From positions 1-34,323 of the IMG/VR virus record IMGVR_UViG_3300046809_000449: DNA of 34,323 bases; one strand, written 5' to 3'. Positions 1 through 34,323 of the stretch are shown piece after piece. The position numbers and the translations under genes were made by a program. Source of the DNA: a virus. The notes under the pieces are model-generated. The model ran no database searches. It was not told the DNA's origin and saw only the letters and a list, made by a program, of their open reading frames with translations. Every line of letters begins with the position of its first letter. Within the stretch, counting starts at the first letter, position 1.

Positions 1-139
1 CAATCACATAATCTCTGCGAGGGCCGGAGGGGGGATTCTCGCGTTCGAACTTCCTCACGGCAGACGACGAACGTCCGTCAGCAAAAGCCGGCGCTGTAAT
101 GCCAGCTATGATGGCCAGCGCCAAAACGAACTTCGTCAT
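1..139 (-). CDS. Secreted HNH-endonuclease-like protein (partial)
   Basis: Minus-strand ORF that starts at 139 and runs off the left edge, so only about 46 residues are visible. It opens with a clear signal peptide (MTKFVLALAIIAGITAPAFA, cleavage after AFA), followed by a basic segment with VRKFEREN and ending RRDYVI. This start and spacing resemble exported HNH proteins of alphaproteobacteria and their phages, in which YVIDH begins the HNH motif; the motif itself is outside the window. GGAGAAG lies 5 bases before the ATG. It points against the late operon, which suggests a separately transcribed accessory gene. The HNH assignment is inference from the N-terminus only. Confidence 0.55.
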   Translation of the reverse strand, partial: MTKFVLALAIIAGITAPAFADGRSSSAVRKFERENPPSGPRRDYVI

Positions 140-236
140 AACAACTTCTCCTTCCTGGACCAAACGTCTACCGGAGCCGCCCCGATGCCGTCTTGTCATT
201 CCGTGCCACGCAGTTGCTCAATGGTGCCATTCTGAG

Positions 237-773
237 ATGAAGCTCGTCTTTTCGCAGCAGGAATCGGCCGTGGCGCGGCTGATCGAGGATATTGAGAACC
301 AGATCGACGAGGCCAAGGCCGGCGCCGTGCAGGACGTCGCCGAGTTGGCGGTCATTCAGGGTCGGGCGAACATCGCCGCAGCCGGATTTCCCGCGCAATG
401 GCAGAAGGCGTTAACCTCCAAGTTCTTTCCGAACGAAGGCGGTGACCCGGCGGCCTTGATCTTCGATACCAGCCCGTTTGTTGGGGTATTCGAGCGCGGC
501 GCCAGAATCAGCGGCCGCCCGCTGCTGTGGCTGCCGCTCGAGCGGAATTTACCGACCGGCATTCATACGCCTCGCGCATATCGGGGCAAGCTCGTGTCGG
601 TAAACGTCGCCGGTAAGCCGCCGCTGTTGTTTGACGCCGGTAATCGCGCGCTGGGGCCGCTGTTCGTCGGAGTGAGGCGAGTCAATATCCGGAAGAGGTT
701 CGAACTCTATCGCATCTTTGCACAGGTGGCGGCGCGCATGGGCGAGTTCTACGAGAAGCGGATCAAGGGCTGA
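237..773 (+). CDS. DUF6441-like phage tail-region protein
   Basis: A 178-residue protein taken from the ATG at 237, because sequence before it in the same frame is low-quality and the protein's helical N-terminus (MKLVFSQQESAVARLIEDIE) begins here. It ends with VGVRRVNIRKRFELYRIF and a final helix, as in the DUF6441 family of phage proteins usually coded next to the tape measure gene. By position it may be a minor tail, tail-completion or chaperone-type protein; the molecular role is unknown. The tape measure gene begins 3 bases after its stop, so the two are probably translationally coupled. Confidence 0.6.
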   Translation: MKLVFSQQESAVARLIEDIENQIDEAKAGAVQDVAELAVIQGRANIAAAGFPAQWQKALTSKFFPNEGGDPAALIFDTSPFVGVFERGARISGRPLLWLPLERNLPTGIHTPRAYRGKLVSVNVAGKPPLLFDAGNRALGPLFVGVRRVNIRKRFELYRIFAQVAARMGEFYEKRIKG

Positions 774-776
774 GTT

Positions 777-3113
777 ATGGGCACAATAAGCCAGCGCATC
801 ACCATCGAAGGCGGCGATGACGTCAAGAAGCAACTCGAAGACATCGGCAAGGCTGGCGAAAAGTCGGTCAAGCAGATCCAGGACGCTGCACAGGGCGGCG
901 GCGACGGTTTTACCAAAGTCGCCGAGGCTGCCTCGAAGGCTGCCGACGCATTCGCCGGAATCGGCGCGGCGGCCGAGCAGATTGGCGCCAGGCTTTCGGA
1001 GCTGACCGGTTCGTTTGCGGGGCTTTCGGCCGCGGTTTCGGCGCTGGCCGAGACCGCCCAGGCGAGCTTCGCTGGTGCTGCCGATGCAACGGACAAGTTC
1101 GGCACCGCCGTCGGGCAGGTCGCCGACAAGCTCACCCAGATCGAGGCCGAAGGCGGCAAGGCTGCCGAAGCCATTCAAACAGTTAGTGTGGCCAGCCAGC
1201 AGGCCACAGCCAATCTCCAGCAATCCACGCAGGCGGCGGACAATTCTTCGAAGTCTTACGCCGGGCTCGGGCTTGCGGCGGTCCGGACGGGCGCATCTGT
1301 AGTGTCGGCGGGCGCATCGGTGGCGGGCGCGGCGACAGGTGTGGCGACGCTCGGAGTGTCGGCGATTGGGGCGGCGGCCCAGGTCGGCACCTTTGCGTTG
1401 GTATTGGGTCGCGTGCTGCTTGGCGCGGTCGGCGCGGCCGTGGTGGGCATCGAAGCGCTCTCCAGTGCCGCGCAAGGTTTTGCGAATAAGTACCAAGTGC
1501 TCAATCAACAGCTTCAGGCGCTGGCGCAGACCTCGGGGACGAGCTTTGAGTCGCTGCAGAAAGGCTCACAGGCGCTGGAGGCGATGGGCATCAAGGCCGA
1601 GACCGCCCGTAGCGCCGTGCTCAAGCTCGACGAACAGCTCAAGGGCTTCGACGTCGGCGCGAAGCTGAAGGAATCCGCCGACAAGCTGCTGGAGACCGAG
1701 AAGGCGCTGCTCGAGGCGCAGCTCGCGGTCGATGCGGCCGGTGGTAAGCGCGCCCCCTATGACGCGGCGGCTCGGCTCGTCGACATCAACCGGCAGCTCG
1801 AGGCGGCCACGAGCGAGCGGGCGAAGGCCGAGGAGGCAGCCAGCAAGGCGAGCGAGGCGCGCGCGGCTGCACTCGCAAACGACCTGGCGCGCATCATCCC
1901 GCTGATCAAGGCGATCGAGGAGGGGCAGCAGGGCATCACCTTCGACGAAGCTACGACGGCCGCGACCAAGATCGACGCGCTCAATGCCCGGCTCAAGCAG
2001 ATCAAGGACACGACCGGAGATGCCCGGCAGGCCTTTGTGAGCATCATCGCCAATGCCGCGTCGCTCAAGGATGCGCTCGCGTTCGGCAAGCTGGCCGGGT
2101 TTTCCGACGCCGATGTGGATCGCATCAGGAGGTTCGGCGGCGAGGCCGGCAAGATCCCGGATCTGTTCAAGCGGATGGAACAGTCGGGCGCGCTGATCGG
2201 CCCGCGCGCGAGCGCCTCGTTCGACCGGATGCGCACCAGCATTGAGGACGTCGAGAACGCGTGGACGCGGCTACAGCAGGCGTGGCAATCGACCATCTTC
2301 GCCGAGGCCGCCGCGCGCATTGGCTCGTTGCTGAACGATATCGAGGCCGGCTTCATCAACTTCGTGGCGCAGGGGTTGGAAGCCTTCAACCGGCTCGTCA
2401 ACGGCATCGTCGATTATTTCGCCCGTGTTCCGGCCGCTGTCGACGCTTCCATCGCGCAGGTGAAATCCGCCATCGAGACCTGGGTCACGACGCCAGTGTC
2501 GAATGCGTGGCAGTGGATCGTGGATACGTTCAACAGCACCGTGAGCTCGCTCGGCGCCGCAATAGATCAGGCTACGGCGCTCATCACCACCTGGGTCACG
2601 AAACCGGTCGCCAACGCCTGGCAATGGATCAAGGATGCGTTCAATAGCGTAGTGAGCAGTCTGTTCGGCGGAGGCGGCGGCGGCAAACTCGCTGCCGACG
2701 CGGGCCTCGGCGACATCGGCAGCCACGCGGGCGGTGGGTTGCTCGGTGGCCGCGGCAGCGGCACATCCGATTCAAATTTGATTTGGGCTTCGCGCGGTGA
2801 ACACATCATGCCGGCGGGGGCGGTAAGCCAACCGGGCGTGCTGGCCTTCCTCGAGGCGCTGCGGCGCTCGGGAGGTAATCTGCGGGATGTGCTCGACGGC
2901 ATGGGCCGCTTTGCGCTCGGCGGTCTGGTGCATGCGCCAATCGCGATCCCGGCCTTCGCCGGGGGCGGCATGAACCACGTCACCATTCAATTCCCCGGAT
3001 TGCCGGCCATAACAGGATTGCGCGCCTCGTCCGACGTGGTCGACGAACTACGCAAGGCCGCCGCAATGGCGCAGGTTAGAAGCGGTGGGAGGAAACCTTC
3101 TCGATACAGTTAA
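777..3113 (+). CDS. Tail tape measure protein
   Basis: A 778-residue protein of the kind that fills the tail tube, sets tail length and takes part in DNA ejection. The N-terminus (ISQRITIEGGDDVKKQLEDIGKAGEKS) is a typical tape measure start. Residues about 30-180 are alanine-rich coiled coil. About 185-235 is a hydrophobic Ala/Gly/Val stretch likely to be membrane-active. About 280-370 is a second long charged coiled coil. Two near-copies of a segment containing WVTxPVxNAWQWI occur around residues 565-620. A Gly-rich hinge (FGGGGGG) precedes a compact C-terminal domain. It is the longest gene in the window, as expected for the ruler protein. Confidence 0.88.
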   Translation: MGTISQRITIEGGDDVKKQLEDIGKAGEKSVKQIQDAAQGGGDGFTKVAEAASKAADAFAGIGAAAEQIGARLSELTGSFAGLSAAVSALAETAQASFAGAADATDKFGTAVGQVADKLTQIEAEGGKAAEAIQTVSVASQQATANLQQSTQAADNSSKSYAGLGLAAVRTGASVVSAGASVAGAATGVATLGVSAIGAAAQVGTFALVLGRVLLGAVGAAVVGIEALSSAAQGFANKYQVLNQQLQALAQTSGTSFESLQKGSQALEAMGIKAETARSAVLKLDEQLKGFDVGAKLKESADKLLETEKALLEAQLAVDAAGGKRAPYDAAARLVDINRQLEAATSERAKAEEAASKASEARAAALANDLARIIPLIKAIEEGQQGITFDEATTAATKIDALNARLKQIKDTTGDARQAFVSIIANAASLKDALAFGKLAGFSDADVDRIRRFGGEAGKIPDLFKRMEQSGALIGPRASASFDRMRTSIEDVENAWTRLQQAWQSTIFAEAAARIGSLLNDIEAGFINFVAQGLEAFNRLVNGIVDYFARVPAAVDASIAQVKSAIETWVTTPVSNAWQWIVDTFNSTVSSLGAAIDQATALITTWVTKPVANAWQWIKDAFNSVVSSLFGGGGGGKLAADAGLGDIGSHAGGGLLGGRGSGTSDSNLIWASRGEHIMPAGAVSQPGVLAFLEALRRSGGNLRDVLDGMGRFALGGLVHAPIAIPAFAGGGMNHVTIQFPGLPAITGLRASSDVVDELRKAAAMAQVRSGGRKPSRYS

Positions 3114-3144
3114 AAGAAAAGGCCTCAGCCGTTAAGCTGAGGCC
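3112..3144 (-). terminator. Intrinsic terminator on the minus strand
   Basis: A perfect 9-bp stem (GGCCTCAGC / GCTGAGGCC, 3121-3144) with a 6-base loop. Read on the minus strand it is followed at once by TTTTCTTTT, a standard Rho-independent layout. Read on the plus strand the following bases are CCTCGTC, so it should not end late transcription. The T-tract overlaps the tape measure stop codon. Confidence 0.7.
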
Positions 3145-3155
3145 CCTCGTCGTCT

Positions 3156-3235
3156 CCATGCCGTGCCGTGCCATGCCTCGCCTGGCCCCACCGGGCCCAG
3201 CCACACCTCGCCGTGCCATGCCTCGCCGGGCCGTG
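3156..3235. repeat. Pentamer array A (16 x CCNNG)
   Basis: Eighty bases made of 16 units in strict 5-base phase. Each begins CC and 14 end in G (CCGTG, CCATG, CCTCG, CCGGG and similar). It lies in the 167-base gap between the tape measure gene and the next tail gene. This is the only copy in the rightward late region, so here the CCNNG strand is the mRNA-like strand, opposite to the eight arrays in the early operon. Confidence 0.9.
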
Positions 3236-3244
3236 AACGATTTT

Positions 3245-3274
3245 ATTTTACCCGACAAACGCAACCAGAGTCGA
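3245..3274 (-). promoter_or_regulatory. Candidate minus-strand promoter for the antisense RNA
   Basis: Minus-strand -35-like TCGACT (3269-3274), 18-bp spacer, and -10-like TAAAAT (3245-3250); a second overlapping TAAAAT lies at 3240-3245. The predicted start falls just before the pentamer array. This AT-rich patch stands out in very G+C-rich DNA. Confidence 0.4.
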
Positions 3275-3280
3275 TAGCCG

Positions 3281-3664
3281 ATGCCTCCGATGACTTTGCT
3301 CTCGATCGATGGAATCGATTTCAGCCCCTGGGCCGCGCGCGGCATCACGATGACGTTGGAGCCGATTCAGCAGGCGGCCAATCTGGCGCGCGATTGCCGC
3401 GGCGAGCTGGTCGACATCTCGCTTGAGCAGTTTCGGCAGCACAAAGTTTCGGTTACCTGCACCGATCACGAGGCGCCGGAATTAAGCGGCATTTGGCCCG
3501 GTCAGAGCGTAACCATCGAATGCATTCCCTATCTCGGGGCATCGAATACAACCGGCGACGTGCTGACCCTTTTGGCGAGGGTAACGGCCTGGAGTACCTC
3601 ACGCGATGAATGGGCGGCAGAAACCGCGTGGAAATTGGAAGCCGAGCAGCGAGTGATCGCCTGA
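3281..3664 (+). CDS. Minor tail protein, unknown function
   Basis: A 127-residue protein following the tape measure gene and overlapping the next gene's ATG by one base (TGATG), so it belongs to the tail operon. It starts MTLLSIDGIDFSPWAARGITMTLEPI and contains VTCTDHEAPELSGIWPGQSVTIECIPYL, consistent with a beta-rich tail component. It has no recognisable catalytic motif. Two ATG codons (3281 and 3290) are possible; neither has a strong ribosome site. Position and size fit small distal-tail or adaptor proteins of siphoviruses, but no family was recognised. Confidence 0.6.
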   Translation: MPPMTLLSIDGIDFSPWAARGITMTLEPIQQAANLARDCRGELVDISLEQFRQHKVSVTCTDHEAPELSGIWPGQSVTIECIPYLGASNTTGDVLTLLARVTAWSTSRDEWAAETAWKLEAEQRVIA

Positions 3665-5625
3665 TGCCCGCCGGGACGGTTTATTTTTCCTGGATCGATC
3701 CGGGCGAGACGGTATTCGGGCCCGAGCATATGCGCTGGGACGAGAACATCTTCTCGTTCAGCATGAAGCAGGATGAGGGCGATCCGGCGAGCATGACTAT
3801 CGTTGTTCGCCGGCCGCGCAACGAGGCCGGCAATGCGATCGGCCTTCTCGGTCCCGGCCGCAAGATCTGGGCGTGGTTCGCGCTCGACTGTGGACCGGAC
3901 CTGATCAGGTTTCGCGGTCGGCTCGTCGGTGTTCCGACCAGCATTTTCGAGGAGCTGGTGACGTTGGAGTTCGTCGCGCGGCCGATCGATCTCGTGGCGC
4001 AGAAGGCTGCGCTCGCCGACACGTTGCGTGTGCTGCCATATTACGACGAGGTGGTGATCGATCCGACGCGGCGCACCGATCCGGAGGTCGTGCTCGAGGG
4101 TTACAGCAAGATTTGGCATTATGACCGCGAGACCCACGTCCTGACAGTGTCGGACGAGATCACCGGCGAAGACGGCCTCGTCGAATTCGATGGCGCCAGC
4201 GAAGACGGCAAGGTGCTCTATGACGGCCTCGGCCTCACACTCACCTCTGGGCCGCTGGCGCGTGTCGACATCAAGGCAGAATTCACCTGGACCCAGTTGG
4301 CGAACGGCAATGTTGACCTCACCCATTACCTGGTCAGTCACTGGGGAAGCGGAGGGCCAAACTATATCACGTCATACACGCTCGAGGCCGCCGATTGGCC
4401 AAAGGCCGGCGCCACCATCGGCGCCGGCTGGACCGTCGCGGACGCCACGGCCGCCAATGTTTATGGGGACTACCAGACCAAAAGCACGACCACGGGCAGC
4501 ACCCTCACCGTCACATTCCCAGATGACTCATGGTTCGGCCCGTCGTCACACACCACAACCTTCTCGCAAACCGAAACAACGTTCAACAAGCCGCCAGGCT
4601 CGATTCCATACCCCGAACCGCCTGTAGATAACGCGCAGTGGAAGGACGCCATCGGCGAGGAGTCTGTTTTCGGAACCTCGACCTACATAGCATCCTTCAG
4701 TCGAAACTATTCCCAGAACACGCCCGTACTGGCGCTGAACTACACGGTGCCGACCCTGGTGGCGGGTTATACAGCAAATCGGCAATGCTCCGAGCTGGTG
4801 TCGTTCTCGCTGTTTGCCGATGTGCAGTCCGTTCTGACTGATCCCGATGATGGTGAGGCGCTGAGCATCCTCGATATCAAATCGGTCAACCTCAGCGAAG
4901 CGATCGGCGAAGGCACGGGCGCCTATGTGCCGATCGGAGACCCGCGGCGGCGATCCTATATCGCAACAGAGCGCGGCAACGAAAGCGTCGAGCATCTGAT
5001 TGCGCTGGCGCGGGCGCACCTGATGCAACGGGCGCGCGTCGTCGAGATAGCGGTTGTGCCGAAGCTGTCGCGCATGCCGGAAATCACGTTGCGTAAGAAC
5101 GCCTTTCTGGTCGAACCGCGCGTCGGCGAGGCGCTCGGCAAGATCATCGGTTATTCGTTGGCTCTTGATGGCTCGGATGGTCGGATCAAGTGTGAGGTTC
5201 GTATCGGTTGCGCCATCGGCCGCGGTGGTTCGGCCGTGGCCGCCGGCGGGCTGCCGACCTATTGCGAGATTGCCTATACTGGCGCCGATTACCAGCAGTT
5301 CACCGGTCGTGTGGTGCTGTTCGACAGTTCCGTCGGCTATCAGCCACCGAACGCCGATCCTAACGATGACGGCATTAACTTCCTGTCTGTGCTCAGGCCA
5401 GAAGATGTGATTGAGACGCCGCTGGTTGTCGAGTTCGGGGCGGACGAGCAATGGTCGAACGTTGCGGGCTTGAAAACTCAGGAGCAGGTTACAGAACAAC
5501 TGAAAAAAGTCGAAACCCGCGCCACCTTCAAGCTCAAGAGCATGACTCGTCAATTCTCGAGCGATTACGAATTACAAGTCACCGATCTGCAAATTCCGAC
5601 CGGCTATGATCTGGAGGCGGTGTGA
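3664..5625 (+). CDS. Tail hub/baseplate-like protein
   Basis: A 653-residue protein. The ATG at 3664 overlaps the previous stop codon and fits better than the upstream in-frame start, which would lie inside the preceding gene. The first ~190 residues (FSMKQDEGDPASMTIVVRRP, then FRGRLVGVPTSIFEELVTLEFVARPID and a segment with SKIWHYDRETHVLTVSDE) look like the hub domain of tail proteins that cap the tube. The middle is Ser/Thr-rich beta sequence. The C-terminus has a repeat-like beta domain (FLSVLRPEDVIETPLVVEF). Order after the tape measure matches the distal tail module. No enzymatic motif was seen. Confidence 0.6.
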   Translation: MPAGTVYFSWIDPGETVFGPEHMRWDENIFSFSMKQDEGDPASMTIVVRRPRNEAGNAIGLLGPGRKIWAWFALDCGPDLIRFRGRLVGVPTSIFEELVTLEFVARPIDLVAQKAALADTLRVLPYYDEVVIDPTRRTDPEVVLEGYSKIWHYDRETHVLTVSDEITGEDGLVEFDGASEDGKVLYDGLGLTLTSGPLARVDIKAEFTWTQLANGNVDLTHYLVSHWGSGGPNYITSYTLEAADWPKAGATIGAGWTVADATAANVYGDYQTKSTTTGSTLTVTFPDDSWFGPSSHTTTFSQTETTFNKPPGSIPYPEPPVDNAQWKDAIGEESVFGTSTYIASFSRNYSQNTPVLALNYTVPTLVAGYTANRQCSELVSFSLFADVQSVLTDPDDGEALSILDIKSVNLSEAIGEGTGAYVPIGDPRRRSYIATERGNESVEHLIALARAHLMQRARVVEIAVVPKLSRMPEITLRKNAFLVEPRVGEALGKIIGYSLALDGSDGRIKCEVRIGCAIGRGGSAVAAGGLPTYCEIAYTGADYQQFTGRVVLFDSSVGYQPPNADPNDDGINFLSVLRPEDVIETPLVVEFGADEQWSNVAGLKTQEQVTEQLKKVETRATFKLKSMTRQFSSDYELQVTDLQIPTGYDLEAV

Positions 5626-6023
5626 TGGGGTTCGAGGTTGTCGTCCGGCCTGCGGTTTTTCCCAATATCCGACCGGCATCGCCGCGCGTGCTTATGCCAG
5701 AGGACAATCCTACTCAAGATATCGCTGTGATCGGTGGAAGCAGCGGCAAGTTCGTCGGCACCTCGTTGAGCTGGAGCACGAGTCTCTCGCGCCAGAATCC
5801 GTACCAGGAAGCCGCGCGGCAGTTCACCAAGGAAAGGGTTCACCAGGTGGACGACAAGGGCAACGTCAATAAGAAGAACTATGTCGATGTCGAGCGGGTG
5901 CAGAAAATAAGGCTTCAAACCATCGATGGACCACTCAGGTTTGTTTATGAGGACCCGCCGCCACGCGAGAATATAGAAACGTTGGCACGTGACCTGGCCC
6001 GCGCATCCCGGGTATCTGAATGA
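5625..6023 (+). CDS. Hypothetical tail-module protein
   Basis: A 132-residue protein whose ATG overlaps the stop of the hub-like gene (TGATG), indicating coupled translation. It begins MGFEVVVRPAVFPNIRP, contains a Ser/Gly-rich patch (IGGSSGKFVGTSLSWSTSLS) and a charged C-terminal half (VERVQKIRLQTIDGPLRFVYEDPPPRE). No known family was recognised; by context it is a structural or assembly protein of the tail tip. Confidence 0.5.
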   Translation: MGFEVVVRPAVFPNIRPASPRVLMPEDNPTQDIAVIGGSSGKFVGTSLSWSTSLSRQNPYQEAARQFTKERVHQVDDKGNVNKKNYVDVERVQKIRLQTIDGPLRFVYEDPPPRENIETLARDLARASRVSE

Positions 6024-6075
6024 GATTGAGTCGTTCAAAAAACGCGAGGCGGCGCTCGACGCCGAGCAATCTGAG

Positions 6076-6876
6076 ATGACCATCGTTTACGTTACTACTG
6101 GCGCCTGGGGCGCCGGGACTGGAGCGCCAAATAGCGCGGCCCAGGTCGACGGCAATTTCTATGACGTCGATCAGCGCATTGTCTCGCTGAATGCCGATCT
6201 GGCCGAAGGCAAGCGCATCGACTCCGTCACCTATACAGACACCAGCATGACGTTCCATTTTACCGATGGAACATCGCAAACCATTCCGCTGCCGATTGCG
6301 ACCATCACTTACATAGGACAGTGGACGAACAGCACCCCATACACCCGTGGCCAGATGGTTTCGGAGCGGGCTCGCGGCATGTATCAGGTGCTCGTCGACC
6401 ATACGACACCGCCGCTTCCGGCGGTCTTTGATCCCGCCGCGACGGACGTCAGCGGCAACCCGCTCTACGCATTCTGGATGCCGCTCTATGACGTCAACTA
6501 CGATGCGGCAATCTTCGTGCCTGGCAGCATCCAGCGTGCGCCCGAGGAGCTGCTGTTCCAGGCAGTTGCCAACCGGACGCTGCGGCTAGGAAGCGGAAAC
6601 GCTCACGCATACGCTTATCTGGATGTCGGCAATAATTCGACCGGCGCAACCGACATCATCCTGTCAATTGAAAAGAACCAGCTCGAGATCGGCACCATCA
6701 TTTTCGCTGCCGGCGCGGACATTGCGGCGGATGGTAGTCAGACCGGGTCTTTCAACGTTCCAGCCTGGACGGACTTTGCCGAGGGTGACACTTATGCGAT
6801 CCGTGTCATTCAATCCGGCAACGCCGCGCCGTCCGGCCTGTCGGTGACGCTGCCCTTCCTGCGCACGGATATCTGA
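6076..6876 (+). CDS. Tail fibre/appendage protein
   Basis: A 266-residue protein from the ATG at 6076. The motif MTIVYVTTGAWGAGTGAPNS followed by AAQVDGNFYDVDQRI is the usual opening of phage tail-appendage proteins (xNFYxLxxRI). A longer GTG-started version from 5989 would overlap the previous gene and looks less natural, though it cannot be excluded. A beta-rich middle (FTDGTSQTIPLPIATITYIGQW, then YTRGQMVSERARGMYQVLVDHT) resembles a carbohydrate-binding-type module, and the C-terminal ~110 residues form another beta domain. It probably takes part in host-surface recognition. Confidence 0.6.
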   Translation: MTIVYVTTGAWGAGTGAPNSAAQVDGNFYDVDQRIVSLNADLAEGKRIDSVTYTDTSMTFHFTDGTSQTIPLPIATITYIGQWTNSTPYTRGQMVSERARGMYQVLVDHTTPPLPAVFDPAATDVSGNPLYAFWMPLYDVNYDAAIFVPGSIQRAPEELLFQAVANRTLRLGSGNAHAYAYLDVGNNSTGATDIILSIEKNQLEIGTIIFAAGADIAADGSQTGSFNVPAWTDFAEGDTYAIRVIQSGNAAPSGLSVTLPFLRTDI

Positions 6877-7025
6877 TGCCGGTCGGTGCGTATTCCCAGG
6901 ATCTGCTGACGCGCATCTACAATGTGCATTGGGCATCCGGTCTCGCAGTGATATTCGGCAAAGAGGACACCGACGCCCCGCCATTCGAGCCAGCCGCGCC
7001 GATCGTCGATCAGGAGGACACTTGA
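6876..7025 (+). CDS. Small hypothetical protein
   Basis: A 49-residue ORF (MPVGAYSQDLLTRIYNVHWASGL through to IVDQEDT). Its ATG overlaps the previous stop (TGATG) and its stop TGA overlaps the next gene's TTG start. This double coupling argues that it is translated. The function is unknown; it sits among fibre genes. Confidence 0.5.
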   Translation: MPVGAYSQDLLTRIYNVHWASGLAVIFGKEDTDAPPFEPAAPIVDQEDT

Positions 7026-8830
7026 GCTATCTGGAAATGCAGACCTCTCCGCTTCCCGATATGAAGAGCGGAATCATTTCGGTATGGTTTCGTGACCCGA
7101 CTCTGAACCCTGCTCCGGTCGCGGACAATTGGCCACTTCCGATGCCGCCGGATACGCTCGCTTATGCCGACAATCATCCGCTCGAGGCGTTGTTCTGGAA
7201 CGCTTACGGGATTCCGATCCCGCAGTTCGGCCGGATTCTGCTTTTCCCCGCGCCGGTCACGCTGCCGTATCCGCCACCGTTGCAGACCGACACGATGCAT
7301 ATGCTGCTCACGTTCGGAGACACCGATCAGAGCTATGACTATTGCCCATGGATTTTGGAATATCCCGAGGTTTTACAATACGTCCATTACACCGGCGCGC
7401 CGGTTCCCGGCGTCGGATTCGATCCGGTTAACTGGCCCGCGCCTTATGCGCCCTATTATTTTTTTCTCTTCGGCGGCGACAAGGGTAAATTCAAGGTCGC
7501 CAACTACAGGCTTGGCGGCCCGCAGCCGCGGGCTGGCATTGTTCCGCAGTCGTTCATCGGCGTCGATCAAGACGGCTATATAAGGATTTGTCTGCAAACC
7601 AAAACCAAGGCCGACTATAAGGGATATGCATACCAACTCGACAAGATCACCAACATCATGGCGACGGCGACCAATACAGGTGACCCTCCACCGGCCGGGG
7701 CGCCTCCGCTCCAGATATGGCCCGGCTACTGGGATGGCTATCAATTCGCGCATAAGGATGTTTCCAACCAAATCATGGCGGCTGCGCCCGAGTGCTTCGT
7801 CATTGGGAGCGGTCCACCCAATATCAATGACGGTGGTGAGGGACCGCGGGTTTCCGGCACAGGCTGGCATCATCTATTGTTTTCTTTCAACATCGACGGC
7901 GAGGTGACAGAGGATCAACTTGAGCAAAGCACGACATATAACACCCCTTATATTTCGGCATTCAGCACCTTTTGCAGAGCTTGGTTGGCACTGGATGATG
8001 TCAACTATACAGGGACCGCATTGCAGAAAGCGTATCTCATACATCAAGGAACATACGGACTGCCGCTGCTGCCGGGGCAGGGCGGAAATCTCGATGGCGC
8101 TTTTGGAACGACGCACGTTTTCCCGAGGCGTTATTTCGGGAACATCGGCAACAACGACATCATTCCGCAGAATGCCTGGCTGTACGGTGCAACCGGAACG
8201 CCGCGAAGCGGGATCGTGGAGACCTACACCAGTTCGGCCGGCATATCGAACGGGCTCGCGCCCCTCGGGTCGCCTGCCGGCGATTTTCAAGCATTGAACT
8301 GGGCAGGACTCCTGGCCACCAGTTATTACGGAGCGGCGGCGGTGATACCGCTCAATCCGCCTCGACCTGATATCCCGAACCCGATGACATATTATGATCC
8401 GCCAAGCTATCGGGGCGGCCCCTTTGTGCTCCCGACCGCGGGCTTTCCCATCGGCATCCCGGTGCAGCGGCGCCATCTCAAGCACAACACCGGCATTGAG
8501 ATGGCCGAGCTTCAGATATGGGCAAACAAGACACTGGACACCGGCGACGTGACCATGCGCCGTTTGTTCCTTGACTACCCGAACGACGAGAACGGCAATC
8601 CCGATAAGACCAAACCAATGGAGCCGGTAGACCCGAGCGTGGCCGCCAAAGTGTTGGGTCAGCCGGACATTCTGCTGAACGGCACCGACGATTGGAAAAC
8701 CGGACGGAACACCGGCAAGTTGGGAGTCACTACCGACAAAAACGGCAATCCGGTAATTATCCGGGCCGGGCAGTTTCAGGCCATCGGCAAGATAGAGCAG
8801 TTTCTGCCAGATCCCCAACTCGGGAAGTGA
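7022..8830 (+). CDS. Large tail fibre/receptor-binding candidate
   Basis: A 602-residue protein. AGGAGG at 7012-7017 points to the TTG at 7022 as start (an ATG 15 bases later is the alternative). The N-terminus has PDMKSGIISVWFRDP. Around residues 250-345 a region with GTGWHHLLFSFNIDGEV and AWLALDDVNYTG resembles a concanavalin/LamG-like jelly roll. ELQIWANKTLDTGDVTMRRLF near residue 500 may be the strand that completes that fold after a long insertion. Rich in Pro, Gly, Tyr and Trp. Lectin-like binding is inferred from sequence character only. Confidence 0.55.
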   Translation: MSYLEMQTSPLPDMKSGIISVWFRDPTLNPAPVADNWPLPMPPDTLAYADNHPLEALFWNAYGIPIPQFGRILLFPAPVTLPYPPPLQTDTMHMLLTFGDTDQSYDYCPWILEYPEVLQYVHYTGAPVPGVGFDPVNWPAPYAPYYFFLFGGDKGKFKVANYRLGGPQPRAGIVPQSFIGVDQDGYIRICLQTKTKADYKGYAYQLDKITNIMATATNTGDPPPAGAPPLQIWPGYWDGYQFAHKDVSNQIMAAAPECFVIGSGPPNINDGGEGPRVSGTGWHHLLFSFNIDGEVTEDQLEQSTTYNTPYISAFSTFCRAWLALDDVNYTGTALQKAYLIHQGTYGLPLLPGQGGNLDGAFGTTHVFPRRYFGNIGNNDIIPQNAWLYGATGTPRSGIVETYTSSAGISNGLAPLGSPAGDFQALNWAGLLATSYYGAAAVIPLNPPRPDIPNPMTYYDPPSYRGGPFVLPTAGFPIGIPVQRRHLKHNTGIEMAELQIWANKTLDTGDVTMRRLFLDYPNDENGNPDKTKPMEPVDPSVAAKVLGQPDILLNGTDDWKTGRNTGKLGVTTDKNGNPVIIRAGQFQAIGKIEQFLPDPQLGK

Positions 8831-8834
8831 TCCG

Positions 8835-9134
8835 ATGTCCAGCGTCATCGAAAACATCAAGGGCATGACAAGAGAGCAAAAGCTCGTCGAAATAGTGAAT
8901 TATTTTTCTGGCCAAGGGACCGCCATCGACATCAATTACATTTTGGAGATCCAGAACGCGTTCACCGATTCGGCACTCGATGCCGCTCTGCTCAGGGTCA
9001 CAGACATTTCAGCGACCGATACCGCTCTGCTAAAGAGAGTCACGGGCATCGTGAATTGTCTCCTGGCCGGTCAGGCCATGTCGGCAGAACAGTTGGCCGA
9101 GGTACAACAGCGAATCTATAATCGGGCGACGTAA
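8835..9134 (+). CDS. Hypothetical fibre-region protein
   Basis: A 99-residue, mainly helical protein (MSSVIENIKGMTREQKLVEIVNYF, then IDINYILEIQNAFTDSALDAALL). It starts 4 bases after the fibre gene and ends directly against the next ATG, so it is part of the same operon. No family was recognised. It could be a fibre chaperone or a small structural subunit. Confidence 0.5.
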   Translation: MSSVIENIKGMTREQKLVEIVNYFSGQGTAIDINYILEIQNAFTDSALDAALLRVTDISATDTALLKRVTGIVNCLLAGQAMSAEQLAEVQQRIYNRAT

Positions 9135-10064
9135 ATGCTCAGTTGTCACGTAGTCCAGAGCCCCAGAGGGGTGGTGTTGCTGACGGAGGTTGCGGAGACG
9201 GCAGTTGCCGCGGATTTGACCAACAGCGGCGTCCTGTTCGCTGCTCTGATCGATGATCCGGCTTCGGCCAATGACAGCCTGGATGCCTTCCTCGGCCAGG
9301 TCATGCTCGAGACGGCGAGTGCTGACGAAGTCGTCAATGCCGGATTTGCCTACGCCTCCACGATTACGGAGGCGGCGAGTGCCTCCGACGTGTCTTCGGC
9401 TTTGGTGCCTATTGTGGGGACCGTGGTCGAGACGGTGACTGCGGCATCTACGCAGGATTCCACGGTGATCGCCGGCACTGTTCTTGCCACGCTTGATGGC
9501 GCCACGGCTAATGTGACGATGTCGAACGGAAATCTCAAAGCAACGCACAATGCAGCGGTTACCAATTCCGGGACGCGCAGCACTACGATCAAGAGTGCAG
9601 GCAAATATTATTTCGAGGTCACCATCGGAGCAAGCAATGGGGCTTTCGACGATGTTGGCATTATTCTTTCAACCGGCACCTACGCCAACGTCATGTCGGG
9701 CCAGAGCTGCACCACTTGTTACAGCAGCTCAAGCGGAATGATCTGGTCGAATAACTCTAATTCCGGCCGTGCTCTGGGTGCGGCGTTTGCACCGGGGATG
9801 ATCATTCAGGTAGCCGTCGACCTCACGGCTAGAAAAGGCTGGTTCCGCACTGGCGGGACGCCGACTACGCCCTGGAATAATCAGCCCACGGACGATCCAG
9901 CGACCGGCGTCGGCGGGGTAACAATTGCTGCATCGGGGTCGTTTGCTCCGTTCATCGGGTTCGGGGGATCACCTGCGGGTAATGTCGGCGATAATTTCAC
10001 GGCGAATTTTGGCCAGTCTGCCTATGCCAACGCCGCGCCATCTGGGTTTGGCAACTGGAGCTAA
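9135..10064 (+). CDS. SPRY-domain-like tail protein
   Basis: A 309-residue protein. The first ~115 residues are repetitive: segments with the pattern ETASADEVVNAGF, EAASASDVSSALV and ETVTAASTQDSTV recur, probably a fibrous stalk. Residues from about 118 form a SPRY/B30.2-type beta sandwich: VTMSNGNLKATHNA, then GKYYFEVTI, DDVGIILSTGTY, PGMIIQVAVDLTARKGWFR and FAPFIGFGG, in the usual order. Such domains occur in phage fibre proteins and are thought to bind host surface ligands. Its ATG follows the preceding stop without a gap. Confidence 0.65.
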   Translation: MLSCHVVQSPRGVVLLTEVAETAVAADLTNSGVLFAALIDDPASANDSLDAFLGQVMLETASADEVVNAGFAYASTITEAASASDVSSALVPIVGTVVETVTAASTQDSTVIAGTVLATLDGATANVTMSNGNLKATHNAAVTNSGTRSTTIKSAGKYYFEVTIGASNGAFDDVGIILSTGTYANVMSGQSCTTCYSSSSGMIWSNNSNSGRALGAAFAPGMIIQVAVDLTARKGWFRTGGTPTTPWNNQPTDDPATGVGGVTIAASGSFAPFIGFGGSPAGNVGDNFTANFGQSAYANAAPSGFGNWS

Positions 10065-10076
10065 CGGAGAAAGACC

Positions 10077-10661
10077 ATGACAGACGAACGCGCGCAGGCG
10101 CGCGAAAGCAGTGACGCGTCCGTAATTCGTGGCAACGGACTCGGCGAGCATGCCGAAGCGCATGGCCGCTATGAGGTCGAATGCATCGGCGCAGACGGCA
10201 AACTCAAATGGCGCGAGACGATCGACAACGTTGTCGTGGACGTCGGCAAGAACCTGGCGCTCGATACATTCCTCGCCGGCTCGGCCTATACCGTGACCGG
10301 GCCGTTCATGGGGGTAATAGCGGCGACCTCTTTCACTGCGGTTGCGGCCAGCGATACCATGGCGTCCCATGCCGGCTGGCTCGAGGCGGGAGGGATCAAT
10401 GCGCCGACCTATACCGGCAATCGCAAAACTGCGGTGTGGTCGGCAGCCAGCGCCGGCGCAAAGGCGCTGTCGGCGGCGTTGTCGTTTGCGGTCACATCGA
10501 GCGGCACGGTCAAGGGCGCCTTCATGTGTTTCGGAAGCGGCGCGGTCAACACCAAGGACTCGGCCGCCGGCACGTTATGGTCGGCCGGTACGTTCGCAAC
10601 TGGCGACAAGGCCGTCGTTAACGGGGACACGCTAAATTGCAACTACTCGTCCAGCCTATAA
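10077..10661 (+). CDS. Phage structural protein, unknown role
   Basis: A 194-residue protein preceded by GGAGAAAG. The first 35 residues are charged and probably flexible. Then YEVECIGADGKLKWRETIDNVVVDVGKNLALDTFLAGS and GPFMGVIAATSFTAV lead into an alanine-rich beta domain. This arrangement is seen in structural proteins of alphaproteobacterial phages placed between fibre and lysis genes. No enzymatic motif was seen. Confidence 0.5.
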   Translation: MTDERAQARESSDASVIRGNGLGEHAEAHGRYEVECIGADGKLKWRETIDNVVVDVGKNLALDTFLAGSAYTVTGPFMGVIAATSFTAVAASDTMASHAGWLEAGGINAPTYTGNRKTAVWSAASAGAKALSAALSFAVTSSGTVKGAFMCFGSGAVNTKDSAAGTLWSAGTFATGDKAVVNGDTLNCNYSSSL

Positions 10662-10679
10662 ATCGAGCACAGCGCCGCC

Positions 10680-10733
10680 ATGACCGAGCTTCGAGGCTGG
10701 ATCAAAGAGAACGCGACGCTCGTGTACTTCTTA
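10680..10733 (+). pseudogene. Stranded 5' end of the lysis-region membrane gene
   Basis: An ATG at 10680 starts MTELRGWIKENATLVYFL. This closely matches the start of the intact gene at 11273 (RSWMKDNSTLLYFL; 9 of 14 aligned residues identical, with about two thirds base identity). After YFL the reading frame runs into the homing endonuclease gene out of frame and stops at 10850. It is best read as the original 5' end of the membrane gene, cut off by insertion of the nuclease gene. Confidence 0.65.
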
Positions 10734-10743
10734 GGAGATAAAG

Positions 10744-11367
10744 ATGTCCGAGCTTACAGAAGAAGAAAAACAGCTCAAGCGAGCGAGGCAAACGGCCGCA
10801 AAAAGACGATACTACCTAAAAAACAGAGAGGCGAAAAAGCAGTATGCTAGGCAATATCGCATAGAGCACAAAGAGGAAGTTCGCGCTTCGCGGAAACGCT
10901 ATCGAGCTAATAACCTTGAAGCACGAAAAGAAAAGGTCAGACAATGGGCGGCGGCTAACCCGGAAAAACGAAAAGAAAGCGCCAGACAATGGACAGCACG
11001 TAATCCGGATAAAATCCGGCGCAGAGGTCTTAATAGGTACGGCCTGACGCCAGAAATGTGGGATGCACTATTTGAAGCGCAGGGACGACGTTGCAAGATT
11101 TGTCGTAGTGATACGCCGACCACTAAGCGCGGGTGGCACGTAGATCACTGTCATAACAGCAATACTGTACGCGGCATTCTCTGTCAAAAATGCAACCAAG
11201 GGCTAGGAAATTTTCGTGACAATGTAGAGTTTCTAGTAGCCGCAGCAGCATATTTGGCTGGAGAAAAAAACAATGATGATGCAGGCCAGATCATGGATGA
11301 AGGACAACAGCACGTTGCTGTACTTCCTTCTTGCTCAAGCCTTAGCCCTTGCCGGGATTGGTGTTAG
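10744..11367 (+). CDS. Endonuclease VII-type homing endonuclease
   Basis: A 207-residue protein. Residues 10-95 are Lys/Arg-rich with repeated short motifs (YRxxNxEARKEKVRQWAAANPEKRKE), likely DNA-contacting. Residues about 96-172 are a recombination endonuclease VII-type His-Me finger domain: GLTPEMWDALFEAQ, CKIC (117/120), WHVDHCH (131-137) and CQKCNQGLGNF (147-157), that is two zinc-binding CxxC pairs around the catalytic DHxH. The gene is visibly richer in A+T than its neighbours. Its last ~30 codons overlap the next gene in another frame. TAGGAG precedes the ATG. Most likely a free-standing homing endonuclease rather than a resolvase for this phage. Confidence 0.8.
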   Translation: MSELTEEEKQLKRARQTAAKRRYYLKNREAKKQYARQYRIEHKEEVRASRKRYRANNLEARKEKVRQWAAANPEKRKESARQWTARNPDKIRRRGLNRYGLTPEMWDALFEAQGRRCKICRSDTPTTKRGWHVDHCHNSNTVRGILCQKCNQGLGNFRDNVEFLVAAAAYLAGEKNNDDAGQIMDEGQQHVAVLPSCSSLSPCRDWC

Positions 11368-11575
11368 CATAATCTCCTACATGGTACGGCTCGAAACGCG
11401 CGTCAGCACGCTCGAAGTCCGCGGCTCGCCGCACCTCTCCGAGATCAACAACCGCCTGACGGTGCTCGAAAGCGTGACCAGAACCAACAAGGATAGCCTC
11501 GATCGCGTCGTTGACATCATGACCAAAGAGCTTCGCATCCTGCCGACTTTGCCAACCGGAAGAGGCCCACCATGA
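11273..11575 (+). CDS. Small membrane coiled-coil protein (lysis accessory or holin-like)
   Basis: A 100-residue protein: short amphipathic N-terminus, one transmembrane helix (YFLLAQALALAGIGVSIISY), then a coiled coil (RLETRVSTLEV, NRLTVLESVTRTNKDSLDRVVDIM). This is the build of XhlA-like or spanin-like lysis helpers. It overlaps the amidase start (ATGA), so a lysis role is likely. It begins inside the homing endonuclease gene, and its own 5' end appears to be a diverged copy of the fragment left at 10680. Confidence 0.6.
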   Translation: MMMQARSWMKDNSTLLYFLLAQALALAGIGVSIISYMVRLETRVSTLEVRGSPHLSEINNRLTVLESVTRTNKDSLDRVVDIMTKELRILPTLPTGRGPP

Positions 11576-12651
11576 CCACTCTCTGCGGCAAGGTCTCGCA
11601 CTTCGGCGGCCCGAACGACACGGGCGTCTCGCCCAGCGAAGGTCTTGCCTTCATTTACTCGGTCGACATGGCGCCAAACTTGTTTTTGCCGACGCAGCCG
11701 CCCGGCACGACCGGGCTCGCGCGCCGGCTCGATCCGAGCAAATTCTATATCGCGTGCCGGTGGGACTACGACGCCCCTGGCACATCCAAGGACGACTTGC
11801 TCCACGTCAAGGTGCTGATCCGCGCGCCCAAGACCGGCAAGGAGTTCGTCTGCGTCCCGGCCGACTGGGGGCCACACGAATCAACCGATCGCGTCGCCGA
11901 CATTTCGCCGGGGCTCATGGATGCGCTCGGCATTCAGACCGACGACGAGGTCGAGGTTATTTTTCCAGTCAAACGAGGGGAGACCGTTGCCGTGCCATAC
12001 GATCGCGTCGCCATATCTTCCGGCCACGGCGCCCTGGTGCGCGGCGCCAGCGGGGTGCTCGACGAGGTCGACGAGGCGCGCCGCGTAGTCGAAGCTGTGG
12101 CCGACAAGCTCGCCTCGCGCGGCGTCGATGTCGTGGTGTTTCACGACGACACCTCGACCACGCAAAGCCAGAACCTCGATGCCATCGTGTCGTGGCACAA
12201 CAAGCAGGACCGCGAGCTGGACGTGAGCGTCCATTTCAACGCCTACGTCGAAACAACGAAGCCGATGGGGACCGAGGTGCTCTACGTCACCCAGTCTGCG
12301 CTCGCGGGCGAGATGAGCGCGGCCATTGCGGATGCAGGTGATTTTATCGACCGCGGCGGAAAAAAACGTGCTGATTTGGCGTTTTTAAACGGCACGACCG
12401 CCGCAGCAATTTTACTCGAAACCTGTTTCGTCGACAGCGCGGCCGACGCCGAACTCTACGAGGCGAACTTCGACGTGATCTGCGAGTCCATTGCCCAGGT
12501 GCTCGGCGGGCCGCCTCAAGTGGCCGAGCGGCCGCCGGAAGGCGAGAGGCCACCGAAGCCGGTGCCCCCAGCACGCCAGCCCACGGTCAGGGTCGACATC
12601 GAAGTGGTCGGCGAAGTGATCGTGCTGGTCAACGGGGTTCCCGTCACATAG
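11572..12651 (+). CDS. N-acetylmuramoyl-L-alanine amidase (endolysin)
   Basis: A 359-residue endolysin that should cut the amide bond between MurNAc and the stem peptide. Residues 1-132 form an N-terminal beta domain (CGKVSHFGGPNDTGVSPSEGL, VPADWGPHESTDRVADISPG, DDEVEVIFP) resembling the double-psi barrel found in some phage lysins. Residues about 144-310 are an Amidase_3 zinc amidase with ligand and catalytic positions H152 (ISSGHG), E168, H221 (VSVHFNAY) and E283 (LLETCFVD). A Pro-rich linker and a ~25-residue beta tail (VRVDIEVVGEVIVLVNGVPV) follow. It is the last rightward gene here and ends 3 bases from a convergent leftward gene. Confidence 0.88.
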   Translation: MTTLCGKVSHFGGPNDTGVSPSEGLAFIYSVDMAPNLFLPTQPPGTTGLARRLDPSKFYIACRWDYDAPGTSKDDLLHVKVLIRAPKTGKEFVCVPADWGPHESTDRVADISPGLMDALGIQTDDEVEVIFPVKRGETVAVPYDRVAISSGHGALVRGASGVLDEVDEARRVVEAVADKLASRGVDVVVFHDDTSTTQSQNLDAIVSWHNKQDRELDVSVHFNAYVETTKPMGTEVLYVTQSALAGEMSAAIADAGDFIDRGGKKRADLAFLNGTTAAAILLETCFVDSAADAELYEANFDVICESIAQVLGGPPQVAERPPEGERPPKPVPPARQPTVRVDIEVVGEVIVLVNGVPVT

Positions 12652-12654
12652 CGG

Positions 12655-13080
12655 TTATGGCCTCCCTGGCCGATCGCGCACCGCGGGCGTCGGTGCCATC
12701 CTGGCGATCTCGTCCACACGCAATGGCCTGCGGAAATGCACCGCGACGGCGCGCATCCCGATCTCGCGCGTCATCTCCTCAGTCGCCCACGGCTCGTCCG
12801 TTCCGACGCCGCGCATGATGCGGTCACGCAGAGCTTCGGCCTTCCGCCACTTGGTCGGGCTCCAACGGAGCACCGGCACCGGCTTTCCTGTCGCGTCACG
12901 ATGGACGAGACTGAGCTGCCACAGGGGCCGCCCGCCGGCATAGACGGTTCATTCCATGCCGATGTTGCATGTCAATCCAGCCGAGACATCGCGCTCGGCC
13001 AGCCAGAAAAACCTCTGCGTGATCTGCACATCCGGGTCGAACACCGGATGCGCCAGCGCGATTTCAACGTGGGGGTTCAT
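12655..13080 (-). pseudogene. Hypothetical gene interrupted by an in-frame TGA
   Basis: From an ATG at 13080 with a strong ribosome site (AAAGGAGAGACGA) the frame reads MNPHVEIALAHPVFDPDVQI through to CNIGME, then TGA (12949-12951). In the same frame it continues TVYAGGRPLWQLSLVHRDATG and on to VRDRPGRP, stopping at 12655. Both halves look like one 141-residue protein: no frameshift is needed and the downstream half has no good start of its own (a GTG at 12879 is the only option). A single change of TGG to TGA, or translational readthrough, would explain it. No known function. Confidence 0.6.
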
Positions 13081-13094
13081 TCGTCTCTCCTTTC

Positions 13095-13304
13095 TCATAT
13101 CCAGGTTTCCACGATGACCGAGTCGTCGGTTGCATGCCGGGGCAAGCAGACAAGGCCGGCATCGAGCATCATCTCACGCAACACCTCGATATCAGGATGC
13201 GCGTAGGCTTCGGCGGTCGGACTCTCGCCAACAAACTTGCGCACGACAAAAGCGTCTGGCCGATCTTTCGGGTGGTCGTAGATCGTCCAGGTGACGAGGC
13301 TCAT
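13095..13304 (-). CDS. Small hypothetical protein
   Basis: A 69-residue protein (MSLVTWTIYDHPKDRPDAFVV through to DDSVIVETWI) started at 13304, where ATG overlaps the stop of the preceding gene (ATGA). A longer in-frame version from 13376 would lie mostly inside that gene. The sequence suits a compact alpha/beta fold (HPDIEVLREMMLDAGLVCLPR). No function was recognised. Confidence 0.6.
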   Translation of the reverse strand: MSLVTWTIYDHPKDRPDAFVVRKFVGESPTAEAYAHPDIEVLREMMLDAGLVCLPRHATDDSVIVETWI

Positions 13305-13537
13305 TGCTGCCTCTTGCGCATTTTTAAAAATTCCTTGTACTTTTTTTTGGTCGTGGCTTCGTCCTTCATGCCGCAATCAAAACAGATGTTCTCGTTGTTG
13401 GGGCCGTAAGGGCGAAGCTCGCCCGTCGTCCCGCATAGCTCACATACGCCGTCGAACGCGTGGGGATCACTCCGGTCCATAATGAGGAGATCACCCTTGC
13501 GTTCGAGCACCCTGCTGGGTCGTTCTTTGCGGTTCAT
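13301..13537 (-). CDS. Small zinc-ribbon protein
   Basis: A 78-residue protein with two CxxC pairs (CELC and CFDC, 20 residues apart) around ELRPYGPNNENI, a zinc ribbon, followed by a Lys-rich tail (TKKKYKEFLKMRKRQQ). GGAGACT precedes the ATG, and the ATG overlaps the stop of the previous gene. Such proteins are common phage accessory factors that may bind nucleic acid or a host protein; the target is unknown. Confidence 0.6.
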   Translation of the reverse strand: MNRKERPSRVLERKGDLLIMDRSDPHAFDGVCELCGTTGELRPYGPNNENICFDCGMKDEATTKKKYKEFLKMRKRQQ

Positions 13538-13728
13538 TGCCGAGTCTCCGTTGGCACCTCGCGCTCCTGGTCGAGCTGCCGCTCAAGTTCTTCTTTCTCG
13601 TGCTTCATCCAGCTTTCGATCTCGTCCTGGATCGCCTGCGCAAGATTTGAGATGAGTTGATTGCTTGCCGCGCCGCCAAGAAAGTGCCGAGCCAAATCGC
13701 GGCACCTCGGATCAGGAGACTTTCCCAT
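13534..13728 (-). CDS. Small charged hypothetical protein
   Basis: A 64-residue protein (MGKSPDPRCRDLARHFLGGAA, then a helix IQDEIESWMKHEKEELERQL). The start at 13728 is chosen because GGGAGGA lies 8 bases upstream; a longer ORF to 13899 has no such site and an Arg-rich leader of shadow type. The stop overlaps the next ATG (ATGA). The C-terminal half is a likely coiled coil. Function unknown. Confidence 0.5.
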   Translation of the reverse strand: MGKSPDPRCRDLARHFLGGAASNQLISNLAQAIQDEIESWMKHEKEELERQLDQEREVPTETRQ

Positions 13729-13740
13729 CAAGCCATCCTC

Positions 13741-14072
13741 CCTCGTGAAACATCCAGCCGCCCCCGGAGTCCGTGGCAGTCCCCGGGAGCGGCCGTCCCG
13801 CCGGCGCCGTTGACTCGCCAGCAGAGCGGATTGTGGGAGGGCCAGCCTAAGGTGCCGAGTTTCCTTCCAGATGCCGGGGTTCCCTGCATCAACGGCCATG
13901 CCCTCCCTTGCTTCCCCTGTCGGCTCCCACTGTCTCCGGGCGATTATTCTCCACGCCCGGGGTGGGCAGGTTCTGCAACTGTAGGAAGCCGCTGGCGCGA
14001 TTTCTGGCGCCAGGGTGGGGTAGTGGCGCCCAGGTGCGGGCGCCGCATAGAACGCACGGGGTACGCCCGGAG
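13741..14072. other. Non-coding segment left of attP
   Basis: No convincing gene on either strand. It contains an inverted repeat CCGGGCG/CGCCCGG (13936-13942 and 13954-13960, 11-base loop) and several GGCGCC-type palindromes around 14005-14045. It has no T-tract after the hairpin, so it is not an obvious terminator. It probably belongs to the attachment-site region. Confidence 0.4.
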
Positions 14073-14107
14073 GGCTCCGGTGGTGGCTCCGGTGGTTTGT
14101 GTCACCG
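14073..14107 (+). repeat. Left arm of attP: paired CTCCGGTGG repeats
   Basis: A 35-bp segment holding two direct copies of CTCCGGTGG (14075 and 14087, 12 bp apart) and then TTTGTGTCACCG. It is repeated at 14307-14341 with only three differing bases. The two copies flank the tRNA core, the layout of integrase arm-binding sites. Confidence 0.6.
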
Positions 14108-14200
14108 AATACGCCAAAACACCCCCTTTTTGCCCCCTGTTCGTGCTTTCGCGAGAACAGGTGGCGACTGGGTAAAGTCTTTGATTTGTTGGGGTTTTTC

Positions 14201-14245
14201 TGGTCGGAGCGCCGAGATTTGAACTCGGGACCCCCAGTCCCCCAG
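14201..14245 (-). other. attP core: 3' end of tRNA-Pro(GGG)
   Basis: Read on the minus strand this is the 3' half of a tRNA: anticodon loop CTGGGGG (anticodon GGG), stem ACTGG, variable GGGTC, T-arm CCGAG-TTCAAAT-CTCGG, acceptor CGCTCCG, A and an encoded CCA. No matching 5' half (CGGAGCG plus D-arm) is present upstream, so this is not a complete tRNA gene. Beside a tyrosine integrase it is the expected attP core that restores the host tRNA-Pro gene after integration. The crossover point within it cannot be fixed from this sequence. Confidence 0.75.
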
Positions 14246-14286
14246 AATGGCGTCCTAACTCGAAGATCATGCTGTGCCCCAGCGGT

Positions 14287-15471
14287 TTATGCAAGCTTCC
14301 CCTTGCGGCTCCGGTGGAAACTCCGGTGGTTTGTGTCACCGTCGGCGACTCCGGTGGCGCGCGCGGACTTGCGCTGCCCGGCAAGCTTGTCGATCACGTC
14401 GGCGACGCCCTGTTCGTTCGCGGCGCCGTAAATGTTGAGCGTGGTCGCGACGTCGGCGTGGTCGAGCATCTTCTGGACGATCGGGAAGCCTTCCGCGGTG
14501 CCGACCGCCCGCAGCGCCTTCTTGGCGGTGTCGTGGCGCAGATCGTGAAAGCGCACCCGGTCGGCGCCGACCATGAGCCCGGCCTCGGCCCTGATGGCGT
14601 TCCATACCTTGCGCAGACCGTCCTTGGTGATCGGGTAGCGGTGGCCCTCGATCCGGCCGTCGCGGGTGCGCTGCGCCACGTAGGTGAACACCCGGGTGGG
14701 GTGATGGCCGCGCAACGGCCATAGGATTTCACGGATGGTGTCGTTGATCTTGATCTTGCTGATCTTGCCGCCGGCGCGGCCCTTGGTCCGCATCGTGATT
14801 TCCCGGGTATCCCAATTCACGCACGACCATTCGAGCGTCAGAACCTCGGTCTTGCGCTTGGCGGTGGCGCGGCAGAATTCGAACAGCGGCTCGTAATCCT
14901 CGCGCTGGCTGGTGATCGCGGCTTCGAGGCGGAGCGTCTCGTCGGGGCCGAGCTCGCGGGCAGGGCGCTTCGGCTCGTCCAGCCACAGATCACGCCACTT
15001 CGGCTCGTTCGGAAACCGGACGCTCGGCCGCAGGTAGGTGAACAGCTTCTTCAACTGCTCGATGGTGTCGTTGACGGTGTAAGCCGAGACCGGGCGCGGC
15101 GGTGTCCCGTATGTGTGGCCGAGCCGCCAGCGCCGCAGCTTGAGCACGTCGTCGTGCGTGATCGCGGTGATAAGCTTGGTTGCCCCGAAGTAATCGACCA
15201 GCAGGACGCAAAGCCGAAGCGTGTTGTCGGCGCCGGCATGACGCTCGCCGACGTCCTTCATGTAGCGCACCGTCACCGGATCGAGCGCGAGCGATGTGTC
15301 CCCGTCGCTCTGCGCAGCCAATGCGGCGCGCAGCTCGGCCTCTAGCTCCCCGGCGCGTTTTTCCGCCTCGCGGCGACTCGTGCATCCCGTAGATCGTGAA
15401 TACTTGCGGCCGTCGATCCAGATGTCGGCCGTGAGGTTCTTCGACTTCTTGTCCTTGTAGACGCTCGACAT
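14287..15471 (-). CDS. int: Tyrosine-family phage integrase
   Basis: A 394-residue site-specific recombinase. The N-terminus (DIWIDGRKYSRSTGCTSRREAEKRA) is an arm-binding type domain, residues ~65-150 a core-binding SAM-like domain, and residues ~175-355 the catalytic domain. Catalytic residues are R206 (ATAKRKTEVL), K230, H309 and R312 (FHDLRH), H338 (MLDHAD) and Y348 (TTLNIYG). All are in the expected order, so it looks active. Its 3' end lies 42 bases from the tRNA-Pro core and its last codons cover the right-arm repeats. The start overlaps the preceding HTH gene by 130 bases. Confidence 0.92.
   Translation of the reverse strand: MSSVYKDKKSKNLTADIWIDGRKYSRSTGCTSRREAEKRAGELEAELRAALAAQSDGDTSLALDPVTVRYMKDVGERHAGADNTLRLCVLLVDYFGATKLITAITHDDVLKLRRWRLGHTYGTPPRPVSAYTVNDTIEQLKKLFTYLRPSVRFPNEPKWRDLWLDEPKRPARELGPDETLRLEAAITSQREDYEPLFEFCRATAKRKTEVLTLEWSCVNWDTREITMRTKGRAGGKISKIKINDTIREILWPLRGHHPTRVFTYVAQRTRDGRIEGHRYPITKDGLRKVWNAIRAEAGLMVGADRVRFHDLRHDTAKKALRAVGTAEGFPIVQKMLDHADVATTLNIYGAANEQGVADVIDKLAGQRKSARATGVADGDTNHRSFHRSRKGKLA
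14307..14357 (+). repeat. Right arm of attP: three CTCCGGTGG repeats
   Basis: Direct copies of CTCCGGTGG at 14309, 14321 and 14349. The first two have the same 12-bp spacing and the same TTTGTGTCACCG tail as the left arm. They lie inside the last codons of the integrase gene. Same orientation as the left-arm sites. Confidence 0.6.
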
Positions 15472-15659
15472 GGTTTTCTCTTCTTGCGCTGGCGGATGAA
15501 TTCTTCGATGTCGGCGGGCTCGAAAGCTCGGCGTTCACGCTTCTTGCCGCGGCCGATGTTGACGTAAACCAGGTCGCCATCGGCCACATAGCCGTCGAGA
15601 GTGTCGAGCGAAACGCTGAGCGCTGCGGCGGCTTCCTTCGGGGTCAGTAGGTTGCTCAC
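15342..15659 (-). CDS. Excisionase-like HTH DNA-binding protein
   Basis: A 105-residue protein whose first ~55 residues are a MerR/HTH_17-type winged helix (LLTPKEAAAALSVSLDTLDGYVADGDLVYVNIGRGKKRERRAFEPADIEEFI), the fold of phage excisionases. Start GTG at 15659 overlaps the stop of the small upstream gene (GTGA), with AGGAG upstream. The last ~43 residues are Arg/Ser-rich and overlap the integrase start in another frame. It probably sets the direction of recombination at the nearby attP. Confidence 0.7.
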   Translation of the reverse strand: MSNLLTPKEAAAALSVSLDTLDGYVADGDLVYVNIGRGKKRERRAFEPADIEEFIRQRKKRKPCRASTRTRSRRTSRPTSGSTAASIHDLRDARVAARRKNAPGS

Positions 15660-15799
15660 TTGTGACTCCTATACATGAGAATCTCATTCGCGACCTCGAA
15701 GAGCTTCTCTTCGGCGTCGGTGAAGCGGCCGACAACGTGGTCGCGCTCAAGAGGTGACTCGCGATTTAACTTCAAACTCGCCGCACCAATCCCGTCCAT
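15656..15799 (-). CDS. Small hypothetical protein
   Basis: A 47-residue ORF (MDGIGAASLKLNRESPLERD through to NEILMYRSHK) that starts inside the previous gene and ends with TGA overlapping the excisionase GTG. This coupling is the main argument for it. Its VGRFTDAEEKLFEVANEI resembles IALRFVKAEEKLFEVAATI of the 59-residue gene ending at 16057, and both genes share an identical 26-bp stretch (15690-15715 and 16073-16098). Function unknown. Confidence 0.45.
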   Translation of the reverse strand: MDGIGAASLKLNRESPLERDHVVGRFTDAEEKLFEVANEILMYRSHK

Positions 15800-16049
15800 A
15801 CGTCAGCGGCCAGAAGGAACTATCTTTCATGAGTCCGCCAAAATTCTCATCATCTGGCCTCTCGGCAGCGAGTTTCGTCACCGAAAAAGTGATCGTATTT
15901 AACAACTCACCAATCAAATCGAACTTCCACGGCGACGCCTGCGGCGCATTTCGGTGGCACGCTCCAATTTGATCATCAACGTGGTCGTCCTTGGAGTCCT
16001 TATCCAAAATCCAAAACTTGCAGCGGTGACACTGGGGTCGCTTGTTCAT
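15747..16049 (-). CDS. Small cysteine-containing phage protein
   Basis: A 100-residue protein from the ATG at 16049. CHRCKFW near the N-terminus, CHRNAP about 25 residues later, and DWCGEF near the C-terminus supply cysteines in a pattern (CxxCxFW, CRRxAP, WCGEF) common in small alphaproteobacterial phage proteins that probably bind a metal. It overlaps the next small gene and lies 7 bases after the preceding stop. The function is unknown. Confidence 0.65.
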   Translation of the reverse strand: MNKRPQCHRCKFWILDKDSKDDHVDDQIGACHRNAPQASPWKFDLIGELLNTITFSVTKLAAERPDDENFGGLMKDSSFWPLTYGRDWCGEFEVKSRVTS

Positions 16050-16056
16050 ATTAGCT

Positions 16057-16236
16057 TCATTCAATCGTCGCGGCGACCTCGAAGAGCTTCTCTTCGGCCT
16101 TGACGAAACGGAGCGCGATGCCGGTGGGAATGCCCTGGTCCTCATGCGGCGCGGTGTCGATGCACGCCAGGAACGCCGCGCGCGCGTCGCGCCATTCGAT
16201 CACGGCCTCCGTAAGAATGTCATGCTCCCGGTTCAC
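16057..16236 (-). CDS. Small hypothetical protein
   Basis: A 59-residue protein (start GTG, NREHDILTEAVIEWRDARA, ending FVKAEEKLFEVAATIE). The GTG overlaps the stop of the preceding gene (GTGA), which supports both the gene and the start. It is helical and acidic, of the kind found in early operons of rhizobial phages. It shares its C-terminal motif with the 47-residue ORF ending at 15656. No function known. Confidence 0.55.
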   Translation of the reverse strand: MNREHDILTEAVIEWRDARAAFLACIDTAPHEDQGIPTGIALRFVKAEEKLFEVAATIE

Positions 16237-16415
16237 AACAATCGTTCCCCTTGCGCCTGCTTCTCGTAGTCGTCCGCGATCGCCTGCATGACCTCGATCC
16301 GCCGCTTGGCGTCGCTCTCATCGATCTGGCCTCTCGCGATCCACTGCGGATATAGCCGCCGGCGCATTTTCAGCTCGCGCTCGACCTCCCGCAGCTTGTC
16401 CTCGGCTGCGAACAT
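16233..16415 (-). CDS. Small helical hypothetical protein
   Basis: A 60-residue protein from ATG 16415 (MFAAEDKLREVERELKMRRR, then YPQWIARGQIDESDAKRRIEVMQAIADDYE). A TTG-started form from 16445 would overlap the previous gene by 17 bases. Charged and mainly helical, with heptad-like spacing in the first 25 residues. Its stop overlaps the next GTG. Common as a phage hypothetical protein; function unknown. Confidence 0.6.
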   Translation of the reverse strand: MFAAEDKLREVERELKMRRRLYPQWIARGQIDESDAKRRIEVMQAIADDYEKQAQGERLL

Positions 16416-16428
16416 TTTCGGATTTCTT

Positions 16429-16614
16429 TCAGTCCATCGGTACAATCACTTCACCATGGACCGGACAGCGCCATACAGGCAGATGATGCGGCTGCTCGCA
16501 AATGCATTTTGCGCCAAACTCAGTTGCACTCGCTGAGTGACCGCAGTTTAGGCAGTCGACGGCGTGCTTGGTGTACCGCTCGACGCGATCAGAACCGCAC
16601 TCGGGGCATTTCAT
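16429..16614 (-). CDS. Small zinc-ribbon protein
   Basis: A 61-residue protein with CPEC at residues 3-6 and CLNC about 16 residues later (a zinc ribbon), followed by CIC and WRCPVHGE, possibly a second metal site. AGGGG lies upstream of the ATG at 16614. It is one of three zinc-ribbon miniproteins in this leftward operon. A role in binding nucleic acid or a host protein is possible but not shown by the sequence. Confidence 0.6.
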   Translation of the reverse strand: MKCPECGSDRVERYTKHAVDCLNCGHSASATEFGAKCICEQPHHLPVWRCPVHGEVIVPMD

Positions 16615-16639
16615 ATTTGGCCCCTACTCTTAGTCCGCG

Positions 16640-16828
16640 TCACCATGACTTGCTGACCTTCTCGATAGCGGCGCGTGCGATCTCGCGGGCTTCGTATTTG
16701 GTCATTGGTGTCCAAGTATGACCCGGGTCTGGATGCGCACCGCGAAAGCCCTCAACGATCGCCTCCAATGCATCGAGCAGATCAGGACCGGCTTGTTTGA
16801 TGCGCTCAAGCTCCTCTAGGGTTTTCAT
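16640..16828 (-). CDS. Small hypothetical protein
   Basis: A 62-residue protein (MKTLEELERIKQAGPDLLDAL through to REIARAAIEKVSKSW), mostly helical with a short Gly/Pro turn (GAHPDPGHTW). The LLDALEAIVEG and ARAAIEKV pattern is seen in many small phage proteins without known role. It is the first gene after pentamer array B and starts 23 bases after it. Confidence 0.6.
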   Translation of the reverse strand: MKTLEELERIKQAGPDLLDALEAIVEGFRGAHPDPGHTWTPMTKYEAREIARAAIEKVSKSW

Positions 16829-16851
16829 GACCTTTCAAACCCCCAAAATAT

Positions 16852-16931
16852 CCCTGCCTTGCCATGCCTCGCCAAGCCATGCCAAGCCGCGCCCGGCCAA
16901 GCCTCGCCGCGCCAGGCCGCGCCTCGCCGCA
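16852..16931. repeat. Pentamer array B (16 x CCNNG)
   Basis: Eighty bases, 16 units in strict 5-base phase, starting CCCTG and ending CCGCA. It begins (in transcription order) 2 bases after the ParB-like gene's stop codon and ends before the ribosome site of the next gene. Confidence 0.9.
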
Positions 16932-16933
16932 TC

Positions 16934-17593
16934 TCAAGCCGCGGTCGATTTTGCCGCCTTCATATCCGCCCAAAGCGAAATCAGCCTTTCCATCTCATGC
17001 GCAAAACCATCGGACCGCGGCCACATATCGGTCTCGATCAGTACGCAAAGCTGACGAAGGTGGAACGTCGCCTTGCCGCCGCTGTATCGCCGATTGAGCG
17101 CTTGTTGCTCTGTGTTGAGCGTTTCGCCGTGTAGGTGGCTCAAACCGCCCTTGAGCGCGATAGGATGGCCGTCCGGCGCGCTAGCAAAGCCGCGCTCGAT
17201 CTTTTCGATCCTTTCGAGAGGCAGACGGACCACTTCGGCGATTTGCTCGCGCGTATAGCCATACTGCTCCAATCGAAGCACCGAATGACGGATCGTATAT
17301 TGATCAAGCGGCGTGCCGTGGCTGATATTTAACCTAACAGCGTCGGCGAACAGGTCGGCGTCGCTGGCATACTTTTTTTCGATGACATCTACCTTGGTTA
17401 TACCCTTGCGCTTGTAAACCTCTAAACGGTGGCGCCCATCGACGAGACGGTGAGTCTTTGCCTCCACCACGATCGGAGGAAACTTGGCGCCCGCCTCGCC
17501 GGCGAGCGCGAGTCGCTGAATGTTGAACTCGCTCACGCCATTTCTGGGATACACAGTCTCGTCGAGTACTATTTCGTCGATCGCTAGTTTCAT
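16934..17593 (-). CDS. ParB/Srx-fold domain protein
   Basis: A 219-residue protein from ATG 17593, which has a near-perfect ribosome site (AAGGAGG). The frame stays open upstream only because it crosses the pentamer arrays. Residues ~1-95 hold a ParB-like nuclease/CTPase-type domain: DEIVLDETVYPR, then FPPIVVEA and LVDGRHRLEVY (DGRHR at 52-56). A helical region with YTREQIAEVVRLPLERIEKIER follows, resembling the HTH part of ParB. It may act in plasmid-like maintenance, replication or gene control. Arrays lie on both sides of it. Confidence 0.75.
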   Translation of the reverse strand: MKLAIDEIVLDETVYPRNGVSEFNIQRLALAGEAGAKFPPIVVEAKTHRLVDGRHRLEVYKRKGITKVDVIEKKYASDADLFADAVRLNISHGTPLDQYTIRHSVLRLEQYGYTREQIAEVVRLPLERIEKIERGFASAPDGHPIALKGGLSHLHGETLNTEQQALNRRYSGGKATFHLRQLCVLIETDMWPRSDGFAHEMERLISLWADMKAAKSTAA

Positions 17594-17613
17594 CGGTTCC
17601 TCCTTAGTCAAAA

Positions 17614-17972
17614 CCCTGCCCTGCCTCGCCAAGCCGCGCCATGCCGCGCCCAGCCCCGCCACGCCGCGCCGCGCCTTGCCTCGCCTCGCCCAGCCGCAAC
17701 TCATGCAATTCACAAAGTATCCCTGCCTCGCCATGCCGCGCCGTGCCGCGCCTCGCCAGGCCACGCCGGGCCCGGCCCCGCCGCAACGGAAATCCAACAA
17801 AGTAGCCCTGCCAAGCCGCGCCACGCCGCGCCGCGCCGCGCCGCGCCTTGCCCAGCCGCAACTCATGCAATTCACAAAGTATCCCTGCCTCGCCCTGCCG
17901 TGCCGTGCCCTGCCTTGCCGCGCCGCGCCGCGCCAGGCCACGCCGTGCCCGGCCAAGCCTCGCCGCGCCATA
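17614..17972. repeat. Four tandem pentamer arrays C-F with conserved spacers
   Basis: Arrays C (17614-17698, 17 units), D (17721-17785, 13), E (17806-17860, 11) and F (17883-17972, 18), all CCNNG in 5-base phase. Each starts CCCTG; C, D and E end CCGCA. They are separated by non-pentamer spacers of 22, 20 and 22 bases. The C/D and E/F spacers (17699-17720, 17861-17882) are identical and the D/E spacer is related, all sharing the core ACAAAGTA. This cluster fills the whole gap between two genes and is non-coding. Confidence 0.9.
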
Positions 17973-17975
17973 CCT

Positions 17976-18617
17976 TCAATCTTCGACTGTGAACGATCGC
18001 ACCGCGAAGCGACCGAACGGGCCGTTCTTCTGAGGCCGATAATCGCCAACGCCCATGCGGTTGCCGGCATCGCCCATGATTTCGGCGATGATCTCTGGCG
18101 ATTTGATCAGCACTGGATCAAATTCAACGCTGAATGTCGCGGACCACTCGTCGAAACGCGGTCGTCGTCGAATGATGCCCTGGCGCTGGACAATCGCGCG
18201 TCTACTGTCGATCACATAGTCCTTGATCGGCGAGCCGTCCCGACGCTGCAGAGGGATCAATTCTTCGGACACCACAACATGGGCGAGGTGGCTCTTCATG
18301 GTCGAGCGCTTGGCCTTCCAGGCACCGGCGGCGCCAAGCAGCGAGGCGCGGAAGGCTTCGCCCTTGATGGCGCATGTGCCGTCCGGGAGGCGATAGACGC
18401 CGTTCTCGGCTTCTACTTCGGCCTCAGGGATTCTCGTGCCGCGCTTGGCGCTCGTATCGCCGCCCATGGATTCCGGGTTGTGTGTGAGCAGCGGCTTGAT
18501 GCCATCGACGGTGATCCGAATTGTGCGGATCGTTGGCGCTGCTGGCCCAAGTGCAGGTTCTGACGCCGCCGGTATGGAAACTTTCGCTTTTAGTTTCGTC
18601 GTCGTTTTATCCAACAT
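17976..18617 (-). CDS. Conserved phage protein, unknown function
   Basis: A 213-residue protein from ATG 18617 (GGGAGAG upstream); the longer frame to 18686 crosses array G and is rejected. It contains IRITVDGIKPLLTHNPESM, CAIKGEAFRASLLGAA, YVIDSRRAIVQRQGIIRRRPRFDEW and, near the C-terminus, GDYRPQKNGPFGRF. The pattern LTHNP ... GDYRP ... GPFGRF marks a family I believe recurs in alphaproteobacterial phages but cannot name. It lies among replication/recombination genes, bracketed by arrays. No catalytic motif was seen. Confidence 0.6.
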   Translation of the reverse strand: MLDKTTTKLKAKVSIPAASEPALGPAAPTIRTIRITVDGIKPLLTHNPESMGGDTSAKRGTRIPEAEVEAENGVYRLPDGTCAIKGEAFRASLLGAAGAWKAKRSTMKSHLAHVVVSEELIPLQRRDGSPIKDYVIDSRRAIVQRQGIIRRRPRFDEWSATFSVEFDPVLIKSPEIIAEIMGDAGNRMGVGDYRPQKNGPFGRFAVRSFTVED

Positions 18618-18640
18618 GCTGTGCTCTCCCTTGTTTAAGA

Positions 18641-18715
18641 CCCTGCCTTGCCGTGCCCTGCCATGCCTTGCCTCGCCCCGCCTCACCCGGCCTCGCCCGG
18701 CCTCGCCAGGCCATA
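18641..18715. repeat. Pentamer array G (15 x CCNNG)
   Basis: Seventy-five bases, 15 units, starting CCCTG and ending CCATA. It sits between the stop of the DnaA-domain gene (18720) and the ribosome site of the 213-residue gene. Confidence 0.9.
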
Positions 18716-18719
18716 TCCA

Positions 18720-19256
18720 TCAAATGTCATCCATATGAAATCGCATCGAGCGGACCCACTGATGCACCGTCGCGTTCTCCGGCATGCCATCCGCGGCAGC
18801 GGCGAGCACGGGCGCTAGCTTGCGTATGGCGTGCAGCACGGTCGTATGATCGAAGCCGCCGGCTCGCCGGCCGATCTCGGGCATGCTCTTGCGCGTCAAA
18901 TGCCGGGCGAGCGCGAAGGTCAGCGACCGCGGTGCCACCACAACGGCAAAGCGGCGGCGCCCGAACAGCTCGTGCCGGGTGATGTGGAATTCATCGCACA
19001 CCGCCTTGGCCACTTCTTCGAACCGTGACAACGGGTGGCGCAGCATAACCGCAAAGCTCGCGGGCAGCTCCACCGGATCGTTTGACGCAGGTGGCGGCGC
19101 GGGCACCTTTTTTGTGCGGCGCCGGCGCGGCGGGCGGATTGTTTCAGGCGGCGCGGGCATGAGCTCTTGCCAAAATGCCGAATGAATAGCCCGGTATCTC
19201 GCCAGCATTTCCTCGGCGCTCGAATAATCCGGCACTTGTGCGGGTGCGACCTTCAT
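18720..19256 (-). CDS. DnaA domain-IV (origin-binding) protein
   Basis: A 178-residue protein. Residues ~75-165 match the C-terminal DNA-binding domain of DnaA: AVCDEFHITRHELFGRRRFAVVVAPRSLTFALARHL, then PEIGRRAGGFDHTTVLHAIRKL (about residues 126-147), the DnaA signature helix. There is no AAA+ ATPase domain; the N-terminal ~70 residues are Pro/Arg-rich and unordered. It could bind DnaA boxes to act in phage replication or to interfere with host initiation. Its ATG overlaps the preceding gene's stop (ATGA). Confidence 0.82.
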   Translation of the reverse strand: MKVAPAQVPDYSSAEEMLARYRAIHSAFWQELMPAPPETIRPPRRRRTKKVPAPPPASNDPVELPASFAVMLRHPLSRFEEVAKAVCDEFHITRHELFGRRRFAVVVAPRSLTFALARHLTRKSMPEIGRRAGGFDHTTVLHAIRKLAPVLAAAADGMPENATVHQWVRSMRFHMDDI

Positions 19257-19459
19257 TGCAGAGCATCCCGTTCACCACTTTCGATCTCGGCGACGCGCGC
19301 CATCAGGCTCGTTATCGCAACGTCTCGATCCGCATCGTGATGATGGAGAAACCACGCAATCATGGTCGCAAGCATGCCCTCGCGGCCGTCATCGTTGAAC
19401 GGTGTCAAGATGTTGCACATGGCGTCGAGATCGCGACGCACCTCCGATTCGGATTTCAT
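19253..19459 (-). CDS. Small hypothetical protein
   Basis: A 68-residue protein (MKSESEVRRDLDAMCNILTPF through to VAEIESGERDALQ). A GTG two codons upstream (19465) is an alternative start, and it would overlap the stop of a possible 19-residue ORF. The protein is helical and acidic with MLATMIAWFLHHHDAD in the middle. Its stop overlaps the start of the DnaA-domain gene, so the two are likely co-translated. Function unknown. Confidence 0.55.
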   Translation of the reverse strand: MKSESEVRRDLDAMCNILTPFNDDGREGMLATMIAWFLHHHDADRDVAITSLMARVAEIESGERDALQ

Positions 19460-19461
19460 TT

Positions 19462-19521
19462 TCACGACGCGCCTCGCTTTCCTTCGGCGATCATCAAGGC
19501 GTAAATCATCCAAGTATCCAT
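19462..19521 (-). CDS. Possible 19-residue leader peptide
   Basis: MDTWMIYALMIAEGKRGAS, starting at the last unit of array H and ending in TGA that overlaps a GTG of the next gene. The coupling is suggestive, but nothing else supports it. Confidence 0.2.
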   Translation of the reverse strand: MDTWMIYALMIAEGKRGAS

Positions 19522-19592
19522 GCCTCGCCGTGCCGTGCCTTGCCCGGCCTCGCCTCGCCGCGCCATGCCACGCCTCGCCGCGCCCCGCCACA
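19518..19592. repeat. Pentamer array H (15 x CCNNG)
   Basis: Seventy-five bases, 15 units in phase, separated from array I by a 20-base spacer (19593-19612) that carries the same ACAAAGTAT core as the spacers in arrays C-F. Confidence 0.9.
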
Positions 19593-19612
19593 TTCGGAAA
19601 TCCACAAAGTAT

Positions 19613-19687
19613 CCCTGCCTCGCCAAGCCTTGCCAGGCCAGGCCTTGCCAAGCCGTGCCTCACCGTGCCTCACCTTGCCGGGCCGGA
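19613..19687. repeat. Pentamer array I (15 x CCNNG), overlapping a gene end
   Basis: Fifteen units starting CCCTG. The last three units code for the final residues (SGPAR) of the 392-residue gene, and the gene's stop codon is inside the array. So the array has extended into coding sequence, or the gene end has been replaced by array. Confidence 0.88.
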
Positions 19688-20848
19688 TTCAATCTCATCG
19701 AACGCAGCTTTGATTTCCGCCGACAGCTCTGCGGTATCATCGGCCGACATTTGCGCGGCATTACGCAGGCTCCTGGCGTTCGGCCCGGACCACCACGCGA
19801 CGAAATCGGCGCTGGCCTTTCCACCGGCCAGTTTTGCGGCCTCGATGATCTGGCGCGTCAACATCCGAAAAACCTCGGGGTCTTTCGGCGGCCGTTTCTG
19901 CGCCATGGCGATCAGGGCGCCGACGGTCAACTCGGGATCGGCCCGCGACTCCTCGCCGTCGTGTTCGATCGCGGTGCTGGCGCCGGCCTCGTCGGATGGC
20001 GGCTGCAATCCTGCCGGCGTCGCGGCTGGTGGCCTTGCCGGCGCGGCCGGCGGCTGCGTCGCCTCGATCGCCGGGAACACCTCCTCGACTGTCGCCATGC
20101 CATCGGCGATGCTCTTCATCATCGCGATCACCCGGGCAACGTCGGGCGCCAGCCAATCCTTGCTGGCACGTCCGATAGTGCGCTCGACGCGGTTCAATGC
20201 GACCGGCACTTTCGCTAGTCCCTCGATGACGCGCTTGCGATAGGCGTCAAGATCGCGACCGATCTTGTCGACCAGGGAATTGCGCGCCAGCTCGAAGGCG
20301 TGATCCGCATAGATTTGCAGGGCGTTGACAATACAATTCCGAATACTTTTGCTTTGCCCAATTTGGTAACTTATATCCAACTGACGCTCGGCATCTTTGG
20401 TCTTTATCGATCCCTGCGACTTGCGTTGCCGATAGGCACGCTCCATCGAGAACCCGGTTTCGATATCGGTGAACCGCGCGTAGAAAACCCAGGCATCGCC
20501 GACGTCGATTTCCCGGATTTCGTTGACGTTATTGCCGAAGATGCGCGCAACATCATTGGCAAGCTTAATGCTTGGACCCTCGATCCAAGATTGACCGCCA
20601 TCCTTACTTTTTACTGGATACCGATAAAACCAGTCCGTGCCAGCAGCGGCAGCCAAGGCGGCCAGTTTCTGCAGTATCTTCGCCTCATCGCGATACACCG
20701 CGACCGGCTGGGCGCCGATGACGCGATCCGCGAGGCCGGTCGTTGGCCTAACGAGAGCATGACCACTTGGAATTGGTTGCTGGAGCTGTCCGGCCGCGTT
20801 GGCGAATTTGGTAAGCTCGCTCGTGCGCTGGGCGATGTCATCAGTCAT
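19670..20848 (-). CDS. Candidate single-strand annealing/recombination protein
   Basis: A 392-residue protein directly downstream of a YqaJ exonuclease gene (with an HNH gene between), the usual place for a RecT/ERF-type annealing partner. Residues ~50-240 form the main domain (KILQKLAALAAAAGTDWFYRYPV, WIEGPSIKLANDVARIFGN, YARFTDIETGFSMERAY, YQIGQSKSIRNCIVNALQIYAD). Residues ~255-315 are a Pro/Ala-rich linker, followed by a small helical C-terminal domain. No direct RecT or ERF signature was recognised, so the function is inferred from context. The last five codons lie in pentamer array I. Confidence 0.55.
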   Translation of the reverse strand: MTDDIAQRTSELTKFANAAGQLQQPIPSGHALVRPTTGLADRVIGAQPVAVYRDEAKILQKLAALAAAAGTDWFYRYPVKSKDGGQSWIEGPSIKLANDVARIFGNNVNEIREIDVGDAWVFYARFTDIETGFSMERAYRQRKSQGSIKTKDAERQLDISYQIGQSKSIRNCIVNALQIYADHAFELARNSLVDKIGRDLDAYRKRVIEGLAKVPVALNRVERTIGRASKDWLAPDVARVIAMMKSIADGMATVEEVFPAIEATQPPAAPARPPAATPAGLQPPSDEAGASTAIEHDGEESRADPELTVGALIAMAQKRPPKDPEVFRMLTRQIIEAAKLAGGKASADFVAWWSGPNARSLRNAAQMSADDTAELSAEIKAAFDEIESGPAR

Positions 20849-21345
20849 TTTGTCATCCTTTGTTGGTTATGTCTCTGTTCGATAGATGTTGCCCATCGAC
20901 AATTGTTTGGCTCGTAATTGCCATCTCCGTTGATTCGATCAATGGAACATCCAACGGGCCGCGCTCCCATATCGGCGAGAAAATTCTCGAAATGGTCCCA
21001 ACGAAAACACACTTTAATTCCGCGACCACCGTAGAATTCAAAACCGTTTGTACCCGGATGCGTGCATCGACCGTGCATAGCGAGCCAAGATCGATATGTT
21101 GGTGAGGCGTGCCCATTGACCCAATGGCCGTGCGTTTTTGAATTATGTCCGCGTTCGACAGCTCTTTCCCGATGAAAGCAGCCGCAGGATTTGCTGTTTC
21201 CTGTTCTCAAATTAGAGCCCGAGGCTATGATCTCTTGACCGCAGTCGCATAGACAGCGCCACAATCTCTTTCCATTTTTGGAGCCTGTCAGATTTATTAC
21301 GGTGAGACGTCCAAAGCGTTTGCCGGCAAGATCGATCGATTTCAT
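20845..21345 (-). CDS. HNH-type homing endonuclease
   Basis: A 166-residue protein from ATG 21345 (GGAGGCG upstream). The N-terminus LAGKRFGRLTVI leads into a zinc-finger-like region with WRCLCDCG (C31, C33, C35) and KSCGC (C54, C56), as in phage free-standing endonucleases of the HNH/AP2 group. The C-terminal part has SPTYRSWLAMHGRCTHP and YGGRGIKVCFRW, ending SIDRINGDGNYEPNNCRWA, the conserved end of the nuclease domain. The gene is A+T-richer than its neighbours. Both ends overlap neighbouring genes by ATGA, so it fits into the exonuclease-annealing operon without breaking it. Confidence 0.75.
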   Translation of the reverse strand: MKSIDLAGKRFGRLTVINLTGSKNGKRLWRCLCDCGQEIIASGSNLRTGNSKSCGCFHRERAVERGHNSKTHGHWVNGHASPTYRSWLAMHGRCTHPGTNGFEFYGGRGIKVCFRWDHFENFLADMGARPVGCSIDRINGDGNYEPNNCRWATSIEQRHNQQRMTK

Positions 21346-22289
21346 ACTCGCGCCTCCGATTTCAGGACACGGAACACTCGGAACGTCGAGGCCTCGACCA
21401 CATGGGACTTGCGGCTCTGCTGCTTCCACGACAGCAGGCGCCCATCGGCGAGTCGGCCGAGAGTGTGCTCGCCGAGCTTGCCGGTCAGCTCGGTTTTTAA
21501 TGCGGTTTCTTCCTTCCGCATTCTGCCGAGCGCGGCCTGCACCTCGGTCAACTCGTCGACCGCCACCATGGCGCGGTTGTCGTGAGTGAGATCGATCTCG
21601 CTGCCGTCATCGCGCGGATAGAGCGCCTTGACTAGCGCCGCATCGTTGGCCGGCTCGAACGGCGGCATGATGCCGGGGTCGAGATGGTCGTGCCAGAACG
21701 TGGCTGCGCAGGCGAGGATTCGCTCTTCAATGACGGCGTCGCGCTCGATCTCGAACAGGCGCAGGGTCCAATCGAACTCGCTGTTGACCAGGACCGCCAG
21801 GACGCCCCACGAGCATTCGTTCAGCATCATGGTGGTGAGCGTCTGAAGACGGTAGGCGGCTGGCGGCGTGGCGGGGCCATCGATGTAATCGTCCGGGAAA
21901 TCGAGCCATCGCTTGAAGACCGAGCGAGCGCTGACCTTGGCTTCGACGACGCCGAAGCCAGGCAGGTCTGGCCGAGTTGCGAAACCGTCGGGCGTGCAGG
22001 CGATCCGACGCTTGGTGTCGCGCACATGGACGCGGCCGCGCTGCACCTGCCATTCGGGCCGTTCCTCCGTGAGTGCTTGGAACACGGCGGCCTCGCCCCA
22101 GCGTCCGCGCCGGAAGATCGCGGAGTCCATCAGCGGCGGGCGCAGGCCTTTTTTCTCCGCATAGAGCTCGGCCATTGAGCCGAAGTTGGACACGCCGCAG
22201 AAAATTCCGGCTTCGCTGGCGTTGAGGAACTTGAGCCGATCCGCCAGGTGGGTCGCGTCGTCGGCGATGGGGATGCGCTCGACCGGCAT
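21342..22289 (-). CDS. YqaJ-family viral exonuclease
   Basis: A 315-residue nuclease of the lambda-exonuclease (PD-(D/E)XK) superfamily that would resect DNA ends for recombination. Residues ~20-190 hold the YqaJ domain: FLNASEAGIFCGVS, RRGRWGEAAV (E66), CTPDGF (D101) and GVVEAKVS (E116, K118). The acidic D-ExK set is complete. The C-terminal ~100 residues are helical (VDELTEVQAALGRMRKEETALKTEL) and end with a beta segment typical of the family. It pairs with the candidate annealing protein downstream. Confidence 0.85.
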   Translation of the reverse strand: MPVERIPIADDATHLADRLKFLNASEAGIFCGVSNFGSMAELYAEKKGLRPPLMDSAIFRRGRWGEAAVFQALTEERPEWQVQRGRVHVRDTKRRIACTPDGFATRPDLPGFGVVEAKVSARSVFKRWLDFPDDYIDGPATPPAAYRLQTLTTMMLNECSWGVLAVLVNSEFDWTLRLFEIERDAVIEERILACAATFWHDHLDPGIMPPFEPANDAALVKALYPRDDGSEIDLTHDNRAMVAVDELTEVQAALGRMRKEETALKTELTGKLGEHTLGRLADGRLLSWKQQSRKSHVVEASTFRVFRVLKSEARV

Positions 22290-22307
22290 GAAGGGATTCC
22301 GTTTCGC

Positions 22308-22643
22308 TCAAGAGCGTGCTTGGCGCGCCCAGCGCGCCATGTGGCTTGGGAAATTTGCGACCTCCAATGACGTCGCGTCCTTGAACATGTCGTCGGCGAA
22401 ATCGATCAGTTCGAGGTACGTCATCTTGTCCACGATGCAGGCGATCGCGCGTTGCCGATGGTTCGTCGAGTTGAGCATCTCGACCATGCGGCGGTGATCT
22501 TCGTGTTCCAGGCGCGCTTCCCGCTTCACGGCGACCATTTCTACGATGGATGCATCAGGGGCAGGTCGACTCCAATCCAGGGCGCGGGGTTCGCGCAGTT
22601 CGTCCGCCAGTGCGGCCAGCGCGTTGCGATGGTTCTCGGTCAT
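22308..22643 (-). CDS. Hypothetical protein
   Basis: A 111-residue protein from ATG 22643 (GAAGG upstream); a longer frame reaches back to 22685. It is helical and charged (HRNALAALADELREPRALDW, then EHEDHRRMVEMLNSTNHRQR and IDFADDMFKDA). It directly precedes the exonuclease gene by 18 bases. No family was recognised; it may be an accessory early protein. Confidence 0.55.
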   Translation of the reverse strand: MTENHRNALAALADELREPRALDWSRPAPDASIVEMVAVKREARLEHEDHRRMVEMLNSTNHRQRAIACIVDKMTYLELIDFADDMFKDATSLEVANFPSHMARWARQARS

Positions 22644-22653
22644 TTGTAAACCT

Positions 22654-22914
22654 TCAGGAGTGAGACGGGCGAAATAGAAGGGCAACTATGATGCAAAACA
22701 CGTAAAACCCCAGGCCCTGGATCATCGACTGCCATCCACCGGTTTCCCAGTAGTAGCCAGCCAGCACCACGCCGAACAAGGCGAGAACGACATCGAAACG
22801 TCGCACATCGATGCGTCCACGGCCCCCGCGAAAGCGGGGGTAGACGGGTGTATTCATCCAAGCGTCCGGCTTGGCGATTATCCTGATCAGCACGCTCGGT
22901 ATTCGTATCTGCAT
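22654..22914 (-). CDS. Small two-helix membrane protein
   Basis: An 86-residue protein with two predicted transmembrane helices (VVLALFGVVLAGYYW and GLGFYVFCIIVALLF) and basic flanks. ATG 22914 is used, but ATG 22857 (MNTPVYPRFRGGRGRID) is as likely; neither has a good ribosome site. Codons for YPRFRGG contain a perfect palindrome (CCCCCGC-GAAA-GCGGGGG, 22823-22840), so part of the coding region can form a hairpin. The role is unknown; membrane location is inferred. Confidence 0.45.
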   Translation of the reverse strand: MQIRIPSVLIRIIAKPDAWMNTPVYPRFRGGRGRIDVRRFDVVLALFGVVLAGYYWETGGWQSMIQGLGFYVFCIIVALLFRPSHS

Positions 22915-22930
22915 GACGGTTACTCAAATA

Positions 22931-22972
22931 GCCCGCCCGGGGAGGACAGTTGCGGCTACCTTCCGGGCGGGC
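22931..22972 (-). terminator. Candidate terminator after the PEP-CTERM gene
   Basis: A perfect 10-bp inverted repeat (GCCCGCCCGG / CCGGGCGGGC) with a 22-base loop. On the minus strand it is followed by TATTTG. It lies in the gap after the PEP-CTERM stop. The short T-run makes it weaker than a standard terminator. Confidence 0.4.
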
Positions 22973-23033
22973 CTGCGGGCCGGGCGGCTGCGATTTACGG
23001 TGCTAGGAACACCAAGCCGCCGGCCTACCTGGG

Positions 23034-23705
23034 TTACGCGATACTGCCCAGCCGGTTCTTGCGGCGCTTCAGGAACAAGCCACCGAGCGCCAACGCACCA
23101 CCGAACAGCGGCAGCGTGGCGGGGAGCGGCACGGCGGAAAGCGTCGCGTCGAAGTTTGTCAAGAGCACATTGCCGTTGCACCCTGCGCCGCAGGCCCCAG
23201 GTCCACCACCGAAGTAGAAGAAGTTGTAGTTGTCGTAGCCGCCGGCGAGAGTGTGGAAGCCCTCGTCGTTTGTGCCGCTGCTCTGGGCAAGCAGGGTAAG
23301 GGTAAACGGCGAGCCGTCCTCAGACCCATACACCGCCCAGCCTTCACCTTGGGTCGTCGAGCCCATCTGGAACGAGAACCCGCCCGCAGCCAGCGAGCTT
23401 CGGATACCATCCAGGTTGACCTGGACGAAGTTGCCCGCGGTGATTTCATGGTCGCCGGAAGGGTCGTTGTTGAGGCCGAGGCCGTTCTCGTCGCCGCCGC
23501 CGTTCTTACCGAACAGGGCAGTTCCAACGTCGCCCGGCGTGAAGCCGCGGGCAGTGAGGTTGAACCCACCCGCGGTGAAGGTTTGAGTTGTACCAAGCAC
23601 ACCGAGATGGTCCTGGAAGTTCCAGTCGAGCACAGTGGCCGAAGCCACGGTAGTGCCTGCGGCGAGCGCACCCAACATGGTGCCCGCTAGTAGTAACTGT
23701 CTCAT
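23034..23705 (-). CDS. PEP-CTERM (VPLPA-type) exported protein
   Basis: A 223-residue exported protein. Signal peptide MRQLLLAGTMLGALAAGTTVASA (1-23); a mature Gly/Asn-rich beta domain (FNLTARGFTPGDVGTALFGK, MGSTTQGEGWAVYGSEDG, YDNYNFFYFGGGPG); and a complete C-terminal sorting tag: VPLPA (192-196), transmembrane segment LPLFGGALALGGLFL and a basic tail KRRKNR. Exosortase systems recognise this tag and process the protein at the cell surface, usually with exopolysaccharide. AAAAAGGAAC lies upstream of the ATG, and hairpins lie after the stop. No exosortase is in the window, so a host enzyme would be needed. Confidence 0.8.
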   Translation of the reverse strand: MRQLLLAGTMLGALAAGTTVASATVLDWNFQDHLGVLGTTQTFTAGGFNLTARGFTPGDVGTALFGKNGGGDENGLGLNNDPSGDHEITAGNFVQVNLDGIRSSLAAGGFSFQMGSTTQGEGWAVYGSEDGSPFTLTLLAQSSGTNDEGFHTLAGGYDNYNFFYFGGGPGACGAGCNGNVLLTNFDATLSAVPLPATLPLFGGALALGGLFLKRRKNRLGSIA

Positions 23706-23779
23706 TTTGTAAAGTTCCTTTTTGTGATTTCGAGTTTTGGATTGTTTTCAGTCCTGGTCGTCCAATTATTCCCTTCTCA

Positions 23780-23911
23780 TCATCCGTCCTCCTGCGTTAG
23801 CCGCGCCGCAATCCAGTCAAAACAATCCATCACCAGCACCACCGCGATCGCTGTCACTTGAACGCCGATCACGCCTGCGCAGATCGAGGCCGCGAACTGC
23901 TCGACGCTCAT
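23780..23911 (-). CDS. Single-pass membrane miniprotein
   Basis: A 43-residue protein (MSVEQFAASICAGVIGVQVT, ending CFDWIAARLTQEDG) with one hydrophobic segment covering about residues 8-29. Its ATG overlaps the preceding stop (ATGA), which selects this start over the longer Ala/Arg-rich frame. It is the last gene before the PEP-CTERM gene. Function unknown. Confidence 0.5.
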   Translation of the reverse strand: MSVEQFAASICAGVIGVQVTAIAVVLVMDCFDWIAARLTQEDG

Positions 23912-24078
23912 GATGCACCTCGGAGCGCGCCGGCGACCTCGGCGAGCAGCTCGGCCGACGGCTCGCTGCGATCGAACTCCGTCTCGCGCCACCAGCGCTG
24001 CCGCAGATGCAGCGGCAGCCGGAACCACTCTTCACGGCTGCACGGCCAGTGACGGTCGCGGCTGGGGATTTCAGACAT
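23908..24078 (-). CDS. Small hypothetical protein
   Basis: A 56-residue protein (MSEIPSRDRHWPCSREEWFRL through to LAEVAGALRGAS). It is rich in Trp and Arg in the first half (REEWFRLPLHLRQRWWRETEFD) and ends in an Ala-rich helix. It overlaps the previous gene by 8 bases and the next by 4. Common as a phage hypothetical protein; no function known. Confidence 0.55.
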   Translation of the reverse strand: MSEIPSRDRHWPCSREEWFRLPLHLRQRWWRETEFDRSEPSAELLAEVAGALRGAS

Positions 24079-25018
24079 GAGTGCTCCCCGGTGGGAGCAA
24101 TTTGCGAAGGCTCTCGCAGGCTCGCTCAGCGCTGTCGCACCATGCCCGCAGCTTCGCAGCCTTGCCGGGCTTAGCCATCCATTCATGAAGGGTGGCGGGA
24201 TCAACAGCAGCGGCAGCCAGCAGTAGCCGTGCTGTGTTGGCATGGTCGGACACCAGCCCGACCCACGCCATCAACACGTCTTGTTGCCGATGGTGCTCGA
24301 TCTGCTGCTTGGTCTGCAGATTTACATGCCCGTACTCGGTGATGAATTCGAGGTGCGTCCCTTTGAAATCGGGATCGACCTGTTCGCGAGTCAGTCCCTT
24401 GAGATTGACAGCCTTGCGAACTGGTGGCGGCGGGCTGTCTTGTACGGGGGCGCGTTCGCGACGCCGGCTTGAACGTGGAGGATCAACGTCAGGCTCGCGC
24501 ATTCCCGGCACGTAGTCGTCCCGCATCACCGAGGGGATGACGGCGGCGCGCTTGCGCTTAGCCGAACCGGATGCGTCATGCTGAGTTTGTGCCGAAGAGG
24601 ACGAATTGCGGCCCTTACCAATCTGGTAAGGGCCGTATTTTCGCCCTTTATTCTGTTTTTCCCATATTCCACGCCAGGAAAACGAGTTGCTTTCCTCAAG
24701 CAATTTGCGTGTGGCTTGAAGGTCTCGACTGAAACCCTTTAATGCCATGCAATCATTAGGGTGCATGTGTTCAAGTCCGTAGCGGGAAAGCCACCGGCTG
24801 AACGCCTGATGATCTGGGTAGTCTATGCGCGCTTCCGTTACCACGACCGCAAGTTCAAGCGTGCCTTCGATCCACAGCGCGCGGCCTTCTTTCAATTGCG
24901 TGCGGCCAGCTTTGATTTGCCTCTGTCCGTTGGCAATCTTCTCGAACGCACCCCGATAGCGATCCGCCAACGCGTCTATCGCGGTGCTGACTTCCGGCAT
25001 GGTCATGTGCAGGTTCAT
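24071..25018 (-). CDS. Early-region protein, unknown function
   Basis: A 315-residue protein from ATG 25018, which overlaps the preceding stop (TGATG). The N-terminal ~125 residues are helical (IDALADRYRGAFEKIANGQRQ, GTLELAVVVTEARIDY, FSRWLSRYGLEHMHPNDCMALKGF), vaguely like DUF3102-type phage proteins. Residues ~135-215 are a disordered, Ser/Arg/Pro-rich linker. The C-terminal ~100 residues are helical again (LKGLTREQVDPDF, then HLEFITEYGHVNLQTKQQIEHHRQQ). A DNA-related role is possible but not supported by any motif. Confidence 0.5.
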   Translation of the reverse strand: MNLHMTMPEVSTAIDALADRYRGAFEKIANGQRQIKAGRTQLKEGRALWIEGTLELAVVVTEARIDYPDHQAFSRWLSRYGLEHMHPNDCMALKGFSRDLQATRKLLEESNSFSWRGIWEKQNKGRKYGPYQIGKGRNSSSSAQTQHDASGSAKRKRAAVIPSVMRDDYVPGMREPDVDPPRSSRRRERAPVQDSPPPPVRKAVNLKGLTREQVDPDFKGTHLEFITEYGHVNLQTKQQIEHHRQQDVLMAWVGLVSDHANTARLLLAAAAVDPATLHEWMAKPGKAAKLRAWCDSAERACESLRKLLPPGSTHV

Positions 25019-25188
25019 CACACATCCTCCGACTCGTCAGACCACTCGTGATCGCAGGCCGTGCAGAGAAATTCGCCACCACTCTTAGCTTCGACCGCAT
25101 CGTCACCAACGCCGCATTCGGGACAGCAACTGCCAAGAATGTTGCGCATGTCGTTAATCAGTGTCTGCATCTCTTGATCGATGGTCAC
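25018..25188 (-). CDS. Small zinc-ribbon protein
   Basis: A 56-residue protein with CCPEC and CTAC (a CxxC...CxxC zinc ribbon about 17 residues apart) and an acidic C-terminus (HEWSDESEDV). GTG 25188 is chosen because GGAG lies 9 bases upstream; a TTG at 25203 would give 61 residues but has no ribosome site. It overlaps the next gene (TGATG). Third zinc-ribbon miniprotein of this operon. Confidence 0.5.
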   Translation of the reverse strand: MTIDQEMQTLINDMRNILGSCCPECGVGDDAVEAKSGGEFLCTACDHEWSDESEDV

Positions 25189-25251
25189 GTTGATGTTCTC
25201 CAAAAATAGGAAAGAGGGGCACCGATCAGGTGCCCCAAAGATGTCGGATAA

Positions 25252-26226
25252 TTACTCAGCCGCCTGCTGCGTCGGCTGCGGCTTCACAAAACGCGGGAAC
25301 GTCTCGTTCACCTTCAGGGTGATCTTCTTGACGCTCTCGCGCATGACGTACGAATTGAACGCCTTGATCGCGTGACCGAGAACCTGATGCTTCTTCATCG
25401 GCTCTTTGGCGTGCTGATCGTCCTCCATGACCTTCTGCAGAGCGGCGACGGGCGATCCCTCTTCGTGCTCGTCGTCACCGACCCGGCCGAGTTCGGCCAT
25501 GAACTCGTCAAGCACTTCTACGCCGTGGAGCTCGATGATCTGGAACGCCAGGAAGCCGGCCACGTCCTTGTAGAGCAGGATTTTAGCGGCCGACTTGTGC
25601 TCGCCGGCCATCAGCCGCACGGCAAGGCGCAGGTTCTCATTCTCCTGGGCGTAATGCAGGACTTCGATCGGCGCCACCCGATCCATTGGTTTCTTGGTGC
25701 TGGCGGTGAAACAACCGTGCTCGAACTGCATTGCCATGCCGATGACCGAGCTGAGTTGCTTGGCCAAGCCGTTGAGCCCCGCGGTGGCCAGAGCATCCGC
25801 CGCGTTGCGCGCCTTGCAGTTGTCAATGTAGGCAAACAACTGATCATCGGCGGGAACGTCGCCGACCAGGTAAGTTTCGAACGAAGCACCCGAGAGATAG
25901 GCGGCCCACAATCGGTGGCCGGCATCTTTCAATGCGCCTTGATCGTCAAAGAGGATCGGCTGACCGGTCTTCTTCCAGGCGCTGCCAAGCATTTGCTGGG
26001 CGTAGAACTTCACGGTCGGGAGGGTCGGCTTCCGATTGGCGCCGATCGGATTGCGCAGGAGCATACCTTCGGCAATTTCCGGTGTGACGGTCTTCCAACC
26101 ATTACTGAGATCGAGCGCGCGCGGTTTCTGCGTTGCTCGCCACGCCTCGAAGTCCTCCAGCACCTTGTCGAAAGCGTTCTTGCTGGCGGACATGAGGTCG
26201 AGAGTGAATTTAGGAGTCCAAGACAT
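25252..26226 (-). CDS. ParB-like early phage protein
   Basis: A 324-residue protein, first gene of the leftward operon, with AAGGAGGG before the ATG. It contains LLRNPIGANRKPTLPTVKFYAQ, then GQPILFDDQGALKDAGHRLWAAYLSGASFETYLV and ADDQLFAYIDNCKARNAADAL. This order matches a large phage family in which DGQHRL is followed by a variable-G-RP-RTAADAL block; here the motif is DAGHRL. That family is often described as ParB-like but its biochemistry is unknown. Being promoter-proximal under repressor control, it should be expressed early. Confidence 0.65.
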   Translation of the reverse strand: MSWTPKFTLDLMSASKNAFDKVLEDFEAWRATQKPRALDLSNGWKTVTPEIAEGMLLRNPIGANRKPTLPTVKFYAQQMLGSAWKKTGQPILFDDQGALKDAGHRLWAAYLSGASFETYLVGDVPADDQLFAYIDNCKARNAADALATAGLNGLAKQLSSVIGMAMQFEHGCFTASTKKPMDRVAPIEVLHYAQENENLRLAVRLMAGEHKSAAKILLYKDVAGFLAFQIIELHGVEVLDEFMAELGRVGDDEHEEGSPVAALQKVMEDDQHAKEPMKKHQVLGHAIKAFNSYVMRESVKKITLKVNETFPRFVKPQPTQQAAE

Positions 26227-26298
26227 TTAGATAGCCCTCCTTGGGCGTTGTTTGCTGCGCCGACCATCGGGACGATGTGGCAGGTCCAGCAGGAGGGC

Positions 26299-26326
26299 AC
26301 CCTACCAGGGTTCTGGTAGGTGTCAA
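26299..26326 (-). promoter_or_regulatory. Leftward early promoter (PL-like)
   Basis: Minus-strand TTGACA (26321-26326), 16-bp spacer and TAGGGT (26299-26304). A 14-bp operator lies between the boxes and a second one overlaps the -35 box, so repressor binding would block it. It would drive the long leftward operon starting at 26226. Confidence 0.65.
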
Positions 26327-26339
26327 CTAGTGTTCTGGT
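26304..26339. promoter_or_regulatory. Left operators (two ACCAGNNNNCTGGT-type sites)
   Basis: Site 1 at 26304-26317 is ACCAG-GGTT-CTGGT, a perfect palindrome that extends to 16 bp with flanking T/A. Site 2 at 26326-26339 is ACTAG-TGTT-CTGGT, one mismatch per arm. Centres are 22 bp apart, about two helical turns, so two repressor dimers could bind the same face. Confidence 0.7.
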
Positions 26340-26345
26340 TGATTA

Positions 26346-26663
26346 TTATCGCTTGGATCGCTTGACGAATTCAATATCGCTTTCAATGCGTTCCAAAATC
26401 CTGGCTGCATCTTCCTCGTCGAGCCTGGTCAAGTCTTGCTGTATTTTTGCCCAACGGCCTTCGATGGCAGGAATGTCTGAATCGAGAAGGTTTGCGGTTG
26501 TGCCCAAGGCGTGGGCAATCTTGTAGATTGCCCGAGTGCTGCGCGTCCGCCCAGCCTCGATTTCACCGATCAATTGCTGGCTCACATTGACGGCTTTTGC
26601 CAAGTCACTTTGGGATAGTTTCTTTTCGCCACGGAGCCGAACAAAAAGCTCAATATTGATCAT
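26346..26663 (-). CDS. CI-like HTH repressor
   Basis: A 105-residue protein. Residues ~1-65 are an XRE/Cro-type HTH: FVRLRGEKKLSQSDLAKAVNVSQQLIGEIEAGRTRSTRAIYKIAHALG. The rest is a helical tail (LDEEDAARILERIESDIEFV); there is no LexA/S24 peptidase domain, so induction is unlikely to be by RecA-stimulated self-cleavage. ATG 26663 is chosen; a TTG 42 bases upstream would put an operator inside the coding region. Divergent from the Cro-like gene with operators near both starts, it is the likely lysogeny repressor and autoregulator. Confidence 0.78.
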   Translation of the reverse strand: MINIELFVRLRGEKKLSQSDLAKAVNVSQQLIGEIEAGRTRSTRAIYKIAHALGTTANLLDSDIPAIEGRWAKIQQDLTRLDEEDAARILERIESDIEFVKRSKR

Positions 26664-26675
26664 GGCGGTAGCATT

Positions 26676-26747
26676 ACCAGTTTGCTGGTTGCGCCGTCCC
26701 AACAAGACATCTAGTGGTAGTTATTGCGAGACAACCAGAAATCTGGT
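26676..26747. promoter_or_regulatory. Right operators between the repressor and cro-like genes
   Basis: Perfect 14-bp palindromes ACCAG-TTTG-CTGGT (26676-26689, 12 bases before the repressor ATG) and ACCAG-AAAT-CTGGT (26734-26747, 11 bases before the cro-like ATG). A degenerate half-site (GTGGT arm at 26714-26718) lies midway, which would give centres 29 bp apart. No clear -35/-10 pair was recognised for either direction. Confidence 0.65.
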
Positions 26748-26758
26748 ACCGGGAAGGC

Positions 26759-26977
26759 ATGGAGACCTTCCGTGATCACGTTCGCCGCGCAATCGATCTC
26801 GCTGGCTCACAGCGTGCGCTCGCCAAACAAATCGGGCTTTCTCAGCAGGGCATTTCCTATCTTCTTAATGACGCTCCTCAAGTCTCTGCCGAAATAGCGA
26901 TTGCGATCCACCGGGCGACTGGTGGTCAAGTGCGCAAGGAAGAATTACGGCCAGATATCTTCGAAGAGGTGTCATGA
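26759..26977 (+). CDS. Cro-like HTH protein (YdaS type)
   Basis: A 72-residue protein from ATG 26759. A single HTH (HVRRAIDLAGSQRALAKQIGLSQQGISYLLN) followed by SAEIAIAIHRATGGQVRKEELRPDIF is the YdaS/Cro pattern. The family includes Cro-type repressors that switch phages to lytic growth. It is divergent from the repressor, shares its operators and overlaps the next gene by ATGA. Confidence 0.78.
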   Translation: METFRDHVRRAIDLAGSQRALAKQIGLSQQGISYLLNDAPQVSAEIAIAIHRATGGQVRKEELRPDIFEEVS

Positions 26978-27495
26978 GCACCATCAGCATCCGGGCTCGC
27001 CGAGGCGCAAATCCCGCTGCCGACCAACCGGACGGTAATTACCGACCAAAGAGCCGGTCGAATTTGCAAGCCATGCACGTTGCGCGCAGCTTGTGGCCGC
27101 GCAAGACGGCTATCGAATTGGCAACGCGTACAGGCGCTTCGGTTCGCACTGCTGAGCGCTGGCTCGCGGGCGATCGTGCTTTGTCGGCGGATGCGCTCGC
27201 GGCACTGATCCGCTCCGAACACGGGCTCGATTTCCTGGTCGCGTTGATGTCTGGCGCCGAGCCCGCGTGGTGGCGCCGCATCGACGCTTATTTTGCCGCG
27301 ATCGATGCGCAGCGACTGCAACGCGCGGCACGCCGCAGGCTCAGGGAGGCGATTGATGCTGACGCCGCGCTCTCCGCCGACATCTCGCGTGCGGATGCCC
27401 TTCTTGTTCAGGATGAGGACTTCTATCGCGAGCAAATTGATGCGCGGCGCGCGGCGGCTCGCGCACCTGATCGCCCCTTGGCTCGCAAACGATAG
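26974..27495 (+). CDS. HTH regulator (CII-position)
   Basis: A 173-residue protein overlapping the cro-like gene by 4 bases. The central part (RKTAIELATRTGASVRTAERWLAGDRALSADALAALIRSEHGL) is a helix-turn-helix of a type frequent in alphaproteobacterial prophages. A basic, disordered N-terminus and a long helical, Arg-rich C-terminus (RRLREAIDADAALSADISRADALLVQDE) flank it. By position it may act like CII or as an early regulator; that role is inference. Confidence 0.6.
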   Translation: MSTISIRARRGANPAADQPDGNYRPKSRSNLQAMHVARSLWPRKTAIELATRTGASVRTAERWLAGDRALSADALAALIRSEHGLDFLVALMSGAEPAWWRRIDAYFAAIDAQRLQRAARRRLREAIDADAALSADISRADALLVQDEDFYREQIDARRAAARAPDRPLARKR

Positions 27496-27524
27496 TCAAC
27501 CGCCTCGGTAGAAAGGGTCACCCG

Positions 27525-27995
27525 ATGGACACCGCGCAAAGCAACGATCTGGCGACGAAGGCGGAGCCGTTCGTCAGGCAGATTGAGGAAATCGACGACG
27601 ATCTGGAGTCCGAAAAGGGCGAGTACATGAGCCGGTGCCGCGTCCTGCGTGACAAGCGCAAGGACGTTTTCGGCGACGCGAAGGACGCCGGCATTGCGGT
27701 CAAGCCGCTCAAGGCCGTCGTGAAGCGGCGCAAGCTCGAAAACAAGATCGCCGGGCTCCCGAGCGACTTCGACATCGACGAGTCCGCTCAGTATTCCGCG
27801 CTCGCCAGCGCGTTCGCCGGCACGCCTTTCGGCGATTTTGCGGCCGCGCAGGCGCAGGCCGGTAATGGCGACGCGAAGGAGGAAGGCAGGATGCCTTCGG
27901 CATCGCCGCGCCCCGATGAAGAGCACGTGGCAGCATTGCGCGCGCGACTTACCAGGATTGGGCTCGATCCGATCGACGACCTCGCCGGTCGCTGA
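27525..27995 (+). CDS. GapR/DUF2312-like nucleoid protein
   Basis: A 156-residue protein. Residues ~10-75 form the coiled-coil DUF2312 core: FVRQIEEIDDDLESEKGEYM, then CRVLRDKRKDVFGDAKDAGIAVKPLKAVVKRRK. In Caulobacter GapR this domain clamps overtwisted DNA and assists replication. The rest is an Ala/Gln-rich stretch and an acidic-helical tail. It precedes the resolvase and methyltransferase genes. Assignment rests on the AKDAGIAVKPLKAVV motif, which matches the family's AKxxGFDxKxLRxVI. Confidence 0.72.
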   Translation: MDTAQSNDLATKAEPFVRQIEEIDDDLESEKGEYMSRCRVLRDKRKDVFGDAKDAGIAVKPLKAVVKRRKLENKIAGLPSDFDIDESAQYSALASAFAGTPFGDFAAAQAQAGNGDAKEEGRMPSASPRPDEEHVAALRARLTRIGLDPIDDLAGR

Positions 27996-28051
27996 TCCCA
28001 CAAGAACAAGACCAAAAGCCCCGCGCGGGCGCGGCGGGGGAGGCTGCGCGA

Positions 28052-28555
28052 ATGATCATCATGGCACTCGATGCCGCACTGCGGACAGGCGTGGCGATCG
28101 GCGAGGCCGGCCAAGCGCCGTTCCTGAATTGCGTCGACTTCAACAGACCGCACGACGAGCACCCCGACATTTTCGGGCGCGCCATCAAGTGGATAGCGCG
28201 GACCTGTGTCGAGCGGACGCCGGCGCTCCTGGTGATCGAGGGCATCGTTCCGGTTCACGACAAGACAATCCAATCGGGGCTGTTCGCCATATTCACCGGC
28301 GTCGCCAACGCCAAGGGCATCAAGGTGCTCGTGGCGCCGATCCAGACGTGGCGAGCGTTCGTCCTGGGCGACGGCAAGCTTCCGAAGGCCAAGGCCAAGC
28401 AGCGCGCCGTCTCGGTGGTGCATCAGCTCGGGTGGGCTGAGGCCGACGTCGACCACAACGCAGCGGAAGCGGGCTGCCAGTGGCTGTGGGCGTGCTCCCA
28501 GGTCGAGCCGAAGAGCGTGCCGCGCATTCCGCTGTTCATGAGAGGTGCGGCATGA
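28052..28555 (+). CDS. RuvC-like Holliday junction resolvase
   Basis: A 167-residue RNase H-fold nuclease. Strand one gives the catalytic D7 (MIIMALDAALRTGVAIGE), strand four E63 (ALLVIEGIVP), and the last helix D134 with H135 (DHNAAEAGCQWLWA). These are the acidic residues expected in RuvC-type resolvases. It would resolve branched DNA before packaging. GGGGGAGG precedes the ATG. It overlaps the methyltransferase gene by ATGA. Confidence 0.78.
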   Translation: MIIMALDAALRTGVAIGEAGQAPFLNCVDFNRPHDEHPDIFGRAIKWIARTCVERTPALLVIEGIVPVHDKTIQSGLFAIFTGVANAKGIKVLVAPIQTWRAFVLGDGKLPKAKAKQRAVSVVHQLGWAEADVDHNAAEAGCQWLWACSQVEPKSVPRIPLFMRGAA

Positions 28556-29682
28556 TGTCGAAGCTCCCCGCGCGCCGTCCCACCCCCGCAGTCGGCAAGA
28601 GCTACTACGCCGAGGCCCGGCGCAGCTTGGCGCTGGCGGTGCGCATCGATGAGATCAAGAGGGTCCGCGATCTCGCGGTGGCGGCCGCGGCCTACGCCAA
28701 GCAGGCACGCGATTCCCAGCTCATTGCTAATGCGACTGAGATCAGGAGGCGCGCCGAGATCAAGGCCGGCGAAAAGCTGATCGAGATGGCGAAGAGCGGC
28801 GCACGGGCTGTGCGCAAAAACATGAAGTCGCAGCCTGCTACTTCAAGACTTGCCGATCTTGGCATCGACAAGACGCAGTCGAGCCGGTGGCAGAAGCTCG
28901 CCGCATTGCCGAAGGCCGACCAAGAGCGCGTGGTGACGAAAGCGCGCAAGATGGCGGTGGCGGCCGCCGAAGGCGACAAGGCTATGATCAAGGAGGTGCG
29001 GGCCGAGCAACAAAAGAAAAAGGTCGAACATCGCGCAAAGCGCGAAGCAGAACTTGCGAGGAAGATAAAGGCGCTGCCAGATGAGCGTTTCGGTGTCATT
29101 GTGGCAGACCCGCCTTGGGACCGCTCGCTATATAGCCGTGAAACCGGCGGCGACCGTCACGCTGAAAATCATTATCCAATACAATCCGATGCTCAGATCG
29201 CAGCGTTGCCGGTTGCAACTATTGCGGCATCTGATTGTGTGCTCGGCCTCTGGTGCACTGATCCTTATCGTGGCGTCGACGTTTTGCGTGCATGGGGGTT
29301 TAAACCGAAAACTTATTTTGTATGGATAAAGGACATTGTTGAGATCGATGTCAGCATTGAGCATCGCAAGCTTCTCGGCATCGGCGGCGGACGCGTGTTG
29401 TATGAAACCGGCAGCGCCGGTACTGGATTCTGGAACCGCGACCGCGACGAAATTCTACTGATTGGATGTCTTGGCAAGCCTGTCTGTCCTGCGCTTGGAT
29501 CGCAGGGCGAAAGCGTTTGGTTTGCGGCCCGTGGCAAGCATTCGGAAAAGCCCGATTGCGCGCTCGATTGGTTCGACAAGCACTTTCCCAACACACCAAA
29601 GATCGAATTAAACGCGCGGCGTGCAAGGGCAAATTGGAAAAGGTGGGGCCTCGAAGCACCAGAGCAGGAGGCCGCGGAATGA
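28552..29682 (+). CDS. MT-A70-family adenine N6 methyltransferase
   Basis: A 376-residue protein from ATG 28552, which overlaps the previous stop. Residues ~1-165 are helical and basic with an HTH-like part (LADLGIDKTQSSRWQKLAALP), a fusion typical of phage MT-A70 proteins. Residues ~175-360 are the methyltransferase: FGVIVADPPW (DPPW at 186-189), LGLWCTDPYRGVDVLRAWGF, FVWIKD and GFWNRDRDEILLIG. It probably makes N6-methyladenine in phage DNA for protection from restriction. DPPW is intact, so activity is likely. Confidence 0.85.
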   Translation: MMSKLPARRPTPAVGKSYYAEARRSLALAVRIDEIKRVRDLAVAAAAYAKQARDSQLIANATEIRRRAEIKAGEKLIEMAKSGARAVRKNMKSQPATSRLADLGIDKTQSSRWQKLAALPKADQERVVTKARKMAVAAAEGDKAMIKEVRAEQQKKKVEHRAKREAELARKIKALPDERFGVIVADPPWDRSLYSRETGGDRHAENHYPIQSDAQIAALPVATIAASDCVLGLWCTDPYRGVDVLRAWGFKPKTYFVWIKDIVEIDVSIEHRKLLGIGGGRVLYETGSAGTGFWNRDRDEILLIGCLGKPVCPALGSQGESVWFAARGKHSEKPDCALDWFDKHFPNTPKIELNARRARANWKRWGLEAPEQEAAE

Positions 29683-30392
29683 AGGAATTCGATCGCGACC
29701 ACGCGTGGCAGATGCCGCTAGCCTGCAAGTTTCTCGATCCCCATTACCGCTCTAACGGATTTGAGATCGAACGATACGACTTTGATCATCCGATGCAGAA
29801 GCGTCATGTCGACGTGACGCTTCGCAAGGAAGCTATATTTCATAACGTAGACGAGAAGATTTACCGCCGTCGGCGTGATGGGAGGGCTGGGGAAAAGGTG
29901 AGCGTCGAAACGTGGTCCTGTTCGGTGGTCGGGCGCGAGCGGCGCGGTTGGATATGGCCCGGCGAAACCAACGACGCATCGGTGCTGCTGGTGTGCTTTT
30001 CTGACGATCCCGGGTTTGATGATGGGGCATGGCGGCGCGTCACACAACTCGATTGTTTGTGGATTCCGTTCGCTCCGCTACGCGATTGGTTTTGGGCTAT
30101 TGGTGAAGATAATTTCGAGCTGCAGGACAACCTGCAATCAAATCACTCGATTTCTCGCAAGGTGCCAATCGCCCAGATCATTGCAGCTTTGGGTCAAAGC
30201 GTCAGGCGTTCGCTGATTACTGAATCCTACGATGTGACTGCATGGGTCGAATCCGATTTGCGTGCCGCTTCCGGCTGGGCGCAGCGCGACAAGTATTTTG
30301 AATCGTTGAGCGCCGAGCACAAGAATCGCTTCGCTGGTTTGAAGTGGTCGCTCGACGCGGCCGAATTCGGAATAGCGGAGGCGGCCGAATGA
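29679..30392 (+). CDS. Hypothetical protein
   Basis: A 237-residue protein whose ATG overlaps the methyltransferase stop (ATGA). The first ~95 residues look alpha/beta (DRDHAWQMPLACKFLDPHYRS, FDHPMQKRHVDVTLRKEAIF), with a basic loop KIYRRRRDGRAGEK. The middle is rich in Trp (GRERRGWIWPGETND). The C-terminus is helical (SVRRSLITESYDVTAWVESDL). No family was recognised. Tight coupling on both sides suggests a role in the DNA-modification or nucleotide set, but this is a guess. Confidence 0.5.
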   Translation: MKEFDRDHAWQMPLACKFLDPHYRSNGFEIERYDFDHPMQKRHVDVTLRKEAIFHNVDEKIYRRRRDGRAGEKVSVETWSCSVVGRERRGWIWPGETNDASVLLVCFSDDPGFDDGAWRRVTQLDCLWIPFAPLRDWFWAIGEDNFELQDNLQSNHSISRKVPIAQIIAALGQSVRRSLITESYDVTAWVESDLRAASGWAQRDKYFESLSAEHKNRFAGLKWSLDAAEFGIAEAAE

Positions 30393-30730
30393 AGCGCGTC
30401 ATCCTCGAAAGCCCGTATCAAGGCGGCCTGATAGCGCGCTGGCTCAACGTGCGTTTTGCGCGCGCCTGCATGCGCGATTGCCTGATGCGCGGCGAGGCGC
30501 CGATCGCGTCGCATTTGCTCTACACGCAGCGCGGCGTTTTGAATGACGACGTGCCTGACGAGCGCGAGCTGGGCATCAACGCCGGTCACGCGTGGATCTC
30601 AAGCGCCGATGCGATGGTGGTCTACATGCCGAAGCTCGGCGTCGTTACGCCCGGCATGAACATCGGCATTCAGAAGGCGCGCGCGATCGGTATCCCGATC
30701 GAGTTTAGAAGGCTGGAAGCACAGGGATGA
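30389..30730 (+). CDS. DUF7768-like (nucleoside 2-deoxyribosyltransferase-fold) protein
   Basis: A 113-residue protein whose ATG overlaps the previous stop. It contains RVILESPYQGG, MRDCLMRGEAPIASHLLYTQRGVLNDDVPDERELGI and ISSADAMVVYM, ending PGMNIGIQKARAIGIPIEFR. This is the DUF7768 pattern, related to nucleoside 2-deoxyribosyltransferases and similar nucleotide-binding folds. A role in nucleotide metabolism or sensing is plausible; the substrate is unknown. Confidence 0.7.
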   Translation: MKRVILESPYQGGLIARWLNVRFARACMRDCLMRGEAPIASHLLYTQRGVLNDDVPDERELGINAGHAWISSADAMVVYMPKLGVVTPGMNIGIQKARAIGIPIEFRRLEAQG

Positions 30731-31170
30731 AACGGCATGAAACGCTGGTTTCGCGTTTACGAGGACGTTTTAGATGACCCGAAAGTGCAGCGCCTGTCCG
30801 GCGATCTGTTCAAGGTGCTTTTAAATTTGTGGTGCCTGACTTCACGAAACGATGGCGTATTGCCGCCCCTCGACGAGATTGTCTTTGCTACTCGCATGGA
30901 TTACGCATCTTGCGACAAGGCGTTGAAAGAACTGCAAAAACGTGGCTTGGTCGAAAACCATTCGGGTACCCTAAAGCCACACAATTGGAACGTTCGCCAA
31001 TTTAAAAACGACGTTTCAACAAACAGGGTGAAACGGTTTCGGCAACGGAAACGAAACGGTGGTGAAACGTTTCATGAAACGCCCCCAGAGAGAGAGACAG
31101 AGACAGATACAGATACAGAATCAGAGGGCAGAGAGAGAGTCGCGCGCGCGACCCCCCCTGAAACGTTTCA
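30728..31170. other. Candidate replication origin with TGAAACG iterons
   Basis: TGAAACG or its complement occurs at 30728, 30738, 31012 (complement), 31029, 31063, 31075 and 31159. Two of these lie in the perfect 12-bp palindrome TGAAACGTTTCA (31063-31074 and 31159-31170). A purine-rich GAGAGACAGAGA tract (about 31087-31140) lies between the palindromes, and AT-richer sequence lies near 30993-31010. An origin inside the initiator gene, coding for its flexible linker, is the lambda O arrangement. Origin function is inference. Confidence 0.45.
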
Positions 31171-31558
31171 CTGGCCAAAAAACTTCCGGAAACAGTTCGA
31201 AAAGGTTTACCCAGTGCAGCGCGGGATGGCAGCCGGATTAGCCGCACTCGAAAATGTTAAAGGAAAAATATCGTTCGAATTTTTGATTGCTGCGATACGC
31301 AAATACGAAGCGACAAAGCCGCCAGACCGCGAATGGCTAAACCCGAAAACCTACATCGAACAGGAGCGGTGGAATGACAAACCAGCACGCACCAGCGGAA
31401 AGCACGAGCCTACCAGCGCCGAGCGCGCCGCGCGCCGCGCTCTCGAACTTGAAGCCCTCGAACGTGCGGGCACTGCTGGCAGCGCGCCTGACGCGATCGG
31501 AGGCAATGAAATTGGTGGCGATCATGCTCGGGAAATATCCGGGCTCAAACGCTCGTGA
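30737..31558 (+). CDS. Replication initiator (winged-helix, O-like)
   Basis: A 273-residue protein. Residues 1-~90 form a winged-helix domain typical of phage replication proteins (MKRWFRVYEDVLDDPKVQRL, FKVLLNLWCLTSRNDGVLP, DKALKELQKRGLVE). Residues ~95-140 are a linker (FRQRKRNGGETFHETPPERE, then ETDTDTESEG) encoded by simple repeats and palindromes. Residues ~145-215 form a helical domain (FRKQFEKVYPVQRGMAAGLAAL, then FLIAAIRKYEATKPPDREWL) like the DnaB-contacting part of replisome organisers. ACAGGGA precedes the ATG. It likely opens its own internal origin and recruits helicase. Confidence 0.68.
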   Translation: MKRWFRVYEDVLDDPKVQRLSGDLFKVLLNLWCLTSRNDGVLPPLDEIVFATRMDYASCDKALKELQKRGLVENHSGTLKPHNWNVRQFKNDVSTNRVKRFRQRKRNGGETFHETPPERETETDTDTESEGRERVARATPPETFHWPKNFRKQFEKVYPVQRGMAAGLAALENVKGKISFEFLIAAIRKYEATKPPDREWLNPKTYIEQERWNDKPARTSGKHEPTSAERAARRALELEALERAGTAGSAPDAIGGNEIGGDHAREISGLKRS

Positions 31559-32102
31559 CCCTGCGAGCTACCACGACGCGCTCGCCGCCGCGCTGTGCGA
31601 TCAGCCGCGCGACATCGCCATCGCTTGCGCTAACCTCAACGGCGTCGTGACCGAGTGCATGTTCAAGCCAACCGTTGCCGACATCGTACGTTGGTGCGCG
31701 CGCGAAACAGCACCGTTTGTCGAGCGCATGCGCGAGCACAATGCCGAGATCGAGGCAGCAAACGCCAAAGCCAAAGCGGCGCCACTGATGGACCGCAAGG
31801 GTCGACCGTCATACGAAGAAATGCAGGAAAAACTCGGCAAAACATTCGGCCTTAAGCTTGTCGATGCGCTTGATCGCCTGCGCGATCCCGACGATGAAGA
31901 ACGCGAGAAGCGCGCAAAAGCCGAGCGCGCCGGCATGATGAACAAACGCAATCATCGCGCAATCCTCGCCGAGTATGCGTCGCTCAGCATCGATCCGGTC
32001 TATGCGAGCGATGGCACGCTGGCATCGCCATCGCTGCTGCGCTCGATCAAGCGCATGCCAAGGAAGCCCGACAATGCGCCTGTCCACGATAGCGATCGAT
32101 AG
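31374..32102 (+). CDS. Replication-region protein, possible helicase-loader analogue
   Basis: A 242-residue protein starting at ATG 31374 with AGGAG 8 bases upstream; it overlaps the initiator gene by 185 bases in another frame. A later ATG (31506) would shorten the overlap. It contains SEAMKLVAIMLGKYPGSNARD, then DIAIACANLNGVVTECMFKPTVADIVRWCARE, and a long helical region (ERMREHNAEIEAANAKAKAA, then YEEMQEKLGKTFGLKLVDAL). No P-loop is visible, so it is not a DnaC-type ATPase. By position it may help load the host helicase, as lambda P does; that is inference. Confidence 0.5.
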   Translation: MTNQHAPAESTSLPAPSAPRAALSNLKPSNVRALLAARLTRSEAMKLVAIMLGKYPGSNARDPASYHDALAAALCDQPRDIAIACANLNGVVTECMFKPTVADIVRWCARETAPFVERMREHNAEIEAANAKAKAAPLMDRKGRPSYEEMQEKLGKTFGLKLVDALDRLRDPDDEEREKRAKAERAGMMNKRNHRAILAEYASLSIDPVYASDGTLASPSLLRSIKRMPRKPDNAPVHDSDR

Positions 32103-32559
32103 CGATCTGCCGCTCGTCCCGGCGCAGTGGTCCGCCGCGTGGGTGCAGCGCCGCCTGATCGAAGCCTACAGCGTCGAGCGCCGGTTGCCGCGATCACGCC
32201 GACGCGCCATCACCAACGCCTGGCCGTCCATGGTGGTCGAGTTCGCCGACGTCGTCGGGCGCGCCGATGACGCTCGCGAGCAGATCCTGCAATCGTGGGA
32301 ATACGCCGATGCGAGCGTGTCGTCCGAGGATGTCTCGCGCATGGAAGCCGCTCACGACTGGCTGCCCAACATCCTCGGTTCGTACCCACAAGAACGGCTT
32401 TGCCTCGCACAATGGGCGACTGCGATCGCCTATCGCCGATCACTGCGCAGGCTGCTTGCACAACGCCGCTGGTCACGGACCACGTTCTACCGGTACGTCA
32501 CCGCCGGTGCGCACGTCATCGCGCTCGAGTTGCGGCGACGTGACGAGCCGGTGCTGTGA
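32074..32559 (+). CDS. DUF6362 family protein (candidate late regulator)
   Basis: A 161-residue protein, start ATG 32074 overlapping the previous gene by 29 bases (GGAAGCC upstream). The body (WVQRRLIEAYSVERRLPRSRR, then YPQERLCLAQWATAIAYRRSLRRLLAQRRWSRTTFYRYVTAG) matches DUF6362 of alphaproteobacterial phages. The C-terminal half ends in an HTH-like segment (RRWSRTTFYRYV). Lying between replication genes and terminase, it holds the place of late-gene activators such as RinA or ArpU; the role is inferred. Confidence 0.65.
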   Translation: MRLSTIAIDSDLPLVPAQWSAAWVQRRLIEAYSVERRLPRSRRRAITNAWPSMVVEFADVVGRADDAREQILQSWEYADASVSSEDVSRMEAAHDWLPNILGSYPQERLCLAQWATAIAYRRSLRRLLAQRRWSRTTFYRYVTAGAHVIALELRRRDEPVL

Positions 32560-32949
32560 ATTGGATGCCGTGAAGCAGGGGCGGCAGGCTGGCGTGCTTG
32601 CCCCACCGATATAGCACCCGTCTCCCGGTTCAGCCAAACCATCTTGACAGACATGAAACCTATGGTACCAATGGGCACATCCATACATGCTTGAGTGGAA
32701 TGGCGCGCCCGGGCCTCGCCCATGCGTCTTTGCACTGCCCTATATCACCCTACATCTCACCCTAAACAAACGCACCAGCGACCCGTTTGCCGGGCTTGGC
32801 GGGCCATTCGGCTTGGCCTGCTCGTTGACCGGGGGGGGATGCTAAAAATTAGGATGGCCGCTCGGTATGACCGCGCGTGTGGTCTCGCGTTGGTGGCCGC
32901 AGGTTTTGGAATACCGGCAGGAATAACGTTCCATCAGATGGAATAAGCC
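32560..32949 (+). promoter_or_regulatory. Long intergenic region before the late genes
   Basis: About 390 bases with no well-supported gene. It contains a sigma70-like promoter (TTGACA 32644-32649, 16-bp spacer, TACCAA 32666-32671). It also has a small palindrome around TGGTACCA, a G-run (GGGGGGG near 32832), and a GGCTTGGCGGGCC-like patch near 32793-32820 that recalls degenerate pentamer units. It is a plausible site for late promoter control by the DUF6362 protein. Confidence 0.4.
32839..32946 (+). CDS. Possible 35-residue ORF
   Basis: MLKIRMAARYDRACGLALVAA through to FHQME, directly after a G-rich Shine-Dalgarno-like run and ending 3 bases before the next ATG. It has a short hydrophobic middle. 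Weak support; it could be chance. Confidence 0.25.
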   Translation: MLKIRMAARYDRACGLALVAAGFGIPAGITFHQME

Positions 32950-33186
32950 ATGGGCATCCTGATCAGCTTCCTCGAACTGCTGCTCTACATCGCGGTCATC
33001 GTTTTTGTGGCCTATTGCGTCGAGTGGCTGATCACGAGCTTCATGGGCTGGTCGATCGACGCCAACGTCTACAAGTTCGGCAAGATCATCGTCGGCTTGC
33101 TGTGCCTCATCGCGATCGTGGTCTGGATCGCCAGCGTGTTGGGCCTGGGCGTCGGGTTTCCGCACTTCCTGGTCTACCGGGGATAG
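32950..33186 (+). CDS. Small two-helix membrane protein
   Basis: A 78-residue protein with an N-terminal transmembrane helix (LISFLELLLYIAVIVFVAYCV) and a second one (IIVGLLCLIAIVVWIASVLGL), joined by a short polar loop (GWSIDANVYKFGK). The topology resembles holins or superinfection-exclusion proteins, but the gene lies near terminase rather than beside the amidase, so the role is open. It starts after the candidate late promoter. Confidence 0.6.
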   Translation: MGILISFLELLLYIAVIVFVAYCVEWLITSFMGWSIDANVYKFGKIIVGLLCLIAIVVWIASVLGLGVGFPHFLVYRG

Positions 33187-33235
33187 GGCGGGTTGGCGCG
33201 AGGTTAGGTGCCGGTTATGGCCGGTCGGAAAGGCT

Positions 33236-33259
33236 TGAAGGAAACAGCATGACCCGTGG
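33236..33259 (+). repeat. 24-bp direct repeat, copy 1 (relict terminase start)
   Basis: Identical to 34163-34186, which spans the ribosome site and first codons of the terminase small subunit gene. In this copy the reading frame MTRG continues for only six more codons before TGA. The two copies bracket the 295-residue gene. Confidence 0.75.
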
Positions 33260-33265
33260 ACGAAG

Positions 33266-34153
33266 ATGCCGACCGTATTGACGGCGATCATTCCCGCCGG
33301 AGAGACCGTGTCCGATGTGGTCGATCTTGCGGGTGCCACTGCCGTTGTCGGCATCGCCATGCCGCCGGACTGGACCTCGGCGACCACCACGATACTTGGT
33401 TCGCCGGATGGTGTTTTCTTTTACGAGTTGCACGATGGCGTCACCGGGCTCGAGCTTGCTTTCAATGTCAGACCCGGTTCGTTGGTGATGCTCAACCCGA
33501 ACCGGCTGCGCAGTTGTGTCGCGATCAAGCTGCGCTCTGGCACGAGCAGCAATCCCGTCGTGCAGGAAGGCACGCGCCAATTCGGCATTGTTGTCGAGGG
33601 CGACGTCGCGGCGCAGCCGGGCACGGGCACCACTGCGCATGTCATCGAGGACGGCAGCAATGGTTTTCACGGCGTCGAGCAACAATTCGAGGCACGGGGG
33701 CCGATGACCGTTGCGCTTCAGACGTGGGCGAAATCGAGCAATCGCGAAGTGGGATTTGAAATATTCAACTCTGATGGCGGCGCCAGAGTGTATTTCGATC
33801 TCGCCAACAACGAGATCTATGCCAATTATACCCACGGCGGCGGCTTTGCCATTTTCAACGAGGCGATCGAGGGGCCTGGTGCGAATGGCTGGTGGAAGTG
33901 CAGCGCCGCGATCGATCTTGCTCCGATCAGCCCTGGCCACACGTTTCGGATCATGATCGACAAGGACAAGTCCGGCGGTCAGGTCTGGCCCGGTGACGGC
34001 GTCAGTTTTGTGCAGGTCTGGCAGCCATCGTTGACGGAGGATGGCGGTTCCAATCTGCTGGTAAGCCCGGAGGACTTAACCGATCCGAGCTGGGAGCCGT
34101 CCGGCGCGACGGTGCAGAATTTTCCCGGCGATATTCTGCCGGCGGCGCCATGA
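33266..34153 (+). CDS. Structural-type phage protein with lectin-like C-terminus
   Basis: A 295-residue protein with GGACGAAG before the ATG. Residues 1-~112 (LTAIIPAGETVSDVVDLAG, then VVGIAMPPDWTSATTTILGSPDG and SCVAIKLRSGTSSNPVVQEGTR) resemble a beta domain found in structural proteins of alphaproteobacterial phages. Residues ~130-270 look like a carbohydrate-binding-type sandwich (MTVALQTWAKSSNREVGFEIF, then RVYFDLANNEIYANYTHGGGF and GWWKCSAAIDLAPISPGHTFRI). It is probably a fibre or capsid decoration. It lies outside the tail module, in a segment flanked by the 24-bp repeat. Confidence 0.55.
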   Translation: MPTVLTAIIPAGETVSDVVDLAGATAVVGIAMPPDWTSATTTILGSPDGVFFYELHDGVTGLELAFNVRPGSLVMLNPNRLRSCVAIKLRSGTSSNPVVQEGTRQFGIVVEGDVAAQPGTGTTAHVIEDGSNGFHGVEQQFEARGPMTVALQTWAKSSNREVGFEIFNSDGGARVYFDLANNEIYANYTHGGGFAIFNEAIEGPGANGWWKCSAAIDLAPISPGHTFRIMIDKDKSGGQVWPGDGVSFVQVWQPSLTEDGGSNLLVSPEDLTDPSWEPSGATVQNFPGDILPAAP

Positions 34154-34162
34154 TGCAATCGA

Positions 34163-34186
34163 TGAAGGAAACAGCATGACCCGTGG
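34163..34186 (+). repeat. 24-bp direct repeat, copy 2 (terminase start)
   Basis: Contains AAGGAAACAGC and the ATG with codons for MTRG of the terminase small subunit. Identical to 33236-33259; the flanking sequences differ. Confidence 0.75.
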
Positions 34187-34323
34187 TCCGCGTCCTATTC
34201 CGACGCATCTCAAGCTCTTGCGTGGCAACACCGGCAAGCGCCCGCTCAACAAGGACGAGCCGCAGCCCGAGCCATTCACCGATGTGCCGGACCCGCCGTC
34301 GTTCGTGACCGGCTATGCGGCCG
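34176..34323 (+). CDS. terS: Terminase small subunit, P27 family (partial)
   Basis: The first ~49 residues of a gene cut by the window end: MTRGPRPIPTHLKLLRGNTG, then KRPLNKDEPQPEPFTDVPDPPSFVTGYA. The PxPTxLKxLRGNPGKRPLN opening and the EPxPxP stretch are hallmarks of P27-type small terminase subunits, which recognise phage DNA and recruit the large subunit for packaging. AAGGAAACAGC precedes the ATG. It marks the start of the packaging/head module, which must continue beyond the window. Confidence 0.88.
   Translation, partial: MTRGPRPIPTHLKLLRGNTGKRPLNKDEPQPEPFTDVPDPPSFVTGYAA

Follow-up and report, generated by a model that had tools for sequence, protein, structure and literature searches.

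A predicted orphan vrRNA in a phage tail operon, aimed at related phages' alleles of the adjoining gene

We analyzed a 34,323-nt stretch of viral DNA (IMG/VR record IMGVR_UViG_3300046809_000449, positions 1–34,323; hereafter the window) and propose that a short minus-strand array within its tail operon, array A, is in all likelihood an orphan vrRNA of a VIPR system, aimed at the adjacent tail gene of related phages and sparing the carrier's own, escaped copy. VIPR systems, described in a 2026 preprint, comprise a small RAMP protein, Vipr, and vrRNAs of 9–16 YNNGG units, in which each NN pair reads two adjacent DNA bases and one base, usually at the codon wobble position, is skipped before the next pair; the Vipr-vrRNA complex represses transcription in competing phages, and both the code and the biochemistry of repression have been published (PMC13142463). 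Judged from the comparisons presented here, the array A RNA would very probably silence rival phages and leave its carrier untouched.

The array A cassette and its slot

Array A, the predicted guide part of the vrRNA (3160–3234, minus strand), consists of 15 NNGGY units without interruption (15/15 conforming; 13 GGC and 2 GGT), with the NN pairs AC CC GA AT AC GA GT TG CC GG CA GA AT AC AC in unit order, and its 3'-most unit or units look constant, as expected of a handle. When the array is viewed as GCCNN on the plus strand two of its units seem imperfect (ACC), and since these are GGT on the minus strand, the unit rule is GGY. Dinucleotide-matched random 34-kb sequences contained NNGGY runs of at most 4 units. 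On the 5' side lies a promoter-like TCGACT-N18-TAAAAT (3245–3274, minus strand), assigned by motif scan and by its position relative to the array in six of the seven inserts described below; it is the sole such site in 2500–4000 (0.3 expected), a site arises by chance within the 55 nt preceding the array with P about 0.026, and ten bases separate TAAAAT from the first unit, with a probable RNA start near 3237–3239. The array is followed by a 3' handle (3121–3159, minus strand) composed of ATGGA GACGACGAGG and the hairpin GGCCTCAGC-TTAACG-GCTGAGGCC, whose 9-bp core (3121–3129/3136–3144) grows to 14 pairs with its extension, and directly thereafter by a TTTTCTTTT run (3112–3120, minus strand), a candidate intrinsic terminator that overlaps the plus-strand stop codon of the tape-measure gene; the predicted RNA, ending at 3112, would be about 125 nt long. 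The folding z-score of the array A RNA is −2.6; the array A region gave no Rfam match at the gathering score, the cassette matched no known RNA family, and a tRNA search found none.

The upstream neighbor of the cassette is the tape measure protein gene (777–3113, plus strand; phrog_3547) and the downstream one a putative tail gene of 127 aa (3281–3664, plus strand), whose product has no Pfam or PHROG match, yields a model too poor for fold assignment (pLDDT 66, no significant fold match) and appears weakly tail-like. Most of the 80 closest relatives of the 127-aa gene, retrieved for target comparison, have no insert at this junction, and their tape-measure stop codon touches or overlaps the start codon that follows; the slot insert of the window measures about 165 nt and is occupied by the array, the hairpin and the promoter region. 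Six other versions of the insert are found at exactly the same junction (L141, L143–145, L150, L151/154, L157/158 and L164, partly degenerate), with repeat units that differ from those of array A throughout. The hairpin is kept in six inserts, in 98% of pair cells, with two pairs changed on both sides, a covariation that rests on few sequences and was equaled in 81 of 500 shuffles; the L157 version has a different stem and no T-run. Promoter-like hexamer pairs end 9–11 nt before the array in six of the seven inserts, the window included. At the same tape-measure junction, L172 and L174 carry an array-free insert with an inverted repeat of its own (at about 2840–3000).

These comparisons bear on an earlier, sequence-only reading, which had taken the region for a candidate small-RNA gene on the minus strand, with a promoter and a terminator of its own. 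We re-located its array, promoter-like site, hairpin and TTTTCTTTT run on the minus strand with the same sequence and coordinates, and the existence of such a gene gains support from units that change across the seven inserts while the hairpin and promoter flank are largely kept. That reading also named conservation in array-keeping relatives as a check: the hairpin withstood it, the −10 box only loosely, as relatives do not keep the exact TAAAAT letters. The inserts further inform the possibility that the cassette is a relic, its guide matching relatives from past use and the cassette itself now idle. As a decaying element might, L164 has GAC in place of GGC in several units of its array, and the −10 of L141 is weak; the window, however, has 15 of 15 units intact, the second-best promoter score among the seven inserts, a kept hairpin and an intact Vipr frame, and we regard disuse as improbable.

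Guide targets in related phages and the carrier's own allele

With one base skipped between pairs, 27 of the 30 guide bases of array A match in relatives, inside the 127-aa gene, along codons reading APELTDVWPGQDIT. Skips of 0 and 2 gave 20–21/30, which is noise, and 120 shuffles of unit order gave no more than 24; a skip of 3 was discarded, as it recovered only the array itself. The last one to three units, near-constant between inserts, were treated as handle and set aside, a choice made once the matches had been seen. With its last unit set aside, array A reaches up to 26/28 in relatives' alleles of the 127-aa gene versus 20/28 in the window's own allele (3473–3519, plus strand; APELSGIWPGQSVT). 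Two exact-pattern scans of viral_contigs returned no perfect array A target, the best relative having 2 mismatches; a perfect target allele would read T-P-[DE]-[IM]-T-[DE]-V-[CW]-P-G-[HQ]-[DE]-[IM]-T. In genome_contigs neither the tail gene nor the early vrRNA handle had any relative.

The guides of the six other slot inserts, decoded in the same manner, yielded five complete matches and one of 25/26, five of the six falling in the 127-aa gene and the other in its tape-measure neighbor. Relatives' alleles of the 127-aa gene are matched by L141 (26/26), L143 (25/26), L164 (18/18) and, on the opposite strand, by L150 (24/24) and L151 (20/20, at the start codon), and L157 matches the 3' part of relatives' tape-measure gene, also on the opposite strand (22/22). 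For each of the seven guides the score was reached by 0 of 300 shuffles, and in 7/7 the skipped base falls at the codon wobble position. As for the effect of trimming, L150 requires none (24/24 versus a shuffle maximum of 19), untrimmed array A and L141 score above every shuffle, as does L151 (25/26 versus a maximum of 21); L143 untrimmed scores 25/30 and L157 is marginal, at 22/28 versus a maximum of 21. The L141 guide is perfect against the slot-bearing L143 and L151, as is the L157 guide against L150 and L151; with several guides thus addressing other slot-bearing phages, the relationship among these close relatives looks like one of mutual hostility.

Among 65 distinct alleles of the 127-aa gene, the carrier's own is the worst match for the array A, L141 and L143 guides, and for L150, L151 and L164, 2, 5 and 1, respectively, of about 64 other alleles are as bad or worse, although the alleles are related by descent and these ranks are therefore non-independent tests. 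Own alleles show 4–8 mismatches versus 0–2 in the best relatives, the own score being 18/24 for the L150 guide and 20/26 for the L141 guide, and for all six guides that address the 127-aa gene, divergence of the own allele from the family consensus exceeds the gene average inside the target site (combined Fisher P about 0.018). These data can be set against autoregulation, by which the vrRNA would target the tail gene of its own phage and keep late transcription low in lysogeny. The guide is indeed linked to that gene, and within the phage's own flanks the own site is the best array A match of all (21/30, reached by 0 of 400 shuffles); however, an own allele that ranks last of 65 for array A and for two other slot guides, relatives that match with 0–2 mismatches, and raised own divergence at the target sites speak against self-repression, and we deem it unlikely, if slightly less so than disuse of the cassette.

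Vipr and a proposed mode of action

The window encodes a 213-aa RAMP protein (17976–18617, minus strand; phrog_4652) that profile, tblastn and fold matches identify as Vipr, its gene lying with an intact frame among the early arrays, about 15 kb from array A in the same record. A family profile built from 61 members, with the window protein at its head, retrieved PDB 36pp_D, "SUSP1 Vipr protein" (E=1.4e-42); the single sequence found SUSP1 Vipr at 2.4e-6, and tblastn against the SUSP1 gene gave 2e-5. Its AlphaFold model (pLDDT 90) has Csm3/Cas7 as best folds (Z 13 over about 165 residues). A DNA array pattern of nine GCCNN units, used as the sole criterion, retrieved 120 viral loci, and a Vipr-like protein is encoded in 85 of them. 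A second record, G004, combines a slot array carrying another guide with a 100% identical Vipr; vipr stands alongside the slot in these two record kinds only, most slot-bearing records being fragments. Strict slot-vipr linkage across relatives was rejected, with three slot-less relatives carrying other Vipr-like matches. In one slot-less relative the Vipr-like match (L242, G031:30460–31059) contains a TAA stop and may be an inactivated copy.

Further afield, Vipr homologs occur beside GGC arrays near the repressor/excisionase region of mycobacteriophage Mattes (L019; gp52) and many related mycobacteriophages, where they are annotated as hypothetical, and in Pseudomonas phage vB_Pae_LESphi2 of P. 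aeruginosa LESB58 (hit H34, 4906–5478; 27% identity, E 1e-10). Locus L230 has a Vipr-like gene upstream of a very long, near-continuous NNGGY run (8134–9412), as opposed to the separated arrays of the window.

From these elements we propose that the slot vrRNA would be transcribed from its own promoter, load onto Vipr in trans and direct it to the target gene on the DNA of a related phage, whether superinfecting, co-infecting or resident in the same cell, and binding within the late operon would block transcription of the target and the genes downstream, such that the rival would make no virions. The phage's own target copy, having presumably drifted beyond recognition, sits beside the guide, and the two would be co-inherited like a poison and its antidote. 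Recombination with a relative would split a distant guide from the escaped allele, and linkage is thus the best explanation for the placement of the cassette beside its own target copy. More broadly, the tail-operon junction is probably a hypervariable slot in this phage group for exchangeable stand-alone vrRNAs against the flanking tail-gene alleles of other lineages, every one of them coupled to an own allele that has escaped, in a form of RNA-guided poison-antidote or marker exclusion that would drive allele turnover and block recombination between competing phages; we hold this wider reading with good, though lesser, confidence than the assignment of array A itself.

The proposed action resembles the interference competition exerted by phage homing endonucleases and the marker exclusion of T-even phages, in which a selfish cassette acts on the corresponding locus of a relative in the same cell and the carrier's allele is immune. 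One such homing endonuclease is the intron endonuclease of phage PhiPA3 (PMC11620839). Unlike these, the slot insert is noncoding, with no nuclease encoded in its roughly 165 nt, recognition would be by RNA, and the outcome is probably repression rather than cutting. Class 1 CRISPR-Cas systems share the RAMP fold, related to Csm3/Cas7, and RNA-guided target choice; by contrast, the window has no repeat-spacer array, a guide read in gapped pairs and a single small protein, and a CRISPR array was rejected as an identity for array A, as its repeats are units of just 5 nt in which 2 nt vary.

The closest known counterpart is the type II VIPR of Escherichia phage SUSP1 (PMC13142463; PDB 36pp), which has a homologous RAMP protein of about 20 kD, vrRNAs of NNGGY units with a structured 3' tail, and one-base-skip matches with wobble skips to competing phages. 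The same defining features are found here: a RAMP protein related to SUSP1 Vipr, tandem units with conserved GGY and variable NN (in which the slot guides differ), an invariable structured 3' tail in the form of the hairpin kept in six inserts, and a one-nucleotide skip at wobble positions in competing-phage targets for 7/7 slot guides. What sets the window apart from SUSP1 is a predicted vrRNA that has a promoter and a terminator of its own and lies in the tail operon, in antisense direction and away from the vipr locus, and a guide that addresses relatives' alleles of the adjoining gene, the own allele having escaped. This candidate orphan cassette, with own promoter and terminator and linked to an escaped target copy, is new: the main text of PMC13142463 does not contain the words self, adjacent, allele or orphan, nor the layout in which a guide adjoins the escaped allele of its target. 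Such a layout makes self/non-self discrimination by VIPR directly testable and suggests a route of guide evolution in which guide and own allele diverge together. The seven wobble-phase guides moreover provide independent confirmation of the one-base-skip code from natural sequences, in a phage group far from SUSP1, and the many targets present in nature, matched as well as mismatched, could show how far a very small RNA-guided DNA-binding system tolerates mismatches.

The early arrays and their surroundings

All eight further arrays, B–I, lie at 16856–19686, with the same orientation throughout and GGY in every unit, in line with the earlier claim that array A is the only one in the rightward late region. 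They are, on the minus strand, array B (16856–16930; 15 units, tail AGGGATATTTTG), C (17618–17697; 16 units), D (17725–17784; 12 units, tail AGGGATACTTTG), E (17805–17859; 11 units), F (17887–17971; 17 units), G (18645–18714; 14 units, immediately upstream of vipr), H (19522–19591; 14 units) and I (19617–19686; 14 units). A scan for minus-strand promoters and terminators found none around them, and at that scan's sensitivity array A alone is enclosed by such a pair, again as first noted. The early arrays have a common tail, GGATACTTTG, which differs from the slot handle; a single Vipr is assumed to load both kinds of vrRNA.

The sequence-only reading had further envisaged antisense cross-talk, with CCNNG in late mRNA through array A pairing with CNNGG in early RNA, and array A could more generally be a classical antisense sRNA. 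It is antisense to the late mRNA, and the scaffold common to all arrays makes them partly complementary by construction. Yet the letters that early and late arrays have in common belong to a scaffold that is fixed in all vrRNAs; it is the variable NN pairs that carry the information, and with one base skipped these match the DNA of relatives. An antisense function is therefore unsupported. It would also leave unexplained the GGY/NN periodicity, the presence of a Vipr gene, the one-base-skip matches, their wobble phase and the results with shuffled unit order, and we consider it the least probable of the alternatives, very unlikely indeed.

Across about 2.5 Mb of loci, arrays B–H had no target clearly above shuffles, and matches of the early guides to the phage's own flanks were not significant. 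The guide of array I, identical in record G004, matches 21/22 in the RecT-like gene of a relative (G027) once three 3' units are set aside. The C-terminal part of that gene's product is homologous to the window gene adjoining array I directly upstream (19670–20848, minus strand; phrog_3657), which holds the own allele of the addressed segment and matches at 15/22. ParB-like and DnaA-C-like genes flank vipr, and a Pfam search of ten early proteins matched no Cas family. Near the arrays is an HNH endonuclease gene (20848–21429, minus strand; phrog_374), probably a mobile homing gene. Farther along, a 223-aa protein (23034–23705, minus strand) combines an N-terminal signal with a VPLPATLPLFGGALALGG...RRKN tail resembling a PEP-CTERM-like sorting signal, and a CAGAGA hexanucleotide is repeated about 9 times at 31086–31139.

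Follow-up and report, generated by a model that had tools for sequence, protein, structure and literature searches.

What are the nine arrays of 5-bp units that lie between genes in this viral DNA (IMG/VR record IMGVR_UViG_3300046809_000449; the whole analysed stretch of 34,323 nucleotides is here called the window, or W), and what could they do? An earlier note, made from the sequence alone, placed them in no known element class and proposed a DNA-binding platform, an mRNA spacer or a recombination point. The class is a known one, as indicated by the repeat and by a Vipr gene located among the arrays: they correspond to the vrRNAs of VIPR systems, and the three options found no support, as guide RNA genes explain the arrays best. 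VIPR is a recently described phage weapon, in which the guide RNAs (vrRNAs) are built of GGY/NN, i.e. YNNGG, repeats, with GGY as the constant register and NN as the targeting letters (preprint PMC13142463, 2026). The Vipr protein binds the vrRNA, the NN dinucleotides pair with double-stranded DNA and leave one base unread between them, mostly the wobble base of a codon, and the bound DNA is silenced; the published vrRNAs comprise 9–16 units, type II examples are known from phage SUSP1 and a Pseudomonas fulva prophage, and two systems were tested at the bench (PMC13142463).

The arrays

All nine arrays were re-found at the places and with the numbers of units given previously. Eight of them lie in or around the vipr gene block, at 16852–16931 (16 units), 17614–17698 (17 units, upstream of a ParB-like gene), 17721–17785 (13 units), 17806–17860 (11 units), 17883–17972 (18 units, beginning 3 bp past the vipr stop codon), 18641–18715 (15 units, 23 bp upstream of vipr), 19518–19592 (15 units) and 19613–19687 (15 units, with a guide identical in the relative L249), while a lone array is found elsewhere, at 3156–3235 (16 units). 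They share one orientation, reading CCNNG or CCNNA on the plus strand, with none on the minus strand. The near-fixed CC and G of the plus-strand unit were described correctly, yet the better notation is YNNGG on the minus strand, with T as the first base in a minority of units. As noted earlier, it is the phase that is conserved and not the exact sequence; the NN positions vary while the phase stays fixed, which rules out a slippage microsatellite. The claim that the arrays differ in strand from their flanking genes applies to the 3156 array alone, whereas the other eight are on the same strand as the surrounding minus-strand gene block. Nearly all of the array sequence is non-coding and intergenic, and the one reported intrusion into a gene end is real: the array at 19613–19687 shares 18 bp with the 3' end of the gene 19670–20848.

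Runs of (CCNNR)x6 or longer occur nine times on the plus strand of the window and not once on the minus strand, and they are absent from both strands of 200 random windows of the same first-order composition. The 35-nt pattern (CCNNG)x7 gave 53 forward matches and no reverse ones, and the backward control gave 0. An assembly artefact, which the earlier note had considered, is countered by independent IMG/VR records that carry arrays at corresponding places (L-numbers label the other loci or records compared): gene-block arrays in L249/L353, L250 and L251, and lone-site arrays in L353, L357 and L358. Compared with the close relative L249, the NN letters are identical at 12/26, 8/30 and 7/22 positions (13/22 if the last is anchored at the other end) in three corresponding arrays and at 26/26 in a fourth. 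In the 31 arrays that W, L249 and L250 have between them, the final unit hardly varies (its NN is AG in 28 and AT in 3), the penultimate unit is restricted in NN, and the inner NN letters are variable. A search for the invariable structured 3' tail of vrRNA revealed no more than a short ATACTTTG-like stretch common to many of the cluster arrays, and Rfam families gave no match at E<=1 in 16500–20000. A CRISPR-type repeat-spacer array was found neither in the whole window nor in 16200–20900 analysed separately, where the units are of 5 bp instead; CRISPR adaptation genes were not recognised among the proteins scanned, which represent part of the ORFs. Since the GGY/NN register reads on the minus strand as in the preprint, and since the arrays have a Vipr gene among them, all nine are best explained, at the sequence level, as minus-strand vrRNA genes with the YNNGG repeats of VIPR guide RNAs.

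The Vipr gene and its neighbourhood

The gene at 17976–18617 (minus strand) encodes a RAMP protein of 213 aa belonging to phrog_4652, and its homology identifies it as Vipr, a homolog of SUSP1 Vipr. This assignment is based on profile, PHROG and fold matches: single-sequence phmmer search: PDB entry 36pp_D ("SUSP1 Vipr protein"), E=2.4e-6; profile of 42 proteins (those of the window and L250, plus 40 encoded in other array-bearing loci) against 36pp_D: E=3.7e-44. All 42 proteins match phrog_4652, and their consensus conserves GxGDxRP..G..GRF, the G-rich loop feature of Vipr. The AlphaFold2 model of the window protein (pLDDT 88.7) finds Csm3/Cas7 chains as the best folds (Z 13.5), hence a Csm3/Cas7-type RAMP fold is predicted.

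The association of arrays with Vipr extends beyond the window. When IMG/VR loci were selected by nothing but the repeat, a Vipr homolog was present, among the matches listed, in 84 of 120; in the loci with Vipr, again among the matches listed, 332 of 341 arrays are on the vipr strand, at a median distance of 45 bp from the gene. Among the (CCNNG)8 loci listed from cellular genomes, 117 of 120 lack a Vipr homolog in the stretch retrieved (<=8 kb), and thus the CCNNG pattern alone is not diagnostic. Vipr-like genes were seen in 9/397 genomes of the order of Methylobacterium, and a homolog of the late gene 3610–5625 in 3/397 genomes of that order, which is a guess as to the host. Two neighbours of vipr are candidate accessory genes: one for a ParB-like DNA-binding protein (16934–17593, minus strand; a candidate vap gene) and one for a protein with a DnaA C-terminal DNA-binding domain (18720–19256, minus strand). 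Among the matches listed, a ParB-like neighbour occurs in 4/84 other Vipr loci and a DnaA-C-like one in 0/84. A guide of L250 (at 11145) shows a weak match (21/30) to the window's DnaA-C-like gene, at 18785–18741; an unrelated locus scores 22/30.

The lone guide and its probable target

The lone array at 3156–3235 lies between the tape-measure gene (777–3113, plus strand) and the next late gene (3281–3664, plus strand, 127 aa). The latter is conserved in related phages; it has no match in Pfam or PHROG, and we infer that it belongs to the tail region because it follows the tape-measure gene. The array is part of a cassette with its own putative signals on the minus strand (3117–3274): at the 3' end an intrinsic-terminator-like hairpin followed by TTTTCTTTT (3117–3148; one found, shuffles mean 0.5, sd 0.7), and upstream a promoter-like site, TCGACT-18-TAAAAT (3245–3274, 9/12; one found, shuffles mean 0.0, sd 0.2). 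Hairpins resembling this one also occur in L353, L358 and L396. The inserted stretch of ~165 bp comprises array, hairpin and promoter-like site and encodes no site-specific nuclease.

By the rule of one skipped base, the lone guide appears to spell a site in the adjoining gene as found in related phages. This target first came from an earlier scan of guides against loci, in which the skip-1 scores of the guides at 3156 and 16852 were partly circular, since those very guides had been used to retrieve L286 and L255. When 688 kb of strands were scanned with 32 distinct guides, at a stage when L396 and L419 were not yet part of the set, the three orphan guides then known stood out at skip 1 only, with 26/28, 25/28 and 24/26 against shuffle maxima of 21, 21 and 19. 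They exceeded the shuffle mean by 5.8–7.3, the guide ranked next by 1.4, and at skips 0, 2 and 3 no excess was above 1.5. One early skip-3 match (L249_8746, 22/30 against a shuffle maximum of 21) came to 20/28 against 20 in the 32-guide scan. The guide of L358 matches the gene of L353 at 13/13 inner units, while the best alleles found for the window's guide score 24/26 and none 26/26.

A 16-nt gapped pattern derived from the window's lone guide retrieved 48 IMG/VR loci, 44 of which contain a homolog of the adjoining gene; as the pattern (units 5–12) was chosen after the alleles had been seen, this is a test of specificity rather than a blind discovery. An initial pattern from units 4–11 retrieved two loci without the gene, as unit 4 does not fit the observed alleles. 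In related phages the lone site carries four further distinct guides, and these, too, match a flanking gene, making five of five with that of W. In a set of 64 loci, 60 of which have the gene and which include several contigs fetched twice, the L396 guide matches 20/20 inner positions in 39 loci (maximum of 12 shuffles: 17) and the L419 guide 22/24 in 24 (maximum of 12 shuffles: 18); neither has a target on the sense strand alone, and the targets appear when both strands are scanned. In the window the corresponding sites lie at 3473–3511 (plus strand, codons 65–77; the window's own allele of the site spelled by its guide, a poor match of 18/26) and at 3329–3364 (plus strand; matched at 21/24 by the L353 guide), and in relatives the 3' part of the tape-measure gene holds the target of the L419/L431 guide. 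Vipr was not found in the lone-array fragments L357, L358, L396, L419 and L431, so that among carriers of a lone array only W and the L353 record have one.

The eight cluster guides yielded no target in 7.4 Mb of strands, with best scores near those of shuffles, including 23/30 against a shuffle maximum of 22 for the guide at 17614 (in L107) and 21/26 against 20 for that at 19613, in loci fetched with that very guide. Scans of IMG/VR with 8-unit seeds covered three of the eight (16852: 24 loci, 19613: 42, 19518: 19) and gave no extension rated as a target; pattern scans of genomes covered two and gave 0/387 and 0/381. A tape-measure-like protein of another phage (L255), with nine matching units in a row, was rejected as a target, its 22/28 being not significant against a shuffle maximum of 23. 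When 313 arrays were compared with the 2 kb on either side, z>3 was reached by 12 at skip 1, compared with 2, 1 and 3 at skips 0, 2 and 3 (Fisher p=2e-4). When the three lone arrays (W, L353, L358) are set aside, the figures are 9/310 at skip 1 and 6/930 at the other skips (p=0.004), and eight of these nine matches are in a wobble-skip frame of the longest ORF. This flank test supports the targeting of adjoining genes as a wider pattern among guides.

Own and foreign alleles, and the proposed function

For every lone-site guide, the match to most foreign alleles is better than that to the own one. The own allele is uniquely the worst of 40 for the guides of W, L353 and L358, in a set that was fetched partly with the W guide and is therefore enriched for matches to it; in a guide-independent set the W allele is still the lowest for the W guide (18 against 19–23). 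For L396 the own allele scores 16/20, and among gene-bearing loci only L353 is lower; for L419 it scores 18/24, with lower values only in W and L357 (16) and in L353 and L421 (17). Self-sparing by a poor own match is thus supported, though not overwhelmingly, because the alleles that W and L358 carry themselves are divergent in general: when a consensus guide is used, the own allele is worst in 19/118 windows for W, 23/118 for L358 and 11/119 for L353, and the joint chance of own-worst in all three is ~0.003 if they are independent. No clear concentration of the divergence at the own site was found.

We consider it very probable that this phage carries a VIPR system whose lone guide would block the relatives' allele of the adjoining late gene and spare its own. 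A cell infected or lysogenised by the window phage would express Vipr and the 3156 guide, and the resulting Vipr-vrRNA RNP would bind this late gene in a relative that enters or co-infects the cell and block its expression, so that the relative would fail to build virions. The poorer match suggests that the phage's own allele would be spared, to its benefit. As guide and spared allele are neighbours, they would be inherited together. That VIPR guides in general exist as stand-alone cassettes beside a gene, aimed at rivals' alleles and linked to a self-sparing one, seems to us, from these sequence comparisons, somewhat better than an even bet.

The orphan vrRNA could instead control the phage's own late gene, e.g. 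keep it off in the lysogen; the best match of the guide within its own genome is indeed the adjoining gene, which the local flank test also picks up, but we regard this as unlikely, given that the own allele is the worst or among the lowest for all five guides while perfect or near-perfect matches occur in other phages. It is still less probable that the guides are functionless remnants copied from the adjoining gene, whose match merely records ancestry. Such an origin would agree with a flanking-gene match of all five distinct guides, but a copy would keep the contiguous order, whereas the guides retain nothing but two-base pieces separated by GGY, and the matches fall at different sites, on either strand, with the own alleles poorer. 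Ordinary degenerate tandem repeats (microsatellite-like, spacer or protein-binding DNA) with a coincidental Vipr neighbour, which the cellular loci lacking Vipr might suggest, are scarcely credible in view of the frequency of Vipr and the strand agreement in viral loci and the sequence-specific targets of the lone array.

Comparison with known systems

The window has in common with VIPR a phage-borne RAMP protein of ~20 kDa homologous to SUSP1 Vipr, guide RNA genes with GGY/NN repeats on both sides of vipr in a compact locus with phage genes around it, and putative targets within phage genes, read with a 1-nt skip that falls on the wobble base. It differs in the remote guide cassette with its own signals in the late-gene region, pointing at the adjoining gene in other phages, in having nine guides of 11–18 units (published: 9–16), and in its candidate accessory genes, which are ParB-like and DnaA-C-like. 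Where some guides point is new relative to the main text of the preprint (PMC13142463), namely to foreign alleles of the gene they adjoin, with the own allele a poor match; the rest belongs to the known class. The guide code first reported in 2026 is hereby supported from raw metagenomic sequence, with protein, repeat, strand and skip rule recovered, and from phages other than the two bench-tested systems. With class 1 CRISPR-Cas (the Csm3/Cas7 backbone) the window shares the predicted RAMP fold and guidance by RNA, but it has no repeat-spacer array and its code is non-contiguous.

The arrangement of the lone guide resembles marker exclusion, or intronless homing, by the free-standing homing endonucleases of T4-like phages (SegF, SegG, MobE; PMC2988022). 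If the proposed function is correct, this arrangement would represent an RNA-guided analogue of marker exclusion with a linked pair of poison and antidote, which would explain both the spread of the weapon and the avoidance of self-harm, and would connect VIPR with earlier genetic work on how related phages exclude one another. Targets of guides located beside their target gene would be easy to predict, and such guides may serve as a model for how self-targeting is avoided without an acquisition machine. In both cases an intergenic cassette would act on the neighbouring gene of a related co-infecting phage and favour the linked region. The window's cassette differs in specifying a guide RNA and no nuclease gene, with silencing as the expected effect and no cleavage or gene conversion known; the target place in the relative's neighbouring gene is found here as well, while resistance of the own allele is read only as a poorer match.

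The vipr locus of the window

The nine arrays of 5-bp CCNNG units described in the earlier note were recovered at the same coordinates by a pattern check. On the minus strand the units read CNNGG, with a minority of TNNGG, and no run of six such units occurred in 200 first-order random windows. The inner NN letters are variable, restriction being limited to the 3'-most one or two units: gene-block arrays often end in CRAGG CAGGG followed by ATACTTTG, and the lone array (3156-3235, minus) ends in CACGG CATGG followed by AGACGA. The minus-strand block comprises, in order, an integrase (14287-15471), small genes, a ParB-like gene (16934-17593), arrays, vipr (17976-18617, 213 aa), an array, a DnaA-C-like gene (18720-19256), a 68-aa gene, two arrays, a phrog_3657 gene (19670-20848) and a RecE/YqaJ exonuclease (21342-22289). 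On the left side, a tape measure gene (777-3113, plus) is followed by the lone array, which comes with a promoter-like site as well as a terminator-like hairpin, and then by a 127-aa gene (3281-3664, plus). The endolysin gene (11572-12651, plus) is preceded by an ORF (10744-11367) containing a 45-bp direct repeat in two copies (78% matches, 10923-11014). We take the product of ORF 20845-21429 (minus), between the recombination genes, to resemble AP2/HNH-type homing endonucleases. The secreted-looking protein of 23034-23705 (minus) has a VPLPATLPLF-like motif, a hydrophobic stretch and a basic end, presumably like PEP/VPEP-CTERM sorting signals, an ending that is odd in a phage.

The vipr product matched SUSP1 Vipr (PDB 36pp_D) with E=2.4e-6 in a single-sequence search, and a profile of 42 proteins did so with E=3.7e-44. 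It belongs to phrog_4652 (function unknown), and Pfam gave nothing significant (best 0.15). The predicted structure (pLDDT 88.7, pTM 0.80) resembles Csm3/Cas7 subunits (Foldseek 1.7e-7; fold comparison Z 13.5 over 165 residues at 3.8 A); 36pp was absent from these fold-match lists, drawn from a structure library with releases through 8 April 2026. The DnaA-C-like protein (178 aa) matches the C-terminal DNA-binding domain of DnaA (PF08299, E=1.7e-20), the ATPase part being unmatched; it is possibly a replication decoy or accessory protein. Among the matches listed, ParB-like genes lie near vipr in 4 of the 84 other Vipr loci, and DnaA-C-like genes in 0 of the 84, so that both neighbours are no more than candidates for an accessory role.

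The VIPR system itself is already known. PMC13142463, in the library searched the only paper on vrRNA and Vipr from 2025 on, describes a phage RAMP protein, Vipr, and vrRNAs built from 9-16 YNNGG repeats, in which the NN letters determine the dsDNA recognised, one base being skipped; it reports RNP formation, dsDNA binding and silencing, and in lambda tests plaquing fell by five orders of magnitude. Its main text makes no mention of target-adjacent guides with self-sparing alleles, and the terms orphan, adjacent, neighbo, self and marker exclusion have 0 occurrences there.

Association of Vipr with arrays

IMG/VR loci were drawn only by the pattern (CCNNG)8, and Vipr was sought in them by jackhmmer from the window protein. 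Among the matches listed, 84 of 120 loci contain Vipr homologs, and 332 of the 341 arrays in these 84 lie on the vipr strand. The same pattern in cellular genomes gave Vipr in 3/120 loci among the matches listed, and the pattern by itself is therefore not enough to define VIPR. In the order searched, 9 of 397 genomes have Vipr-like genes, at 10 places; a loose array finder detected arrays, some weak, at 7/10, the nearest being on the vipr strand in 7/7. Tblastn found relatives in 155 phage records. One bacterial genome locus (L276, 923-1475) has six tandem arrays following a Vipr homolog, most with a different short tail, AAGTTTTCAAGGTTTCA-like. In two genome contigs (L163, L153) from MAGs titled Patescibacteria and Fibrobacteres, arrays lie beside Vipr homologs, so VIPR may also occur in these phyla or in phages that infect them.

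In the relative L249, Vipr is 100% identical over all 213 residues by tblastn, the DNA around vipr is about 93% identical, and the positions of the arrays correspond, at least one flank of each being shared. Three arrays have NN identities of 12/26, 8/30 and 7/22 (the last rising to 13/22 with the opposite end as anchor), and the array at 19613 has 26/26. Judging by this comparison, guides change and places stay.

Targets of guides at the lone site

Targets were scored as NN pairs separated by a skip of unread bases, on both strands, with arrays masked and shuffled NN order as null. A first scan, of the fetched loci, gave nothing significant; a later one added the remaining sequence of the relatives' records. 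L353 carries an array at the insertion site of the window's lone array, and its guide matches window gene 3281-3664 at 23/28 NN bases with skip 1, in codon frame (the best of 40 shuffles reached 19); reciprocally, the window's lone guide matches the L353 copy of this gene at 23/32, also with skip 1 and in codon frame. Homologs of the gene were then gathered from 14 loci. Three distinct lone-site guides (of the window and L357, of L353, and of L358) match them at three different sites, with best scores of 27/32, 25/30 and 27/32, end units included, and up to 18-20 with skips 0, 2 and 3; the L358 guide matches the L353 allele at 26/26 if the last three units are left out. Over 688 kb of strands these guides exceed the shuffle mean by 5.8-7.3, and the remaining 29 guides at skip 1 never by more than 1.4.

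Units 5-12 of the window's lone guide, chosen after the alleles had been seen and used as a gapped pattern of 16 nt, retrieved 48 loci from all IMG/VR, 44 of them with a homolog of gene 3281-3664; the best allele scored 24/26 over 13 units. Two further arrays were found at the lone site. The L396 guide matches the antisense strand of the gene's homologs at 20/20 in 39 of 64 loci scanned (60/64 have the gene); the guide shared by L419 and L431 scores 22/24 in 24/64 loci, about 300 bp upstream of the homolog, a site that in L433 overlaps the terminal portion of a tape-measure homolog (78% over 116 residues). Since the guides of the window and L357, L353, L358, L396, and L419 and L431 all do so, 5/5 distinct guides seen at the lone site match a flanking gene. 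The cassette is missing in 12 of 16 aligned loci, where the two flanking genes abut. Among carriers, Vipr was found only in the window and L353 records, the others being fragments. In L419 (783-852) and L431 (1114-1183) the cassette has the same insertion site, but the long hairpin after it is a different one and lacks a T run; the 3' end module therefore seems exchangeable.

Own and foreign alleles

Among 12 distinct alleles, not picked by guide match, the own allele scores lowest for the window, L353 and L358 guides (18/26, 17/24, 20/26), and likewise among 40 alleles, a set biased for the window guide. For L396 (own 16/20) only L353 (15) is lower among gene-bearing loci; for L419 (own 18/24) only L353 and L421 (17) and the window and L357 (16) are lower, three of these four belonging to other cassette carriers. 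As a null, scoring against a consensus guide made the carrier allele the worst in 19/118 (window), 11/119 (L353) and 23/118 (L358) positions, a product of about 0.003; it is often worst because the window and L358 alleles are divergent overall. Divergence at the own site is only mildly higher than elsewhere in the gene (0.23 vs 0.15, 0.21 vs 0.12, 0.19 vs 0.17).

Possible target-adjacent guides elsewhere

Matches within 2 kb were sought for 313 arrays (9-25 units) from 120 viral loci, among the matches listed, plus the window, L353, L358, L249 and L250. At z>3 there were 12 arrays with skip 1 vs 2, 1 and 3 with skips 0, 2 and 3. Nine of the 12 are additional to the three known lone arrays, two of them adjoining each other in one locus, and in 8/9 the frame is one in which the skipped base is a wobble base, as judged by the longest ORF (all among the matches listed). 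One of the nine, at 11145 in L250, has a guide resembling the DnaA-C-like gene that directly precedes the array (own copy, 20/30); against the window's DnaA-C-like gene it scores 21/30 at 18785 (minus), weak alone given a shuffle maximum of 22. In L103 (11456-11589) the guides of two neighbouring arrays match the same long ORF within 2 kb at 19/22 and 16/20; among the matches listed, no local case beyond the window's family is stronger.

Proposed role and comparison with known systems

Observed here are the repeats, the protein and the code, together with guide matches in other phages and a poorer match of the own allele. We propose that the lone cassette would silence a late gene of related phages sharing the cell, and that its linkage to a spared allele would protect the carrier and favour the region. 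Such action would be like that of SegF-type endonucleases, for which PMC2988022 describes marker exclusion, except that the lone cassette would exert its effect without cutting.
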